From assembly GCA_946811185.2 (NCBI GenBank), contig OX328106.1, positions 47,504,311-47,568,310 on the forward strand: a stretch of DNA of 64,000 nucleotides, given 5' to 3'. Below are positions 1-64,000 of this stretch, piece by piece. How positions within the stretch are numbered: the stretch's first letter is position 1; each line of letters opens with the position of its first letter. Below the pieces are notes generated by a model, which saw only the letters and a list, made by a program, of their open reading frames with translations, was not told the DNA's origin and did not search any database. A program made the position numbers and the translations under genes. This DNA is from Hippopus hippopus. Taxonomy: Eukaryota; Mollusca; Bivalvia; Cardiida; Cardiidae.

Positions 1-215
1 AATTTTGTACAAGCATGTATCTATAAATCAAAATCTTTTGTGGATAAACAAAATGAGTGAGACCTGCAGTCTGCGATTTTGAATGTAAATCACGGTTCAC
101 TTCAGTTTGTTGCCTATACAACCACTTCGTGAACACAAGCAACCTTGTCCTCCACAATAACTAATTGAGATAAGAATAACAATAAAAATTGCCAAAAAGT
201 GGAAATCTATATGAA

Positions 216-440
216 TCCTTTACCATACAGTTCTGACTTTTAACAACCCCAAAAAAGTGAGCTTTTGAAAACATTATGGGAAAAGGAAAAAAATGCTGGT
301 AACCAGCATTTTCTCCTTTTCCCAAAATGTTTTCTACCCTTCTATAATCATATTTCATTTTTTGAGTCACATTTTTTTGTTGTCTGCAAATGTTTTCAAT
401 TTGGACAAGTCTATCATTTTGTTGTTTGGCAAAGGGATAA
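216..440. mobile_element. MITE family A copy (palindromic centre)
   Basis: Centre at about 268-335 is a near-perfect palindrome (GAAAACATT..GGAAAAGGA / TCCTTTTCCC..ATGTTTTC, meeting at GGTAACC). The outer ends read CTTTACCA and TTTGGCAAAGG. Better copies (12318-12555, 55797-56024) show TTAA at both borders and CTCTTTACCA-type inverted ends, suggesting a piggyBac-like TTAA MITE. This copy lies in an intron of the receptor-like gene. Confidence 0.65.
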
Positions 441-469
441 TCACTGGATGATGAAACATTATTCCTTAC

Positions 470-568
470 CTCAGGTATAATGACAACTTTGTAATTTTTC
501 TGTGACTTTTCCTGAGTCAGAGAATCTACTGAAACATTGAGTCCTTGTTTCTCTGTCCAGTAGCCAAG
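470..568 (-). CDS. iGluR-like gene, exon linking amino-terminal and ligand-binding domains
   Basis: This 99-nt exon (33 codons, phase 0/0) has acceptor TTTTGTGTGACAG and donor GAG|GTAAGG. It encodes LGYWTEKQGLNVSV ... KNYKVVIIPE. This is the most diagnostic exon. Ionotropic glutamate receptors have a conserved IGxWdxxxGLN segment at the end of the amino-terminal domain, followed by a hydrophobic strand (like LIVTTILEEPYV) that opens the ligand-binding domain. The rest of the gene (ligand-binding domain, pore) would lie to the left of the window. Subtype (kainate, AMPA, delta or a lineage-specific receptor) cannot be told. Confidence 0.6.
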
Positions 569-580
569 CTGTCACACAAA

Positions 581-1070
581 AAAAAAATATCCAAGATAAA
601 GACGGATAATTTGTTCGTCTTTGTTTAATAAGTTTTCAAAACAACGTATATAATTTAACATTTTTCCCTTGGAATACCCACTGACAAGTTTCCTTTGTGG
701 AATTGTATACAAAACCAGACTGCACATAAAATACATCTTAGACCTGAATTTGCATACAGTGTGGGAGTAAACTGTCGTTCATAAACATGAAAGCCAGTAT
801 TTCATGGAATATTCATGTTTTATTAGAAAGATTTTTACATGCATTGTGTCTAGGCATTCTTATTGATCGCTTTTAGAACCACAAATTAACAAAAGTAACA
901 TGAGAACGACAATAAAATGGACAATTAAAATGATAATGACGTAGCATTATTATCATAGTAATCATCAGTAATATCATCGTAATGGGTATCTACTTTGTAA
1001 TTCATGGGGAAATCATCATCGTTATGAACTTTTCCGTTATCTTAAATTTTTATCAGAAGTAAGTACAGCC
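581..1070. other. Intron sequence of the iGluR-like gene
   Basis: AT-rich sequence between two exons of the minus-strand gene. I see no further coding, RNA or repeat signal here. Confidence 0.4.
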
Positions 1071-1078
1071 AATCTTAC

Positions 1079-1141
1079 CCATGCCGATTCAAATTCCTTC
1101 CCTTGGTTAAATACGACCTTTCTAATGTTTAATTTGATAAT
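1079..1141 (-). CDS. iGluR-like gene, short exon (FNQGKEFESAW)
   Basis: This 63-nt exon (21 codons, phase 0/0) has acceptor TTATTCGACAG and donor TGG|GTAAGA. It encodes IIKLNIRKVVFNQGKEFESAW. It corresponds in position and pattern to the GRITFN..G.R strand of glutamate-receptor amino-terminal domains. Both neighbours (2305-2159 and 568-470) are also phase 0, so the three exons join without a shift. Confidence 0.5.
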
Positions 1142-1595
1142 CTGTCGAATAACTCGAGAAGAAGAAACGATAGGACCGAAAACGCCGTCGTGGTCAACCT
1201 GTCAAGAAACGATCGTTCGAATCTTTATTCTTTTTTATACCAGTCAACAAAACCTTCAACTAGTGGATATTAAAAATAATTGCACTCAACTAAAGCATGA
1301 TGGAATTTGTTTCAGACAGGACAAAAAACAGTGTAGTCAAAAAAGGGAAATGCTTGTTACAAGTACATGTACTATTAGGTTGCAAAACACCATAGGGTTG
1401 TAAGTAAAGCGGCAAAAAATTTTCTGGACTCCATAGATAGGCGTATTGTCTGTCGTGATATAGTTGACATACTACTGAATACATTGTCACACAAACCAAC
1501 AAACCAAACAAACATTAAAAGACCGATATGTTATGAGCTATTGCTACGGAACAAAGTCTATAGTAAAGTATCTGGATCTATACTGCATTACATTT

Positions 1596-1865
1596 GGGCC
1601 ATGCTCTGGCAAAAAGGGGTTTTATACATCTCCACGATGCGTTATATCGAGCAAGTCGTCACATAATTAGGAATCCATAACAAAAACAAAACATTTTGTC
1701 TGACAACCGACTGGATCATGAGGTAGTAAGGTCATTAGACATGCATACAAATTTAAAAAAGTAGCAAAAAGTTTCATCCCATGTCAGTCTGCGCGGACTG
1801 CGCAGGCTGACATGGGTTGATAGTTTTTGCAAATGCATTAATCCCCTTTTTAGAGAGCATGGTTC
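1596..1865 (+). mobile_element. MITE family B copy (GC-rich hairpin MITE)
   Basis: About 270 bp. The ends are inverted copies of a GAGCCATGCTCTGGCAAAAG-like terminus and the matching CTTTT..GAGCATGGCTC. An internal hairpin near 1780-1812 has the family core CAGTCTGCGCGGACTGCGCAG. There is no coding capacity. Many copies occur in this window in both orientations. Confidence 0.7.
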
Positions 1866-1884
1866 ATTCATTTGACACTCCAAC

Positions 1885-1985
1885 AGTCCGTGGTTGTGAG
1901 ATAGAGCGTCGGCCTCGTAACCATAGGGTTTCGAGTTCGATACCTGGGAGCGGGTGTCAACTTCGGGATTTTTCATTGGCCTACA
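1885..1985 (+). repeat. Possible tRNA-derived SINE head
   Basis: Contains GAGTTCGATACC, close to a tRNA-type B box (GGTTCGANTCC), preceded by an A-box-like GAGATAGAGCGTCGG stretch. A similar segment recurs at 4790-4872, including the downstream GGGTGTCAACTT..TTTCATTGGCC. The shared non-tRNA tail argues for a short interspersed element rather than a functional tRNA. Confidence 0.4.
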
Positions 1986-2158
1986 CATTTTGCGCGAGTA
2001 CTGGTGTAGTTCCCAGGAAGCAGAATCGAGAGAGATTAGTATAAGTTGTAAGAACTTGTTTCTCAATCGATGTAAAATAAATATGTTTAAAACTTTAAAA
2101 CTAACAGTTGAGTCAAGAAAGGCAAACCATGTCAGTTTACAATTATACATGTACGTAC

Positions 2159-2305
2159 GTTTGAGAGACTCTCGACGATCCTCTGTCTATCTATACTACC
2201 AGGCTCTTCGTTGCTATAGCAACTGTTGGTCTTGACCAATCCTACAGTTTCAGGCAGTTTATCTTCAAAAACTGTCAGAAGATCATAAACGAAGGCCTCG
2301 TCTAC
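2159..2305 (-). CDS. iGluR-like gene, exon for the late amino-terminal domain
   Basis: This 147-nt exon (49 codons, phase 0/0) has acceptor TTTATAATTCAG and donor AAC|GTACGT. It encodes VDEAFVYDLLTVFEDKLPE... and ends RQRIVESLSN. The family segment just before the end of the amino-terminal domain reads like EAALMYDAVHVVSVAVQQ, then a cysteine-containing loop, then a helix. The same order is visible here, including one Cys at about residue 29 of the exon. It joins in phase to the exon at 1141-1079. Confidence 0.55.
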
Positions 2306-2344
2306 CTGAATTATAAATATAAATCGATGACTGTACGAGCTGCA

Positions 2345-2402
2345 AAAGAGTATCGACCAAGGTCAGCCTGTTAAGTCCGCGCAGGCTGACATGGGTCGAA
2401 CT
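2345..2402. repeat. Family B hairpin fragment
   Basis: An isolated hairpin core (TATCGACCAAGGTCAGCCTG .. CAGGCTGACATGGGTCGA) without the MITE ends. Confidence 0.5.
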
Positions 2403-2497
2403 TTTTTTGCTATTTGTAAGTTTTCTGCACGTCAAATGGGCCGTTCTATCTCGGGATTCAGTTGTCAGACAAAATGGATTTTATGGATCCATAATTA

Positions 2498-2766
2498 TAT
2501 GGCTTGCATCACGCGAAAAGGGGCATTCGGACATTTGCGTAAAGTGTGGTCTCGGTTCAGCCTGCGCAATCCGCGCAGGCTAATCCGAGACGGCACTTTA
2601 CGACTACTTTAGATTTTGTCCTTCAGTAGACATACGCAAAACAGAAAATTACATAAAAACGGAAAGTGTCGTCTCGGATTAGCCTGCGCGGACTGCGCAG
2701 GCTGATCCGAGATGACACTTTACGCAAATGTCCGAATGTCCCTTTTCGCCTGTTGCAGGCCAATTA
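2498..2766. mobile_element. MITE family C copy (two hairpins)
   Basis: Inverted ends read TGCATCACGCGAAAAGGGGC and its approximate complement. Inside are two hairpins with the core GTCTCGGATTAGCCTGCGC, separated by an AT-rich spacer with TTTTGTCCTTCAGTAGAC. Further copies are at 32437-32702 and 54905-55172. Confidence 0.7.
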
Positions 2767-2905
2767 TGATGATTTGCTTTGTATAATGCATCACGGAAAT
2801 GCATTCAACCCCCTTTTGCCAAAGCATGGCTCAATTTATTTATCAGCCGTTTCGTTATACGTTTCTTTGAAGATTTTCAATTTGCTGTAAGAGACAGGGA
2901 CGTAA

Positions 2906-3188
2906 GAGACAGTGAGACAGAGACGTTCAATTATACTTCTTTCTGTTAATATCACGTGATTTTCAACTGCAGTAAATACGAGGAACTTGGGAAAAAAGCC
3001 TGTTTAATTGGTATTGATCTTGTATTATGTCTAAACCACTTCTACATCTTTTTGAGTATGATAACAATCTACTCAATAATTCAGTTCATTATATCTACTT
3101 GCTATTGGATAATAACAAGTTGTAGGAATTTCTTTATATAAGTACATAAAATATGCAAATGTAATACATAGAGGATATTTGTTTTTTT
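2906..3188. other. Unassigned AT-rich intron sequence
   Basis: No gene, RNA or clear repeat seen. Confidence 0.3.
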
Positions 3189-3189
3189 C

Positions 3190-3320
3190 GGGGAAAGACT
3201 GAAATTTAATTCATCGAGTGAACATCATCGATAATATTATCACGAGTGGCTGCGCCATTCGTGAAAATATTACCGATGATCTTCACGAGATGAAGTAAAT
3301 TTCGATCTTTCACCGAAAAA
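3190..3320. repeat. Foldback repeat
   Basis: An imperfect palindrome. GACTGAAATTTAATTCATCG and GATCATCGATAATATT-like arms mirror GATGAAGTAAATTTCGATC, with ATTCGTGAA/TTCACGA near the centre. Probably a small foldback or MITE remnant. Confidence 0.45.
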
Positions 3321-3329
3321 AATTAATAT

Positions 3330-3672
3330 TCTATTTATTTCATGCTTTTAACCCTTTTTGGGAGGAACTTACATCAAAATCCAGAACAGTTCTTTTCGGT
3401 TATTCCCCCGTGGCGTACCCCCTCCGCATAGCAACGCATTACAATATTGCGTCAAGCGCAAGAAATTTAGGGTAAATTACGTCATATTTCCATCTGATTG
3501 AGAGGCACGCGCATTTTACCTAGGTTACTAGTGCGCGGGAACGACTGTTTCCGCCTTCAGTTGAAGATTTAGAGTATAAAAATCGGTATTTTCGCTGGTC
3601 GTAACCATTGAATATCGAAAAATATTTCACCATTATTTCTCGATAATCTACTGGAAAGCATGAAATAATGAC
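3330..3672. repeat. Possible MITE with TTTCATGCTTT ends
   Basis: The stretch is bounded by TTTCATGCTTTT near 3340 and its inverse AAAGCATGAAA near 3655. The interior is richer in GC and has a TATAAAAATC motif, but no open frame. Interpretation is weak. Confidence 0.25.
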
Positions 3673-3889
3673 ATGTTTATGTATCGTGAGCCATTGGCCT
3701 CTTTACTTTTGTATAAAAGTTAGTTACTTTCATTCACCAACGTTATTGGCATCATTGAGATAACAGTCTGCATTTCTACTCTCACAAGTTAGTGTAGAAT
3801 GAGTTTACATTACTTGATAGAAGGTTTCTCTGGGCTTCCATAGGTAAGACCGAAGAAAAAGTCTAAAAAATTGCCCATGATCTAGCAAT

Positions 3890-4130
3890 TTAGGGCTTAA
3901 TGCATCTCCGTGATGCATCATACCGAGCAAGTCATCACATTCTTTGTAATTATGGATCCATAAAATCCATTCTGTCTAACAACAGATTGAATATGGTGGT
4001 AAACTGGTCCTTTAGCATGCAGAAAATTGACCAATAGCAAAAATCTTCGATCCATGTCAGCCTACGCGGACTGCGCAGGCTGACATGGGTCGATGCTTTT
4101 TGCAGATGCATTAAGCCCCCTTTTCACAAA
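3890..4130 (+). mobile_element. MITE family B copy, ends trimmed
   Basis: The body and internal hairpin (4045-4095) match family B, but the extreme ends (GAGCCATGCTC) are missing. Confidence 0.6.
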
Positions 4131-4343
4131 TATATAAACGTAAGAATACATGTGCGACAATGGCAACCACGTGACAGATTTCTTTGTCACCAACATTAAT
4201 TTGTAATTACTCAACTCCATAACAATGAACTTGAGGGAAGATATCTTCCCGAGAATTAATCGATATCAATACAAAGAAACTTCAAAGCAATGCCGACACA
4301 ATAGGTGTCACTAATTAATCCTTTTTCCTAGAGAAAATAGAGA

Positions 4344-4615
4344 TGAGCCATGTTCTGGCAAAAGGGGGCTTAATGCATCTCCGTGATACATTGCACCTAG
4401 CAAGTCATCATATAATTATGGATCCATAAAATCCATGTTGGATAACAACCGACTGAATCATGAGATAGACTGGTCTTTTGAGTCCTTTGACATGCAGGAA
4501 ATTGACCAATTGCGAAAAGTTTCGGCCCAGGTCAGCCTGCGCGGATTGCGCAGGCTGACCTGAGTCGATACTTTTCGCAGATGCATTAAGCCCCCTTTTC
4601 ACAAAGCACGGCTCA
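4344..4615 (+). mobile_element. MITE family B copy, near full length
   Basis: Both inverted ends are present (GAGCCATGTTCTGGC and AAAGCACGGCTC), with the internal CAGCCTGCGCGGATTGCGCA hairpin. Confidence 0.7.
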
Positions 4616-4789
4616 AATTATTAATTCCCAGGGAGAAATACTTTTTTACACTTGAACATAAAGATAAATGAAAGTGATTTTTTCTGTCTCTAAAAGTCCC
4701 TAGCTACAGCAAAGTTTTATGGCCTCTACGAAAAGTCTTACAAAGGCTTTAGAACACTATATTGAACCTTTAGGCTGCAAAGGGCCAAT

Positions 4790-4872
4790 CAAGTGTGCTG
4801 TAACCACAAGGTCCCGAGTTCGATTCCCGAGAGTGGGTGTCAACTTTAAGACTTTTCATTGGCCCACACATT
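4790..4872 (+). repeat. Possible tRNA-derived SINE fragment
   Basis: GAGTTCGATTCCCGAG resembles a B box. The following GGGTGTCAACTT..TTTCATTGGCC tail is shared with 1885-1985, so this is a repeat rather than a tRNA gene. Confidence 0.4.
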
Positions 4873-4875
4873 CGG

Positions 4876-5028
4876 CGCAAGTAACCAGCATTTTCTCCTT
4901 TTCCCACAATGTTTTCTATCCTATCAAAGAGAGAAATCATCATTTCAGCAACATTTAATTTGTCGTCTGCAAATGCTTTCAATTTGGACCAGTCTAAAAA
5001 TTTTTCGTTTTGTAAAGAGTTAAAAGAA
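4876..5028. mobile_element. MITE family A, half copy
   Basis: Only the right half of the palindrome (GTAACCAGCATTTTCTCC onward) and right flank (AAATGCTTTCAATTTGGACC .. TAAAGAGTTAA) are present, abutting the SINE-like fragment. Confidence 0.55.
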
Positions 5029-5059
5029 TTGCACCGATAGAAACATTGTCACGATTTAC

Positions 5060-5200
5060 CTTTAGACTTAGGCTTTTATAAGTGCTGTCGAACGTCCTCA
5101 TAAACTGTAGATAAGCGTTCATTTTGTCGTTTGTTGCCGCTCCGTGTACCACTACCGCTCTCATTTTAAGCAGACACTTGTCACATGTTATTTTCGCATC
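5060..5200 (-). CDS. iGluR-like gene, amino-terminal domain exon (cysteine and VVVHG strand)
   Basis: This 141-nt exon (47 codons, phase 0 at both ends) has acceptor TTTAATCACAG and donor AAG|GTAAAT. It encodes DAKITCDKCLLKMRAVVVHG and then a helix ending YKSLSLK. A cysteine followed about nine residues on by a hydrophobic strand ending in HG/GP is what the amino-terminal domain of kainate/AMPA-type receptors shows (C.QL..GVAAIFGP). The domain continues with roughly 130-180 more residues in known family members. I could not find the exons for that part between 5060 and 2305. Confidence 0.5.
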
Positions 5201-5227
5201 CTGTGATTAAATTGGAAATGTTTGATA

Positions 5228-5580
5228 AGATTAAAGTCCCAATAGCGGCCAAAAGTAAACAATGCGGGTACTAAAATGCATCTAAATTTTAAATTGTGAA
5301 TGTGACAATCTGTTATTGTACGAACAGTCCAAGTGTTAGTCGCTGGCAGAAAAGTGAATCTTTGAAGTAGATTAAAACTTGCAAGGTCGCTCTGTCTTCT
5401 GTTTACTTTTAACTTGTTTTTTAAAATTCATTTTTTTTTGCCAGCGACTAACACTTGGAACGATCGTGCACTAGATTGCGATCTTCACAATAATTTCTAT
5501 ACTTTTACAAGGTACATGATTTAAATTCAAATGCGTTTCAACACACGCATTATTTATTTTTGACGCTACTGGGCCTTTAA
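5228..5580. mobile_element. Foldback element family E
   Basis: A long imperfect palindrome in which GTCCAAGTGTTAGTCGCTGG near 5328 is mirrored by CCAGCGACTAACACTTGGA near 5442. The outer arms are GCGGCCAAAAGTAAACAATG and its degenerate inverse. Related copies are at 15945-16215 and 16230-16560. No coding capacity. Confidence 0.6.
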
Positions 5581-5611
5581 GATAATCCAAATATATTCAA
5601 ATACTACCTTT

Positions 5612-6526
5612 TATACGGTGGCACAAAAGTGACATGGAAGATATATTTTATACTACGTGCGCACGCAGTAGCTAATACGTGCGCACGTAATAAGTAATAC
5701 GTGCGCACGCAGTAGTATTACGTGCGCACGCAGTAGCTAATACGTGCGCACATAATAACTAATACGTGCGCACGTAATACTATTGCGTGCGCACGTATTA
5801 GCTAATACGTGCGCACGTAATAGTTATTACGTGCGCACGCAGTAGCTAGTACGTGCGCACGCAGTAGCTAATACGTGCGCACGTATTAACTAATACGTGC
5901 GCACGTATTAACTAATACGTGCGCACGTAATAATCGACCAATCAGTTTATAAGGATCAATAAATGTCTATCTTCCACTTCCATCTTGAAACAATGGCTTC
6001 CGTTCATGATTCTGATTGGTGGATTATTACGTGCGCACGTAATATGTAATACGTGCGCACGTATTAGCTACTGTGTGCGCACGCAGTAGCTATTACGTGC
6101 GCACGTATTAGTTATTACGTGCGCACGTAATAACTAATACGTGCGCACGTAATACTACTGCGTGCGCACGTATTACTTATTACGTGCGCACGTATTAGCT
6201 ACTGCGTGCGCACGTAGTATAAAATANNNNNNNNNNNNNNNNNNNNNNNNNNNNNNNNNNNNNNNNNNNNNNNNNNNNNNNNNNNNNNNNNNNNNNNNNN
6301 NNNNNNNNNNNNNNNNNNNNNNNNNNNNNNNNNNNNNNNNNNNNNNNNNNNNNNNNNNNNNNNNNNNNNNNNNNNNNNNNNNNNNNNNNNNNNNNNNNNN
6401 NNNNNNNNNNNNNNNNNNNNNNNNNNTGCGTGCGCACGTAATAACTAATACGTGCGCATGATTAGCTACTGCGTGCGCACGTAGTATAAAATATATCTTC
6501 CATGTCACTTTTGTGCCACCGTAGAA
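5612..6526. repeat. Large foldback of ACGTGCGCACGT repeats with an assembly gap
   Basis: About 0.9 kb of close-packed units of the palindrome ACGTGCGCACGT separated by TAATA/GTAGTATT-type linkers. The outer arms are inverted: GTGGCACAAAAGTGACATGG at 5619 and its exact reverse complement near 6502. A ~85-bp non-repeat island (5935-6020) sits between two repeat blocks. The run of N at 6227-6426 is exactly 200 bases and probably marks collapse of the hairpin in assembly. The inverted ends suggest a MITE-like element whose interior expanded. Confidence 0.7.
6227..6426. other. Assembly gap (200 N)
   Basis: A run of exactly 200 undetermined bases inside the ACGTGCGCACGT repeat. Open frames running through it are meaningless. 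Confidence 0.99.
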
Positions 6527-6732
6527 ATTGTATGGCAAGCATTCATTGCTACTAAGGCTAAACGAGGTTTGAGCCTGAATTCCTAACAGTAGGCTACTCT
6601 ATGAGAAAGAAAAAAAAAATCTAGTAATCATTTTCTTTATTTTCAGGTAGATCATTTAGCTATTATGGTTCTAACAAACTGGTGGTATAAGAGACAAAGC
6701 GATAGATACACATACACAGAGAAAAGAAAATG

Positions 6733-6734
<2 letters not shown>

Positions 6735-6829
<95 letters not shown>
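6735..6829. repeat. (AG)n microsatellite
   Basis: About 47 uninterrupted AG units. Confidence 0.95.
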
Positions 6830-6831
<2 letters not shown>

Positions 6832-7027
6832 CATCGAAAATCATTAAATATGTTTACATTATAACATTTATTGTATGTAAATCAAACGTTCTGTAGACAT
6901 AACCTCAGTAAGTAACCATGTTTTCCAAGGAGTAAATTAACACTTAGAGCGCCGAATAAACACAACTTTGGGATTTTGGGTCTAGAAATTAAGTGCGATT
7001 TCAATGCTGCTTTCGTCTGTAGAATTT

Positions 7028-7108
7028 CAACAAAGCGGACAGTGTAGATCAAAGATCAGACTGCACGTTTTGTGCAGTCTGATCTTTGATCTGTACTGTC
7101 CGCAAAGG
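7028..7108. mobile_element. Hairpin family D fragment
   Basis: Core hairpin GCGGACAGTGTAGATCAAAG .. TGTACTGTCCGC around CAGACTGCACG/CGTGCAGTCTG. It lies just left of the receptor-gene exon at 7168. Fuller copies of this family are bounded by TTAACCCTTAGGCTGCTAA and its inverse. Confidence 0.55.
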
Positions 7109-7167
7109 CAACTACAGCTGTGAAGGACACTTTAAGGGCTGAAAGCTTATAATGACCTGCAACTCAC

Positions 7168-7302
7168 CTTCATCAAAAGTTTTGTAGGTATCATTTTCGC
7201 TAGATACAATAACAGTCATGTCCGTATTGAGGTGAGGGCCGTGGGTTAGAATCTTTCTCAAATCGGGATTGTTTTCCGTCAGTTTTTTATCCACCACTGT
7301 GA
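7168..7302 (-). CDS. iGluR-like gene, exon 2 (start of the amino-terminal domain)
   Basis: This 135-nt minus-strand exon has acceptor TTGTCTTTTCAG and a near-perfect donor AAG|GTGAGT. It is open in one frame and reads ITVVDKKLTENNPDLRKIL... through MTVIVSSENDTYKTFDE. The pattern resembles the start of an ionotropic glutamate receptor amino-terminal domain, where a hydrophobic strand is followed by a segment like DSFEASKKAC. It enters in phase 1, matching exon 1, and leaves in phase 1. The next exon found (5200-5060) opens in phase 0, so either a short exon is missing between them or a border or base is wrong. Confidence 0.5.
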
Positions 7303-7427
7303 CTGAAAAGACAATAAAATGTACATCGAACGTTTTCTTTGCCAAGCGATTTAAAAAGCTTTCTCGGCTGGCGTAGATCAGAAGGTTAGCGTGGTCCTTG
7401 GTCATTAAAAAAATGCAAATAAAAAAC

Positions 7428-7525
7428 AGTTTCGACTCATGTCAGCCTGCACAGCCCACGCAGGCTGACATGAGCCGAAACTTCTGCAGATGCATTAAAC
7501 CCCCTTTTCGCAGAGCATGGTTCAA
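7428..7525. mobile_element. MITE family B fragment
   Basis: Only the internal hairpin and the right terminus (GCATTAAACCCCCTTTTCGC .. GAGCATGGTTC) remain. Confidence 0.55.
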
Positions 7526-7526
7526 G

Positions 7527-7738
7527 GTCAAGGCCTGTATTTACCAACCATTCTAAATTTATAGCATTCTTTGGTCTAATTCTTTTAAATACTTTTTTTA
7601 AATTTCAAAGTAACGCATTTTCTGATTGGGTGACTCAAATGGTGTAGCCGATCAAAAATTAAGTTACTTTGTAAATCTGAAAATTAAGGCATGGATGCAG
7701 TTTATAATCGTTGGTAAATACAGGCCAAGACTGTACAA
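7527..7738. mobile_element. MITE family H copy
   Basis: Inverted ends read AGGCCTGTATTTACCAACCA and TGGTAAATACAGGCC. The interior has CTGATTGGGTGA. The same ends recur at 26448/27590 and partly near 19565, 20600 and 21300. Confidence 0.5.
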
Positions 7739-7739
7739 A

Positions 7740-8280
7740 ACCTGCACTCTGGTCTTGGATGTACAGCGTGTACTTGACCAAACTTTGATCAAAGACAATC
7801 TTGAGAAGCAATAGAAATCCACTTTTATACCTCGAAAAAGGCCAGTTTTAGTTACATGGCAGCGAGAAATGGAAACAAATTAAATTTACCTAAACCCCAC
7901 TCCTTGTCTAGTGAAAATAATGTTGCCAAAAATAGATCGTCTATTTTTCTAAAATTGTTTTTCATGCCTTTGCCACAAAGTTTTCTTAGGGTTTATTTTA
8001 TGAGGTAGAATACATCAAAACTTTTACGAAATTTACACCAGCGTATTCTCAGTTTTCGCTAAGCACTTAAGGTATCTAACTAACATACAATAACCGTAAA
8101 AGAGATTTCTTTACATAGTCTGTATGTATAGAATAACATAGTATGTTTCCACAATGCTTTTAAATGACCGCCAACATTCACGAGAGCTGTTTAACTTGAA
8201 AAGGCCAATACTTTACCTTGATAACTTTGACATGGTGAACGCAAACGTTAAACGACATTAAACTTAAGCAGAGATGTAGA
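7740..8280. other. Intron sequence, nothing recognised
   Basis: Lies within the large first intron of the minus-strand receptor-like gene. I see no open frame or repeat that I can support. Confidence 0.3.
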
Positions 8281-9215
8281 GGTCCACAAGAATGCTAGAG
8301 CAGAGGGCTTGACACCAATAAGATGGTTTAATCTTTGGTTTAGATCATACTGTAATCTCGACAGATTGGGCAAGACAACAGCAGTATGGTAAGTACATCA
8401 ATCAGAAGGCATATTGGAGGTATAACAACGGACTACAACTGCTGACCGATTTTTGATCATCCAGGCCCGATGAAACCGGCTCTCAACTGCAACGTAACTT
8501 CGTACTGATCTTCGTAATGCTTTGGGGATCAATGTTTTGACGCAGACCGTTCGTAGACAGCTGAACGTAGGTAATCTCCGGTCAAAAAATGCTAATATAC
8601 AGATTAAACTGACTCCCCATTTCCAGCAGACCCGTTTTAAATGAGCAAAGGAGCACGGAAGATGAACCAGATAAAGCTGGCGACATGTTGTATTCACCAG
8701 CCAGTCTAGGTTTCGCCTAGACTTTTCGGACAGGCTTTACAGAGTTTGAAGAACACCGACGGAAAGGTTTCACGCGGCAAATATTACTTAGCATGACCGT
8801 TATGGATGCGGATCAGTCATGTGGCATCAGTTGGGAACGTGCGGACTGACATGATTATACTCAACAGAAGCACATTGACTGGTCATTGGTACATCGCATA
8901 TATTTTGGACACCCAGGTAACTTTAGGCTAATGTAGTCGGCGATCAGTTCATTGTACTGGACAATAACATACGACCTACACAATCCCTATGATACCTTAA
9001 GAGAGAGGTCATTGTTCGCCCTGACTATCTGATATGAGTCCCATGGAGCAAACTGTGGAATTAATGCAAATTAGCACTTCAGCTCAACAGGTGCAACCAA
9101 GAAGTATCCAGGAGCTTACGGTCATGCTGGTGCAAGGATGGGCGGCCATCCCTGCTTGAACAATTAGAATCCTCATAGGGAGCGTAAGACATTATCAATC
9201 AATTGTAAACAGTCA
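8281..9215 (+). pseudogene. Decayed Tc1/mariner transposase
   Basis: Reading the plus strand with frameshifts and stops gives pieces in the order of a Tc1-type transposase. A DNA-binding stretch like HTVIS..WARQQQYG comes first. Then DRFLIIQAR.NRLSTAT..LR, TVRRQLNVGNLRSKN and KEHGR..W..VVFTSQSRF (the first DDE-region block, with the usual acidic residue changed). Next come DRYGCGSVMW, LDNNIRPT (cf. QDNARPH) and ELTVMLVQGWAAIP. No frame stays open for more than about 100 codons and several stops are present, so it is dead. The terminal inverted repeats were not identified. Confidence 0.7.
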
Positions 9216-9745
9216 TGAATCTCATTGAGTCTAAAAATTCAGCCAGTGATGGTGTTGACAACAATTCGAAATAAGAAATAAACTGCTTGATAGTAAAATA
9301 ATCTTAATTTAGAGGATTAGCTTCCTCTCTTGCATATAACTAGTGCAAAGAAATAAGAATATTAGTATATAAAACCTTTGGTGCTTAGCAAAAGCTGAGT
9401 AGTGTATGGATTAAAAAAAAAAAGACATTTTGATATGTTGCTTTATAGAATATATCTTAAGACATGCATGCTTGAAAATTCTTAAACATTTGCCGTTTAT
9501 GCCAGTATTTCACGCCCCCCCCCCCGTCTCTCTCTCTATCTCTCTCTCTCTCTCCGTCTTTCTTATCCTGGTTTAACCCCGCTTGCAGCTTCGAAAGAGC
9601 TGTATTCAAAGTACTGGTTAAAGAAACTTCAAGAACGCATGAATAGGTTCATTGCCCACCGTGCTATAATACTAGCGTAAGACACCAAATGCAAAAATAT
9701 AAACATTTAAAAGAAGCTAGGCAGTGTCTTTCGATTTAAAGATTT
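9216..9745. other. Intron sequence with poly-C and TC microsatellite
   Basis: Holds a C9 run and a short (TC)n tract near 9513-9556. Otherwise there is nothing to annotate. Confidence 0.4.
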
Positions 9746-9750
9746 TAATT

Positions 9751-9992
9751 TGAGCAGTGTTCTGGCAAAAGAGTGCCTCTCCACGATACATAGTACCAAG
9801 CAAGTCAGCATAAAATTGTGGATCCGTAAAGTTTATTTTGTCTTAGAACCGACTAAATCATGTCCTTTGAAATGCAGAAAATTTACGAAAAGCAAAAAGT
9901 ATGGGCCAAGGTCAGCCTGCGCGGACTGCGCAGGCTGACCTGGGCCGATACTTTTTGCAAAGGCATTAAGCCACGTTTTCACAGAGTATGGC
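9751..9992 (+). mobile_element. MITE family B copy
   Basis: GAGCAGTGTTCTGGCAAAAG start, hairpin core CAGCCTGCGCGGACTGCGCA at about 9914, and a CACAGAGTATGGCT end. Confidence 0.65.
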
Positions 9993-10112
9993 TTGTGTAT
10001 GTCTTTCAAACGTCGGGGCTTATAGACACTGGAAGCTTTGGTCGATGGTTCAACCCCTTTTTTATTTCTTTCGTCCATTTAGATACGTAATATTGACTTG
10101 GCATGCACTTAC

Positions 10113-10201
10113 TAATTCTCCCCGCCATAGTTACGGTAACTATAGATACACACGTCAGAAAGGAACGCAATAACAACGCCATCTTGTTTGATCTGTCTTG
10201 T
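10113..10201 (-). CDS. First coding exon of an iGluR-like gene (signal peptide)
   Basis: Minus-strand exon with a clear acceptor (pyrimidine tract, TTTCAG) before 10201 and a strong donor (A|GTAAGT) after 10113. The ATG is at 10182, so coding is 10182-10113: 23 codons plus one base. The product begins MALLLRSFLTCVSIVTVT, a typical hydrophobic signal peptide, then MAGRI. It ends in phase 1, which fits the exon at 7302-7168. It is the probable 5' coding end of the receptor-like gene whose other exons lie at 7168-7302, 5060-5200, 2159-2305, 1079-1141 and 470-568. The upstream acceptor implies a further 5'-UTR exon to the right that I could not locate. Confidence 0.55.
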
Positions 10202-10204
10202 CTG

Positions 10205-10480
10205 AAATGCAAACAACAGAAATAATTAATAATGAAACTTGGCACAACACAACATATCAAGTAGTTTTGCAGAAGGCGTACTGTAGAGCTATATCAAGAT
10301 AAGACTGCACAAAATGTGCAGTCCAATCTGCAATGTACATTATTGTCCTATTATTGACTCTGAAGTATGACCAAGGAGACCCTTCTTTACAGAATTAACA
10401 ACTTTCAGGATAAAAAGGTATTTATATACATTTGTAGGCGGCAGAAGAGTTAGTTAATGACTTATTAACTGGGAAAGTTC
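10205..10480. other. Upstream region of the iGluR-like first coding exon
   Basis: Contains a degraded family D hairpin (about 10290-10325, GACTGCACAAAATGTGCAGT). No promoter or UTR exon could be assigned. Confidence 0.3.
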
Positions 10481-10489
10481 GGTTTTATG

Positions 10490-11150
10490 GCTCTTTAGAG
10501 AGCACAATCAGAGACAACAACCCATCCTTTCGAACGTTGTCTGCGCATGTCAGTTTCTTCTTAGATTAGGCCTGCCTGCTATGACGCATCATTATTCTGT
10601 ACAGGATAAATATTAATACGCAGTGCGTAAACAACAACAAAAACTCTGCCGCTGTAAAGGCAGCAAGTGGAAAATGGCTATTAATAATAAGTATGTGGAA
10701 AAATCAAGTCTATTTATCGATCTAAATTTCTTTGAAATACTATAATTTTACACGGGAATTTTTAAAACAAAAAAAAAAACCTATTGTTTACTGCAAATCT
10801 TTGCATACAGTTTCTAAATATTGACATGGGGAAAACTGGGGTTTGTGCAACAGACTTTGACAACAAAAATAACGTGCCCAAAATGCCGGGCTTATATACC
10901 GGGGTTGTTTCTCAAACTTATAGGGGCTTTGTTTACGAATGACTGACCAATGCCAAGGTATCATGCTAGCTAACCGTGGCTAGATGAATCGTGCCCGGTA
11001 CCGTTTTATTGAGTGAACGTTTATTTTGAAAATCGAAGTAACGGTTGCCGTTATGAGAAGTAGTCTGTTTCTGTACCCAGGATGCCAAAATCAAATAGGT
11101 ATCTAGTTGAAAAATGTCGACCAGAGGAAGATAATGTCCTTTCGAAATGA
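10490..11150. repeat. Dispersed repeat family I, copy 1
   Basis: Matches 58250-58610 over several stretches, for example GTTGTCTGCGCATGTCA, CGTTTTATTGAGTGAACGTT, AAGTAACGGTTG and TTCTGTACCCAGGATGC. It has no open frame, and its type is unknown. Confidence 0.5.
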
Positions 11151-11419
11151 AATTCGACTGTAATGAATCTACAAGAGGACAGATAGCTTGACCGAGTTGG
11201 CTCGCGTGCGTCACAAGTTCGATCTCTGACCAGATAAAATCTTACAATGGTTGTTAAGTCAATGTCTGTCGCATCATAAAGTAAGTATGACTATCATTTG
11301 TTCAAGAGAGTGCACTTATTGGGGGTGGGGTGGGGGAGTAACAGTCAAAAGTCGTTTATTGATTGGTTGTTAGATTGATTAAATACTTTGTCAGTCAGAG
11401 TTTGTACCAATCAAACTCG

Positions 11420-11632
11420 TGTTTTACCGAACCTGAGATAGACATCTTTTGAAAACAGTGTGGGAAAAAGAGAAAATGCTGGTTACCAGCATTTTCTCTT
11501 TTTCCTACAATGTTTTCTACCCTTAAAACCATAATACCGACCATTTAGCCACTTTTGATTTGTGGTTTGGAAATAATCTCAATATGGACAAACCCATTAT
11601 ATTCACAGTCGTCTGAAAGAGTTGAAGTAAAA
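11420..11632. mobile_element. MITE family A copy
   Basis: Palindromic centre at 11453-11520 around GGTTACC, with degenerate ends. Confidence 0.6.
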
Positions 11633-11879
11633 GGCGAAAAATTACTTAAGCAGGAAAAAATATTAATTTAGATTTGCTTACAAAGAAAAAGATATTGAAT
11701 AGACAGAGAAAATTAGGTTAAAGAAAACAATGGGGAGAGATGACGTAAATGAAGTTTGAATAAGCGAATCGTGATAGCAAAACATAGGGATCGTTAAAGA
11801 TAGATCATATTAGTAATAGTCATTTCCAAGAACCCTAGAATCCAGACACACGTTGAATTTCAAATTTAACTAATTAATT

Positions 11880-12112
11880 CTTTTACACACGACCAAAGTT
11901 TAACAACCCGGAAGAAAAAAAAAGGTTTTGGAAAACCTCGCGAAAAAAGGGTAAAATGTTAGTAATCAGCCGTTCCCACTTTTCCCATAATGACATCTGC
12001 TTTTTAAAAGTGAGAAAAATTATTCAAGCCACATTGTTTTTTTAATCCTAAAGTGCTTTAAATTTCGACAAGTCTAAACTAAAGTCGTAGGGTTAAGGGT
12101 AATGATTAACCC
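11880..12112. mobile_element. MITE family A copy, degenerate
   Basis: The arms GAAAAAAGGGTAAAATG and CCACTTTTCCCATAATG are still recognisable, but the centre has lost its symmetry. Confidence 0.4.
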
Positions 12113-12325
12113 TTAGGCTGCTAAGAGCGTACTCAACAACTTTTAGCGGACAGTGTAGATCAAGATCAGACTGCACAGAACGTGCAGTCTGATCTTGGAT
12201 CTACATTGTCCGATAAAGAGATATCTTTCCCACATAAATACCTTTGAAATAGCAAAATTTGGGGATTTTTTACCATCGGCTTGAAAGTTTAATTTTATTA
12301 ATTTAGCGGGATAACGGTTAACTCT
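12108..12325. mobile_element. Hairpin MITE family D copy
   Basis: Left end TTAACCCTTAGGCTGCTAAG; right end TTTAGCGGGATAACGGTTAA. The hairpin at 12150-12212 has arms GCGGACAGTGTAGATCAAGA and its complement around CAGACTGCAC/GTGCAGTCTG. TTAA at the borders suggests the same TTAA target preference as family A, which follows directly and shares the TTAA at 12318. Confidence 0.65.
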
Positions 12326-12555
12326 TTACCAAACAATCCTTGGTTTTCACGACTCTTTGAAAGAAGCCTTTTGAAAACATTGTGGGGAAAGGAGAAAATG
12401 CTGGTAACCAGCGTTTTCTCCTTTTTCCACAATGTTTTCTACCCTTCCCAAAAAAAAAAAAAAAAAATTCATTTTTTGAGTCACTTTAGTTTTGTCGTCT
12501 TCTAATGCTTTCAATTTGGAACAGTCTAAAATTTTGTCGTCTGGTAAAGAGTTAA
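12318..12555. mobile_element. MITE family A, best-preserved copy
   Basis: Bounded by TTAA on both sides, with inverted ends CTCTTTACCA and TGGTAAAGAG. The internal palindrome is GAAAACATTGTGGGGAAAGG .. TTTCCACAATGTTTTC. The TTAA duplication plus short CC/CT-TTTACCA ends points to a piggyBac-type transposase acting in trans (inference). Confidence 0.7.
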
Positions 12556-12784
12556 ATCACAAAGGATATTTATAAATAGATTTAACCCATTTATTTGTAG
12601 CTTATTTCCAGTTATATTCTATAACTAGTTCTAAAGATATAACGGAGAACATTAAAAATGTCTACTTAGAAAGATGTGAACCCCTTGTAAGAAAAGGAGC
12701 AACTACTTATAAAACTTTATTTCTCTATTTTCTTCAATGTTTTCAAAGTTTCCGGCTTTAAAACTCTTATTTGTGTAGTAAAGG

Positions 12785-13000
12785 TGTAACCCTTAGGTTG
12801 CTAAGCACGAATCACTGACCTTTTGCGGACAGTGTAGATCAAGATCAGACTGCACAGAACGTGCAGTCTGATCTTGGATCTACACTGCCCGATGAAGAGA
12901 TATCTTTCCAACTTAAATACCTTTGACATAGCGAAATTTGGGTTTTTTTACCATCTGCTTGACAGTTTCATTTTACTTATTTTGCGGATAACGGTTAAAT
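12785..13000. mobile_element. Hairpin MITE family D copy
   Basis: AACCCTTAGGTTGCTAAGC left end, hairpin 12825-12895, right end TTTTGCGGATAACGGTTAA. Confidence 0.65.
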
Positions 13001-13284
13001 CTCAAAGGATATTTATAAATAGATTTAACCCATTGCTTTGTAGCCTATTTCCAATTATGTCACGTAACTAGTACTGAAGACATAACGGGGAAATACCAAG
13101 AACACAAAATATAAAATAAATGTCTACTTTGAAAGATGTGAACTACGTTGCAAGAAAAGAAGTGACTACCTATAAAACTTTTTTCCCCTTTTTTCTTCAA
13201 TGTTTTCAAAGTTTCCGAGAGCAGGGGGGAGGGGAGGGGGGGGGGGCGGGGCTTTAAAACTCTTATCTTTTGTGCAGTAAAGGT

Positions 13285-13512
13285 TTAACCGTTGTCCTAT
13301 TTTATAAGTGAAATGAAACATTTAAGCCGATGGTAAAAACCCCAATTTTAATACTTCAAAGGTATTTTTTTTAGAGAAAATACGCCTCTATCGGACAGTG
13401 CAGATCAAAGATCAGTCTGCACGTTTTGTGCAGTCTGATCTTGATCTACACAGTCCGCAAAAGGTCAGTGACTCGCGCTTAGCAGGATAAGGGCTTAATA
13501 GATAAATGTCAT
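13285..13512. mobile_element. Hairpin MITE family D copy, opposite orientation
   Basis: Begins with the family right end (GGTTTAACCGTTGTCCTATT), hairpin at 13392-13462, and ends CGCTTAGCAGGATAAGGGCT. Confidence 0.6.
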
Positions 13513-13648
13513 CAATAGAAAGTTTTGTGATGGTAGATCTAGAACATAGTAATATATCACTTTTGTCATAAAATGTAAGTGCATTACGCCCCGTAAATTA
13601 GACAAATTGAATTGATAATGTGCATTATTTAAACCATTTTTCCGTCAT

Positions 13649-13873
13649 AAATGTATATTACCCTTTTCCAGACAGTAAAATCTTAGAATGGTTGACTTTG
13701 ATAGCATTTTAAAAATGGCTCTAAAGATTCAGTTCGTCTTTGAAAGATTGGAAAAAAATTGTGGGAAAAGGAGAAAATGCTAGTAACCAGCATTTTCTCC
13801 TTTTCCCACATTTTTTTCAAAAGCTTTGTCCCCAAGTTGTTGAAATATGCTATTATTTGGTAAACTGTTAAAC
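13649..13873. mobile_element. MITE family A copy
   Basis: Palindrome centre at 13752-13812 around GTAACC. The right end reads TTTGGTAAACTGTTAAAC. Confidence 0.6.
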
Positions 13874-13879
13874 CGTTCT

Positions 13880-14595
13880 CACGTTTTATGATTATTTTAC
13901 ATTTAACGTGTCAGTTTCAACCCGTCTTCGAAAACATCGTTCTAATTAGATAAATTGTCCGTAATGAGAAATTTCACCACTTGCCACGATATTTTCTGAG
14001 CCTGTGACTCAGTCTTGATATTTTTCTCTTCTAACTTCTTTTTCTCGTTTTTTTTTGTGTGTGTTGCAAAGTTCAATTTGAGTGTTTTGAAAACTAGGAA
14101 ATGCTTATTTAGTCCCAGACAATATTACACGACCTAGTGAGCTGCAGATTTATTATTTCTTTATCCATTTTTTTTTTTAACATTGTTTAACTTCAATTTT
14201 TTTGTGTAAGGGCGTTTTATAACTTCATAACAAAGACACTAAATTCACACCACCGATAATGATGAATATTGAATGATGGGCGGAATCAAGACGTTGCAAA
14301 AAGATGGTTTACTACTAGTGCAGCACCGGCTGTGCCCTTATTCGAGATTCTTCGATCTTTAAACCCTCACAGCGCCATATAGACGAGACCAAAATTTTCT
14401 AATGAATGTCGTAGGAATTCGGGACACAATATTGTTACATTAGGCATTCAGTGGTTGTATTCATATTTATGTAATAACTTTAGCTGCAAAATTCCATCTT
14501 GTTTCTATTATTTTTCATGTATCACGTCAACAAAACGAAAGTCATCAATAACTTCTCTCGATGAATGTTACTTGCTTTCATAGTTGTGGCATCTG
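13880..14595. other. AT-rich region, nothing recognised
   Basis: Several T runs but no supported gene or repeat. Confidence 0.3.
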
Positions 14596-14597
14596 TG

Positions 14598-14825
14598 TAA
14601 CCCTTTACCAAACAGTCACTCGTTTTAATGACCCTGAGGAAGAGTTCTTCTGAAAACATTGTGGGAAAAGAAGAAAATGCTGGTTACCAGCATTTTCTCC
14701 TTTTCCCGCAATGTTTTCTACTCTTCCAAAGTCAAGTTTCAATTTTTGAGTCACGTTTATTTTGTCGTCTGCAAATGCTTTCAATTTGGACAAGTCTGAG
14801 ATTTTGTGGTTTGGTAAATAGTTAA
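14598..14825. mobile_element. MITE family A copy
   Basis: Starts GTAACCCTTTACCAAACAG and ends TTTGGTAAATAGTTAAG. Palindrome centre at 14652-14720. Confidence 0.65.
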
Positions 14826-14835
14826 GAAATGAAAT

Positions 14836-15105
14836 GAGCTGCGCTCTGGGATAAGGTTTTTTTTTGTATCTCCGTTATACCTTATGCCAAGCAAGTCATG
14901 GCATCACTGTTTTTCCATAAAACCCCTTTTAACTAATAACAGACTGAATCATGAGGTAGAACGGTCCGTTGACATGCAGAAAGTTGGCCTATAGCAAAAA
15001 GTTCGACCCATGTCTGTCTGCGCGGACTGTGCAGGCTGATGTGGTTCGATACTTTTTGCAGATGTATGAAACACCCTTTTCACAGATCTTGGCGCAACTT
15101 CAACC
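14836..15105 (+). mobile_element. MITE family B copy, diverged
   Basis: GAGCTGCGCTCTGGGATAAG start. The hairpin at 15000-15050 is partly decayed. Confidence 0.5.
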
Positions 15106-15384
15106 TGATAGATTCATCCAAAGTAAACATCACTATAAAACCTCACAAAGGTAACAATATAAACAACATAAATTAAAAATGTGGTATAGATCAGAACATT
15201 TTAACACTCATACATGAGCTCCGATGGTGATGAATAAGTGAAACAGATATTAACTCTTTCAGCATATTAAGTTATTTAAACTCGACCGACTTTGATAGAA
15301 ACACAATCGACTGATACTAAAAGTGACTTTTTCCCTATAGGCTTCACTGAACAAGCTAAGAGTATTAATCTAAAATCTTAATCC

Positions 15385-15840
15385 TAGATCATTAATCTAA
15401 GCTCAGACTGCACGTTCTGACTGTGATCCATGCCTGTCTGTAAAAGCCACTGTATTTCGCCCATGGCTCCGAGGGTTAACCCATAACCTGCTAAATAACT
15501 AGAATAAAACTTTCATGCCGATAGTAGAAACCCAAATATTGCTATTACAAAGTTTTTTGGGGGGAGATATATCTCCTTATCGGACAGTGTAGATCCAAGA
15601 TCAGACTGCACGTTCTGTGCAGTCTGATCTTGATCTACACTGTCCGCAAAAGGTGCGTGAGTCGCGCTTAGCAGCTCAAGGGTTAACAGCCAATAAGAAA
15701 GACCCAGCATATTATCATCATTTACAATTCGTTGGGTTTAAGATGTTTCACAAGTCATCGGTCCGTATAGATACAAGATAAGGCTGTGCGTTTTGTGCAT
15801 TCTTATCTTGATATACACTCTTCTCAAAATTATCTGAAAT
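15385..15840. mobile_element. Hairpin family D cluster
   Basis: Three hairpins of the GACAGTGTAGATC/GCAGTCTG type. One is a truncated unit at 15385-15435. One is a full unit at 15475-15690 (reverse orientation, ending CGCTTAGCAGCTCAAGGGTT AAC). One is a diverged unit at 15745-15835. Confidence 0.6.
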
Positions 15841-15944
15841 TGTTGAGAATTTTGAAGGCTTAACCCTTTAAACAATTGATGAAATGGATTACGTCGCCAT
15901 TTTCAAGTCCATATGACATACCCAAATGTTTATATAGTGCAAAC

Positions 15945-16560
15945 TTAAAGGCCAAAAGTAAATAATGCGGGTGTTAAAATGCATTTACATTTAAATCATA
16001 CCATTTAAAAGTATGGAAATTATTGTGAAGATGACAATCTGTTATTGTACAGTCGGTCCAAGTGTTAGTCGCTGGCAGAAAAACGAATTTTAAAAGTAGG
16101 TCAAGAGTTGCCAGGTCATTCTATCTTTTGTTTACTTTCTATCCTTCTACCTTTCTAAAAGGTATGACCTGAATTCAAATACATCATAACACCCGCTTCG
16201 TGTACTTTTGGCCGCTGAAACATTGGGGCTTTCGGGACCCAGTAAATAATGCGGGAGTTAAAACGCATTTAAATTTAAAACGTACCATTAAGATGTATGG
16301 AAATTATTGTAAAGATGACATTCTGTTATTGTAGGGTAGTTCCAAGTGTTAGTCGCTGACAGAAAAAATAATTTCAGAAAGGTTAAAAAGTAAACAAAAG
16401 ATAGAACGACTCGGCAAGTTTTGACCTTGTTTTGTAATGCATTTTTCCGTATTTTTCTACAATAACTTCCATACCATTTTAAATGGTATTATTTTAATTT
16501 AGAAATATTTCATCGGTCGACTTGCTTACTTTTGGCCGCCACTGGTTCTTTCAAGGCTAT
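15945..16560. mobile_element. Foldback family E, two adjacent copies
   Basis: Two units (15945-16215 and 16230-16560) repeat GTAAATAATGCGGG(T/A)GTTAA, a palindromic AATAATTTCCATAC-type stretch, and CCAAGTGTTAGTCGCTG. Each ends with TACTTTTGGCCGC. The unit at 5228-5580 is the same family. Confidence 0.6.
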
Positions 16561-16861
16561 TGTGACCTGAACATCTCACAAAACGTGTGATAATGGTTAT
16601 CAAAGATTACACTTCACATTCTCTGTAGTCTGATCTTAATCTATATCGTCTGCCAAAGTATGTCACTGTGTACCAATTCTGCGAAGAGTTCGACAGAATG
16701 GCTTAGAATAGCAGTGAAAGCACCATGAAATATTCATACAATGTTCCCGCAGTTATGTTTGTCGCTAATGCAACGCATGGATATATTTAATTGATTATTG
16801 GTTCGTATATAATTCTATTGAAACCTAATTGAAGCTTAACTCCTACTTGTAAAATTTGAGT

Positions 16862-17112
16862 TATGATCTGTGAAAAAGTGGTTTAATATATCTGCAAAAA
16901 GTATCGACCCAGGTCAGCCTGCGCAGTCCGCGCAGGCTGACCTGAGTCGAAACTTTTTGTTATTGGTAAATTTTCTGCATGTTAAAGGGCATATCTGTGC
17001 CATGACTTAGCCAGTTTTTAGACAAGGTGGAGTCATATTATATGCAACGGTTTGCTTGGCATAATGCATTGCCAAGATGTATTAAACCCCATTTCTTGCG
17101 AGAGCACTGCTC
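16862..17112 (-). mobile_element. MITE family B copy, reverse orientation
   Basis: Hairpin at about 16905-16952 with the core CAGCCTGCGCAGTCCGCGCA. The ends are degenerate. Confidence 0.6.
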
Positions 17113-17365
17113 CTTTATACTTGAATGAGTTAAAAGTCGCTATCAACAATATTTCAGACATATTAAGGCAGCGAATCACTTCTTTCACGTCCTACAGGGG
17201 TCGCAGGAGTACCAGTTCGGGGCTCTGGAGTGCCTTGCCGGGAAACTACTAGTATCTGTCACGTGACCACAGTCGCCAGGCAATGATCGAACCACGATTT
17301 GCTCTGTGAAAATTAAACCGTATCAGTCATAGAGGAGAAGAGAAATATCCGATAGGGTATGATAT

Positions 17366-17909
17366 GAGCCATGATCTGTGAAAAGGGGGCTTAGTTCATA
17401 TGCAAAAAGTATCGACCCAGATCAGCCTACGCAGCCCGCGAAGGCTGACCTGGGTCGATTCATTTTGCTATGGGTCAATTTTGTGCATGTCCTAAGGTTA
17501 TTGTACCTCATGATTAAATCAGTTGTTAGACAAAATGGATTTTATGGGTCCATAAGTATGTGATGACTTGCTTGGTATAATGCATCATGGAGATGCATTA
17601 AGCCCCCCTTTCCCAGAGCGCGACTCATCTATATTTGAGCCGTGCTCTGGCAAAAGGGGGCTTAATGCATCTCCGTAATCCATCATACCAAGAAAGCCAT
17701 CACATACTTATGGATCCATAATAGCCACTTTTTTTTAACAACCGACTCAATCATGAGGTAGACTGATCCTTTGACATGCAGAAAATCGACCAATAGCGAA
17801 AAGTTTCGGCCCAGGTCAGCCTGCGCGGACTGCGCAGGCTGACCTGGGTCGAAACTTTTCGCAGATGCATTAAGCCCCCTTTTCACAGAGCGCGACTCAT
17901 TTTTATACT
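17366..17909. mobile_element. Two MITE family B copies, head to head
   Basis: One copy in reverse orientation (17366-17626) is followed after about 10 bases by one in forward orientation (17637-17909). Both have recognisable ends (GAGCCATGATCTGTGAAAAG, CAGAGCGCGACTCAT) and GC-rich hairpins. The pair forms a larger inverted structure. Confidence 0.65.
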
Positions 17910-18249
17910 TAAGAACTTTGAAAGAGCAAATTTGTAGTTTACAGTTAGCTGTCTGGAAAGTTCCATTCAGAGTTTTTGGTAGTTTAAGGGTTGTTAAATG
18001 CACGTATAAAGCACTTTCCATCTGCTGCGTTTATGTAATTCAATGAATAGGCATTATTCTATCCATGCCAATTAATCGTAAATCCATTTTTTGTGCGTGA
18101 CATTTTCATTTTTATTAATGTTAACTAGAGCGATCACCATATCCATTCATCTATATGTTATGTTTTGCTGCAACACTAGACACATTGAGCTACATTTGAG
18201 CGCTGAGATTATTCTCGTTCGCTTTCGTGTGAACTACACTATAGGTAAT

Positions 18250-18435
18250 GTTTAAGCTGCTGAGCGCGATTCAAGGACCCTTTGCGGACAGTGTAGATCA
18301 AGATCAGACTGCTGATCTATACTGTCCAATAAGGAGATAATTTTACCGCCAAAATAACTTTGAAATAGCATTTTTTGGGTTTTTACAGTCGATTTGAAAG
18401 CTTCATATAAGTTATTTAGCAGGTAAAGGGATTAA
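18250..18435. mobile_element. Hairpin family D copy, hairpin arm deleted
   Basis: GCTGCTGAGCGCGATTC left end. The GCGGACAGTGTAGATCAAGA arm is followed directly by a shortened complementary arm. Confidence 0.5.
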
Positions 18436-18702
18436 CAGCATGATTACCTTGTTTCAAAATGACAGTCCTATTTACAAGTCTAATGTTTGTATTTATTTAA
18501 CTAAATCCTTTGTTGGGTCTAGAAATCAATAGTGAAGTTGCGAGAGTTCTAATGCGCTCTAATTGATTGGTTTCAAGTTCATTTCTGTATCAATCCGCTG
18601 TAACGCTTTATCCATCACTAGGTAAGTATGATATAGTGGCGGTTGAGTGGTTTACCTCTTTACCTCGCATCGAAGTTTTCGACTGGTCCATATTCAAAAT
18701 AT

Positions 18703-18951
18703 GTGAGCCCCCCTGTGGCAAAAGGAGCTTCAATGCATCTCCGTGACGCATTATACCAAGCAAACCACCACATACTTATGGATCAATAATAGCCGACTTT
18801 TCTTTTTCTAAACAACCGACCTAATTATGAGATAGACTGTCCTTGGACATACAGAAAATTGACCAGTAGCGAAAAGTTTCGGCTCAGGCCAGCCTGCGCA
18901 GTCGATACTTTCCCAGATGCATTAAGCCTTCTTTTCACGAAGCATGGCTCA
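18703..18951 (+). mobile_element. MITE family B copy, partial internal deletion
   Basis: The ends are present (GAGCCCCCCTGTGGCAAAAG, GAAGCATGGCTCAT). One arm of the internal hairpin is lost. Confidence 0.55.
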
Positions 18952-18959
18952 TATACAAA

Positions 18960-19125
18960 TGACAAATTGATTATTACTAAAATAATTTTTTTTTTTGTAT
19001 GTGTAAGGTTAAAAAAATATTGAACATAAAAGGAGAAAATGCTGGTTGACCGTATTTTCTCCATTTCCCATAATGATTTCAAAAGCCTTGTTCCGTAGGG
19101 TATCTAGAACTCGGTAATGTTTGTT
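18960..19125. mobile_element. MITE family A, degenerate copy
   Basis: AAGGAGAAAATGCTGGTTGA followed by a mutated right arm TTTTCTCCATTTCCCATAATG. Confidence 0.4.
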
Positions 19126-19564
19126 AAATGGGTAAGACATTTATTTTGCAACTCTTATTGTCAATTGTTCTGGTTTGATTATGCCTATTACTAGGTGGTC
19201 ACGTGGCATACTATAAGTGAAAGAACGTCCATTCCGATTTTTTATCCAACTGTCCGGTACAATGACTTTGCATTTAAAGGGTTAAAAGAAACCCAACTCT
19301 GTCCATCATCACAACACACGTAGCTCCTGGACGGTCCAATTGCTTGTATTTCGAGTTATGCCTCGATTTCTGTTCTCTGGGAAAGATATCATTTCTTGGG
19401 TATTGTCACACTTTATTTCATCATGTCTGCTAAGAGAACCGCTCTATTGTCATGAGCAATATCAGGGAAACGAACGTCAGACAATCATCCCACTACGCCA
19501 ACCAAGAATGTTCCAAATCAGGGTCTATTTTCATCAACCATACTTAATCTCATTCGAAGTTTAA

Positions 19565-19725
19565 TTCCAGATGTAAAAACTAACGCAACCTCTGATTAGC
19601 TAAACTGATCGGTTTAGGCGATCTGACGTTTTACCTTCAAATTTAGAAATTCTTACGAGTAGCACAAAGAATGTTCTTCAGAATTATTGGTGAATACGGG
19701 AACATAGGGCTTGGAGGAGGTTCGC
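19565..19725. mobile_element. MITE family H fragment
   Basis: CTAACGCAACCTCTGATTAGCT to AGAATTATTGGTGAATACGGG resembles one arm of the family H element (see 27460-27590). Confidence 0.4.
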
Positions 19726-20200
19726 CATTCTTGAATGTCCATGTATTTAGCCTACTGCCGACTGATGCCGATTTGTTATCGTTAAACTGTAGTCTTGATA
19801 AGATTCCTGAAGCACGTTTGCTGATAAATTATGATTCTCCATTCATACGTGTCGTATATCAGAAGGATACCATCGAACCGCATAAATTTGCAGACGGAAT
19901 CAATTTATTAAGTTCGCAGCCCATAGGTGAACCGGTCCAAATTACCCTCGCTTCGTTCCGCTGCCTTCTGCGCCTTGTCCTTCTCCTTTGGGCGGCATAT
20001 ACCTAAGTCTCATTCGGCCAACTTTCAAACCACGTCACTACACCAATAATCCAATCCTGTCCCAGGTCACTCCATCGTGACCAGTGTTGTCAAGGAGGAT
20101 TGAGTCAGGACTGAATAATTACAAGTTAAATGAATTGGCTACATTGCTATACAGAACTCCATGGCACCGTGTTCAAGACTACATCCAAGCATTATAAAAT

Positions 20201-20236
<36 letters not shown>

Positions 20237-20595
20237 CTATAACATAACGTAGTCTTATCAAAGGGGTTTATTTGTAACCGATTTGGCTGCATGATGACGT
20301 CAAACGGTAAAATCTATTTCAAGCCCAATTCAAGGAATTAATACTTTATAAGGTTAATGAGAAATAAATTGCTATTCATTGCACACAGTCAACGTCAGTC
20401 TGTTCACGATGACTGACAATATATTGTGTCAGAAATAGTTACTCGAAGACCGGTATGTAAATCAAATGAACGCTAATCTCCTCGCAGAAGAGAAAACACA
20501 TCTTTGAAATTCAGTACGTTCGGTCAGAAATTCTTACAGTATCAGCCGGGAGACATTGGCCAGTAATCACCTTCCTTTCTTAATTTCATTTTAGC
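19726..20595. other. Unassigned region with (TC)n tract
   Basis: A plus-strand frame stays open from about 19671 to 20006, but it starts inside a MITE fragment and shows no recognisable domain, so I do not call it. A (TC)n microsatellite lies at 20196-20232. Confidence 0.3.
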
Positions 20596-20599
20596 TCTA

Positions 20600-21420
20600 A
20601 TTATAGATTTAAGAAAGTTACGCAAATTCTGATTGGCTAAACCATCTGGTTTTGCCAGTCAAAGGTTGAGTTTCTTTTAAATTCAGAAAATCTTTGAGAA
20701 TTAGACTAAGAATGTTATGATGAATAGCTTCAACTTCAACTTCTCCTCAACGCCTCGTTGGGCATCTACTGAACATTCGCAAAGGGCTAGGACTGTGCGA
20801 TGTAAAAAACTGAAACGTAGAGGGTAACGTGATCCAGAAATATTAAAGTGGCATACACCAAACTTGTTTATACACTATACAGTCAATCGCCTAGCTCATT
20901 AGGCCTGGTACATTGGAAGAAACCGGACGGCAGACACCACGCTGGTGGGTAGAGTATTCCACTAGGTATGACTCTCGGAAACAGAGAGCATCGATAAGTG
21001 TTTACTTGGCAATGAATGTGGCTGAATAAACTTGCAGCCATTTCCCATTCTGGTAGATTAAACTAGAGCGGGCATTGGATGGTATGACAGAGGCACTGCA
21101 ACTAGTTTGTGAACAACTCTATAGAGGAAAATTAGGTCTGTACGTTGGCGTCGGGATTGTAAAGACGGCCATCGAAGTGATGAAATAATGGAGGTAACAC
21201 TGTCAGGTTGATGTGGATTATAAGGACATCCGGCCACAAATCTGGCTGAGTTACATAAAACCTGTTCAACTTGCTTAATTTGGGTCTCTTGTTGAGGGTT
21301 TCAAATTGTTCACCATTTATACTAAATTGTATAAAATGACAAATTCTCGAGAATTTTCTAGATTTTAAATTAACGCAAATTCTGATTGGTTAAATGGTTA
21401 GTGAATATAGGCCATGACCG
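20600..21420. repeat. Family H-related fragments and unassigned sequence
   Basis: Arms like AAGAAAGTTACGCAAATTCTG near 20610 and TTAACGCAAATTCTGATTGG near 21370 belong to family H. The sequence between is unassigned and shows no gene. Confidence 0.35.
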
Positions 21421-22100
21421 CAGGATTGAACAGTTGTAATACATACCCATATGAAATGGTTTAGATCATCTTTATCCCGCTGATATGGGATAATGGAACG
21501 GACTAACTGGTAATTTAGAATCAACATACCTGTATACATTTTCACATGGCATTTTTAAAAAAAAGTTGCTTAATACAAGTACAATATGACATTTGAAGTA
21601 CACTCCCCAACAAAGTAACTTACAGTGTGCCTAGTTGGTTCAGGATGATGATCAGTAAAAATTTAACGATTTTCACCTGTGCAGATTATGATGATAAAGG
21701 GAACCGCTAGTCATGTAATACTTAAATCAATACGGTGCAAACACGATGTTTTTCACGGGCAAAGCTTGTGCATTTCAGATCCGAATAATAAACTATTTCC
21801 GCTATTTTAGACCGTATATAAATTCTCCTGGAATCAATTCCTCCATATCATTGCCGTCCACTGCTCTATAAATTAGCTTTTCAGGGTTCTGAGTCCTTTG
21901 ATTGTCATTTACTTCTAGAGTAATGGATTAATAGTCTGTCTCGTGCGAATCATGATCTTTGCTTCACCTGTAGAAACAAGATCAGAGAGCATGTCTACAC
22001 AGCCCAATTGTTCTCCTATCTTTGATACCCAATTAATTATTGAAGTGTTATCATGTCGGTTTTAGATCAATACGATGATTCCCAAATGGGGATTCCTTTC
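21421..22100. other. Nothing recognised
   Basis: No open frame, hairpin or tandem repeat that I can support. Confidence 0.3.
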
Positions 22101-22107
22101 ATTGATT

Positions 22108-22337
22108 GTCTTAACCCCTTACAAGACGACGAAATTTTAGACTTGTCCATATTGAAAGCATTTGTAGACAACAAATTTGATATTACTCAAACGATGGATT
22201 TTTCTTTATAATGGCAGATAACATTGGTGGGAAAGGAGAAAATGCTGGTGACTAGCGTTTTCTCCTTTTTCAACAATGTTTTCAACAGACCCATTCTCCA
22301 GGACCCTTTAAATACGGAATTGTTGGTAAAAAACAAT
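22108..22337. mobile_element. MITE family A copy
   Basis: CTTAACCCCTTACAAGACGA start, palindrome centre at 22228-22283, and an AATTGTTGGTAAA end. Confidence 0.55.
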
Positions 22338-22782
22338 TCAGTCGTTTACAGGTAAACCTTTTTGACGAGTTATCTATTGGTTATGTCATCAGTCAGTTGC
22401 AAGGAAAAGCACGCCGTCATTAATACTCAAAATAGTCCGGAAAGGTCATCACTATTATCGATGAATTTGTGTGGACAAAACTTTGGTGTTTTTTTTTTAC
22501 GTATCTGTATGAGCTGGTTTTTGACCTACTTTTTGGTACTAATAACAAATGAGTAAATAGAAACTTGTGATTGGTCAAAAATATAGACTGTTTATTCTAA
22601 GGGTCCCAGTGGTAAAAAATGACGCTGCTTATTTGCTGGCAAATTTACGCCGTCTATCTTTTTTTCTTAAAGATAGTTCTTGATTACCATCGGGCCATAC
22701 TATGTCGTTGACCGGTCTTTGGCGATTATCACTACAGTTTTTAGAAGGCTTAAAAAGCTATAAGCAATGGATATCATCATCA

Positions 22783-22856
22783 ACATCCATCCATTCATCA
22801 TCGTCGTCGTCGTCATGATGATGATCATCATCATCATTATTATCATCATCATCATA
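22783..22856. repeat. ATC/GTC trinucleotide repeat
   Basis: Runs of ATC and GTC units interrupted by GATGATGATC. Confidence 0.85.
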
Positions 22857-23048
22857 AGAAAAAGAATTTAAAGGAAATTCTACGAAATAGCGCCCCAAGG
22901 GTAAATAACATTTTAGATTAAAAATAAGCCCTAGTATATTAAGATATGGACGAATGGATTGATGACTGGCTAGCCGAACAGGACAGACGGACATATGCCC
23001 GAACGGACCGCTGGCTAGACGAATTGTTGTATTGACAAATTCATTTTA

Positions 23049-23313
23049 GCCACGCTCTGTGAAAAGGAGATTTAATGCATCTGCAAAAAGTGCCGACTCT
23101 AATTAGTCTGCACAGTCTGCACAGGCTGACATAGGCAGACACGTTTTGCTATTGGAAAACTTTACATGCATGTCAAAGGACTATTCTAACTCACGAATTA
23201 GCTGGTTGTCAGAAAAGAAAACGGATTCTATGGATCCATAATTATGTGATGACTTGCATGGTATCATGCATTGAGAAGATGCATTGAACCCGCTTTTGCC
23301 AGAATATGACTAA
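23049..23313 (-). mobile_element. MITE family B copy, reverse orientation
   Basis: AGCCACGCTCTGTGAAAAGG left end. The hairpin TCTGCACAGTCTGCACAGGC is mutated from the usual GC-rich core. Confidence 0.6.
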
Positions 23314-23571
23314 CGTTGAAATATATGGACGAACAATTCGATAGGTAAATCGATTGAAAGGCAGCTCAAAAAAAGGTTGCTACGTTGTTATTCATTTCCG
23401 GATACGTGTCATTTATAGCTATCAATTTTCCGTCGATGAAGGCAGGAAATCGGTTCAGTAAAAAAACAACAACACAATATTGATGATTAAAAAGCCACAT
23501 TGATGTTGTCGAGAGTGTAAAATCCCAAGTGTATGACAATTAACCTTTTGGCCCTACAGAAGCGCACATTC

Positions 23572-23742
23572 TCTAGCCTGAACACATTTTCTAGACTGTG
23601 CACATTTTCTAGGCTGTAAAAGTTTTCTAGACAATGCACAGTTTTCTAGACTGTGCACATTTTCTAGACTGTGCACATGTTCTAGACTGTGCATATTTTC
23701 TAGACTATGCGCATTTTCTAGACTGTGCATATTTTGTAGCCA
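23572..23742. repeat. 18-bp tandem repeat (TTTTCTAGACTGTGCACA)
   Basis: About nine copies of an 18-bp unit TTTTCTAGACTGTGCACA with small changes. 18 is a multiple of three, so the translated frame repeats as six residues, but no gene context supports coding. Confidence 0.85.
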
Positions 23743-23919
23743 TTCAGACTTTCGAATATTCTAATGCTTACAATTCACGTAAGGATAAAACCATGAAACA
23801 CGGAGGGCTGGGGTAATATCTATCTGGTGAACCTGAATTAAAGTCTAATACATCAAAAGGTGTGAAGCCATATATACAAAAGGATAAATTGCTCGCTACG
23901 AATGAACTGTAAAGAAAAT

Positions 23920-24250
23920 GTAACCCTTTACCAAACAATTCCTTGTTTAAACGATCCTGAGGAAAAATGCTTTTGAAAACATTGTGGGAAAAGAATAAAA
24001 TGCTGGTAACCAGCATTTTCTTCTTTTCCCATAAGGTTTTCTACCCTTGGAAAGACGGATTGTATGTTTTGTGTAACGTTTAATATGTCGTCTGCAAATG
24101 CTTTCAATTTGGACCATGCTTTTTTTTTTCGTGGTAAAGGCTTAAAGGAATATGCAGCGTTATGTTTAGTGTAACGTTTAATATGTTGTCTGCAAATGCT
24201 TTCAATTTGGACCATGCTTGATTTTTTTTCTTTGGTAAAGGCTTAAAGGA
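23920..24250. mobile_element. MITE family A copy plus duplicated right flank
   Basis: Full copy 23920-24137 (GTAACCCTTTACCAAACAAT .. GTGGTAAAGGCTTAAAGG). A second copy of its right ~110 bp follows at 24140-24250. Confidence 0.6.
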
Positions 24251-24307
24251 ATATGCAGCGTTTTGTTTGTTTGTTTGTTTTTTCAACAAAAGTCTTCACA
24301 TAAAAAT

Positions 24308-24530
24308 GAGCCCTGCTCTGGCAAAAGTGCGCTTTTTGTATCTCCGTGATACATTATACCAATCAAGCTATCACATACTTACGGGTCCATAATAGCGACT
24401 CTTTTTTTACAACCGGGTTGATCATAAGGTAGACTGTCCTTGGACATACAGAAAATTGACTGCGCAGGCAGACCTGGGTCGATACTTTTCGCAGATGCAT
24501 TAAGTCCCCTTTTCACAAAGCATTGCTCAA
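24308..24530 (+). mobile_element. MITE family B copy, hairpin arm deleted
   Basis: GAGCCCTGCTCTGGCAAAAG start and AAAGCATTGCTCAA end. Only one arm of the hairpin remains (GACTGCGCAGGCAGACCTGG). Confidence 0.55.
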
Positions 24531-24659
24531 ATGTATGAATTTATATACGGTTTTTAATCAAATTTTTAGCAATATTTCACAAGGTTTATGTAGAACAGAA
24601 GCTGCCTAAAGACATTAAAAAGGAGAAACATACCACCAGACAAAAAACCCGACATCTCC

Positions 24660-24897
24660 GTTTAACTCTTTACCAAAGGACACAATTCTAGACTTGTCCA
24701 CATTAAAAGAATTTCCAGGCGGCAAATAAAAGGCGGCTCAAATAATAAAATTTTTCCTTGATACGACTGAACACATTATTGGAAAAGGAGAAGATGCTTA
24801 CCAGCATTTTCTCCTTTTCCCAAATTTCTTTTTTTTTTTTTCAAAAAATTTCTCACTCAGGGTCGTTAAAACTGGAAATTGTGTGGTAAAGGGCTAA
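24660..24897. mobile_element. MITE family A copy
   Basis: GTTTAACTCTTTACCAAAGG start, GTGTGGTAAAGGGCTAAAG end, palindrome centre at 24778-24822. Confidence 0.6.
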
Positions 24898-24899
24898 AG

Positions 24900-25555
24900 T
24901 GGCAAACAACAAACTTTTGTTTCACAATTTTTTTAAGAAAAACTTTCAAAAGTTGTTCGCCGGCAAGCATGGCTTTATAACATAGAAATTCACAGAAACA
25001 CGCCTAGAAACCATGAGAAACGTCCCATTTTTACCGTCATGCTCGTCTAGTATCTGGTGATATTTCGTATTTTATTATTTATGTATTTTCATTGACTATG
25101 TACAACTGTGTACTTGTCGCAAAATAAAATTTGTTCTCTTCTGTTCTGTTCATAGTAAAAATAGAGAGAGGTCGCAGATTTAGTTAGATAGTGTAGTGCT
25201 GTGTAGTAAGCGGTCGCAGGTTCAAATCCAAGTATAATGGCAAATAATCTTTGTGGTATTTTTGACCCCCGCTCCCCTCCCTATTTTCAGTACACAGTCA
25301 CATCCTGTTGGGTTTTCTGAGTAAAATATCAACTTTCTTGTAACAATCAACTGCGCCTTTTTTCACAATGTTTCCAGAATAAATGTTTCCAGCAAGGGCA
25401 AGAAAATCTCATTTTAGCAGAAATGGGTTACAAGTGTCAGACTAATCAATATACGGATCATCTTCAAATACAAGATATTATCTGCTGGACGCCGATCGAT
25501 GTAGATTTATGTAACTGATTTATGTAAAGTATCTCATTTATTGTTTGATGTTGAA
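24900..25555. other. Nothing recognised apart from a tRNA-like patch
   Basis: A GGTTCAAATCC B-box-like match near 25217 lacks a foldable tRNA around it. No gene supported. Confidence 0.3.
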
Positions 25556-25557
25556 TT

Positions 25558-25770
25558 AATTAACTCTTAGGCTGCTAAGCGCGACTCGAAGACCTTTTGC
25601 GGACAGTGTAGATCAAGATCAGACTGCACGGAACGTGCAGTCTGATCTTGGATCTACACTTTCCGAAAAAGAGATATCTCTCCCCCAAAAATATCTTTGA
25701 AATAGCAAAAGTTGACTCTCTAATATAGGCTTTTGTTTCATTCCATTTATTTAGCAATACAAGGGTTAAT
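25558..25770. mobile_element. Hairpin MITE family D copy
   Basis: TTAACTCTTAGGCTGCTAAG left end, hairpin 25598-25668, right end TTTAGCAATACAAGGGTTAA. TTAA at both borders. Confidence 0.65.
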
Positions 25771-25861
25771 CCTTTACCAAACAGTTTGGCGTTTTAACGA
25801 CCCTGAAGAATAAGGCCTTTGAAAACATTGTGAAAAGGAATAATTGCTGGTAACTATGGTG

Positions 25862-26440
25862 CTGTCTTGGAGTTTGTTAGCTCCCTTTGCTCCGTAGCAA
25901 AATGCATTTTATATCCTCACTTTCTCTTCTCTCGTATTTTGGTTTACATGACTTGTTAAAATTGTATCTTTATTTTTCACTTTGTTCGGTTTATTATGAT
26001 TTCTTTTTCTTTTTTAACTCTGTATGACTTTATGTATGGTTAAGAACTACTGTTTGTTATTTAAAATAGAAATAAATAAATGTGTTATGATATGTTAAAT
26101 GTATAACAAATTTTAAATGTGGAATTTTGTCTTTTCGAAACTGCAACTATTCGCAATTACTCGCAAAATATAAATTTTCTCTTATCACAAATTACTTTAA
26201 GCACTCTCTTTTTTAGAGCAGCTCCATTATACAATAATTCAATTAACTTTTTTTTTGATGATCAGACACACGTCTCCTGTTTTTAACGCTTTAGCCTACC
26301 CGCCCATAGTGGAAGGGGAAGGATGTGACTTCTCTTCGCCCCCCTCCCCCCCCCCCGCAAAAAAAAAAGTAAATTTAAGTAATTGTAAGATAAGTAACAA
26401 AGAGTTTTAACCGCCAATGTGTAAAGCTGACAGTACGATT
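25862..26440. other. Nothing recognised; C/A homopolymer runs
   Basis: AT-rich with a C-run/A-run junction near 26340-26370. No gene. Confidence 0.3.
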
Positions 26441-26447
26441 AAACAAA

Positions 26448-27592
26448 AACAGGGCCCGCATTCACCAACCGTTCTTAAGAACGTTCGAAGTCTTGTTCAC
26501 CAGAATTTTCTAAACTTAAAAGTAACACAACTTCTGATTGGCTTAACGACGTATATGACAAATGTTCGCGCGCATCCTACTGCGCATGTATTTTTGTCGT
26601 GGATATTGAATCAAAAGTGCACCTATGTATTTTTTGCACATAATGGTGATACTATTGGTGCACTGAAACAAGTAGCACTTTCTTCGGGTAGTATTGGTGA
26701 AGAGAAAAAAATGGATCTTTGAACTGTCACCGTGAAATAATTAAAACGCTGCTGACACGGCGTTACACACCAAACAAGGAAAAACAAAGGCAGGAAATTT
26801 AAAGCTGTGGAAGTATAGCTGTTTCCACTTTAAAAATTATTGTTCTAAAAGAAGAAATCGATCCTATTGAGCAATTTCTCCTTTCCCCACAATGTCGGCT
26901 GAGCGTTTATCCTTTTCTTTTTTTTTTTAAATAACTTCCACAGTGACCTTCAACCTTGTTTTCTGACGAAATAAGCTCAGATAGGTGTCATTTTTACTTT
27001 TTATTATTGTTTAGAATTATAAATACTATAAGTGTGGAAAGTTTAAGAAAAATCTGTTCATTAGAAAGTATGTATTTTTTTAAGATTAACCCTTAATTCG
27101 ATCAAATTATCTCCCTTTTTAACTCAATGGTCTTTATATAACATGCATATTTGTACATTTACCATGCTGAAAACCAGGCTTTTGTATACTTTTTGTGCAA
27201 AAATATATAAATTTTCATTAAAATGATGTACCCTATATTTGCATATTTTCCTGTAATTTTCTTGTTTAACTGACTATTAAAGAAAGGCGTTTTAAATCCA
27301 ATATAAGCTGAATTTTTGGAACTGTATATACCCTTTTCAAAGGCAAATTTCTCAGAAACGAGCATGGTGACCCACATCTTTTTTTACTGTAATCTCCTAG
27401 AGACATGATGAGCTTTGTATGTGCAAAGTTTTAAAAAAATCTGTCCGTTTTTAAAATTTGTCATATACGTCGTTAAGCATGGTTAAGGCAATCAGAAGTA
27501 GTGTTACGTTCAAATTAAGAAAATATTGTAGAATAACACTAAGAATGTTCTTAACAATGGTTGGTGAATACGGGCCACGAACTCTGTCAGCT
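26448..27592. mobile_element. Foldback pair of family H arms
   Basis: The left arm (26448-26575, GGGCCCGCATTCACCAACCG .. TAACGACGTATATGACAAAT) is mirrored at 27455-27592 (TTTGTCATATACGTCGTTAA .. TTGGTGAATACGGGCC). The 0.9 kb between is AT-rich and has no coding frame. It looks like a non-autonomous element with ~130-bp inverted ends. Confidence 0.6.
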
Positions 27593-27689
27593 TCACTGAT
27601 AGCTTCATTATTGACATGATCATGTTCCTCACATTCTACCCAAATCAATCTATCAAAAGGGTCGATTTTATCCAATACTGGACCTTTCT

Positions 27690-27950
27690 CGCCCATCACA
27701 TTTAACTTCTTACTGGATTACCAGACGACAAAATTTTAGATTTTTCAAAATTGACAGAACTTGCAAACGGCATATAAAAATGCTTCTCAAATAATTGAAG
27801 TTGTCTTTGAAAGGATAGACAATGAAAAAAAAAAAAACGAAAATGCTGGTTATTAAGCATTTTCTTCCTTTCTGAAGTTGTTTTAGAAGCATACTTTCTA
27901 TGGTTTGCAAAAACATGGTAATGGCTTGTGTTTGGTACTTTGTGATAAAC
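27690..27950. mobile_element. MITE family A, diverged copy
   Basis: ACTGGATTACCAGACGACAA .. AATGCTGGTTATTAAGCATT core. The ends are weak. Confidence 0.4.
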
Positions 27951-28049
27951 GCCTTTGGACTAAATTTTGGAGGAAAAAAAAGTTAAATTCTAAAATTGTA
28001 TGCATTTTTACCATTGGCTAGGAATGTTGACGTGATTTGTTCAGCAGTT

Positions 28050-28327
28050 TATACTCTTTAACAGACTACAAAATATTGGACTGGTCCAAATTGAAAGCAT
28101 TTGCAGGCGACAAATTTAACGAGGCTTTAGACATGAGGTTTATGTTTGAAAAGATGGAAAACATTGTGGGAACAGGAGAAAATGCTGGTTGTGAAAACAT
28201 AGTGGGAAAAGGAGAAAATGCTGGTTACCAGCATTTTCTCCTTTTCCCACTATGTTTTCAGAGGCTTCTTCCTTGGAGTTGTTTCCAAGGGTTGTTATAA
28301 CACGGGATTGTTTGACGAAGAGTTAGT
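28050..28327. mobile_element. MITE family A copy with a duplicated arm
   Basis: The left arm is present twice (AACATTGTGGGAACAGGAGA and AACATAGTGGGAAAAGGAGA) before a single right arm. The ends are ATACTCTTTAACAGACTAC and TTGTTTGACGAAGAGTTAG. Confidence 0.6.
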
Positions 28328-28719
28328 GGTTCATATACAAGTTATAACGACATATATGTATACTTACAGTGTTACGTAAGTCCTCGATCAATATACAGTA
28401 AATACTGCAAATGTTTGATCTATATAAATTCCAAGTAACAGCTGTGACGGTACATAAAATAAACTACTTTTCGTTCATGGAGCAATTAACACTATTCTGC
28501 AAAAAAAATTTAATTTCGTCCCCATGTTTGATGTCATACCATAACCGAATAAATATAGTTTATATTCTCTTATGTTCACTGTTGCATAAGGTCTGTAATG
28601 GCAAATAAATTCTTCTGTAAATATATTTCCATTTAAAAATGAAAAGGCATCTTGGATTTGGTCATCGTTTAAATTCCAATAGCAGACGGTGTAGATGCAA
28701 GATCAGACTGCGAGGTCTG

Positions 28720-30460
28720 CTCAGAATGGCCTTATGCTATGCCATTCGAAAGAGTTACTATTGCAGTGGATTTTTTTAAAAAAATAAACTGTCTATATTT
28801 ACGAAGCACTTCCTATAATAAGGATTAATTCCATTAAATTAATCGATTCTAGATACACTGACTGCCCGCGAGCATCAATGAATATCAGTTTTCCACTAGA
28901 TCTACAATTTTACCGTCAGAGACAAATTTTTAAAAGAAGTACTTTATTTTGTCCATTTCTCTTTTTATATAAATCCGGCCTTTTTTTCACTATCGAATCA
29001 CTCATAGATGCTATTTCCGCCTTTTACGTGGGGAAATGAACCAAATTCCAATATACATCCGGTCTATTAAAACTATTAAAAAAAACAGATGAATACTGAA
29101 AAATAAAAAAGTCTGTTAGATATTGTAGGGCACTTACCAATATTTCAGTCATAAACATTGAACTAATTTAAATCGATGATTAAATAGCAAATCATGGAAT
29201 GATTATTTGATACTCCTGTGCACATAACAACTTCAATTTCCCGTATCTTAGTGTCTAATAATCAAGTATAGTGACATGATACTACCTGTAAGCACAACTG
29301 GGAATTCGCGTTTGTTCAATCGTTGAGTAGTCAATATTGTAATCCGTAGAGCCCTAAATCAATGACATGAATAATTTCTGTCAGTAATCCCTCCGCTACT
29401 TTTACTCAATGCCTAGGACAAACCAGCCGTAAGTACCAGTAAGTACGTTAGTACAAGAGGGTCATGATTGCCCTGAATCGCTTTATTTCCTTATGGAAAA
29501 ACAAGCTAAACACATAATTGGCATAGACAAAGACATTAACTTCAAAAGAGGCTCTATTGCACTAATATTTCATAAAGAAAGATTCTAACCAAGAAGGCCA
29601 TGACTAATTTCATGTGCCAAGATGAGATCAATAATTAGGCTACAAGGGTGTCCAATCAAGATCATTCATACCAAATATCAATGAACTGCCTCAAAAAAAT
29701 TTTGGAACGAAAATTTCAAGAAAATTTGTAAAATAGTAGAAAATAGTTTTTTCTGGCATGAATGATAAAGTTGAGGAAACAAAAATTAGAATGATTCACA
29801 CCTTTCCAGATATTCAGCACCTCTGAGCATTACTTTATACATCAAAATAATCCTTATGACTGAAACGAACTTTCTCTATCAAGAAAAGTTTAATATACAA
29901 TAGCAACCAACTTTCTATGTAGTATGATAAGCTAGAGGCATAAACGGTAAGGATTTAACTGACCATTAACATTTTAACTGTGATTTAATATGAACAACGA
30001 TCAAGCTAAGTCCACTATAGCAATCTTCTTTAATGGATCAGAATATATCAATAAACGTGAAAGAAGTCCAACGAAGTATCTTTTATGTCAGTTTGAAAAG
30101 AGTTCAAATCCGCTGTTTTTAGCAGTATATTTTTGACAGTGCTTAGCTTTGTAACGACTGGAAATCAGGGTTTTGAATGGAATTAAATTCTTTGAAGAAA
30201 CTCCAGGGAGAACATTTGAAGGATCATTTATATGATAGTTGGTCAAACATGTTCAGTAGTATCAAGGAAGATGTTTGAAACGAACCCTACCGAAGCATGC
30301 GCACATGGACACACGCACTCACGACGGACACAGGACCATGTCATAAGTTTACTGGCCGTCAACCAATGGACCTAACAAGAGATTCGAACGGCCGCAGGGT
30401 CACGGCACGACATAGCCTATTCTCTACAGGACGTATAGGGACACCGTAGAGTTATAGCGT
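28720..30460. other. AT-rich region, nothing recognised
   Basis: About 1.7 kb without a supported gene. A GATTCGAAC match near 30382 is the inverse of a tRNA B box but no tRNA fold is evident. Confidence 0.3.
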
Positions 30461-30814
30461 GGAGTTCACTATTTGGCAGACGACAAAACTTTTGACTCGT
30501 CCAAACTGAAAACATTTGAAGCTGATAAATAAAATGCTGCTGAAAAGATGGGGTTAGCTTCTTTCTTCAGGGTTGTAAAACACGGAGTAATTTGATAAAG
30601 GTTTAAACTGTCAAATATATGTAGGTCAAATTAACATTCCAGCTTGTCGTAAAAGCCCGAATATTGTAGTTTTAAAGCTCCTTTTCGCTGCAATAATCTT
30701 CCCGTATCGGACACCGTCGACCAAACACCCAACAGCACGTTCTCTATTGTATTGTCGTGATCTACGTTGTCCACACAAGCACAGACAGTCGCCTCAAGCA
30801 GCAAATGGATTAAC

Positions 30815-31015
30815 CCTTATCCTACAACTAAAATAAAATTTTCATTTTGATAGTAAAAACCCAAATACTGCTATTTCAAAGTTATGTTTTGGGGAATAAT
30901 GTCTCCTTATCGGACAGTGTAGATCCAAGATCAGACTGCACGTTCTGTGCAGTCTGATCTTGATCTACACTGTCCGCAAAAGGTCAGATAGTTGGGCTCA
31001 GCAGCTTAAGGGTAA
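30815..31015. mobile_element. Hairpin MITE family D copy, reverse orientation
   Basis: Hairpin 30910-30980 (CGGACAGTGTAGATCCAAGA .. TTGATCTACACTGTCCG). Ends CTCAGCAGCTTAAGGGTAAA. Confidence 0.6.
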
Positions 31016-31848
31016 ATATGAATCAACACGTCTTTTCACAAACACAATACGTATCAATGTACATCAAAACTAATGTTATTCATATCGGTCAAGCAGATTG
31101 TTGACAAAACATTGCCATATAGTATGGAAAGCTTTGACTGTCTTATACGCACTAAATTAATACTGTCGTGTCGAAACAGCAATATATTAAGCCAATTTGT
31201 CAATATATTTAGTTGTTGTATCTCAAGATGTGTAGCGGGACAGCGACAGTCTGGCCATAAGTTCTCCGCGTGCGGTCTCATGCAGCCGTCTCTCAGGCGC
31301 CGTGTGGCTTCTTCGGTATTTTATCCAGATGTTTTTCTACAGTTATCTTCTAATTATATTCTCATTTTTTCATACATTTTCATACTCACTTTTTTCTCAT
31401 ATGGCAATGAACTTTATGCGTTTAAGTTGATAACAAAGCATTCAGTACTGAGCTTCTCTTTTTAAAAATAATAATAATGGCGGCCGCCGCATGGACGCCA
31501 ACATTCGTCATCACCTCAACGGCTGATTTATTTATTTACTTATTATTTATTTATTTATTTATTCATTATTTACTTATCGCTTTTGTCTCGATTTTGGATG
31601 CCTAATTATTCTAAAAATCCTCAGTACGCCCCTCTTACTGGCTTGGTAGTTGTAGCTCTGCATTTCCGTGCAAAAGGATTTGGTTTTTGTGGGGGCTTGG
31701 GGGCATCTTTGAAAGCGAAGAGGTAGAGAAGAATACGAGCATAATGCACGCCCACCTTTACGAAGCGAAAACGATAATAATTTATAATCCTTTATATAGC
31801 TTCGTTCGACACACCTTTTTCTTCATTGCTCAGTCAACAAAAATCGCG
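31016..31848. other. Unassigned region with TTTA repeats
   Basis: A TTTA/TTAT tetranucleotide tract lies at 31525-31575. ATGGCGGCCGCC at 31478 is a CpG-rich patch. Open frames here are short and featureless. Confidence 0.3.
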
Positions 31849-31849
31849 C

Positions 31850-32082
31850 TTCAACTATGCAACGAAATTTTAGACTTGCCCAAAATCAAAGCATTTGCAG
31901 ACGACATAATATATTAAATGCGTCTCAACTGATTGCATTTGTCTATTAAAGAGTACAAAACATAGTGAAAACGGGAAAAATGTTGGTCATCCGCATTTTC
32001 TTTTTTTTGCACAATGTTTTTTTGAATAGTCCTCCTACTGAGGGTCGTTAGAACACTGGATTGTTTTGTAAATGGTTAAATC
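31850..32082. mobile_element. MITE family A, diverged copy
   Basis: GACTTGCCCAAAATCAAAGC flank and a TTGTTTTGTAAATGGTTAAA end around a decayed palindrome. Confidence 0.45.
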
Positions 32083-32170
32083 ATCTTACTTCTTGGCGGT
32101 TTGACAGCTATTCTCCAAGTTACTTCAGCGCTTAAACTTATTTGATATTTTTATGATAATAAGAAATACA

Positions 32171-32429
32171 TGGGCCGTGCTCTGCTGCAAAAGGGGTCTT
32201 AATGCATCCCCGTGATCCATGATACCAACCAAGTCATCATATTATTATGGATCCATAAAACCCCTCTTGTCTAACAACCGACTGAATCACGAGATACAAC
32301 GGTCCTTTGACATGCAGAAAATTTACCAAAAGCAAAAGGTTTCGGCCCGGGTCAGGCTGACTGCGCAGGCTGATCTGGATCAGTACTTTTTGCAGATGTA
32401 TTAAGCCCCCTTTTCACGGAACATGACTC
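32171..32429 (+). mobile_element. MITE family B copy
   Basis: GGGCCGTGCTCTGCTGCAAA start and CACGGAACATGACTC end. The internal hairpin is partly deleted. Confidence 0.6.
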
Positions 32430-32436
32430 TTATAAT

Positions 32437-32702
32437 TGGCCTGCATCACGCGAAAAGGGGTCTTCGGACATCTGTGTAAAGTGTCGTCTCGGATCAGCCT
32501 GCGCAGTCCGCGCAGGCTAATCCGAGACGACACTTTACGATTAAATTAGATTTTGTCCTACAGTAGACTTGCACAAAACAGAAAATTACATAAAAACGGA
32601 AAATGTCATCTCGGATTAGTGTGCGCGGACTGCGCAGGCTGATCCGAGACGACCTTTACGCAAATGTCCGAATGCCCCTTTTCGCGTGTTGAAGGCCAAT
32701 TA
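32437..32702. mobile_element. MITE family C copy
   Basis: The ends GGCCTGCATCACGCGAAAAG and CTTTTCGCGTGTTGAAGGCC enclose two GC-rich hairpins. Abuts a family B copy. Confidence 0.7.
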
Positions 32703-32839
32703 TAGTCCCCCGTTAAGGGTTATAAAAGTAAAACGTGAATATAATGCAAAATAAACCTCATCCAAATCACTACTTAGTCTTTAAACATTCGCTCTTTACC
32801 AAATGGCAAAATTTTAGCCTTGTCCAAATGTAGCGCTGT

Positions 32840-33370
32840 TTTATTTATAATAGTTATATCATACGGTCAGACCAGCCATCCATGTTTTTCTCGAGTTTTA
32901 TTTACAAACGGGACTACTTCGCACAACATTCTTTCCAAGCCACTAGTTGCTTTCCCACATAAACATCGTGGACACAATGTTTAGCAGTGAGGCTCGGAGG
33001 ACTGAGTTTTGCCGCAATGAGTATCATTCATGAGTTTTCGGAGAGAACTTGGCTTAGCTAAGGATTAAACCAGCGAGCCCCTGGGTCTCAAGTCCTGTAG
33101 TTGACGACTGAACTTTCTGACACGGCGAAGAAACATCTATTCGGTGCCGTAGTTACTGAATTACTGGTGAAAATGAGATGAATCAATTGATACAGAAAAA
33201 TGATAACAAGCAAGTTTCTTTAAATGTGTATAAGTTTTATATATAAATAATGACTATTAATATACAATTATGTACATGAAAAGCTATCTTTAGCCAAACA
33301 GTTTCTTTGTTAACTCATGCATGTTCTACAGCTGCTCTGTGACAGATCATGTTTTAAAGGTAAAAGATTG
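32840..33370. other. Nothing recognised
   Basis: No supported gene or repeat. Confidence 0.3.
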
Positions 33371-33374
33371 CAAT

Positions 33375-33602
33375 AACCCTTTGCCACACGACAATATTTT
33401 AGTCTTGTAGAAACCCAACGCATTTGGAGACAATAAATTCGATGTGGCTCATATTATAGGAGTTGCCTATGATAGGAGAGAAAACATTGAGGGAAAAGGA
33501 GAAAATGCTGGTTACCAGCATTTTCTCCTTTTCCCACAATATTTTCAAAAGGCCTCTTCCTTAGGGTCGTTAAAATTCGGGATTGTTTGGTAAAGGGATA
33601 AC
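33375..33602. mobile_element. MITE family A copy
   Basis: AATAACCCTTTGCCACACGA start, near-perfect palindrome 33480-33548, and TTGTTTGGTAAAGGGATAAC end. Confidence 0.65.
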
Positions 33603-33756
33603 AGTAACATTTCATCCTATCGACACTTCAGCCCTTAATCAAACGATCTAGGATTTTTAGCACCTCGAGAAAGAAAGCTTTGGAAAACATCTTTTGAGAA
33701 GGAGAAAATTTTGTTAAGCCTTATCCTGATAAATAAATGAAATGATACTTTTAAGC

Positions 33757-34060
33757 CGATACATTCATTCATTCATTCATTCATTCATTCATTCATTCGT
33801 TCGTTCGTTCCTTCGTTCCTTCGTTCACACGTTCATTCGTTCGTTAGGTATGTCGGTAGGGCGGTCTGTCGGTCGGCCGGTCGGTCGATCAGTGGTTCAT
33901 TAATTCGTTCATATATCTATTCATTTGTTCGATTATTTATCGTTCGTTCGTCCATTCGTTGGTTTATTCATCAATTTATTCATTTATTCATTCATGCATT
34001 CATTTCAATTCAATCTTCATTCATATGTAGATTAGTTCGTCTGTTCGTTATTGTTTTGTG
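33757..34060. repeat. Degenerate ATTC/GTTC tetranucleotide tract
   Basis: A clean (ATTC)n run near 33763-33798 grades into GTTC, GTCG and GGTC variants over about 300 bp. Confidence 0.8.
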
Positions 34061-34480
34061 CCTTTTCAATTTGTTTAGTTAATAATTGATGCGTCTAGTA
34101 TACATATATCAAACAATAAAATGATATAAATTGCCTTATATTTCGTTTCTGTAAGGCTAATTATATCAAGATAAGTTCAGTAGCTTTACTCCCCATGGTA
34201 TTACGCACCCTTCTCTTTTTTCTTTTCAGGGAAGGTGTAATATTGTGGGAATAAATGATTTAAAATACTGCTTCATGCCTAACTTATGATTGTCATATTC
34301 AAATTCTTCAGTAATAGTAAGTAAAAACTACATTGACAAGTTACGAAATTTATTAATTAAGAACTTATGATATATTGGAAATATTCAAAAAGTTGTCACT
34401 CTAGTTGTTATAATGTTCATGTACTTATGTATATGGGCCGGAGGCCAAAATACTGAATAAAAGCATTGTATTGTATAGTA
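34061..34480. other. Nothing recognised
   Basis: AT-rich, with no supported feature. Confidence 0.3.
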
Positions 34481-34484
34481 AAAT

Positions 34485-34645
34485 CCCAAATTTTGCTATT
34501 TCAAAGGCATTTTTGAGCGAAAAATATCTCTTTATCGGACAGTATAGATCCAAGATCAGACTACACGTTCTGTGCAGTCTGATCCTGATCTGCACTGTCC
34601 GCAAAAGGTCTTTGAGTCGCGCTTAGCAGCCTAAGAGTTCAGTAG
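34485..34645. mobile_element. Hairpin MITE family D copy, partial
   Basis: Hairpin 34537-34605 (CGGACAGTATAGATCCAAGA ..) and GCGCTTAGCAGCCTAAGAG end. Confidence 0.6.
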
Positions 34646-34970
34646 CATTTTTTCTCTTTTTTTTTTCACTCGACTATTTTCACTCGAGCCATTTTTTAAT
34701 TTGTCGCCTGAAATACTGTCAATAGGGACCAGTCTTAAAAATTTTCGTCTGAAAAAGGATTAAGTCTTTCAAGATCATAACAGGAGCCGTTGAAGGCAAC
34801 AATTTTTCTTTTTTCAATGGAGAAGACGTCTCAACTCGTTGGTACGAAAATGCGATTTGAAGACATATATGTTCCATTTCCCGGAACGGGTGACAAAAAT
34901 AAGGTTATAATAGAGATCATTTGCTATATTGCCATCATGCCAACCAAGATGAGACAAAGCAGAGCTAAAT

Positions 34971-35232
34971 GAGCCATGCTCTGGCAAGAGGGGACTTAAC
35001 GCATCTCCGTGATGCATGATACCACTCAAGCCATCACAGTATTATATATCCTTATAATTCGTTTTGTTCAACAACTTACTGAATCATGAGGTACACTGGT
35101 CCATTGACATACAGAAAATTGACCAGTAACGTAAAGCTTCGGCCCAGATCAGCCTGCGCGGACTGCGCAGGCTGACCTGAGTCGATACTTTTCGCAAATG
35201 CATTAAGCCCCCTTTTCACAGAGCATGGCTCA
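34971..35232 (+). mobile_element. MITE family B copy
   Basis: GAGCCATGCTCTGGCAAGAG start, CAGAGCATGGCTC end, hairpin core CAGCCTGCGCGGACTGCGCA. Confidence 0.7.
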
Positions 35233-35234
35233 AA

Positions 35235-35558
35235 TAGTCTAATCGACATGGTCTCGACTTTGAAATAATTTGGCTTTGTTTACTTGTGATAGATTATATC
35301 TATTCGATTTATTTGGCAGTTGAAGTATGACGATAGCCTTTCGATCTTCTTTTGTGTGAGAGCTATGACACGTATTTGACTCGTAAAAATATCACGTATC
35401 ATCCCTAAAATTTCAGATGGCAGATTCTCGCCCACGTTTATTTTTAATTGTTGCCACAGTCCTGACCAGAATTTATACCGAATCGTGATAGTCTGCTAAT
35501 TACAAAAACACAAAACACTCGAACCATTGACCACCTGATAAAGGATTGACACAATATA
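35235..35558. other. Nothing recognised
   Basis: No supported gene or repeat. Confidence 0.3.
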
Positions 35559-35559
35559 T

Positions 35560-35762
35560 GAGCCATTGGGGCTAAATGCATCTGCAAAAAGTGGTCGAAC
35601 CTTTTTGCTACTGGTCATTTTTCTGCTAGTCAAAGGACCAGTCTACCTCAAGATTCTGGGATTTGTCAGACAAAATGGATTTTATGGATCCACAATTATG
35701 GGATGACTTTCATAGTATACTGCATTAAAACTGCATTGAGCCCCTTCTGCTAGAGCATGGCC
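35560..35762 (-). mobile_element. MITE family B copy, hairpin deleted
   Basis: Reverse orientation. The GC-rich hairpin is absent, leaving GCAAAAAGTGG / TTTTTGCTACTGG flanks. Confidence 0.55.
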
Positions 35763-35827
35763 ACGTTCTAGACTATCTTGAACGATGAATAAATCAATTG
35801 GCATTTCTTTTGAAATAATTTCACTCT

Positions 35828-36060
35828 TTATCAAACGACATGCATGTTGTTTTGGACCTTTCCAAATTCAAAGTATTTGCAGACGGCAAATTGAACATGG
35901 CTAAAATGGTGTAGGTAAATTGTTTCAGAATGTGTAGTAAACATTTTGGGGAAAGGAGAGACTACTGGTTACCAGCATGCACGTTCCATATTTCCCAGTA
36001 TGCTTTCAAAAGCATTCTACCTGAAGGTTGTTAAAACTCTGGATTGTGTGGTAAAGTTTT
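35828..36060. mobile_element. MITE family A, degenerate copy
   Basis: CACTCTTTATCAAACGACAT start and TTGTGTGGTAAAG end. Lies about 110 bp beyond the stop codon of the interrupted host gene. Confidence 0.45.
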
Positions 36061-36168
36061 TTATCTATTTTTACATTTGAAAGACTATTTGTATCTACTA
36101 TACATAATCAGTTGCACTGGCTGTTTCAATTCATAGATGTCCATTGAATCTTTCATTCCCAAATAGTT

Positions 36169-37206
36169 TCAAAAAAGTCCCTCCATGAATGTATTTTGTA
36201 GCATTAAGTCTGGTGTGATTAAATTTCTATTGAAATTGTTTGGAAAATGTCCTGGTAAACCTAAATTTGCTCCCATTGCATTGGCCATGTTGGAATCACT
36301 TGTTGGTGTGAACGCCGCCGACGGTGATGCCCTACCAGGAACTCGATGCTTACCTAGTCCTAACATTGCCGCTAAGGCATATTTGTCAGAGGGAAACATA
36401 TATTTAATGTAGTCTCTATATCCTGGACCATTTGCACGTTCCAAACCTTTCTTGGGGGTCGTTCCCGGTGGTTCTGTGCTACCCTGTTGATGAGTTGGAT
36501 GACTTGGTGCTTCATTCAAGATAGCTATGATTTCTTGAGAATTATTGGATAGTAAAGTTTTAATTTCTGCTGAAAGACTGGAATCGTTTACGTTTAAGAA
36601 TATTACTTCAAAATCTGGAGTCGACATTACATTCGATTTATCACCTTTGTAATGTGTCGCATTGGTTGATGCATTCCAAGTATTTGTTGCATTAGATAAA
36701 ATAGAATCTAAATTAGATGTGATTGCCTGAGCTAAAGTTGAATATTCTATGCTGTTGGATGTAGCTTGTCCATTTTTGGCTTCATTTTTGTTGGATAATG
36801 ATGTTGCATCCACACCAAACGGCGCTAGGTCTATGATCGCAATTCCTGCAAAACTGTCATGATTATCACTCGGGAGATTCACCAATATAGGTTTATCAGT
36901 TGTGTGCTGGGTTTCGATCTTTGGTTTTACGTTCACTGTTTGATTTCCAACCTTAGCTTTTTCTTTTGGTTTATATACAATATTATCATTGCCAATTTTT
37001 CTGACACGCTTTTTGTCAGACGGTAAATCCCTTTGAGAGTTCTTCTTCCTTTTACCCGAGGTTTTTTTCCCACTTACTGATTTGTCGGGGCCAGAAACTC
37101 CTGACAATTCGTGACCACTTCTTGCAATTACCTGTTTAGCCCCTTTTTCTTTTGAAGATTGTATACGCGTATCAGAGCCACTTGAGAATGCTTTGGTAAC
37201 ATTGTC
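36169..37206 (-). pseudogene. Secreted-protein host gene, 3' part (interrupted by the element)
   Basis: Minus-strand continuation of the gene at 53866-52796. Reading from the element border at 37206, the frame GAC AAT GTT ACC AAA continues the frame that stops in the element on the other side. It runs about 345 codons to a TGA at 36169. The product is lysine-rich at first (KKTSGKRKKNSQRD), then Asn/Ser/Thr-rich. It ends with a Gly/Pro/Asn-rich tail (GPGYRDYIKYMFPSDKYALA .. MEGLF). I do not recognise the family. Low complexity and the signal peptide of the 5' part would fit an extracellular matrix protein, which is inference. The ATG that opens this frame at 37227 lies in the element's terminal hairpin and is probably not a real start. 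Confidence 0.75.
37201..37206. repeat. Target site duplication, left copy (ATTGTC)
   Basis: ATTGTC directly abuts the left end of the element (AGTAGTAAAGG...). The same six bases follow the right end at 52796-52801. Six-base duplications are the established hallmark of Polinton/Maverick integration. Confidence 0.9.
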
Positions 37207-37215
37207 AGTAGTAAA

Positions 37216-37268
37216 GGAGGGGAGCATGGGAACTACCCAGGCCGGGGGTAGTTCCCATGCTCCCCTCC
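37216..37268. repeat. Terminal hairpin, left end
   Basis: Arms at 37216-37238 and 37246-37268 are exact inverse complements over 23 bases (starting GGAGGGGAGCATGGG), around a 7-nt loop AGGCCGG. It sits nine bases inside the element end. Such a structure is expected of hairpin-primed replication origins or recombination sites rather than of a typical Polinton. Confidence 0.85.
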
Positions 37269-37545
37269 CTGAGCGCCCTATATCACCGTCCCTGACAAAA
37301 AATGTGTCCCTATATGCTGTCCCCGAAAGATTTTTTTAAAAAAATATCCCATACTCTCTACCCTGAGAGGGATTTAGCATTCAAAATGGCGGCCGTGTGG
37401 ATGGCAGTCTGGGGACAAAAATGCCCCAGGCTCCCGTCCCTGAGCGGAATTTTTTGCAAAAAAGCGAAAGGGGGGGAGTTTTTCCCAGGCTCTCTACCCT
37501 GAGAGGGAATTAGCATTCAAAGTGCAGATCTTATGACTGGTAGGT
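37269..37545. repeat. Subterminal region, left
   Basis: Non-coding in my reading. It contains repeated motifs: TCCCTGA(G/C)(C/A) several times, and CTCTACCCTGAGAGGGA(A)TT AGCATTCAAA twice (about 37358-37385 and 37490-37520). It also has an AAAATGGCGGCCG stretch at 37384 that matches the YY1 consensus. The mirror copy is at 52457-52733. Likely a replication or regulatory zone (inference). Confidence 0.55.
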
Positions 37546-37554
37546 TGGGTAAAA

Positions 37555-38070
37555 AATGGTCAGATCACTGAGTTGGACTTAGTTTTTTCACCCTATGGAT
37601 GATTTTTTTCTTTCTAATTGCCTGACCATTGAGTTGGACTTAGACTTTTTCTTATCTATGATTGATTTCTTCTCTCTAAATGGAATTTGTCCCTATATCG
37701 CTGAGTTGCACTTAGACTTTTTTTTACCCTATGTATGATTTCTAAATGTCTAACCATTGAGTTGGACTTAGTCTTTTTTCAACTATGAATTCTCTTTTTA
37801 ATTGCCTAAGCATTGAGTTGGACTTAGACTTTTTTCCCCTATGAATGATTTTTCTCTTTCTAAAAGGAATTTGTCCCTATATCACTGAGTTGGACTTAGA
37901 CTTTTTTCTGCATCTCTATGAATGATTTCTAAATGTTTGAGCACTGGGTTGGACTTAGTCTTTCTGATTTTTCTGCATCTATGAATGATTTTCTCTCTTT
38001 TAAAAAGGTTGACCATTGAGTTGGACTTAGTCTTTTTTCTACACCTATGTATGATTCTTACTCTTTGCAG
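37555..38070. repeat. Tandem repeat block, left arm (GAGTTGGACTTAG)
   Basis: About eight copies of a 55-75-bp unit. Its most conserved part is GAGTTGGACTTAG followed by a T run, ATGAATGATT and TCTAA. The mirror copies are at 51940-52440, and a further six copies are at 50110-50545. Frames that run through it are not supported as genes. Confidence 0.75.
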
Positions 38071-38130
38071 TATAACTCTCTGGAGTGTATCTCTTCTAAA
38101 AGAAAGATAGAACTTTCGTGGTAGATGGTT

Positions 38131-38170
38131 AGTCCTGAAAAGGACTGTTGGGTTAGCTCTGAAAAGAGCT
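38131..38170 (-). terminator. Two histone-type stem-loops, left arm
   Basis: On the minus strand AGCTCTTTTCAGAGCT (38155-38170) and AGTCCTTTTCAGGACT (38131-38146) both have a 6-bp stem and TTTC loop. Each is followed by (A)ACC. Confidence 0.7.
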
Positions 38171-38305
38171 GTGACAATTTGAAGAAATGACAATTTGAAG
38201 ATAGAACTTTCGTCTGACAGCTTGAAGATAGAACTTTCGTCTGGCAGCTTGAAGATAGAACTTTCGTCTGACATCTTGAAGATAGATCTTTCGTGGTAGA
38301 TGGTT

Positions 38306-38346
38306 AGTCCTGAAAAGGACTGTTGGGGTTAGCTCTGAAAAGAGCT
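38306..38346 (-). terminator. Two histone-type stem-loops, left arm
   Basis: The same pair again: AGCTCTTTTCAGAGCT at 38331-38346 and AGTCCTTTTCAGGACT at 38306-38321, minus strand, followed by AACCATCTACCACGAAAG. Confidence 0.7.
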
Positions 38347-38506
38347 GTGACAATTTGAAGAAATGACAATTTGAAGATAGAACTTTCGTCTAACAGCTTG
38401 AAGGTAGAACTTTCGTCTGACAATTTGAAGAAATGACAATTTGAAGAAAAGATAGAACTTACGTCTGACAATTTGAAGAAAGGTAGATCTTCCGTGGTAG
38501 ATGGTT

Positions 38507-38522
38507 AGCCCTGAAAAGGGCT
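38507..38522 (-). terminator. Histone-type stem-loop after the 77-residue gene, left arm
   Basis: AGCCCTTTTCAGGGCT on the minus strand, 45 bp beyond the stop codon of the gene at 38801-38568, followed by AACCATCTACCACGGAAG. Confidence 0.75.
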
Positions 38523-38567
38523 GTTTGGGGTGTCCCTAAAAGGGAGCTGGTTTTGGAGGTTGTGTTT

Positions 38568-38801
38568 TTAAGCACAACCTCCAACCTTTCTGCAGGCTGG
38601 ACAGCTACTTGCTGCCCGCCTCTTTACCCTCTTCAACTCCCGTTCATCCAGGTTGAAGTTTAGCGAGAACGCTGGCTTGTTGTCATCATCCCAGCACTCG
38701 GTCTGGGGTACGACGAACTCCTTCTTCTTGTCGTCCATCTTTTTTCTGGATGATAGCTGGGCAAGGTCCCAAAAATCCATGTCTCTTAAACCACACTCCA
38801 T
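38568..38801 (-). CDS. Small charged protein with C-terminal CPxC..GC tail, left copy
   Basis: 77 residues, identical to the right-arm copy at 51200-51433. It is acidic and polar with a KKMDDKKKEF stretch, then LDERELKRVKRRAA, and ends SSCPACRKVGGCA. Cys67, Cys70 and Cys76 (CPxCx4GC) could bind metal together with another chain. The same spacing ends the 88-residue protein. The stop codon lies inside a 10-bp-stem inverted repeat (GGAGGTTGTG/CACAACCTCC). The promoter is at 38853-38966 and the stem-loop at 38507-38522. I do not recognise a family. Confidence 0.75.
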   Translation of the reverse strand: MECGLRDMDFWDLAQLSSRKKMDDKKKEFVVPQTECWDDDNKPAFSLNFNLDERELKRVKRRAASSCPACRKVGGCA

Positions 38802-38852
38802 GTTGTCTACAAGTCGAAGAGAATGAACGATGTGCGGGAAATGACACTGGGT

Positions 38853-38966
38853 TTTATAGGTTTTCAGACGGATTGAACTAGTTGACCCATGACGTCATTT
38901 TCTCCTATGTTTTTCCCGCGTCGGCGTTTCATGCTGTTTTGGCTCCAAAAATTAATGTTATCCAAT
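38853..38966 (-). promoter_or_regulatory. E2F/CRE/TATA promoter of the 77-residue gene, left
   Basis: Read on the minus strand: ATTGG (38962-38966), GCGGGAAA (38912-38919, E2F consensus), TGACGTCA (38890-38897, full CRE) and TATAAA (38853-38858). The CRE-to-TATA gap is 31 bp. The ATG is at 38801. All four elements recur with nearly the same spacing upstream of three other small genes. Confidence 0.75.
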
Positions 38967-39233
38967 CAGAATCAGCGTTTTATTTCTAATACTAAATGTT
39001 TTATTGTTGTCCAATCCGTGGGTTTGTTACATTTTCTTGTTCGGGGATTTTATTGTTGACCAATCCGTGGGGTTGTTACATTTTCTTGATCGGGTTAGAA
39101 AAACTAGAGTTTGGCTAATCTATGACTTTTTTGATTGTGAATCTTTGCAGTGTAACTCTTCTAAAAGAAAGAAGTTTGACAATTTGAAGAAATGACAATT
39201 TAAAGAAAGATAGAACTTTCGTGGTAGATGGGT

Positions 39234-39249
39234 AGCCCTGAAAAGGGCT
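39234..39249 (-). terminator. Histone-type stem-loop after the 88-residue gene, left arm
   Basis: AGCCCTTTTCAGGGCT on the minus strand, followed by ACCCATCTACCACGAAAG. The ACCCA right after the stem is what histone mRNAs carry. Confidence 0.75.
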
Positions 39250-39281
39250 GTTTTGTTTTGGAGGCTGTGTTTTTTCCAGTT

Positions 39282-39548
39282 CTAATGGCAACACCCGAAA
39301 TTCGCTTGGCAAATGGGGCATGCTGTAATCTTCCTCCCGAACTCGATATCAACCAAAATGATATCCGGTGTTGTCTTTAATAATAGCTGAACTAATCTTT
39401 CGCCGAGATCTTTGTATGGCTGTGTTATACGTTGCAGTTGGTTTTGTTCCTCCTCTCCTACGAGACGAGTGGTTAGTTGCAATAACTGCTGCCCTGCATT
39501 TAGATACTCTCGGAGAGCCTCACGTAGTTGATGATTTACCTCCTCCAT
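39282..39548 (-). CDS. Helical small protein with C-terminal CPxC..GCCH tail, left copy
   Basis: 88 residues from the ATG at 39548, identical to 48923-49189. A long helical stretch with heptad-like leucines (REALREYLNAGQQLLQLTTR .. LGERLVQLLLK) is followed by a beta-like IILVDIEFG. The tail is ITACPICQANFGCCH (Cys77, Cys80, Cys86, Cys87, His88). The in-frame extension before this ATG begins with GTG and has no ATG, so the start is set here (Met before EEVNHQ). No family recognised. Confidence 0.7.
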   Translation of the reverse strand: MEEVNHQLREALREYLNAGQQLLQLTTRLVGEEEQNQLQRITQPYKDLGERLVQLLLKTTPDIILVDIEFGRKITACPICQANFGCCH

Positions 39549-39640
39549 ATTGATAATGTTTCCTAATATTGACACTGCTTTCGAAGTGATCGTTAGCTGA
39601 GAATCAAAGAAATGGTGAATGTATGAAAATAACGCTGGAC

Positions 39641-39756
39641 TTTATACGTTTAAGGAGGATTGAAATTTTTAAAGAGTTCGGACCTGGCAGAAAGCACATA
39701 CATTTTTTCCATGCTACGTTTCATGCTGTTTTGGTTCCAAATTAATGTTATCCAAT
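39641..39756 (-). promoter_or_regulatory. TATA promoter of the 88-residue gene, left
   Basis: Minus strand: ATTGG (39752-39756) and TATAAA (39641-39646), about 93 bp before the ATG. No E2F or CRE site is present. The TATA surroundings and leader (ATTCACCATTTCTTTGATTC .. CAGCTAACGATCACTT) are nearly identical to those of the 220-residue gene at 41229. Confidence 0.65.
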
Positions 39757-39997
39757 CAGATTCACCGTTGTTTTTTCTAATACTAATTGTTTTATTGTTG
39801 ACCAACCCGTGGGTTTGTTACATTTTCTTGTTCGGGGGGGATTTATTGTTACCCAATCCATAGGTTTGTTACATTTTCTTTTTTCGGGTAAGAAAAACTA
39901 GAGTTTAACTAACAGTCATGAGACGTTGTATGGAAAAATGTAACCAGAACAAGTCTTTTGGGGAAAACAGAATGAAGAACTCTATTGTTTTTGAACT

Positions 39998-40019
39998 TTT
40001 ATTTATTGAACTTTTATTT
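39998..40019 (-). terminator. Poly(A) signals for the 220-residue gene, left arm
   Basis: AATAAA occurs twice on the minus strand (TTTATT at 39998-40003 and 40013-40018). The mirror copy at 48453-48473 would serve the plus-strand genes. Confidence 0.6.
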
Positions 40020-40505
40020 ACTGAACAGAACTAAACATTGAAACATTTTTTTTGCAATGCATCATAAAAAATTTCTTGACAATGAAAAAAATTTCTTGAC
40101 AATGAAAAAAATCACAAGCAAACATTTTTTTGCAATGCATCATAAAAAAATTTCTTGACAATGAAAAAAATTTCTTAACAACTAAAAAAATCACAAGCAA
40201 TCATTTTTTGCAATGCATCATAAAAAATTTCTTGACAATGAAAAAACATTTTCTTAACAATGAAAAAATCGCACTGAAATATTTTTTCACAATGAATTAT
40301 TCACAACGATTTGATAACAATGAAAAAATCGCACTGAAATATTTTTTTCACAATGAATTATTCACAACGATTTGATCACGATGAAAAAAAACACACTGAA
40401 TTATTTTTTCGCAATGAATTATTCACAACGATTTGATCACGATGAAAAAACACACTGAATTATTTTTTGCAATGAATTATTTTACAATGAATTAATCGCA
40501 AAAAA
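40020..40505. repeat. AT-rich tandem repeats in the arm, left
   Basis: Two unit types. One is GCAATGCATCATAAAAAATT TCTTGACAATGAAAAAA (about three copies). The other is CACAATGAATTATTCACAACG ATTTGAT.ACAATGAAAAAA (about four copies). They form the 3' UTR of the inward core gene on each side. The mirror is at 47962-48450. Confidence 0.75.
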
Positions 40506-40566
40506 CAGTATATAACAAATTTTTATAATGCAAATTCGCAAATACCACGAGTTTCACGTTTGTTTT

Positions 40567-41229
40567 TCATATTCCTACCGTTTTGTTGTTTTTTCTTGGT
40601 TGTTTTCGTTCTGTCTTTGTTTTTTTCGGTATCTTGAAATCAACGTGATTGTCAATGTTTTTCCCGTATTTACCCTGTCCTGTCAATATTGGTATAGTTG
40701 GTTTTTGATCAATTCGCTGCTTCTTGTGGATATGGTTACCATCTTCCTCAGATTTCCGCTTTGTTGTTTTTCTTGGTTGTTTTTCCTTTGGCTGATTTTT
40801 CTTTGGTTGATTTTTCTTCACAACACTTACGATAGAGTCCACTAAGTTGTGAAGATTGGATTTATCAAACTCGAACTCCACAGGAATCTTTACAGGAGGT
40901 GTTGAAATGCGCTGATCTTGTTGACGTAGTACCTCGATATTACTACTGAGCTGATCAGTACTTACGGTTAAAGTTTTAATTTCCTCCAAATGCCTGTTTA
41001 AAGTCTCCAGCTGATCTATGATTCGGATCATCATGCTATCTTGTTTCAAATTTAGCTGCTTTACCTCTTCATAAATGTTGTCAAACACTATCGCTGGAAT
41101 GATGGTTGTCGGATTTAACTCCGGTGGTGGATTGATAATTGTCGAATTCATAACTGATGAAAGAACGTCTCCATTGTTTTCCACTGATGGAAAATCGTCC
41201 AAGCTGATTTCATCTAAGTTGTGCTTCAT
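40567..41229 (-). CDS. Coiled-coil protein with lysine-rich tail
   Basis: 220 residues from the ATG at 41229 (the longer frame to 41316 starts with GTG, and the TATA at 41322-41327 fits the shorter form). An acidic N terminus (KHNLDEISLDDFP) leads to a heptad-like helix (VKQLNLKQDSMMIRIIDQLE TLNRHLEEIKTL). A strongly basic tail follows (KKNQPKKNQPKEKQPRKTTK .. and KIPKKTKTERKQPRKNNK), as in DNA-binding or nuclear proteins. The last codons lie inside the inverted arm, so the stop region is shared with the mirror end of the 218-residue gene. It is followed by AATAAA and has no histone-type stem-loop. A terminal protein or virion DNA-binding role is possible but unproven. Confidence 0.75.
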   Translation of the reverse strand: MKHNLDEISLDDFPSVENNGDVLSSVMNSTIINPPPELNPTTIIPAIVFDNIYEEVKQLNLKQDSMMIRIIDQLETLNRHLEEIKTLTVSTDQLSSNIEVLRQQDQRISTPPVKIPVEFEFDKSNLHNLVDSIVSVVKKNQPKKNQPKEKQPRKTTKRKSEEDGNHIHKKQRIDQKPTIPILTGQGKYGKNIDNHVDFKIPKKTKTERKQPRKNNKTVGI

Positions 41230-41321
41230 ATTGTAACTGACTCTGAATATTGATACTGCTTCCAAAGTGATCGTTAGCTGTGAATCAAAGAAATGGTGAA
41301 TGTATGAAAATAACACTGAGC

Positions 41322-41385
41322 TTTATACGTTTACAGAGGATTGAAATTTTTAAAGAGGGCGGACCTGGCGGAAAGCACCGGTATT
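41322..41385 (-). promoter_or_regulatory. TATA promoter of the coiled-coil gene
   Basis: Minus-strand TATAAA at 41322-41327. The stretch up to about 41385 (ATCCTCTGTAAACGTATAAAG and GCCAGGTCCGCC) matches the 88-residue gene's promoter. It is divergent from the E2F/CRE promoter at 41470-41537. Confidence 0.6.
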
Positions 41386-41469
41386 GTACTGTGTGACACC
41401 GAATTAGGAGTGGTAAAAAACACCGATATAACCATCGATTTGATTGCGCAATGTTAATGAAACGCCGAC

Positions 41470-41537
41470 GCGGGAAAAAATATAGGAGAAAATGACGTCA
41501 TAGGTCAGTTAGTTCAATCCTCCTGTAAAGCTATAAA
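41470..41537 (+). promoter_or_regulatory. E2F/CRE/TATA promoter of the Cys-rich gene
   Basis: GCGGGAAA (41470-41477), TGACGTCA (41493-41500) and TATAAA (41532-41537). The CRE-TATA gap is again 31 bp. The ATG is 41 bp beyond the TATA box. Confidence 0.75.
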
Positions 41538-41578
41538 GCCCAGTGATATTTTACATAAAAAATCATATTTGTTCCAGA

Positions 41579-41785
41579 ATGGTTCGAATTCTTGTATGTC
41601 CTCACTGTGCAAACAGATGTCTGATAGAGTGTGGGAAATGTTTTTCCATACTCGAGTATCTTGGACAGAAGCATAACTGTCCAGATACAGATGAAGGATT
41701 TTATGATGACGATGAAGCTTCGGCGATTTGCTGCGAACACTGTGGATGCGAAATCATCCCAGTGGATCGGGTGGAAGAATCGTAG
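41579..41785 (+). CDS. Cys-rich zinc-ribbon-like mini-protein
   Basis: 68 residues starting MVRILVCPHCANRC. The upstream in-frame ATG at 41543 is only five bases beyond the TATA box and so precedes any transcript start. Four CxxC-type pairs (CPHC, CGKC, CC, CEHCGC) plus a His-Asn-Cys suggest two small zinc-binding knuckles separated by an acidic linker (DTDEGFYDDDE). No enzyme family fits; a DNA- or protein-binding adaptor is possible. It has the S-phase-type promoter, and the histone-type stem-loop lies 32 bp after the stop. Confidence 0.75.
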   Translation: MVRILVCPHCANRCLIECGKCFSILEYLGQKHNCPDTDEGFYDDDEASAICCEHCGCEIIPVDRVEES

Positions 41786-41817
41786 AGCTGAATGTCAATG
41801 TGAGATCCTTCAAAAAA

Positions 41818-41833
41818 AGCCCTTTTCAGGGCT
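41818..41833 (+). terminator. Histone-type stem-loop after the Cys-rich gene
   Basis: AGCCCTTTTCAGGGCT, preceded by CAAAAAA and followed by AACCATTTAGCACGAAAG. This is the only copy in the unique core, so its presence after a gene is not explained by arm duplication. A purine-rich CACGAAAGATC stretch sits about 12 nt downstream, where histone pre-mRNAs have the U7-binding element. Confidence 0.8.
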
Positions 41834-41943
41834 AACCATTTAGCACGAAAGATCTTTCTTCTCAAATTGTCAAAAGTAAAAAAAAAGACTTACAGTCATA
41901 ACTAGAAAAAAGTCAAAAGTAAGAAGTAATTATTTTTATATTT

Positions 41944-41949
41944 TTTATT
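41944..41949 (-). terminator. Poly(A) signal of the CCHC gene
   Basis: AATAAA on the minus strand, about 145 bp beyond the stop codon of the gene at 42944-42093. Confidence 0.55.
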
Positions 41950-42092
41950 TCAAAAAGAACTTATGTACAATGAAAAAAATCAAATCATGAACTGTAAAGA
42001 CAAAAAATGAATGAACTGTAAAAGACAAAAATGAATGAAAAATCAAGTCAGTCTTTTTTGTTTATAATCAATATTGTATTGAAATCTTTTTT

Positions 42093-42944
42093 TCACTCAG
42101 TATGTTTTTTCTTTTTCTTTGAGATGCCAGATTCACATTTGGTTTTACGTTTTCTTTTCTGATCGTTGGTTTTTAATTCCACATCTGGACAGATTTTGTC
42201 CTCATGTTTTGTTGATTTGTAAAAGAAATAGTTCTTTGTTACTCGTTTTTTCTTCTTTTCGATGTTTTGCTGTTTTTCCTTTCCGTACGAACAACCCGGT
42301 TCTGCAGAAAATTCGTTTTTTAGATCCAAAGTTTGTTGTTTTCTTAGATTATCGTTTGTAGATATTTTTTTCTCTGTCTGTTCTGTTATTTTGCAGATTT
42401 CTGAATCGTTGTTAGCCGCTGTATCGCTCTGCATGTCTACGATCTGAGTTTCAGCCGATGAGGATATAGCTTGTAGTGAACTTTTTTTCCATGTATTTTC
42501 ACTGCAGAATGAATTTAGTGTGCCGACGAATTTCATATCTTTGAATCCACCAACGTTGTAAAATGATGGTGAAATCTCAATGTCGTGACTGTGTGGGTTC
42601 ACGTAGACAAAAACAAATGTTCCTAGCTGATTTTCTTTTTCTGGACATTCTTTGGCCCAATGTCCTACTTCGTTGCATGTGAAACAAATATTTGTTCTCA
42701 CACCATTCGCACCATATCGTTTGTCGAGCGTCGCTTGATCCAAAACTCTGTACCTGGTAGTACGGTAAACATCTTTTTCTTCTAAATGTTGCTGGGAAAA
42801 AAATGATCCCACATAGTTTCCGATATGTTTAACATTATACTTTGATGGTATATTGCTGATCTCATAATCGTGGGTGTATGGATTAACATACAGATACACC
42901 CTGTTTTTAAGTGGTGATGTATTTTGCAGCTTTAACTCACTCAT
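42093..42944 (-). CDS. CCHC zinc-knuckle protein with duplicated YVNP module
   Basis: 283 residues. Two related modules flank a zinc knuckle. Residues 16-50 read VYLYVNPYTHDYEIS .. IGNYVGSFFS; residues 111-147 read VFVYVNPHSHDIEIS .. FVGTLNSFCS. Between them Cys87-Cys90-His95-Cys100 (CFTCNEVGHWAKEC) is a perfect CCHC knuckle. The C-terminal ~100 residues are polar and end in basic patches (KRKRKTKCE, KKKKKHTE) like nuclear signals. CCHC knuckles bind single-stranded nucleic acid in many families, so a replication or packaging role is inference. It is transcribed away from PolB from a shared divergent promoter and has a conventional poly(A) signal. Confidence 0.8.
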   Translation of the reverse strand: MSELKLQNTSPLKNRVYLYVNPYTHDYEISNIPSKYNVKHIGNYVGSFFSQQHLEEKDVYRTTRYRVLDQATLDKRYGANGVRTNICFTCNEVGHWAKECPEKENQLGTFVFVYVNPHSHDIEISPSFYNVGGFKDMKFVGTLNSFCSENTWKKSSLQAISSSAETQIVDMQSDTAANNDSEICKITEQTEKKISTNDNLRKQQTLDLKNEFSAEPGCSYGKEKQQNIEKKKKRVTKNYFFYKSTKHEDKICPDVELKTNDQKRKRKTKCESGISKKKKKHTE

Positions 42945-43010
42945 ATTTTTTATCAGCTGTACTGACTGAGATCGAGTAGGAGAATGAATAGATTTTCACA
43001 ACTAACGGCT

Positions 43011-43046
43011 TATTTATACACTGTTACAACGGAGAGGGTATATAAA
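43011..43046. promoter_or_regulatory. Divergent TATA promoters for PolB and the CCHC gene
   Basis: Minus-strand TATAAATA at 43011-43018 serves the CCHC gene (ATG 42944). Plus-strand TATATAAA at 43039-43046 serves PolB (ATG 43101). The two ATGs are only 157 bp apart, so the regulatory sequence is shared. No E2F or CRE site is seen. Confidence 0.7.
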
Positions 43047-43100
43047 TTGCCGGTTTTTTCTCACTTCTGCATTATTGTCTTTTCACTCAGAGCTAAAACG

Positions 43101-46100
43101 ATGGGTAAAAGAAAAAGAATAATAACCTATTCAGACAGTGAAAGTGACGATGAGGTGTTTCCACCAATAAAAAAGAAAAAAACTAGACCTTTGAAAGAAG
43201 AAAGTGACGATGAGGTATTTCCATCAATAAAAAAGAAAAAAACTAAACCGTTGAAAGAAGAAAGTGACGATGAGGTGTTTCCACCAACAAAAAAGAAAAA
43301 AACTAAACCGTTGAAAGAAGAAAGTGACGATGAGGTGCTTCCACCAACAAAAAAGAAAAAAACTAAACCGTTGAAAGAAGAAAATGATAGCAACGATGAA
43401 AGTACCAACTCTAACTTAGACATGAAAAGTCTATATGATTTAACAGAAAAGGGTAATAAGAGGTCAAGAAAATTTAAAACAGAATCACATGTGCTGATGA
43501 TGAGTTTTAAGAAATTTGAAGAATTAACACCTCAGAGACTCCTTGGATTATTTGACGATGTTACCCGTGAAATCATTCGAAAGTTAAATGCCAACCCGAC
43601 GGACATGATTAGAATTACCATCAATCATCCTTCGTTGGAAATGGGAATCCATATTCCTTTTTTAGCTGCAGGTCAGTTACAAGGTGAAACTATGCTGAAT
43701 GAAATTGAACGAGTTTTACAATCGAATACAGATTTCGTCTTGAACGATGGATTCATGACATTTGACATCACACATACAATACCACCAAGTGGTAGCGGAA
43801 AACCAAAATATAGATCGTCAGAATTAGATTCAAAGTTTTTTACCCAGAAGAAGCGATCTATTATTCAAATTGACAATCATGACCAACTATGTTTCGCAAG
43901 AGCTGTTGTTGTGGGAATTTGCTACAGTGAGCGTGAAAACACCGAGGCATGGAATAGAAAATGGGATCATATTCGTCATTCAAAATGTTCTCTTCAAAAG
44001 ACTGAAGCTGAGAAATTGTTACATGAAGTTGGAGTTTCACCAACACAGTCTGTAGGAATTGATGAATACAAAAAAATTCAAACATTCTTGTATGAAAAAG
44101 GCTATGTCATTAAAGTTCACCAACAGCATTCAAAAGTGGAAAAAATATTTAAACATCCAGAAGTGAAAGCCAATAGTAAGATCATACATTTGTACTTTCA
44201 TCAAAACCATTATGACTACATCAAATCTATCAAAGGTTTTCTTAGTTGTGCATATTATTGTGAGTTCTGTGATGTGGGTTACTCTAACCGGGAAAGTCAT
44301 GCTTGTTCAAATATCTGTAAAGGTTGTTACCGCAAAGGAAAATGTCCATCAGAATCAAAAGAATATGTTTGCAGTGTTTGCAGTAGACGTTTTTTTAGTG
44401 CTGAATGCTTTGAAAATCACAGAAATGTTCAAGGTAAAGAAAAGAAATCCATTTGTGAATTAGTGAAACTCTGCTCGAAATGCGGTGCACAATATCATGT
44501 CAGAAAGAAAAATCATGTTTGCAATGGAAAGAAAAGGTGTCATATCTGTAAGAGAATTGTTAACTTTTCTCATCAATGCTATATTCAGCCTTACCAAAGT
44601 AAGTTAAACCATGACAGCGATGACGAGACGAGTTCTTCTGTAGTCAAAAAAACACAGTTTATTTTCTTTGATTTTGAATGCAAACAAGACACAGGTGTGC
44701 ACATCCCGAATTATTGTATTGCACACAGAGCGTGTGATGAATGTATCGATAAATCACTTGATTTTCATTGTTCTACATGCAGTGAATTTGAAGAGGGTAG
44801 GGAAGTTATTTTTCAAGGTGAAGAAACTTTGAGTCAATTTTGCAACTGGCTCTTTTCAAAACATCATAAAGGGGTTACGGCTATTGCCCATAATTTCAAA
44901 GGTTATGACGGTCAGTTCATTCTTGACTATATTGTCAAAGTTGGGTTAAAACTTCCAAAAGTGATCATGAATGGAAACAATATTATGAAGTTAGAACTGA
45001 ACGGTGTACGTCTGATCGATTCTTTCAATTTCATGAGTTTTGGTTTGGCAAAATTTCCATCCACCTTTGACCTTCAAGAAATGAAAAAAGGTTACTTTCC
45101 TCACTGGGCAAATACAGATGAATTTTGGAGTTACATCGGACCCTACTTGGATATGTCTTATTACAAACCCGATTCAATGTCTGAAGAGGCTAGGTCAAAA
45201 TTTATAGTTTGGTATAATGACAAAGTTCGAAATGGTGAGGAATTCAATTTTCAGAAGGAGATGGAAATGTACTGTAGGTCAGATGTTGATATCCTCAGAC
45301 GAGGATGTGCTGAATTCAGAAAGCTGTTTATCGAACAGGGTGGTATTTGTCCATTTTTAGAGGCGATTACCATCGCAGATGCCTGTAACAAGGTGTGGCG
45401 AAGCAAATATTTACCAGAAAATCAAATAGCTATCATTTCAAGTAAAGACTCATCCAGACGTCGCTTTTCTATGAAAGCGATACGATGGGTTCAAAGCGTT
45501 GCCCAGGAAAAAGGTATTAATATTCAGCATGCAAAAAATGGTGGTGAAGCTCAAATCGGGAAATATAGTGTAGATGGTTTTCACCATCAAACAAACACTG
45601 TTTATGAATTTCTTGGAGATTTTTATCATGGTTGTCCTGTATGCTATACAGATCGAAAACAGATCAATCCTATTAATGGAAAACCCATGTCTGAATTGTT
45701 CAAATGTACTTTTGAACGTATAGCAGATATCGAAGACATGGGATATAATGTAGTGTACATTTGGGAACACGAATTTGATGCTAAGATGAAGGATAAAGAG
45801 TACAAAAAACTCATTGAAAAGTTATATCCACATTGGGACCCTATCGATCCGAGGGATGGTTTGTCCGGAGGAAGATGTAATGCAATAAAAATTGGATATG
45901 ATGTTGATGAAAAAACCAAAAAGGAAATCAAGTACATCGATATCTGTTCTCTATACCCTTATGTTTGTAAACACAAATCCTACCCTGTAGGTCATCCAGA
46001 AATTTTGTCTACTGAGAATATTGATATGAACAATATTCGCCAATATGAGGGATTAATCAAGTGTAAAGTTTTACCTCCAACTGATTTGTTTCACCCCGTT

Positions 46101-47210
46101 CTCCCAGTTCACTGTAACAACAAAATGATGTTTCCCCTCTGTATGAAATGTGCAGAAGAAAGTTCAAACATTTGTAGACATGGTAAAGAAGAGAGGGCTT
46201 TGGTCGGAACTTGGGTTACTTTTGAATTATTCAAGGCTCTTGACTGCGGTTATCGATTATTGCAAGTGTATGAAATTTGGCATTTCAACTCTGTGTCAGA
46301 TCAGTTCTTTAAACATTATGTGGACAATTTCTTGAAAATTAAGCAAGAAGCCAGTGGTTATCCAGATAGCTGTCAATCAGACTCAGAAAAAGATCAGTTC
46401 GTTTGTGAATATGAGAAGGCAGAAGGTGTTCGTCTTGATCCAAGTTGTATTCAAAAAAATCCTGGGAGAAGATCATTTGCTAAGATTATGTTGAACTGCC
46501 TTTGGGGAAAATTAGCTCAGCGTGAAAAAATGACCCAGACGGAATACATCAGTGATCCGTCTAAATATTTCGAATTAGTCACCAATCCCAATTTCATTGT
46601 AAAGCATGTAGAAATCTTTGACGAGGACTGTTCATTCATCTTGGTTAACTATGAATCAAAGTTGGAACATATTGACACCCATGCTACAGCCAATGTGATA
46701 GTAGGTTCTTACGTAACAGCTTATGCAAGGTTGGAATTGTACAGTGTTCTTGAAAAGTTAAAAGATAGAGTTCTGTATTTCGATACAGATAGTTGTATGT
46801 ACATTCACGACCCTGAATTATGGAATCCCCCTATTATTAACAGCCGGTTAGGAAAATGGAGTGATGAAGAGCCTGCTTGTAAAATTACTCAATTCAGAGG
46901 ACTTGGACCTAAGAATTATGCTTACAAAATGAAAACAAAAGATGGAAAAGAGATAAGCAAATGTAAAGTAAAGGGGGTTACTCTGGATTACAATACAAAA
47001 CAGGTGGTAAATTTCGATACATATTCGAAATGTGCTTTGGATCGTACAGTAGAAATCAAAATTCAGTATGATTGTAGAATTAAAAGACACAGAGATAGAA
47101 CGGTTACCAGTGAACCACAAACAAAAACGTTTCGTTCTGTATACACCAAGAGAGTCATTGTAAATGGTACTGATACTGTACCCTATGGTTATAAAAGCTT
47201 GAGAAAATAA
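43101..47210 (+). CDS. Protein-primed-type family B DNA polymerase (PolB)
   Basis: 1369 residues from the ATG at 43101 (a longer frame starts at 42984, before the TATA box). Residues 14-93 are four 20-residue repeats (ESDDEVFPPIKKKKTKPLKE). Residues 255-375 are OTU-protease-like: Asp261/Cys264 in NHDQLCFARA and His370 in NHYDYI. A Cys-rich zinc region follows (380-480). Exonuclease motifs: Asp524-x-Glu526 (FFDFEC), Asn598..Asp603 (HNFKGYD), Tyr724-x3-Asp728. Residues 815-900 (YEFLGDFYHGCPVCY .. IWEHEF) resemble a Vsr-type nuclease. Polymerase motifs: A at Asp947 (DICSLYP), B at Lys1128/Asn1132, C at Asp1228/Asp1230 (YFDTDS), KxY at 1271. All catalytic residues are present, so it looks active. 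It is followed after 80 bp by the 218-residue gene. PolB of this type is the core replicase of Polintons, adintoviruses and bidnaviruses. Confidence 0.92.
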   Translation: MGKRKRIITYSDSESDDEVFPPIKKKKTRPLKEESDDEVFPSIKKKKTKPLKEESDDEVFPPTKKKKTKPLKEESDDEVLPPTKKKKTKPLKEENDSNDESTNSNLDMKSLYDLTEKGNKRSRKFKTESHVLMMSFKKFEELTPQRLLGLFDDVTREIIRKLNANPTDMIRITINHPSLEMGIHIPFLAAGQLQGETMLNEIERVLQSNTDFVLNDGFMTFDITHTIPPSGSGKPKYRSSELDSKFFTQKKRSIIQIDNHDQLCFARAVVVGICYSERENTEAWNRKWDHIRHSKCSLQKTEAEKLLHEVGVSPTQSVGIDEYKKIQTFLYEKGYVIKVHQQHSKVEKIFKHPEVKANSKIIHLYFHQNHYDYIKSIKGFLSCAYYCEFCDVGYSNRESHACSNICKGCYRKGKCPSESKEYVCSVCSRRFFSAECFENHRNVQGKEKKSICELVKLCSKCGAQYHVRKKNHVCNGKKRCHICKRIVNFSHQCYIQPYQSKLNHDSDDETSSSVVKKTQFIFFDFECKQDTGVHIPNYCIAHRACDECIDKSLDFHCSTCSEFEEGREVIFQGEETLSQFCNWLFSKHHKGVTAIAHNFKGYDGQFILDYIVKVGLKLPKVIMNGNNIMKLELNGVRLIDSFNFMSFGLAKFPSTFDLQEMKKGYFPHWANTDEFWSYIGPYLDMSYYKPDSMSEEARSKFIVWYNDKVRNGEEFNFQKEMEMYCRSDVDILRRGCAEFRKLFIEQGGICPFLEAITIADACNKVWRSKYLPENQIAIISSKDSSRRRFSMKAIRWVQSVAQEKGINIQHAKNGGEAQIGKYSVDGFHHQTNTVYEFLGDFYHGCPVCYTDRKQINPINGKPMSELFKCTFERIADIEDMGYNVVYIWEHEFDAKMKDKEYKKLIEKLYPHWDPIDPRDGLSGGRCNAIKIGYDVDEKTKKEIKYIDICSLYPYVCKHKSYPVGHPEILSTENIDMNNIRQYEGLIKCKVLPPTDLFHPVLPVHCNNKMMFPLCMKCAEESSNICRHGKEERALVGTWVTFELFKALDCGYRLLQVYEIWHFNSVSDQFFKHYVDNFLKIKQEASGYPDSCQSDSEKDQFVCEYEKAEGVRLDPSCIQKNPGRRSFAKIMLNCLWGKLAQREKMTQTEYISDPSKYFELVTNPNFIVKHVEIFDEDCSFILVNYESKLEHIDTHATANVIVGSYVTAYARLELYSVLEKLKDRVLYFDTDSCMYIHDPELWNPPIINSRLGKWSDEEPACKITQFRGLGPKNYAYKMKTKDGKEISKCKVKGVTLDYNTKQVVNFDTYSKCALDRTVEIKIQYDCRIKRHRDRTVTSEPQTKTFRSVYTKRVIVNGTDTVPYGYKSLRK
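43140..43379 (+). repeat. 60-bp tandem repeat in the PolB N terminus
   Basis: Four consecutive 60-bp units, over 90 % alike, encode alternating acidic (ESDDEV) and basic (KKKKT.PLKE) 20-residue repeats. The basic runs could be nuclear localisation signals. Copy number is likely to vary between individuals (inference). Confidence 0.9.
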
Positions 47211-47290
47211 TTTCATATCACATTGTTGTGTACCAATCACTCAAAGTAAGTCGGGGAAAAATATTAGCCGCTGGTCAAAAAATAACAATC

Positions 47291-47947
47291 ATGTTGCCGC
47301 TACCAATAGAACTACGTGAAAAAATTTATGGAGAATTTGTTCGACAGCATACGCTTGATGAACGAACACAGCTTAACATTAAATTTTTCTGTGTGAAAAT
47401 TTGGATCGGAAAATTGTTTAAGTGGATTGCAAAAGGAGAAAAGTCCTACAAAGTGTATGCTATATTCAACTTTATTGCAACGATGGTGGACGATTCGGGG
47501 CTGGATCTCGTTCTCAAGACTTATTTAGCAGATAGCTGTATGAAAGACAATGTTATTAGTAAGCTGTTTAGATCCACAAGCCGATGGACATTTTTTATCA
47601 TAGGAACACCAGAAGAAAGTTTTCTTAACGTTGTGAAAATGAAATCAGTTCTATTTGACTTTTACTTACGCTACAAAAAAGGATCTGTTCATGATTCCTA
47701 CGGAGAATCAAAGGAAACCATGTCAGGGTATATTCTATTTGATAGAGATGTTACAGAAGAAGTAGTGAATTCAACTCTTTCAACAAAAGACGCTTATAGA
47801 CATGTTGCTCCATTCATAGGACTACGAGATTTCGACGATATGGACAGTGAGTATACAATGTTTTTTGGGTATGACCAATTACATAAAGACATTACGGAAT
47901 ATGAAAACAAACGTGAAACTCGTGGTATTTGCGAATTTGCATTATAA
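47291..47947 (+). CDS. 218-residue protein of unknown function, possible F-box-like start
   Basis: From the ATG at 47291 (the in-frame extension to 47228 begins with GTG). The N terminus MLPLPIELREKIYGEFV has the spacing of an F-box core (LPxEL..KI...). That motif is short, and the assignment is a guess. The rest is a mixed helical protein (FCVKIWIGKLFKWIAKGEKS, FLNVVKMKSVLFDFYLRYKK) with an acidic C-terminal third (DFDDMDSEYTMFFGYDQ). It follows PolB by 80 bp and may be co-transcribed. Its last ~18 codons lie within the inverted arm. AATAAA signals follow at 48453-48473. Confidence 0.7.
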   Translation: MLPLPIELREKIYGEFVRQHTLDERTQLNIKFFCVKIWIGKLFKWIAKGEKSYKVYAIFNFIATMVDDSGLDLVLKTYLADSCMKDNVISKLFRSTSRWTFFIIGTPEESFLNVVKMKSVLFDFYLRYKKGSVHDSYGESKETMSGYILFDRDVTEEVVNSTLSTKDAYRHVAPFIGLRDFDDMDSEYTMFFGYDQLHKDITEYENKRETRGICEFAL

Positions 47948-47961
47948 AAATTTGTTATATA

Positions 47962-48450
47962 CTGTTTTTTGCGATTAATTCATTGTAAAATAATTCATTG
48001 CAAAAAATAATTCAGTGTGTTTTTTCATCGTGATCAAATCGTTGTGAATAATTCATTGCGAAAAAATAATTCAGTGTGTTTTTTTTTTCATCGTGATCAA
48101 ATCGTTGTGAATAATTCATTGTGAAAAAAATATTTCAGTGCGATTTTTTCATTGTTATCAAATCGTTGTGAATAATTCATTGTGAAAAAATATTTCAGTG
48201 CGATTTTTTCATTGTTAAGAAAATGTTTTTTCATTGTCAAGAAATTTTTTATGATGCATTGCAAAAAATGATTGCTTGTGATTTTTTTAGTTGTTAAGAA
48301 ATTTTTTTCATTGTCAAGAAATTTTTTTATGATGCATTGCAAAAAAATGTTTGCTTGTGATTTTTTTCATTGTCAAGAAATTTTTTTCATTGTCAAGAAA
48401 TTTTTTATGATGCATTGCAAAAAAATGTTTCAATGTTTAGTTCTGTTCAG
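47962..48450. repeat. AT-rich tandem repeats in the arm, right
   Basis: Mirror of 40020-40505. Forms the 3' UTR of the 218-residue gene. Confidence 0.75.
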
Positions 48451-48452
48451 TA

Positions 48453-48473
48453 AATAAAAGTTCAATAAATAAA
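48453..48473 (+). terminator. Poly(A) signals for PolB/218-residue transcripts
   Basis: AATAAA occurs at 48453, 48464 and 48468 after the AT-rich repeats. No histone-type stem-loop lies between 47947 and here. Confidence 0.6.
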
Positions 48474-48714
48474 AGTTCAAAAACAATAGAGTTCTTCATT
48501 CTGTTTTCCCCAAAAGACTTGTTCTGGTTACATTTTTCCATACAACGTCTCATGACTGTTAGTTAAACTCTAGTTTTTCTTACCCGAAAAAAGAAAATGT
48601 AACAAACCTATGGATTGGGTAACAATAAATCCCCCCCGAACAAGAAAATGTAACAAACCCACGGGTTGGTCAACAATAAAACAATTAGTATTAGAAAAAA
48701 CAACGGTGAATCTG

Positions 48715-48830
48715 ATTGGATAACATTAATTTGGAACCAAAACAGCATGAAACGTAGCATGGAAAAAATGTATGTGCTTTCTGCCAGGTCCGAACTCTTT
48801 AAAAATTTCAATCCTCCTTAAACGTATAAA
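48715..48830 (+). promoter_or_regulatory. TATA promoter of the 88-residue gene, right
   Basis: ATTGG (48715-48719) and TATAAA (48825-48830), 93 bp before the ATG. No CRE or E2F site. Confidence 0.65.
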
Positions 48831-48922
48831 GTCCAGCGTTATTTTCATACATTCACCATTTCTTTGATTCTCAGCTAACGATCACTTCGAAAGCAGTGTC
48901 AATATTAGGAAACATTATCAAT

Positions 48923-49189
48923 ATGGAGGAGGTAAATCATCAACTACGTGAGGCTCTCCGAGAGTATCTAAATGCAGGGCAGCAGTTATTGCAACTAACC
49001 ACTCGTCTCGTAGGAGAGGAGGAACAAAACCAACTGCAACGTATAACACAGCCATACAAAGATCTCGGCGAAAGATTAGTTCAGCTATTATTAAAGACAA
49101 CACCGGATATCATTTTGGTTGATATCGAGTTCGGGAGGAAGATTACAGCATGCCCCATTTGCCAAGCGAATTTCGGGTGTTGCCATTAG
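48923..49189 (+). CDS. Helical small protein with CPxC..GCCH tail, right copy
   Basis: 88 residues, the same sequence as the left-arm copy. The first in-frame ATG is 48923. The stem-loop AGCCCTTTTCAGGGCT follows 33 bp after the stop. Although its promoter lacks the E2F/CRE pair, its 3' end is of the histone type. Confidence 0.7.
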   Translation: MEEVNHQLREALREYLNAGQQLLQLTTRLVGEEEQNQLQRITQPYKDLGERLVQLLLKTTPDIILVDIEFGRKITACPICQANFGCCH

Positions 49190-49221
49190 AACTGGAAAAA
49201 ACACAGCCTCCAAAACAAAAC

Positions 49222-49237
49222 AGCCCTTTTCAGGGCT
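49222..49237 (+). terminator. Histone-type stem-loop after the 88-residue gene, right
   Basis: AGCCCTTTTCAGGGCT, preceded by AAAACAAAAC and followed by ACCCATCTACCACGAAAG. This is the copy closest to the metazoan consensus, including ACCCA after the stem. Confidence 0.8.
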
Positions 49238-49505
49238 ACCCATCTACCACGAAAGTTCTATCTTTCTTTAAATTGTCATTTCTTCAAATTGTCAAACTTC
49301 TTTCTTTTAGAAGAGTTACACTGCAAAGATTCACAATCAAAAAAGTCATAGATTAGCCAAACTCTAGTTTTTTCTAACCCGATCAAGAAAATGTAACAAC
49401 CCCACGGATTGGTCAACAATAAAATCCCCGAACAAGAAAATGTAACAAACCCACGGGTTGGTCATCAATAAAACATTTAGTATTAGAAATAAAACGCTGA
49501 ATCTG

Positions 49506-49619
49506 ATTGGATAACATTAATTTTTGGAGCCAAAACAGCATGAAACGCCGACGCGGGAAAAACATAGGAGAAAATGACGTCATGGGTCAACTAGTTCAAT
49601 CCGTCTGAAAAGCTATAAA
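49506..49619 (+). promoter_or_regulatory. E2F/CRE/TATA promoter of the 104-residue gene
   Basis: ATTGG (49506-49510), GCGGGAAA (49553-49560), TGACGTCA (49575-49582), TATAAA (49614-49619). CRE-TATA gap is 31 bp. The ATG is 39 bp after the TATA box, so the leader is very short. Confidence 0.75.
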
Positions 49620-49657
49620 TCTCGGTGATTTATTTTCCAAGCATTTCATTTTTCACA

Positions 49658-49972
49658 ATGGCTTCAAGACAATCACCAGTCGTCACTTGGATGGATACTG
49701 AGCGAAAGTTAATAAGAGCAAGGAGACAAATCGTCTTACTTAAACAACGCCTAGCTGCAGTGAGAAGACGATACGAGAGGGCTGAGCTTGCTAATAACAG
49801 GCTGTTCTGTTATAACCTTCGGATGAAGGAACTCATTATTGAGGGCATGCTTGAGATGTATTTTCAGTATGTTATTTTAAAAACTGAGCAGGTGACCCGT
49901 CTTTTCCGTGCGCAAATCGCCACTGAAAGGAGTGAGTCAGACAGTGAATCAACTGATGCTGATACTGAATAA
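49658..49972 (+). CDS. Basic coiled-coil protein with acidic tail (right arm only)
   Basis: 104 residues from the ATG at 49658 (MASRQSPVVTW). The frame extends upstream to 49625 but would start on the TATA-proximal side. An arginine-rich amphipathic helix (ERKLIRARRQIVLLKQRLAA VRRRYERAEL) is followed by a hydrophobic helix (LIIEGMLEMYFQYVILKTEQ). A Ser/Asp/Glu tail ends the protein (ERSESDSESTDADTE). A small nucleic-acid-binding or virion protein is conceivable; no family is recognised. No counterpart exists in the left arm. Confidence 0.7.
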   Translation: MASRQSPVVTWMDTERKLIRARRQIVLLKQRLAAVRRRYERAELANNRLFCYNLRMKELIIEGMLEMYFQYVILKTEQVTRLFRAQIATERSESDSESTDADTE

Positions 49973-50003
49973 ACATTTTCATAAAATCAGCTCTTCTCAA
50001 AAC

Positions 50004-50019
50004 AGCCCTTTTCAGGGCT
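50004..50019 (+). terminator. Histone-type stem-loop after the 104-residue gene
   Basis: AGCCCTTTTCAGGGCT, 31 bp after the stop codon, followed by AACCATCTACCACGAAAG. Confidence 0.78.
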
Positions 50020-50109
50020 AACCATCTACCACGAAAGTTCTATCTTTCTTCAAATTGTCATTTCTTCAAATTGTCAATCTTCTTTCTTTTAGAAGAGTTA
50101 CACTGCAAA

Positions 50110-50545
50110 GACTCACACTCCAGAGAGTTACACTCCAAAGAGTAAAAAATCATTCATAGATGCAGAAAAAGACTAAGCCCAACTCAATGTCCAGACATTT
50201 AGAAAAAAATTCATTCATAGAATAAAAAAAGCTAAGTCCAACCCAGTGTTCAGTCTTTTAGAGAGAAAAAATCATACATAGGTGAAGAAAAAACTAAGTC
50301 CAACTCAATGATCAGGCTTTTAGAAAGAGAAAAAATCATTCATAGATGTAAAAAAGACTAAGTTCAACTCAATGGTCAGACATTTAGAAATCATACATAG
50401 GGTAAAAAAAAGTCTAAGTTCAACTCAGTGCTCAGACATTTAGAAATCATTTATAGTGTAAAAAAATCTAAGTTCAACTCAGCGATATAGGGACAAATTC
50501 CATTTAGAGAGAAAAAATCATTCATAGGATGAAAAAACTAAAAAG
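50110..50545. repeat. Tandem repeat block in the extra cassette (CTAAGTCCAACTCAATG)
   Basis: About six copies of a ~60-bp unit with AGAAAAAATCATTCATAG, an A run and CTAAGT(C/T)CAACTCA(A/G)TG. It is the same family as 51940-52440 and lies between two gene cassettes. Confidence 0.75.
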
Positions 50546-50559
50546 TGATCCATTACACA

Positions 50560-50565
50560 TATAAA
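50560..50565 (+). promoter_or_regulatory. TATA box of the 46-residue gene
   Basis: TATAAA in ACATATAAAACAC, 70 bp before the ATG at 50635. No E2F or CRE site nearby. Confidence 0.5.
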
Positions 50566-50634
50566 ACACTAAACTCTTGATTATTTTTCTCATTCACCAT
50601 TAACTTTTTGTAAAACCTGAGCCAGTATCGTACA

Positions 50635-50775
50635 ATGTTTGGATTAACATTTTTTCTCTTATTGCTCTTCTGGTTAGAAGAAAGAGAACGTTTCAGATAT
50701 ATCAGACATGAAATTGAACATCTGATGCAAATGCTAGATAAAATGGAATCAATCAAAAGAAAGAGAGGGGTATAA
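50635..50775 (+). CDS. 46-residue micro-protein with membrane segment (right arm only)
   Basis: ATG at 50635, TAA ending at 50775. The N terminus FGLTFFLLLLFWL is a single hydrophobic segment long enough for a signal anchor. It is followed by a charged amphipathic helix (EERERFRYIRHEIEHLMQ) and a basic end (KRKRGV). The gene is supported by a TATA box, a compact leader and, 24 bp after the stop, a histone-type stem-loop with changed but still pairing bases. A small viral-type membrane protein is a fair guess, not a conclusion. Confidence 0.55.
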   Translation: MFGLTFFLLLLFWLEERERFRYIRHEIEHLMQMLDKMESIKRKRGV

Positions 50776-50799
50776 AAAAGTGCATTCTGTACAAAAAGC

Positions 50800-50815
50800 A
50801 ACTCTTTTCAGGGTT
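50800..50815 (+). terminator. Variant histone-type stem-loop after the 46-residue gene
   Basis: AACTCTTTTCAGGGTT. Relative to AGCCCT/AGGGCT the second pair has become A-T (G to A matched by C to T). The fourth is now T-G, a wobble pair. The TTTC loop is unchanged. Pairing is kept while sequence changes, which is evidence for function. Confidence 0.65.
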
Positions 50816-51034
50816 AGCTATCTTAAATAATCATCTTTCTTTTCATTTTATCAGAAGACTCATAATCAAAAAAAGTCATAGGTTAGTTAAACTCTAGTTT
50901 TTCTAACCCGATCAAGAAAATGTAACAACCCCACGGATTGGTCAACAATAAAATCCCCGAACAAGAAAATGTAACAAACCCACGGGTTGGTCATCAATAA
51001 AACATTTAGTATTAGAAATAAAACGCTGATTCTG

Positions 51035-51148
51035 ATTGGATAACATTAATTTTTGGAGCCAAAACAGCATGAAACGCCGACGCGGGAAAAACATAGGAGA
51101 AAATGACGTCATGGGTCAACTAGTTCAATCCGTCTGAAAACCTATAAA
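51035..51148 (+). promoter_or_regulatory. E2F/CRE/TATA promoter of the 77-residue gene, right
   Basis: ATTGG (51035-51039), GCGGGAAA (51082-51089), TGACGTCA (51104-51111), TATAAA (51143-51148); CRE-TATA gap 31 bp. Nearly identical to 49506-49619. Confidence 0.75.
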
Positions 51149-51199
51149 ACCCAGTGTCATTTCCCGCACATCGTTCATTCTCTTCGACTTGTAGACAAC

Positions 51200-51433
51200 A
51201 TGGAGTGTGGTTTAAGAGACATGGATTTTTGGGACCTTGCCCAGCTATCATCCAGAAAAAAGATGGACGACAAGAAGAAGGAGTTCGTCGTACCCCAGAC
51301 CGAGTGCTGGGATGATGACAACAAGCCAGCGTTCTCGCTAAACTTCAACCTGGATGAACGGGAGTTGAAGAGGGTAAAGAGGCGGGCAGCAAGTAGCTGT
51401 CCAGCCTGCAGAAAGGTTGGAGGTTGTGCTTAA
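51200..51433 (+). CDS. Small charged protein with CPxC..GC tail, right copy
   Basis: 77 residues, identical in sequence to the left-arm copy at 38801-38568. The identity of the protein in both arms shows recent copying or gene conversion between the arms. Same promoter and 3' stem-loop arrangement. Confidence 0.75.
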   Translation: MECGLRDMDFWDLAQLSSRKKMDDKKKEFVVPQTECWDDDNKPAFSLNFNLDERELKRVKRRAASSCPACRKVGGCA

Positions 51434-51478
51434 AAACACAACCTCCAAAACCAGCTCCCTTTTAGGGACACCCCAAAC

Positions 51479-51494
51479 AGCCCTTTTCAGGGCT
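51479..51494 (+). terminator. Histone-type stem-loop after the 77-residue gene, right
   Basis: AGCCCTTTTCAGGGCT followed by AACCATCTACCACGGAAG. A weaker hairpin, CTCCCTTTTAGGGA, lies just upstream at about 51455-51468 and looks like a decayed second copy. Confidence 0.75.
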
Positions 51495-51654
51495 AACCAT
51501 CTACCACGGAAGATCTACCTTTCTTCAAATTGTCAGACGTAAGTTCTATCTTTTCTTCAAATTGTCATTTCTTCAAATTGTCAGACGAAAGTTCTACCTT
51601 CAAGCTGTTAGACGAAAGTTCTATCTTCAAATTGTCATTTCTTCAAATTGTCAC

Positions 51655-51695
51655 AGCTCTTTTCAGAGCTAACCCCAACAGTCCTTTTCAGGACT
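51655..51695 (+). terminator. Two histone-type stem-loops, right arm
   Basis: AGCTCTTTTCAGAGCT (51655-51670) and AGTCCTTTTCAGGACT (51680-51695). The first matches the animal histone consensus except for the outermost pair. Confidence 0.7.
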
Positions 51696-51830
51696 AACCA
51701 TCTACCACGAAAGATCTATCTTCAAGATGTCAGACGAAAGTTCTATCTTCAAGCTGCCAGACGAAAGTTCTATCTTCAAGCTGTCAGACGAAAGTTCTAT
51801 CTTCAAATTGTCATTTCTTCAAATTGTCAC

Positions 51831-51870
51831 AGCTCTTTTCAGAGCTAACCCAACAGTCCTTTTCAGGACT
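51831..51870 (+). terminator. Two histone-type stem-loops, right arm
   Basis: AGCTCTTTTCAGAGCT (51831-51846) and AGTCCTTTTCAGGACT (51855-51870), the latter followed by AACCATCTACCACGAAAG. Confidence 0.7.
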
Positions 51871-51939
51871 AACCATCTACCACGAAAGTTCTATCTTTCT
51901 TTTAGAAGAGATACACTCCAGAGAGTTATACTGCAAAGA

Positions 51940-52440
51940 GTAAGAATCATACATAGGTGTAGAAAAAAGACTAAGTCCAACTCAATGGTCAACCTTTTTA
52001 AAAGAGAGAAAATCATTCATAGATGCAGAAAAATCAGAAAGACTAAGTCCAACCCAGTGCTCAAACATTTAGAAATCATTCATAGAGATGCAGAAAAAAG
52101 TCTAAGTCCAACTCAGTGATATAGGGACAAATTCCTTTTAGAAAGAGAAAAATCATTCATAGGGGAAAAAAGTCTAAGTCCAACTCAATGCTTAGGCAAT
52201 TAAAAAGAGAATTCATAGTTGAAAAAAGACTAAGTCCAACTCAATGGTTAGACATTTAGAAATCATACATAGGGTAAAAAAAAGTCTAAGTGCAACTCAG
52301 CGATATAGGGACAAATTCCATTTAGAGAGAAGAAATCAATCATAGATAAGAAAAAGTCTAAGTCCAACTCAATGGTCAGGCAATTAGAAAGAAAAAAATC
52401 ATCCATAGGGTGAAAAAACTAAGTCCAACTCAGTGATCTG
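51940..52440. repeat. Tandem repeat block, right arm (CTAAGTCCAACTCAATG)
   Basis: About eight units, the mirror of 37555-38070. Confidence 0.75.
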
Positions 52441-52456
52441 ACCATTTTTTACCCAA

Positions 52457-52733
52457 CCTACCAGTCATAAGATCTGCACTTTGAATGCTAATTCCCTCTC
52501 AGGGTAGAGAGCCTGGGAAAAACTCCCCCCCCTTTCGCTTTTTTGCAAAAAATTCCGCTCAGGGACGGGAGCCTGGGGCATTTTTGTCCCCAGACTGCCA
52601 TCCACACGGCCGCCATTTTGAATGCTAAATCCCTCTCAGGGTAGAGAGTATGGGATATTTTTTTAAAAAAATCTTTCGGGGACAGCATATAGGGACACAT
52701 TTTTTGTCAGGGACGGTGATATAGGGCGCTCAG
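52457..52733. repeat. Subterminal region, right
   Basis: Mirror of the left subterminal region, with the duplicated TTTGAATGCTAA(A)TCCCTC motif and a CGGCCGCCATTTT (YY1-like) stretch at about 52609. Confidence 0.55.
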
Positions 52734-52786
52734 GGAGGGGAGCATGGGAACTACCCCCGGCCTGGGTAGTTCCCATGCTCCCCTCC
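52734..52786. repeat. Terminal hairpin, right end
   Basis: Arms 52734-52756 and 52764-52786 pair over 23 bases around loop CCGGCCT; mirror of the left hairpin. Confidence 0.85.
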
Positions 52787-52795
52787 TTTACTACT

Positions 52796-52801
52796 ATTGT
52801 C
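52796..52801. repeat. Target site duplication, right copy (ATTGTC)
   Basis: Same six bases as 37201-37206, directly after the element end TTTACTACT. Confidence 0.9.
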
Positions 52802-53866
52802 TTGTCCTGGTTGTTGGTTGCTTGATTTTCTTTTTTCGCCAGTGTTATTCCCTTTCTTTCTTGACACACCTAATCGTCGCCCCCTTCTCCTGCTCTGTCT
52901 GTTTGAATTCCTTGATCCTCTAGATGATTTTAGATCGGTTCTAAACGAGTCATTTATCACTTCTATTGAGTTCCCGATTGAGGTACTTCGCACGTTATCG
53001 AAATTGCGTTGATCTCCAGCAGTTCTTTGGGTGAACCTTCGACCTGTAATTCGATCTACTGGTCGTCGTGTCATGCTGCTCTCCCTCCTTTCCGACATTC
53101 TTCCGGTATTTAAATGGGGTTCAAAGCGTCTGTGTCCCATTCTTCTCATGCTTCCATCAGCTGTGCGGTCCCAGGTTGGTCTATATATTCTCTCTCCTGT
53201 CCATGGGTCAATTGTCATGGGCCGTCTAGAATCAAAATCCTGAGCAAAGTCATGTGGAAAATCCCTGTATTGTAATAAATCTTGACGTCTTTCATAAGTA
53301 TTGAATTCATTTAACATTTGTCTACTGTTTCCAAGCCTGTCTATTGATTCGTAACGGTCTCTTGTTCGGCTTGGAGAATCACGGCTGCCGAAAACAGCTG
53401 AGTGTTCCACGGATGAACCTCTATTGGCACGTATGTCAGGAGTAATATAAGGGTCTCTGTAGTCGGTTCTATCAACAGAAGAGGAAGAATCTCTCATATT
53501 GGATGTCGAGAATCTTCTGTCCGCAGGTTGATAAGGGTCTGTATATGCAAGTCTCGGTCTGCTCCTTTCTAGAGGTTCGAAACGGTCTGCAAGACGAGTT
53601 CTAGAACCACGTGCTACAACTCCATCATACGGATCTAGAGATCTGTCTCTAAAGTTTGGTCGACTTCGCCTATCAAATTGATAAGGAGGCCCAAGTGATG
53701 AACTTGAATAAGACCTCGGGAAAGAATCGAAGCCTCCTGCTGAGTCAGTCGGTGGTCCATAGTCTGCAAAACGTGGTCCAAAGTCAAAGGAGTGGAATGG
53801 TTGTCCATGGAGCTGATTTAAACATAAAATGAACACTGGAATTTGGAGAAAGTTCGTCAATTTCAT
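52796..53866 (-). pseudogene. Secreted-protein host gene, 5' part (interrupted by the element)
   Basis: 357 host codons from the ATG at 53866. The first ~21 residues (MKLTNFLQIPVFILCLNQLH) form a signal peptide. The rest is rich in Arg, Ser, Asp, Tyr and Pro (YDSFPRSY, RDRSLDPYDG-like runs) and turns strongly basic near the insertion (RQSRRRGRRLGVSRKKG). At 52796 the frame enters the element and stops after 14 more codons, in the terminal hairpin. Dropping the element and one ATTGTC copy would give an unbroken frame of about 700 codons with 36169-37206, so this is a fresh disruption. An acceptor (TTTCTATTTCAG) ends at 53892, implying a 5'-UTR intron. Family not recognised. Confidence 0.78.
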
Positions 53867-53892
53867 TGCAGGTACTATCGATGGTTGCTGTC

Positions 53893-54900
53893 TGAAATAG
53901 AAACGTATCGAACTCTTTTACAGTTGCAGTGAGTACTGTGTGAAGAAAATGACCCGTCGATTTGTGATAATGTTTTTAATTCTAATTCGAAAAAAGGGGT
54001 CTAAACCAGGAATCGATTTGAAAAATTAATATACGGAGAGAATGATAATGATGTCAAAATCAAGACATTGGGGTTTAAAAAAAAAGAAAACATAAAACTT
54101 CCAATACGGCACAGTTACTAAAATTATAGGACAAGTTTGAATTTACAGACTACTCTATCTATAGACTTGTAAGCCATTTTGGGTCCTTCGACACGATTAT
54201 TAAAATGGATATTATACTCGGGCTTTATCGGTTCAGGTCACAGCAATGGGATACCTATTAACTGTCGTATTATTTTTGTTTATAAATTATTTTGATCATT
54301 ATAATCAGTAGGTTCACCGTACCCTAAATCGATCTTTCTCTACCAACCTCATTTTTTCAATTTTTGTTATCATGTAAGACTTTTTAATAATTACCATCCT
54401 CTTCCATTTGTAGTTGGAGACAAACTCATTTTATCTCCTTGAGACTAATTACCTCATTAATTCAAAGACCATCAATACAACGATGAAAACATAAAACCTT
54501 GGAACTCAAAAAATGAAAGAGTTTAAAAAACATTTCAACTACTTAACTACAAGTTCAAATTTTAAAGGATTAAATTAACTTACTCAAGTCACAAGTCCAA
54601 CAGCTTGTCAAACACAAAATTCACATTTTGTATCAAACCAAACACTTTGCCACCACAAAGTTATGTGTACTATGACAGAAACCGTCGTGTCCCACCTCGT
54701 CAAATGATATACAGCCGCCTCATGCTGCTCACATATATCATGGCCATTAAAATTTCAAAACGTTGAATTTCCGGGTCAGAGTGTGAAAACAGTTGCTCTT
54801 AATCGGTTTCGCGCCACAGACGATTTCAGTAGCTTTTGCAGGCAGTTCCGATCCAGAGAAGATAATACGGAACGCACAGCATAATTTGAATTGCTGTTGT
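53893..54900. other. Upstream of the interrupted gene, nothing recognised
   Basis: Should hold the 5'-UTR intron and first exon of the minus-strand host gene, but no promoter could be assigned. AT-rich. Confidence 0.3.
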
Positions 54901-54904
54901 GTGA

Positions 54905-55172
54905 TATGGCCTGCAACACGCGAAAAAGGGGCATTCGGACATTTGCGTAAAGTGTCGTCTCGGATCAGCCTGCGTAGTCCGCGCAGGCTAATCCGAAACG
55001 GCACTTTCCGTTTTTATGTAATTTTCTGTTTTGCGCAAGTCTACTGTATCACAAAATCTATTGTAGTCGTAAAGTGCCGTCTCGGATTAGCCTGCGCGGA
55101 CTGCGCAGGCGGATCCGAGACGACACTTTACGCAAATGTCCGAATGCCCCTTTTCGCGTGTTGCAAGCCATA
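54905..55172. mobile_element. MITE family C copy
   Basis: The ends ATGGCCTGCAACACGCGAAA and TTTTCGCGTGTTGCAAGCCAT enclose two GC-rich hairpins. Confidence 0.7.
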
Positions 55173-55795
55173 TTTACTGATATGAAAATGCCTTTGAACT
55201 GTTATGTATCGAACCATTTTCCTAGCTAATCATATCCATCTTACTCTTTTGGCCATCCAAAGATACATTCTTACACGACCAAATAAATACATGGGTTATT
55301 TAGATCCCTGAAATACAATTCACCGGCAAATAAAGACCCTTTAAAGTCATATTAAAACAAATTCTAAAGCGTACAGTGTAGATCACAGATCAGAGGCAAC
55401 TTGTGAAGTCAGTCAAATTTCAGTTTTATTTCATTGTATTTTTAAAGTAGCTCTTCAAAGAACAATATTCATATATTGACTCTCAAAAAATTTGGAGTCG
55501 AAATTATCTGTTTAAATAAAAAGGGTGTTGTCGAAATGTTTTAAAACGCCATTACAAAGAAAAATGTGTAGGAATAACGAACATTTAAGACAGAAACAAG
55601 GCATTTTAAGTGTCTGAATTCGACTGAAACTATTTTTGACAGCGTCGTAATTATGATTTAACTTCACCATTAATCAATTCAAATTGTCTGTACCAAGAGA
55701 ACCGTCTTTGTAACAGCAAACATAAGTATTTTATATTCTTCTATAAAGAGACTATTTTTACGCCGTGAATTTATTTTCAACACTCTTAATTAATC
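55173..55795. other. Nothing recognised
   Basis: AT-rich, with one decayed family D scrap near 55370-55400. Confidence 0.3.
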
Positions 55796-55796
55796 C

Positions 55797-56024
55797 TTAA
55801 CTATTTACCAAACGACAAAATTTAGACTAGTAGAAGTTGAAAGCATTAGCAGACGACAAAATAAAAGTGACTGAACAATTGAAATTTGTTTTGGGAAAGG
55901 TAGAAAACATTGTGGGAAAAGGAGAAAATGCTGGTTACCAACATTTTCTCCTTTTCCCACAATATTTTCAAAAGGCTTCTGTCTCAGGGTCGTTAAAAGT
56001 TTAGATTGTGTGGTAAAGGGTTAA
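55797..56024. mobile_element. MITE family A copy, TTAA at both ends
   Basis: TTAA (55797-55800) CTATTTACCA .. TGGTAAAGGG TTAA (56021-56024). Palindrome centre at 55900-55972. Confidence 0.7.
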
Positions 56025-56232
56025 ACCGCTAAATAAATACAATAATAATTTCTAGCCAATAGTGAAAACGCAAATACTGCGATTTCAAAACTCTTTTCTC
56101 TGCAAAAATCCTCACTGTATCGGACAGTGTAGACTGAAGATCAGACTCACGTTCTGTGTAGTCTGATTTTGATCTACATTGACCGAAAAAGCGCCTTTTC
56201 AAAGCCACGCTAAGAAGCCATAGTTTAATATA
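56021..56232. mobile_element. Hairpin MITE family D copy, diverged
   Basis: Shares the TTAA with the preceding family A copy. Hairpin at 56118-56190. Confidence 0.55.
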
Positions 56233-56282
56233 GAACCAACAAACAAAAGAGTGTAGAGTATCCGTCTTAAAGTAAAGCAATT

Positions 56283-56450
56283 AAATAGAGTTTATTTCAT
56301 CAGCTTGTGGTTAATATGGGGAAATATTTGCCGAAAAAGGGAAAGGTATGCGAAAATAACGAGTGCCGTAAGGCACGAGTTATTTTCGCGGACCTTTCCC
56401 TTTCCCCATATTAACCACATATTAACCACAAGCTGATGAAATAAATTATA
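56283..56450. repeat. Long hairpin (about 70-bp arms)
   Basis: TTTATTTCATCAGCTTGTGG TTAATATGGGG is mirrored by CCCCATATTAACCAC .. AAGCTGATGAAATAAA. The inner part is GAAAATAACGAGTGCC / GGCACGAGTTATTTTC. One arm carries a duplicated ATATTAACCACA. Confidence 0.75.
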
Positions 56451-56709
56451 TATTATATTTCCTCTGATTATTTTGTCAACGAATGCCACTTTTAAAACTT
56501 AAAAACTTAAAAAACTTAAAAAAGTAGTTCCAGATTTTCAGCAGGAGGAAAATATTCACTGTGACGGGGAAATAATTCCCCCCAGCTTAAATTACGACAT
56601 TTCTTTACCCATAACATTTCTAAAAATAGACACATGAAATATGATATAAAAAAATATGGCCTACCAAGAAAGTGATGACGACAAAAATGTTCTTTTCTGT
56701 ATTTATAAA

Positions 56710-56956
56710 TGAGCCATGATCTGGCAAAAGGGGATTTCCCCATGATGCATGATACTAAGCAAGACATCCTATAAATATAGGTCCATAAAACTTACTTTGT
56801 GGAACAACCGACTGAATTCGGAGGTAGAGGAGTCCTTTGACATGCAGAAAATTGACCAGTAGCAAAAAATTCCGATCCAGGTCAGCCTGCGTAGGCTGAC
56901 CTGGTCGATACTTTATGAAGATACATTAAACCCCCTCTTCACAGAGCATGGCTCAA
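56710..56956 (+). mobile_element. MITE family B copy, short hairpin
   Basis: GAGCCATGATCTGGCAAAAG start, CAGAGCATGGCTC end. The internal hairpin is shortened to GGTCAGCCTGCGTAGGCTGACC. Confidence 0.65.
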
Positions 56957-57061
56957 ATGTCTTCGCATTGATCAGTGTTTTAAATCTTCTTTCACCTGTT
57001 GATTATCCTTATTTCTCGAAAATATTTTTTTTTTTTCAAACCGTATCAGCGACTTGAAGAT

Positions 57062-57092
57062 GTTATTGGAGAGGTCATCAGACCTCTCCAAT
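57062..57092. repeat. Small perfect hairpin
   Basis: ATTGGAGAGGTC ATCA GACCTCTCCAAT, a 12-bp stem with a 4-nt loop. Confidence 0.7.
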
Positions 57093-57324
57093 AGTGGTGA
57101 GTTTAAAAGGCAGACTGCCACAGAATTTGCTGTCTAAATCCATTTTTCTTGCGAAATTGTTCTGATACACAGTCTGTTTCGTCATGGTTTTTATAAATAA
57201 AGCGAAATAAAAAAACCGAAACAGGAAATAGACGTGGTTTATTTTTATATTTCAGAACAGATTTGTTATATTAATTTGCCATGGTTGCAAATGACCTCTC
57301 AAATAATTGTAATTTTTCTTTAAG

Positions 57325-57510
57325 CAAACAAATCTAAGCAGAAGAAAAAATAAGAAGAAGTTCGTTAAAAAAGAGAAAGAAGATCCGCTGGACAAGATCA
57401 TGCGACTTGAAAACGCGGAAAGAAGGTCAAATGACCGTCATGTAAAGCATAAGAGGTTTCTACGCGGCGGCTTTTTTACTTGTTTATTTACATGTACCAA
57501 AATATATTGA
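57325..57510 (+). CDS. Candidate 3' terminal exon of an unidentified host gene
   Basis: After acceptor TTTTTCTTTAAG the frame runs 61 codons to a TGA. It reads QTNLSRRKNKKKFVKKEKED and PLDKIMRLENAERRSNDRHV in its first two thirds; the last third looks random. AATAAA follows at about 57522. A small exon-like stretch with good borders at 57049-57094 lies upstream, but its phase leads into a different, earlier stop. Weak; treat as a lead only. Confidence 0.25.
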   Translation, partial: QTNLSRRKNKKKFVKKEKEDPLDKIMRLENAERRSNDRHVKHKRFLRGGFFTCLFTCTKIY

Positions 57511-57529
57511 AATTAAAAGCTAATAAACT

Positions 57530-58245
57530 ATTTGAAAACATTGATGCTGACCTCTCCTGGCTTCTTTTGTAAAGAAGCCAACTTGTTTTGCTTACCCTTG
57601 ACATGACTGTGTAAGGTCAGAATTTCTTTTCATGGCTGACTACGATGTCTTCCCTACTTTTGCCTCGATCACGGCGTGCTGCGAGACCTATGTTTTTATT
57701 TGATCATATAACCAATCTAACTTGCAGTGTAAAGGAGCACGTGTGAATGTTCTTATCTCACAAACGTTTTGGGTAAGATTTTGTGAAGTCATACGCGATT
57801 TATGTGACGTCATTTGTGAAAGCATTGTATATCTGTCCATTATCTTCATAGCGCGTCAGAACGACATTCACAGTCACTTTAGCTTTTGATCTTGATGTTC
57901 ATGGTAAAGCTATTTAAAGTCTCTTTAAAATTTTAAAAGATATCTGAAATTCGTTTTTATCTATACAGATTACTTGTTGTGAATTCATGAGAACTAATAT
58001 TGTCTAAGTCTCCTACTAGGACGGATGTTATGACAAGGTACATGAATCACAAAGACGTAGAAATTTCATATCATTTAAATGCAACACATACGGGAAAATC
58101 CATCCTCAGTGACCCAGTTTCGATTCATTCTGTAATCGCCTCTGGGTTATTTCGCTGGCGTTTTCTCGTTGTCATGAATTATTCATGAAGCATTTTGATT
58201 GGTGATCTCAGTTTTTCTTTGAGAAAATTTAAACAATTTTTATCA
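57530..58245. other. Nothing recognised
   Basis: No supported gene or repeat. Confidence 0.3.
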
Positions 58246-58249
58246 CAAA

Positions 58250-58610
58250 TACGCCGTCATTTCTATTTTTTCGTTGTCTGCGCATGTCATATTCTTGAAG
58301 ATTCGACCTGTCTGCTATGACACGTCACCGATCCCATATACTAGGGAAAAGTAGGGCTTATACGGAAGCTATAACTCAAGCCTGTGGGGGCTGTTTTACT
58401 GTTTTAATAAATGGTCGGTGCATAGGTTACATGCTAGCTGATCATAACTGAATCAATCGCACCAGGTAGCGTTTTATTGAGTAAACGTTTATTTGGTTTT
58501 GAAATTCAAAGTAACGGTTGTCGTTTTGAAAAGTAGTCCGGTTCTGTACCCAGAATGCTCAAATTAGATAGATGTGTATTTGTAGAATGCCATCTAGCGG
58601 GAGATAATGC
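58250..58610. repeat. Dispersed repeat family I, copy 2
   Basis: Same family as 10490-11150 (CGTTTTATTGAGTAAACGTT, AAGTAACGGTTGTCG, TTCTGTACCCAGAATGC). Confidence 0.5.
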
Positions 58611-58676
58611 TATTTTTTACTTGTCGATATCCAATGACATCATTCGTTGCAAATCAAGCTTAGTGATACTTTAAAT

Positions 58677-58880
58677 ATGGCGGCGCCCATCAACACCACA
58701 ATCGAGAAGCGTTTAAAAGAGATTTTCGGCGTAACACCGAAAGATTGTCAGTTAAAATCGTTCACAAAGATCGATAGTGTCGTCCCTGTATTGCAGAATG
58801 GCGTATCTCACAGGAGACAAGCACGGCGACGGCCGCCATATTTGTTGACAACCTCCGGTTTTTTTCAGGGTTATTTTTAG
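58677..58880 (+). CDS. Candidate first exon of an unidentified host gene
   Basis: The ATG lies in AATATGGCGGCGCC, a YY1-type start context common in animal promoters. The first ~40 residues (MAAPINTTIEKRLKEIFGVT .. CQLKSFTKIDSVVPVLQNG) look like real protein. The remainder is basic and may be intron read-through. No downstream exon was found. Low confidence. Confidence 0.3.
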   Translation: MAAPINTTIEKRLKEIFGVTPKDCQLKSFTKIDSVVPVLQNGVSHRRQARRRPPYLLTTSGFFQGYF

Positions 58881-60085
58881 TACCGGAAGAAATGAAATTA
58901 TCCTCTCTACAACAGAGTATCGTTATGTCATCGATCTTTGAATTAGATATTAGGGTACTTCCCGACCAAATGAATATTCATAAAAAACGACGATTTGCTG
59001 GTCAATTTACCCAGGGGTGATGCTTGTAGAGTAACGTAATGCTTCAAACCTGGGTTCCGAGGATGGGGAAAGTCATAAAGTCAAATATTCAAAGGCATTT
59101 TAAGATGCACGCGTTTAACGCTTACGTCATTAAAATTGCGTTGTTAGGTCTGAATGGTCTATCATTGTATAAAACATTATTTGTCATCGTTAGGATTCTA
59201 CCTGCTTTGTGAAATATTTCTGAAGTAAATACCATTGTTTACTATATATTGCCATCGCTCTTGGCATTGATGTATCGAATATTTATGTGGGTTAGTGCAG
59301 TCCTGCTCAGATATTTTTCTGCTAGAGCTCTTCAGAGGTTTGCTGAGAGAGTCGTCGTCCATAGACATACACCAGCCAGGTTACTTGTACCATAAACATT
59401 CCTTCCTTTGAACAAAACTGTGCTGAGGTAAGCTCGTAGTAACTGAAACAAGTCCCGTTTTTACCCCCCTTTTGTAAGCATACAAAATTTATTACTTCTT
59501 CGATGCTCTCTGAAACTTCTTGTTGAAAAGTGAATGCGTCTCAACATAAAATGCAGGCAAAGGTGGGATAGGTTACAAATATTAAGAAGAACAGACTTGT
59601 CTAGTTATGAAGGGAGATTATTACTACCTGTAACAATTATTACGGAATATAAAGAAATGCCACAGTAATCTCCCTTGCATAGTTTTGAAATTTCATTAGC
59701 ACCACAAAGGGGGTTTTTTTTTAACTCATGAACGACTGTTTATCGTCTTGCATCTGTCCACTTTCGAAGTAAAGTGGTAAACGGAGAAACTTCTTCTGTT
59801 GCCGCAATGCCTTCAAGTGTAATTATGCATTGCAATTTGCAGATAAAGTAATATTGTGAAGATAATGGAGATATCAAAACAGTGCGATCTGCAGATTTAT
59901 TTCTCAAGGGATAATGAATTAAACAATAATGACCGAGGCATTCGATTTTAGTTATCAACAGAAACATAGACCAAGTAGTGAGTTTGATTTTGAGCTAGGA
60001 GCATTTTTCAAGTGAGATTGTCCATGAGTGAGGCACTGCAGAACCCCAGCCATGTAATGAGTGAAATAAATGGTTTAGCTGTCGC
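58881..60085. other. Nothing recognised
   Basis: About 1.2 kb without a supported gene. A frame of 75 codons on the minus strand near 59740-59967 has no protein-like features. Confidence 0.3.
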
Positions 60086-60087
60086 CT

Positions 60088-60314
60088 TAACCTCCTACGA
60101 CACAATCCCGAGGTTTATCGATCTTGAGAAAAAGGACTCTTTGAAAACATTGTGGGAAAAGGAGAAAATGATGGTAACCAGCATTTTCTCCCTTCCCCAC
60201 AATGTTTTCTACCATTCTCAGGTAGTTCGGTTTTTGAGTCATTCATTTTTAAGAAGTTGTCTGGAAATGTTTTGGATTTGGATTTCGATTTTGTCGTTCG
60301 GTAAAGAGTTAATG
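60088..60314. mobile_element. MITE family A copy
   Basis: GCCTTAACCTCCTACGACAC start, TTCGGTAAAGAGTTAATG end, palindrome centre at 60142-60206. Confidence 0.6.
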
Positions 60315-61424
60315 TAAACTGTTTGTCCTGTCATAAAAACACAGTTCTTGGAAAAGCCTAAAGTAGCTTTGATAAAAGCATAATTACTGGATAAAAATAA
60401 AGAAGCTATTACAATAGAAGGAATGACCGTGCAAACGTTTGATATTTCGGATTTTGTTCTCCTGTTGTTTTCATTGCCTGTCCTTTTATTAAAGTATAAT
60501 TTACATGATAAAAAGGAGCTTTAAAAGTATGATACATCTAAGAACTAAATGATGCAAACGACCACATTTGCCGTCGAGAATGGCAGATCTGGAAGATAAT
60601 ATTTCTTTATTTTAATCTTTATTCTCCTGCAAGATGTACTATGTGTCTATACTTAAAATCATAAATTATGGAAGAAATTAGGTAAATTTTAAGAAAATAA
60701 ATATATGGAGGTGCCGACGTACGCACAAGACTATATTTGCAATCGAAAGAGACAGATCTCGAATAGACCATTTACATATTTTGATATCTAATTTCCTGCT
60801 TTCTTTTTATCTAAAAAAAAAAAAAAAAAAAAATCTGGAAGAAAAGAAGGAAGTTAATTATTTAACCTGTACTTTCACAAAACTATGATTTCTTGAAGAA
60901 GAAACAGACAAAGAGCTGAAAAAAGTATAATACGTGTATATGGAATTACCGACTAATGCAAAAGATCATATTTGCCATCGAGAATGACAGATCTCGAAGA
61001 GAACATTTCTTTATCTTGATTTTTATTCTCCTGCAAGGTAGACTGCTTATCCTTTTATAATAACAATCTTTCTGAAGGGAAAAAAAGCTTTCAAGTTTAA
61101 AATGTACAGAAATACAAACTCAGACGAAAGACCATATATGCCATCGAGAACAACAGATCTCGTAGAGAAAATTCGAGACATCTCGATTTGTATTCTCCTA
61201 CAATTTGTACTGTCTGTATTTTGATGAAAGCAAAAGTTCCAGAAGAACCTAAGGTATTTATCAAATAAAAATGTATTGAAGTGCCTATGTACGCAAAAGA
61301 CCATATCTGCCATCGAGAATGACAGATCTCGAAGAGAACAATTTGATGTGTAAATTTTGATTCTTTCGCAACGTAGACTGATTGTGTATTTGCCATCGAG
61401 ACTGAAAAACATGTAGAGACCTGA

Positions 61425-61476
61425 GTTGATACTTTTTTTAGATGCATTAAGCCCCTCTTTAACAGAGCAAGGCTCG
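61425..61476 (+). mobile_element. MITE family B terminal fragment inside the satellite
   Basis: TAGATGCATTAAGCCCCTC .. AGAGCAAGGCTC, only the right end. Confidence 0.5.
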
Positions 61477-61936
61477 AAATTGTATTGAAGTGCCTATATA
61501 CGCAAAAGACAACATCTGCCATCGAGAATGACAGATCTCGAAGAGAACAATTTGATGTGTAAATTTTGATTCTGCTGATCAGATTTCAAGAAAACAAAAC
61601 ATGAAGTGCCGATATACGTATAATAATATACTTGCAATCGAGAGAGTCAGATCTCGAAGAGGCCACTTATATATTTCATTTTTTTTATTCTCCTGCAAGG
61701 TAGACTGTTTGTCCTTTTATAACAATCACATTTTCTGAAAGAAAAAAAGGAGCTTTCGATAAAATAATATATGGAAATACAACATCTGACAAAAAACTAA
61801 AAATGCCATCGAGAATAACAGCTCTCTAAGAGAACATTTTTTAGACATCTCTATTTGTATTCTACAATTTGTACTGTCTGTGCTTTTTGGAAAGCAAAAG
61901 TTCTAGAAACCCCAATGTAGCTTTTAAATTCAAACT

Positions 61937-62188
61937 CGCCACGCTCTGGCAATAGGAGTTTAATGCATCTCCGTGATGTATTATACCAAGAAAGTTATCG
62001 TACAGTTAAGGATCCATAAAATCGATTTTGGTCAACAAATGATTGAAACATGGGTTAGAATTGTCCTTGCAGAAATTTGACTAATGAAAAGTGTTACTAC
62101 CCAGTTCAGCCTGCACGGACTGCACAGGCTGACCTGAGTCGATACTTTTTGCAGATGCAGTAAGCCCCCTCTTAACAAAGCACGGCTC
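61937..62188 (+). mobile_element. MITE family B copy inside the satellite
   Basis: GCCACGCTCTGGCAATAGG start, AAAGCACGGCTC end. In the same position of the ~1.1 kb period as the copy at 63039. Confidence 0.65.
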
Positions 62189-63038
62189 AAAAATGTATTG
62201 AGGTACCTATATATGCAAAAAACCACATCTGCCATCGAGAGTGACAGATCTCGAAGAGAACAATTTGATGCGTAAATTTTAATTATGCTGCAAGGTAGAC
62301 TAATTGTTCTTTTATAAAAGCAAAATTTGTGGAGAATATGAGTGAACTGCCCAAAACAGAAAGCACGGAAGTGCCGACGTGTCCAATTAAAAATAGGAGT
62401 ATTTTGCCCTCGTGGCTGAAAATCATTTAGAGTACATTTGGATTATCCAGTTTTTGTTCTCCTGCAATTCATTTCACCTGTACTTTCATAACCTATAATT
62501 TCTTGAAAAAAAATAAATAAAGTTGCTCCTAAGTGTAATATATGGACGTACTGACTTGTGCAAGATATCATATGCCATCGAGAATGACAGATCTCGAAGG
62601 CGAACATTTTTTTTTGTTTTGATCTTTATTCTCCTGGAAGATATAACACCTATCCGTTCATGAAAGCGTATCTTTGGAAGGATTCAGATAAGATTTCAAA
62701 AAAAAAATGCTTGAAGTTCCGACATACGCATAAAACTATACTTGCAATCTAGAATGACAGACCTCGAAAAGACCATTTACATATTTCGATAGTTATTCTC
62801 CTGCAAAGTAGACTACTTGTCCTTTTATAAAAATCACATTTTCTGGAAGAAAAAAGAAGGAGGCTTAAAGAATAAAATGTAAGGAAATACAAACTCATAT
62901 AAAAGACAATAAATGCCATCGAGAATAACATATCTCGTAGAGAACATTTCAGACATCTGGATTTGTATTCTACAATTTGTACTGTCTGATGAAAGCGAAA
63001 GTTCTAGAAGAAAGCAAGGTAGAATCAAATCTAAATTA

Positions 63039-63304
63039 GCCACGCTCTGGCAAAAGATTGTTTAATGCAACTCTGTGATGCAAGTAAGCAAGTTATCCAA
63101 GCAAGTTATCATATAATTGTTGATCCATAAAATCGATTTTGATTAACGACTTACTAATGAGGTAGACTGGTCCTTTGAAACACAGAAAATTGATCAATAG
63201 CATAGAAGTTTCGACCCAGGTCAGTTTGCGTAGATTGCTCAGGTTGACCTGGGTCAATACTTTTTGCCGCTGCATTCAGCCCCCTTTTCACAGCATAAGA
63301 CTCA
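63039..63304 (+). mobile_element. MITE family B copy inside the satellite
   Basis: AGCCACGCTCTGGCAAAAG start and CACAGCATAAGACTCA end. About 1.1 kb after the copy at 61937, so it appears to have been amplified with the satellite. Confidence 0.65.
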
Positions 63305-64000
63305 AATGTACTGAAGTGCCTATGTTCGCCAAAAAACCACATCTGCCATCGAGAATAACAGATCTCGAAGAGAACACTTTAATGTGTAACTTTTGGTTCT
63401 CCTGCAACCTAGACTGATTGTTCTTTCATAAAAGCCGAATTTCTTGAAGAATCTGAGTGAATTGCCCAAAACAGAAAGTATGGAAGTGCCCACGTGCCCT
63501 AATGAAAATGCATGTATTTGCCACCGACATTGATAAATCATGTAGAGTACATTTAGATATTCCAATTTTTGTTCTTCTGTAATTTATTTCACCTGTACTT
63601 TCATAAGCTATAATTTCTTGCAGCCCAAAAGTATAATACGAGTATATGGACGTACTGACTGATGCAAGATATCGTTTGCCATCGAGAATGACAGATCTCG
63701 AAGAGAACAATTCTTTGTTTTGATCTTTATTTTCCTGCAATGTTTACTGCTTGTCCATTCATAAAAGGATGTTTCTTTTTTTTTTTTTTTTTTTTGAAGA
63801 AAGTAGGTAAGATTTCAAGAAAAATAAATCTATTGTGCGAATGCCCAACATACGCATAAGAATGACCCATGACTTCAACTGCCATCGAGAATGACAGATC
63901 TCGAAAACATTTTTTGTTTGTTTGTTTGTTTGTTTTGATCGTTATTCTCTTGCAAGGGAGACCCTCTGTTCTGTTATAATAATAATTAAAATAGTTATTA

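Follow-up and report, generated by a model that had tools for sequence, protein, structure and literature searches.

Probable histone-type 3'-end processing of non-histone genes in a Maverick/Polinton-type element of the bivalve Hippopus hippopus

The replication-dependent histone mRNAs of animals are described as an unusual class in which a hairpin takes the place of the poly(A) tail. Adenovirus-type early promoters are known for their E2F and ATF/CRE sites. In the available parts of two papers, a hairpin and a downstream element together mark replication-dependent histone genes (PMC5011920, PMC1924863). Mavericks, or Polintons, are characterized in the available part of a third paper by a family-B polymerase, terminal inverted repeats, a 6-bp target duplication, and (AGT)2//(ACT)2 ends (PMC8097293). 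Here, we describe an element of this type in the genome of Hippopus hippopus. Judging from sequence, it is quite probable that the replication-dependent histone pathway of the host forms the transcript ends of its small genes and, in fuller related copies, of the putative capsid gene. A sequence-only reading had proposed histone-type 3' ends on the non-histone genes of a mobile element, a proposal that is supported by our comparisons with host histone genes and related elements. It had also regarded such use as novel, and we found no virus or transposon with it in the literature searched.

The window that we analyzed is a stretch of 64,000 nucleotides. Within it, the element spans positions 37207-52795 (15,589 bp), a larger extent than the sequence-only reading had given. 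The insertion is flanked by a 6-bp duplication, ATTGTC (37201-37206 and 52796-52801), its ends read AGTAGT and ACTACT, and joining its two flanks leaves a host frame of 717 codons open. Long terminal inverted repeats occupy 37207-40566 on the left (3,360 bp) and 47904-52795 on the right (4,892 bp). They are about 99.5% identical, in two blocks, and approximately 1.5 kb of the right arm (roughly 49373-50868) is missing from the left. The repeats, the 6-bp duplication, and the (AGT)2//(ACT)2 ends are Maverick/Polinton traits, as is a polymerase gene (PolB; 1369 aa; 43101-47210, plus strand) whose match to PF03175 (E=5.5e-45) points to a predicted protein-primed family-B enzyme. This was the only protein confidently named in a PHROGs scan, and none of the open reading frames (ORFs) scanned in the window copy was recognizable as encoding an integrase, ATPase, protease, or capsid protein. 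Integrase (PF00665 plus PF00385), ATPase-like, and putative capsid genes do occur in related stretches among L016, L025, L032, and L033. We take the L016 gene to encode a putative capsid protein from its resemblance to Maverick capsid proteins and from gene order, and no database match supports that name. The element is abundant, with 150 scored matches to the putative capsid gene of its relatives. Searches of viral contigs with PolB, 218-aa, PolB-core, and putative capsid queries found nothing, nor did a PolB query against prokaryote genome contigs or part of the PolB gene against phage records. Hairpin patterns gave zero, zero, and one match in viral contigs, the last of which lies in a phage contig and looks like chance.

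As the sequence-only reading had reported, the element contains 15 copies of a 16-nt hairpin, or nine with each terminal repeat counted once. They start at 38131, 38155, 38306, 38331, 38507, and 39234 on the minus strand and at 41818, 49222, 50004, 50800, 51479, 51655, 51680, 51831, and 51855 on the plus strand. Every copy is paired at six of six positions, has a TTTC loop, and fits NNYYCTTYTNAGRRNN; the element's form can be written as AGCCCTTTTCAGGGCT. Dinucleotide shuffles of the element (n=200) yielded 0.055 hairpins on average and never more than 1, versus the 15 in the real sequence, and the rest of the window has a single match to the hairpin pattern, a U-rich one at 34218. Stem variants preserve pairing, as had been claimed, with both-side changes in three of the six pairs and 0 of 54 cells broken. 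An exact match to the histone consensus save for the outermost pair had been proposed too, and that pair is indeed A-U in all nine nonredundant element hairpins and G-C in the host's histone hairpins. At E<=1, the Rfam model RF00032 (Histone 3' UTR stem-loop) picked out 10 of the 15, with scores (22.1-28.5 bits) that all fall under its gathering score of 34, and nothing else in the window matched it. The Rfam table for the window also holds many chance matches to miRNA families. Across the genome, the hairpin-plus-flank pattern has 4,370 exact matches and its reversed control has 0.

The hairpins accompany five small genes, all on the plus strand unless noted. The 68-aa gene (41579-41785) is followed 32 nt past its stop by the hairpin at 41818-41833 (RF00032, 25.7 bits), with ATTGTCA at +33. 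The 88-aa gene (48923-49189; left copy 39548-39282, minus strand) precedes the hairpin at 49222-49237 (28.5 bits; left copy 39234-39249), and the 77-aa gene (51200-51433; left copy 38801-38568, minus strand) precedes that at 51479-51494 (22.1 bits; left copy 38507-38522). Two genes occur in the right arm only: the 104-aa gene (49658-49972), with a hairpin at 50004-50019 (24.1 bits), and the 46-aa gene (50635-50775), whose hairpin at 50800-50815 has the diverged stem AACTCT/AGGGTT, no RF00032 match at E<=1, and no KTGTCA downstream. Thus, all seven small-gene copies have a sense-strand hairpin 24-45 nt past the stop. The earlier statement that hairpins lie mostly 30-45 bp after a stop needs correction, since only these seven of 15 closely follow a stop (24, 31, 32, 32, 32, 45, and 45 nt). 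The other eight make up two tandem pairs in each arm, located 221-421 nt past the 77-aa gene with no ORF directly upstream (51655, 51680, 51831, and 51855, together 51655-51870, plus strand; left-arm copies from the hairpin scan, 38131-38346, minus strand). The downstream string is less uniform than had been described: it is found in the relaxed form CCAT[CT]TA[CG]CACG[AG]AAG after 10 of the 15, but not after 50800 or the first hairpin of any tandem pair. A histone Pfam match was absent from the 68-, 88-, 104-, and 77-aa proteins; the 46-aa protein was scanned against PHROGs only.

The larger genes differ in their 3' ends. Specifically, no hairpin lies within 1.2 kb past the stop of any of four in the window copy: PolB, the 218-aa gene (47291-47947, plus strand), a 283-aa zinc-knuckle gene (42093-42944, minus strand; PF00098, E=2.2e-7), and the 220-aa gene (40567-41229, minus strand), whose stop abuts the terminal repeat. 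AlphaFold models of the 218- and 283-aa proteins were too poor for use (pLDDT, 39 and 32). The same division holds in other copies of the element, in stretches that were chosen for holding or adjoining a hairpin and with counts that are not independent, since the copies are related. There, 54 of 54 small-gene stops are followed by a hairpin with at least five of six pairs (fully paired in 48), with local protein identity ranging between 36% and 98%, and 0 of 36 stops of the PolB, 218-aa, and 283-aa genes are. Among relatives, at least five of six pairs are also found after 20 of 20 sampled stops of the putative capsid gene (fully paired in 17), 26-29 nt past the stop in a different flank without KTGTCA downstream. 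Absence of the hairpins from related elements, which the sequence-only reading had named as evidence against itself, was therefore not encountered. Its assignment of the signal to small genes was right but too narrow, since the putative capsid gene and a homologue of the 220-aa gene in L022 have the hairpin as well.

The element's signals resemble those of its host. For reference, we took a single unit from the histone array of the host (L031), which contains five histone genes. Their hairpins are GGCCCTTTTAAGGGCC (H3, H4, and H2A), GGCCCTTATCAGGGCC (H2B), and GGTCCTTTTCAGGACC (H1), with TTTA, TTAT, or TTTC loops, and RF00032 scores them at 30.0-35.2 bits, one of the five over the 34-bit cutoff and four below. 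The element's CTTTTCAG is exact in H1 only (one of five), with CTTTTAAG in H3, H4, and H2A and CTTATCAG in H2B. Downstream, host genes share with the element a layout of a purine block near +12 (CGAA, CGAGAG, AGAAAG, or AGAG), followed by KTGTCA at +30 to +34; H2B has AGAAAGTTCTTTT where element copies have CGAAAGTTCTATCTTT. Downstream similarity between five element sequences and the host was 33.1, compared with 33.95 among host genes, 18.75 past larger-gene stops, and 20.3 (sd, 1.4) in shuffles, 0 of 500 of which reached the element's score. The comparison that had been called for, with histone ends from the host itself, therefore yielded the same kind of hairpin and a matching downstream region. 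The element's candidate stretch for pairing with U7 snRNA is GAAAGTTCT. In the search for a host U7 snRNA, eight pattern candidates were unlike U7, a tighter pattern had no match, and the Rfam search left its own controls unmatched as well.

These hairpins and flanks could be passengers, that is, one captured histone-like 3' segment copied along with the gene cassettes and without a present role. In favor, cassettes have been duplicated, as seen in the 96% similarity between the promoters of the 104- and 77-aa genes and in the homology that most hairpins show in their downstream flanks. The additional tandem pairs, moreover, have no ORF before them. Yet, among the five small genes, identity is 0.93 in the hairpin versus 0.28 in the stretch from -30 to -6, and stem changes are compensated. 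Furthermore, at least five of six pairs are kept in all 54 small-gene copies, some of them at 36-60% local protein identity, and the hairpin after the putative capsid gene has a different flank. We consider passengers unlikely. It is highly improbable that the hairpins are DNA-level sites for replication, packaging, or recombination, or else that they work independently of SLBP, as an intrinsic terminator or a poly(A) hairpin like those of virophages, despite the many copies within terminal repeats and the eight of 15 that have no ORF directly upstream. Their orientation and distance track gene stops, they are of the kind carried by host histone genes, and the downstream match to host histones would have no reason under such a scenario.

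Alternatively, the mRNAs could be polyadenylated at a nearby AATAAA, with the hairpin acting only through SLBP, on translation or stability during S phase. This has a precedent in human histone mRNAs, some of which, according to the available part of one report, carry the hairpin and downstream element and can also be polyadenylated (PMC9756948). In the element, the 104-aa gene has an AATAAA that overlaps its stop, and the 46- and 88-aa genes have one at 171-298 nt past theirs. Nevertheless, six of seven small-gene copies have no AATAAA between stop and hairpin, the 68- and 77-aa stops have none within 800 nt, and the downstream element, whose role is in cleavage, is conserved and resembles that of the host. 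We therefore judge polyadenylation quite unlikely. For the larger genes, the first AATAAA comes 143 nt (283-aa), 505 nt (218-aa), and 548 nt (220-aa) past the stop, and in other copies both AATAAA and ATTAAA are missing from the 150 nt after most larger-gene ends. AATAAA does not cleanly mark two gene classes, because the 104-, 46-, and 88-aa genes have it and PolB lacks it within 800 nt.

What the sequence itself shows is that the signals are present, that they are specific to certain genes, that they are conserved, and that they match histone ends of this host. If the histone pathway is used, SLBP would bind the element's hairpin, the U7 particle would recognize the downstream element, and the transcript would be cut a few bases past the hairpin without receiving a poly(A) tail. 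Transcripts of the polymerase and neighboring genes, which have no hairpin, are presumably polyadenylated in the usual way. The other end of the small genes bears on timing. Sites that we take to be E2F and CRE type stand by a TATA box in three of five: the 77-aa gene (51082-51148; CRE TGACGTCA at 51104, TATAAA at 51143), the 104-aa gene (49553-49619; CRE at 49575, TATAAA at 49614), and the 68-aa gene (41470-41537; CRE at 41493, TATAAA at 41532), all on the plus strand. Both gene ends therefore point to S phase, when these three genes may be expressed. More broadly, we lean toward the view that a Maverick DNA virus lineage took over the host's histone 3'-end pathway for a class of genes that includes the capsid, with replication genes left outside. 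This would amount to a two-class expression program by 3'-end type, tuned to host histone signals and partly paired with S-phase-type promoters.

If correct, the histone 3'-end pathway would be open to exploitation by non-histone genes of a multicopy mobile element, and part of that element's activity would be tied to cells that are copying their DNA, which would suggest a way for Mavericks to keep in step with DNA replication in the host. Such genes would provide natural non-histone substrates for examining what SLBP and U7 require, for example, at the outermost pair. Their 3' ends could also explain why transcripts of this kind are overlooked in poly(A)-selected data.

Compared with Mavericks as described in the available part of PMC8097293, the element agrees in polymerase, terminal inverted repeats, 6-bp duplication, and end motif. 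Its relatives in the same genome add the integrase (rve plus chromodomain), ATPase-like, and putative capsid genes, whereas none of these, nor a protease, is recognized in the window copy. It also differs in having small genes inside terminal repeats of 3.4-4.9 kb and in its histone-type 3' ends, found in no Maverick paper in the literature searched. The promoters of three small genes recall those of adenovirus-type early genes in their putative E2F- and CRE-type sites beside TATA, but the 3' ends differ. Relative to animal histone mRNA 3' ends processed by SLBP and the U7 snRNP, the element departs in encoding non-histone proteins, in its outermost A-U rather than G-C pair, in the extra tandem hairpins past one gene, and in the AATAAA at one stop. 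Still, it shares with them a 16-nt hairpin with a 6-bp stem and 4-nt loop, an A-rich 5' flank, an AACC or ACCC 3' flank in most copies, placement near the stop, and a downstream element that resembles the host's own.

Histone-type stem-loops set apart one class of genes in the Maverick/Polinton-type element at 37207-52795. Each of its 15 hairpins (9 non-redundant; shuffle mean, 0.055) has all six stem pairs and the loop TTTC, and, as a sequence-only reading had proposed, stem variants keep their pairing: three of the six pairs are changed on both sides, with 0 of 54 cells broken. A sense-strand hairpin lies 24-45 nt after the stop in 7 of 7 small-gene copies (5 different genes, encoding 68, 88, 104, 46, and 77 aa), and none occurs within 1.2 kb after the stops of the four larger genes, PolB (family-B DNA polymerase, 1369 aa) and the 218-, 283- (zinc-knuckle), and 220-aa genes; the 220-aa stop in the window abuts the terminal repeat. 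The same reading had placed the hairpins mostly after small-gene stops. This describes the seven small-gene copies, but the other eight hairpins are arranged as tandem pairs, two in each arm, 221-421 nt beyond the 77-aa gene, possibly fail-safe ends for read-through. The Rfam Histone 3' UTR stem-loop (RF00032) matched 10 of the 15 hairpins, all under its cut-off, and nothing else in the window. In addition, 27-bp tandem repeats of ACGAAAGTTCTATCTTCAAGCTGTCAG, present about four times at 51707-51813 and also in the left copy, are similar to the downstream element itself.

We searched the genome (1.07 Gb, 34 contigs) with a hairpin-plus-flank pattern and obtained 4,370 exact matches, versus 0 for the reversed control. 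Twenty-one stretches of contig 1 were taken because they contained or adjoined such matches; 19 were counted, leaving out L012 and L015 (overlaps), as well as the first 1 kb of L020, which overlaps L016. Among these copies, which come from one host species and are related to one another rather than independent, a fully paired hairpin lay within 110 nt in 48 of 54 small-gene ends with readable flank (68-aa, 12/14; 88-aa, 13/13, including tandem copies in L018; 104-aa, 8/8; 46-aa, 6/9; 77-aa, 9/10). A hairpin with at least five of six pairs followed none of 36 PolB (12), 218-aa (14), and 283-aa (10) ends, six of which had a weak core with four pairs, and no hairpin followed single copies of the integrase, p298, and the capsid gene's first half, or two copies each of the ATPase-like, p139, and p289 genes. 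One relative, L022, carries a hairpin 23 nt beyond the stop of its homologue of the 220-aa gene; in L023 and L024, 220-aa-like matches are closely followed by hairpins. Unlike the window copy, the L022 homologue ends in two hairpins in a row (L022:1529-1568). Other small genes in the diverged copies L014, L017, and L027 (with ends LYPSLVWN, FNDSSDSE, and LYREFFDE, for example) also have a terminal hairpin.

A search with the capsid gene, a name that for the L016-type gene is putative and has no supporting database match, scored 150 of 647 candidates, and 20 of these 150 copies (L042-L061) were hand-picked at spaced positions along the list. Six of six pairs were found in 17 and five of six in 3, at 26-29 nt after the stop; for minus-strand copies, the gap as computed overcounts by one. 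Two further copies had five (L032, counted by eye) and six (L016) pairs. Related elements, on whose hairpins the initial interpretation depended, have at least five of six pairs after 54 of 54 small-gene ends (with no more than one change in the core) and after 20 of 20 sampled putative capsid ends. The putative capsid copies are 97-100% alike, and no KTGTCA occurs downstream of their hairpin. In L042-L061 the hairpin is followed by AAAGAGCATATATAG in 18 of 20 and AAGAGAAGT in 2 of 20, and by the usual downstream element in none.

The earlier reading called for comparison with the host's own histone 3' ends. A histone search, in which 150 matches out of a total of 256 candidates were scored, located a tandem array on contig 15, and one array unit, L031, contains H3, H4, H2B, H2A, and H1, names assigned from their sequences. 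RF00032 matched after the stop of all five genes (30.0-35.2 bits), whose hairpins are GGCCCTTTTAAGGGCC, GGCCCTTATCAGGGCC, or GGTCCTTTTCAGGACC; the loop varies, and the element's CTTTTCAG occurs only in H1. Downstream, a purine block near +12 and KTGTCA at +30 to +34 are common to all five; KTGTCA is present at +34 to +36 in four of five window small genes (chance in a given 10-nt interval, estimated from the rest of the window, ~0.007). Over 48 nt, element versus host aligned at 33.1, as well as host versus host (33.95), compared with 20.3 for shuffles (sd 1.4; 0 of 500 as high) and 18.75 for sequences after larger-gene stops. Four diverged element copies, picked by hand, likewise scored 32.9 versus 19.6 for shuffles (sd 1.5).

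The element is a single insertion with terminal inverted repeats ~99.5% alike, a 6-bp target duplication (ATTGTC), and ends AGTAGT...ACTACT. It splits a host gene (36169-37227 and 52751-53866), and probably represents a recent insertion in a host coding region, because its removal restores a single open frame of 717 codons. Just inside each end (37214-37270 and 52732-52788) is a hairpin, near-perfectly palindromic, whose stem exceeds 20 bp. Its polymerase is PF03175. We class the insertion as Maverick-derived rather than as an intact Maverick because its scanned ORFs included no recognisable integrase, ATPase, or capsid gene, though related stretches elsewhere in the genome have such genes: L016 carries the putative capsid gene, an ATPase-like gene, and an integrase that combines rve with a chromodomain, and in L025 and L033 PolB is adjoined by integrase and ATPase-like genes. 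A ~1.5-kb segment (49373-50868) with the 104- and 46-aa genes is present in the right arm and missing from the left, likely through recombination loss, since the promoters close to either side of it are 96% alike.

Every small gene has a TATAAA that begins 44-98 nt before its start. In the 68-, 104-, and 77-aa genes, an E2F-type site lies within 40 nt of TGACGTCA, giving three pairs versus 0 in 300 shuffles; the three are not independent cases because the promoters are related by duplication, and the 88- and 46-aa genes are without the pair. TGACGTCA is absent from the L031 histone unit, whose sole E2F-type match is inside a gene; therefore, the element's promoters were not copied from it. The leader and promoter of the 220-aa (41224-41378) and 88-aa (48774-48928) genes are ~87-91% alike, and their proteins differ. 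AATAAA provides no clean counterpart to the hairpin, and poly(A) signals do not cleanly separate the gene classes. AATAAA first occurs 505 nt past the 218-aa stop, 143 nt past the 283-aa stop, 548 nt past the 220-aa stop, 171 nt past the 46-aa stop, and 227-228 nt past the 88-aa stops, and is absent within 800 nt after the PolB, 68-aa, and 77-aa stops. One AATAAA (49968-49973) overlaps the 104-aa stop, ~30 nt before that gene's hairpin; none lies between stop and hairpin in the other small-gene copies.

The hairpin signals, their gene specificity, their conservation, and their match to host histone ends suggest a mechanism whose every molecular step we infer from sequence. The element would sort its own genes by 3' end type. 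Transcripts of the small genes, and of the putative capsid gene of fuller relatives, would enter the histone pathway, with SLBP binding the hairpin, U7 binding the downstream element, and a cut a few bases past the hairpin leaving no tail; PolB and its hairpin-free neighbours would presumably have poly(A) ends. If true, the first class would be largely confined to S phase and spared competition at the poly(A) machinery. We consider it highly probable that the small genes and the relatives' putative capsid gene end their transcripts via the host's replication-dependent histone pathway. We lean, with less assurance, toward a Maverick lineage having taken over this pathway for a gene class that includes the capsid and leaves replication genes outside, with partly S-phase-type promoters. 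Confidence in both is slightly reduced because host loops vary and poly(A) signals split the gene classes uncleanly. Pattern searches for the host's U7 snRNA found none.

In line with the novelty initially proposed, listings and abstract openings of the openly licensed literature contained no report of a virus or transposon using a histone-type hairpin. Histone-like proteins are mentioned in a preprint on animal DNA viruses, whose text does not contain the words stem-loop, hairpin, or polyadenylation (PMC11071296). The element shares with vertebrate Mavericks, as portrayed in passages of one study (PMC8097293), the end motif (AGT)2//(ACT)2 and the 6-bp duplication. For replication-dependent histone genes, a bivalve's included, passages of several papers describe the hairpin and downstream element (PMC5011920, PMC1924863, PMC6210712, PMC9756948). 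Those of this host have the same kind of hairpin and downstream layout as the element, whereas the loop of H3, H4, H2B, and H2A differs from the element's.
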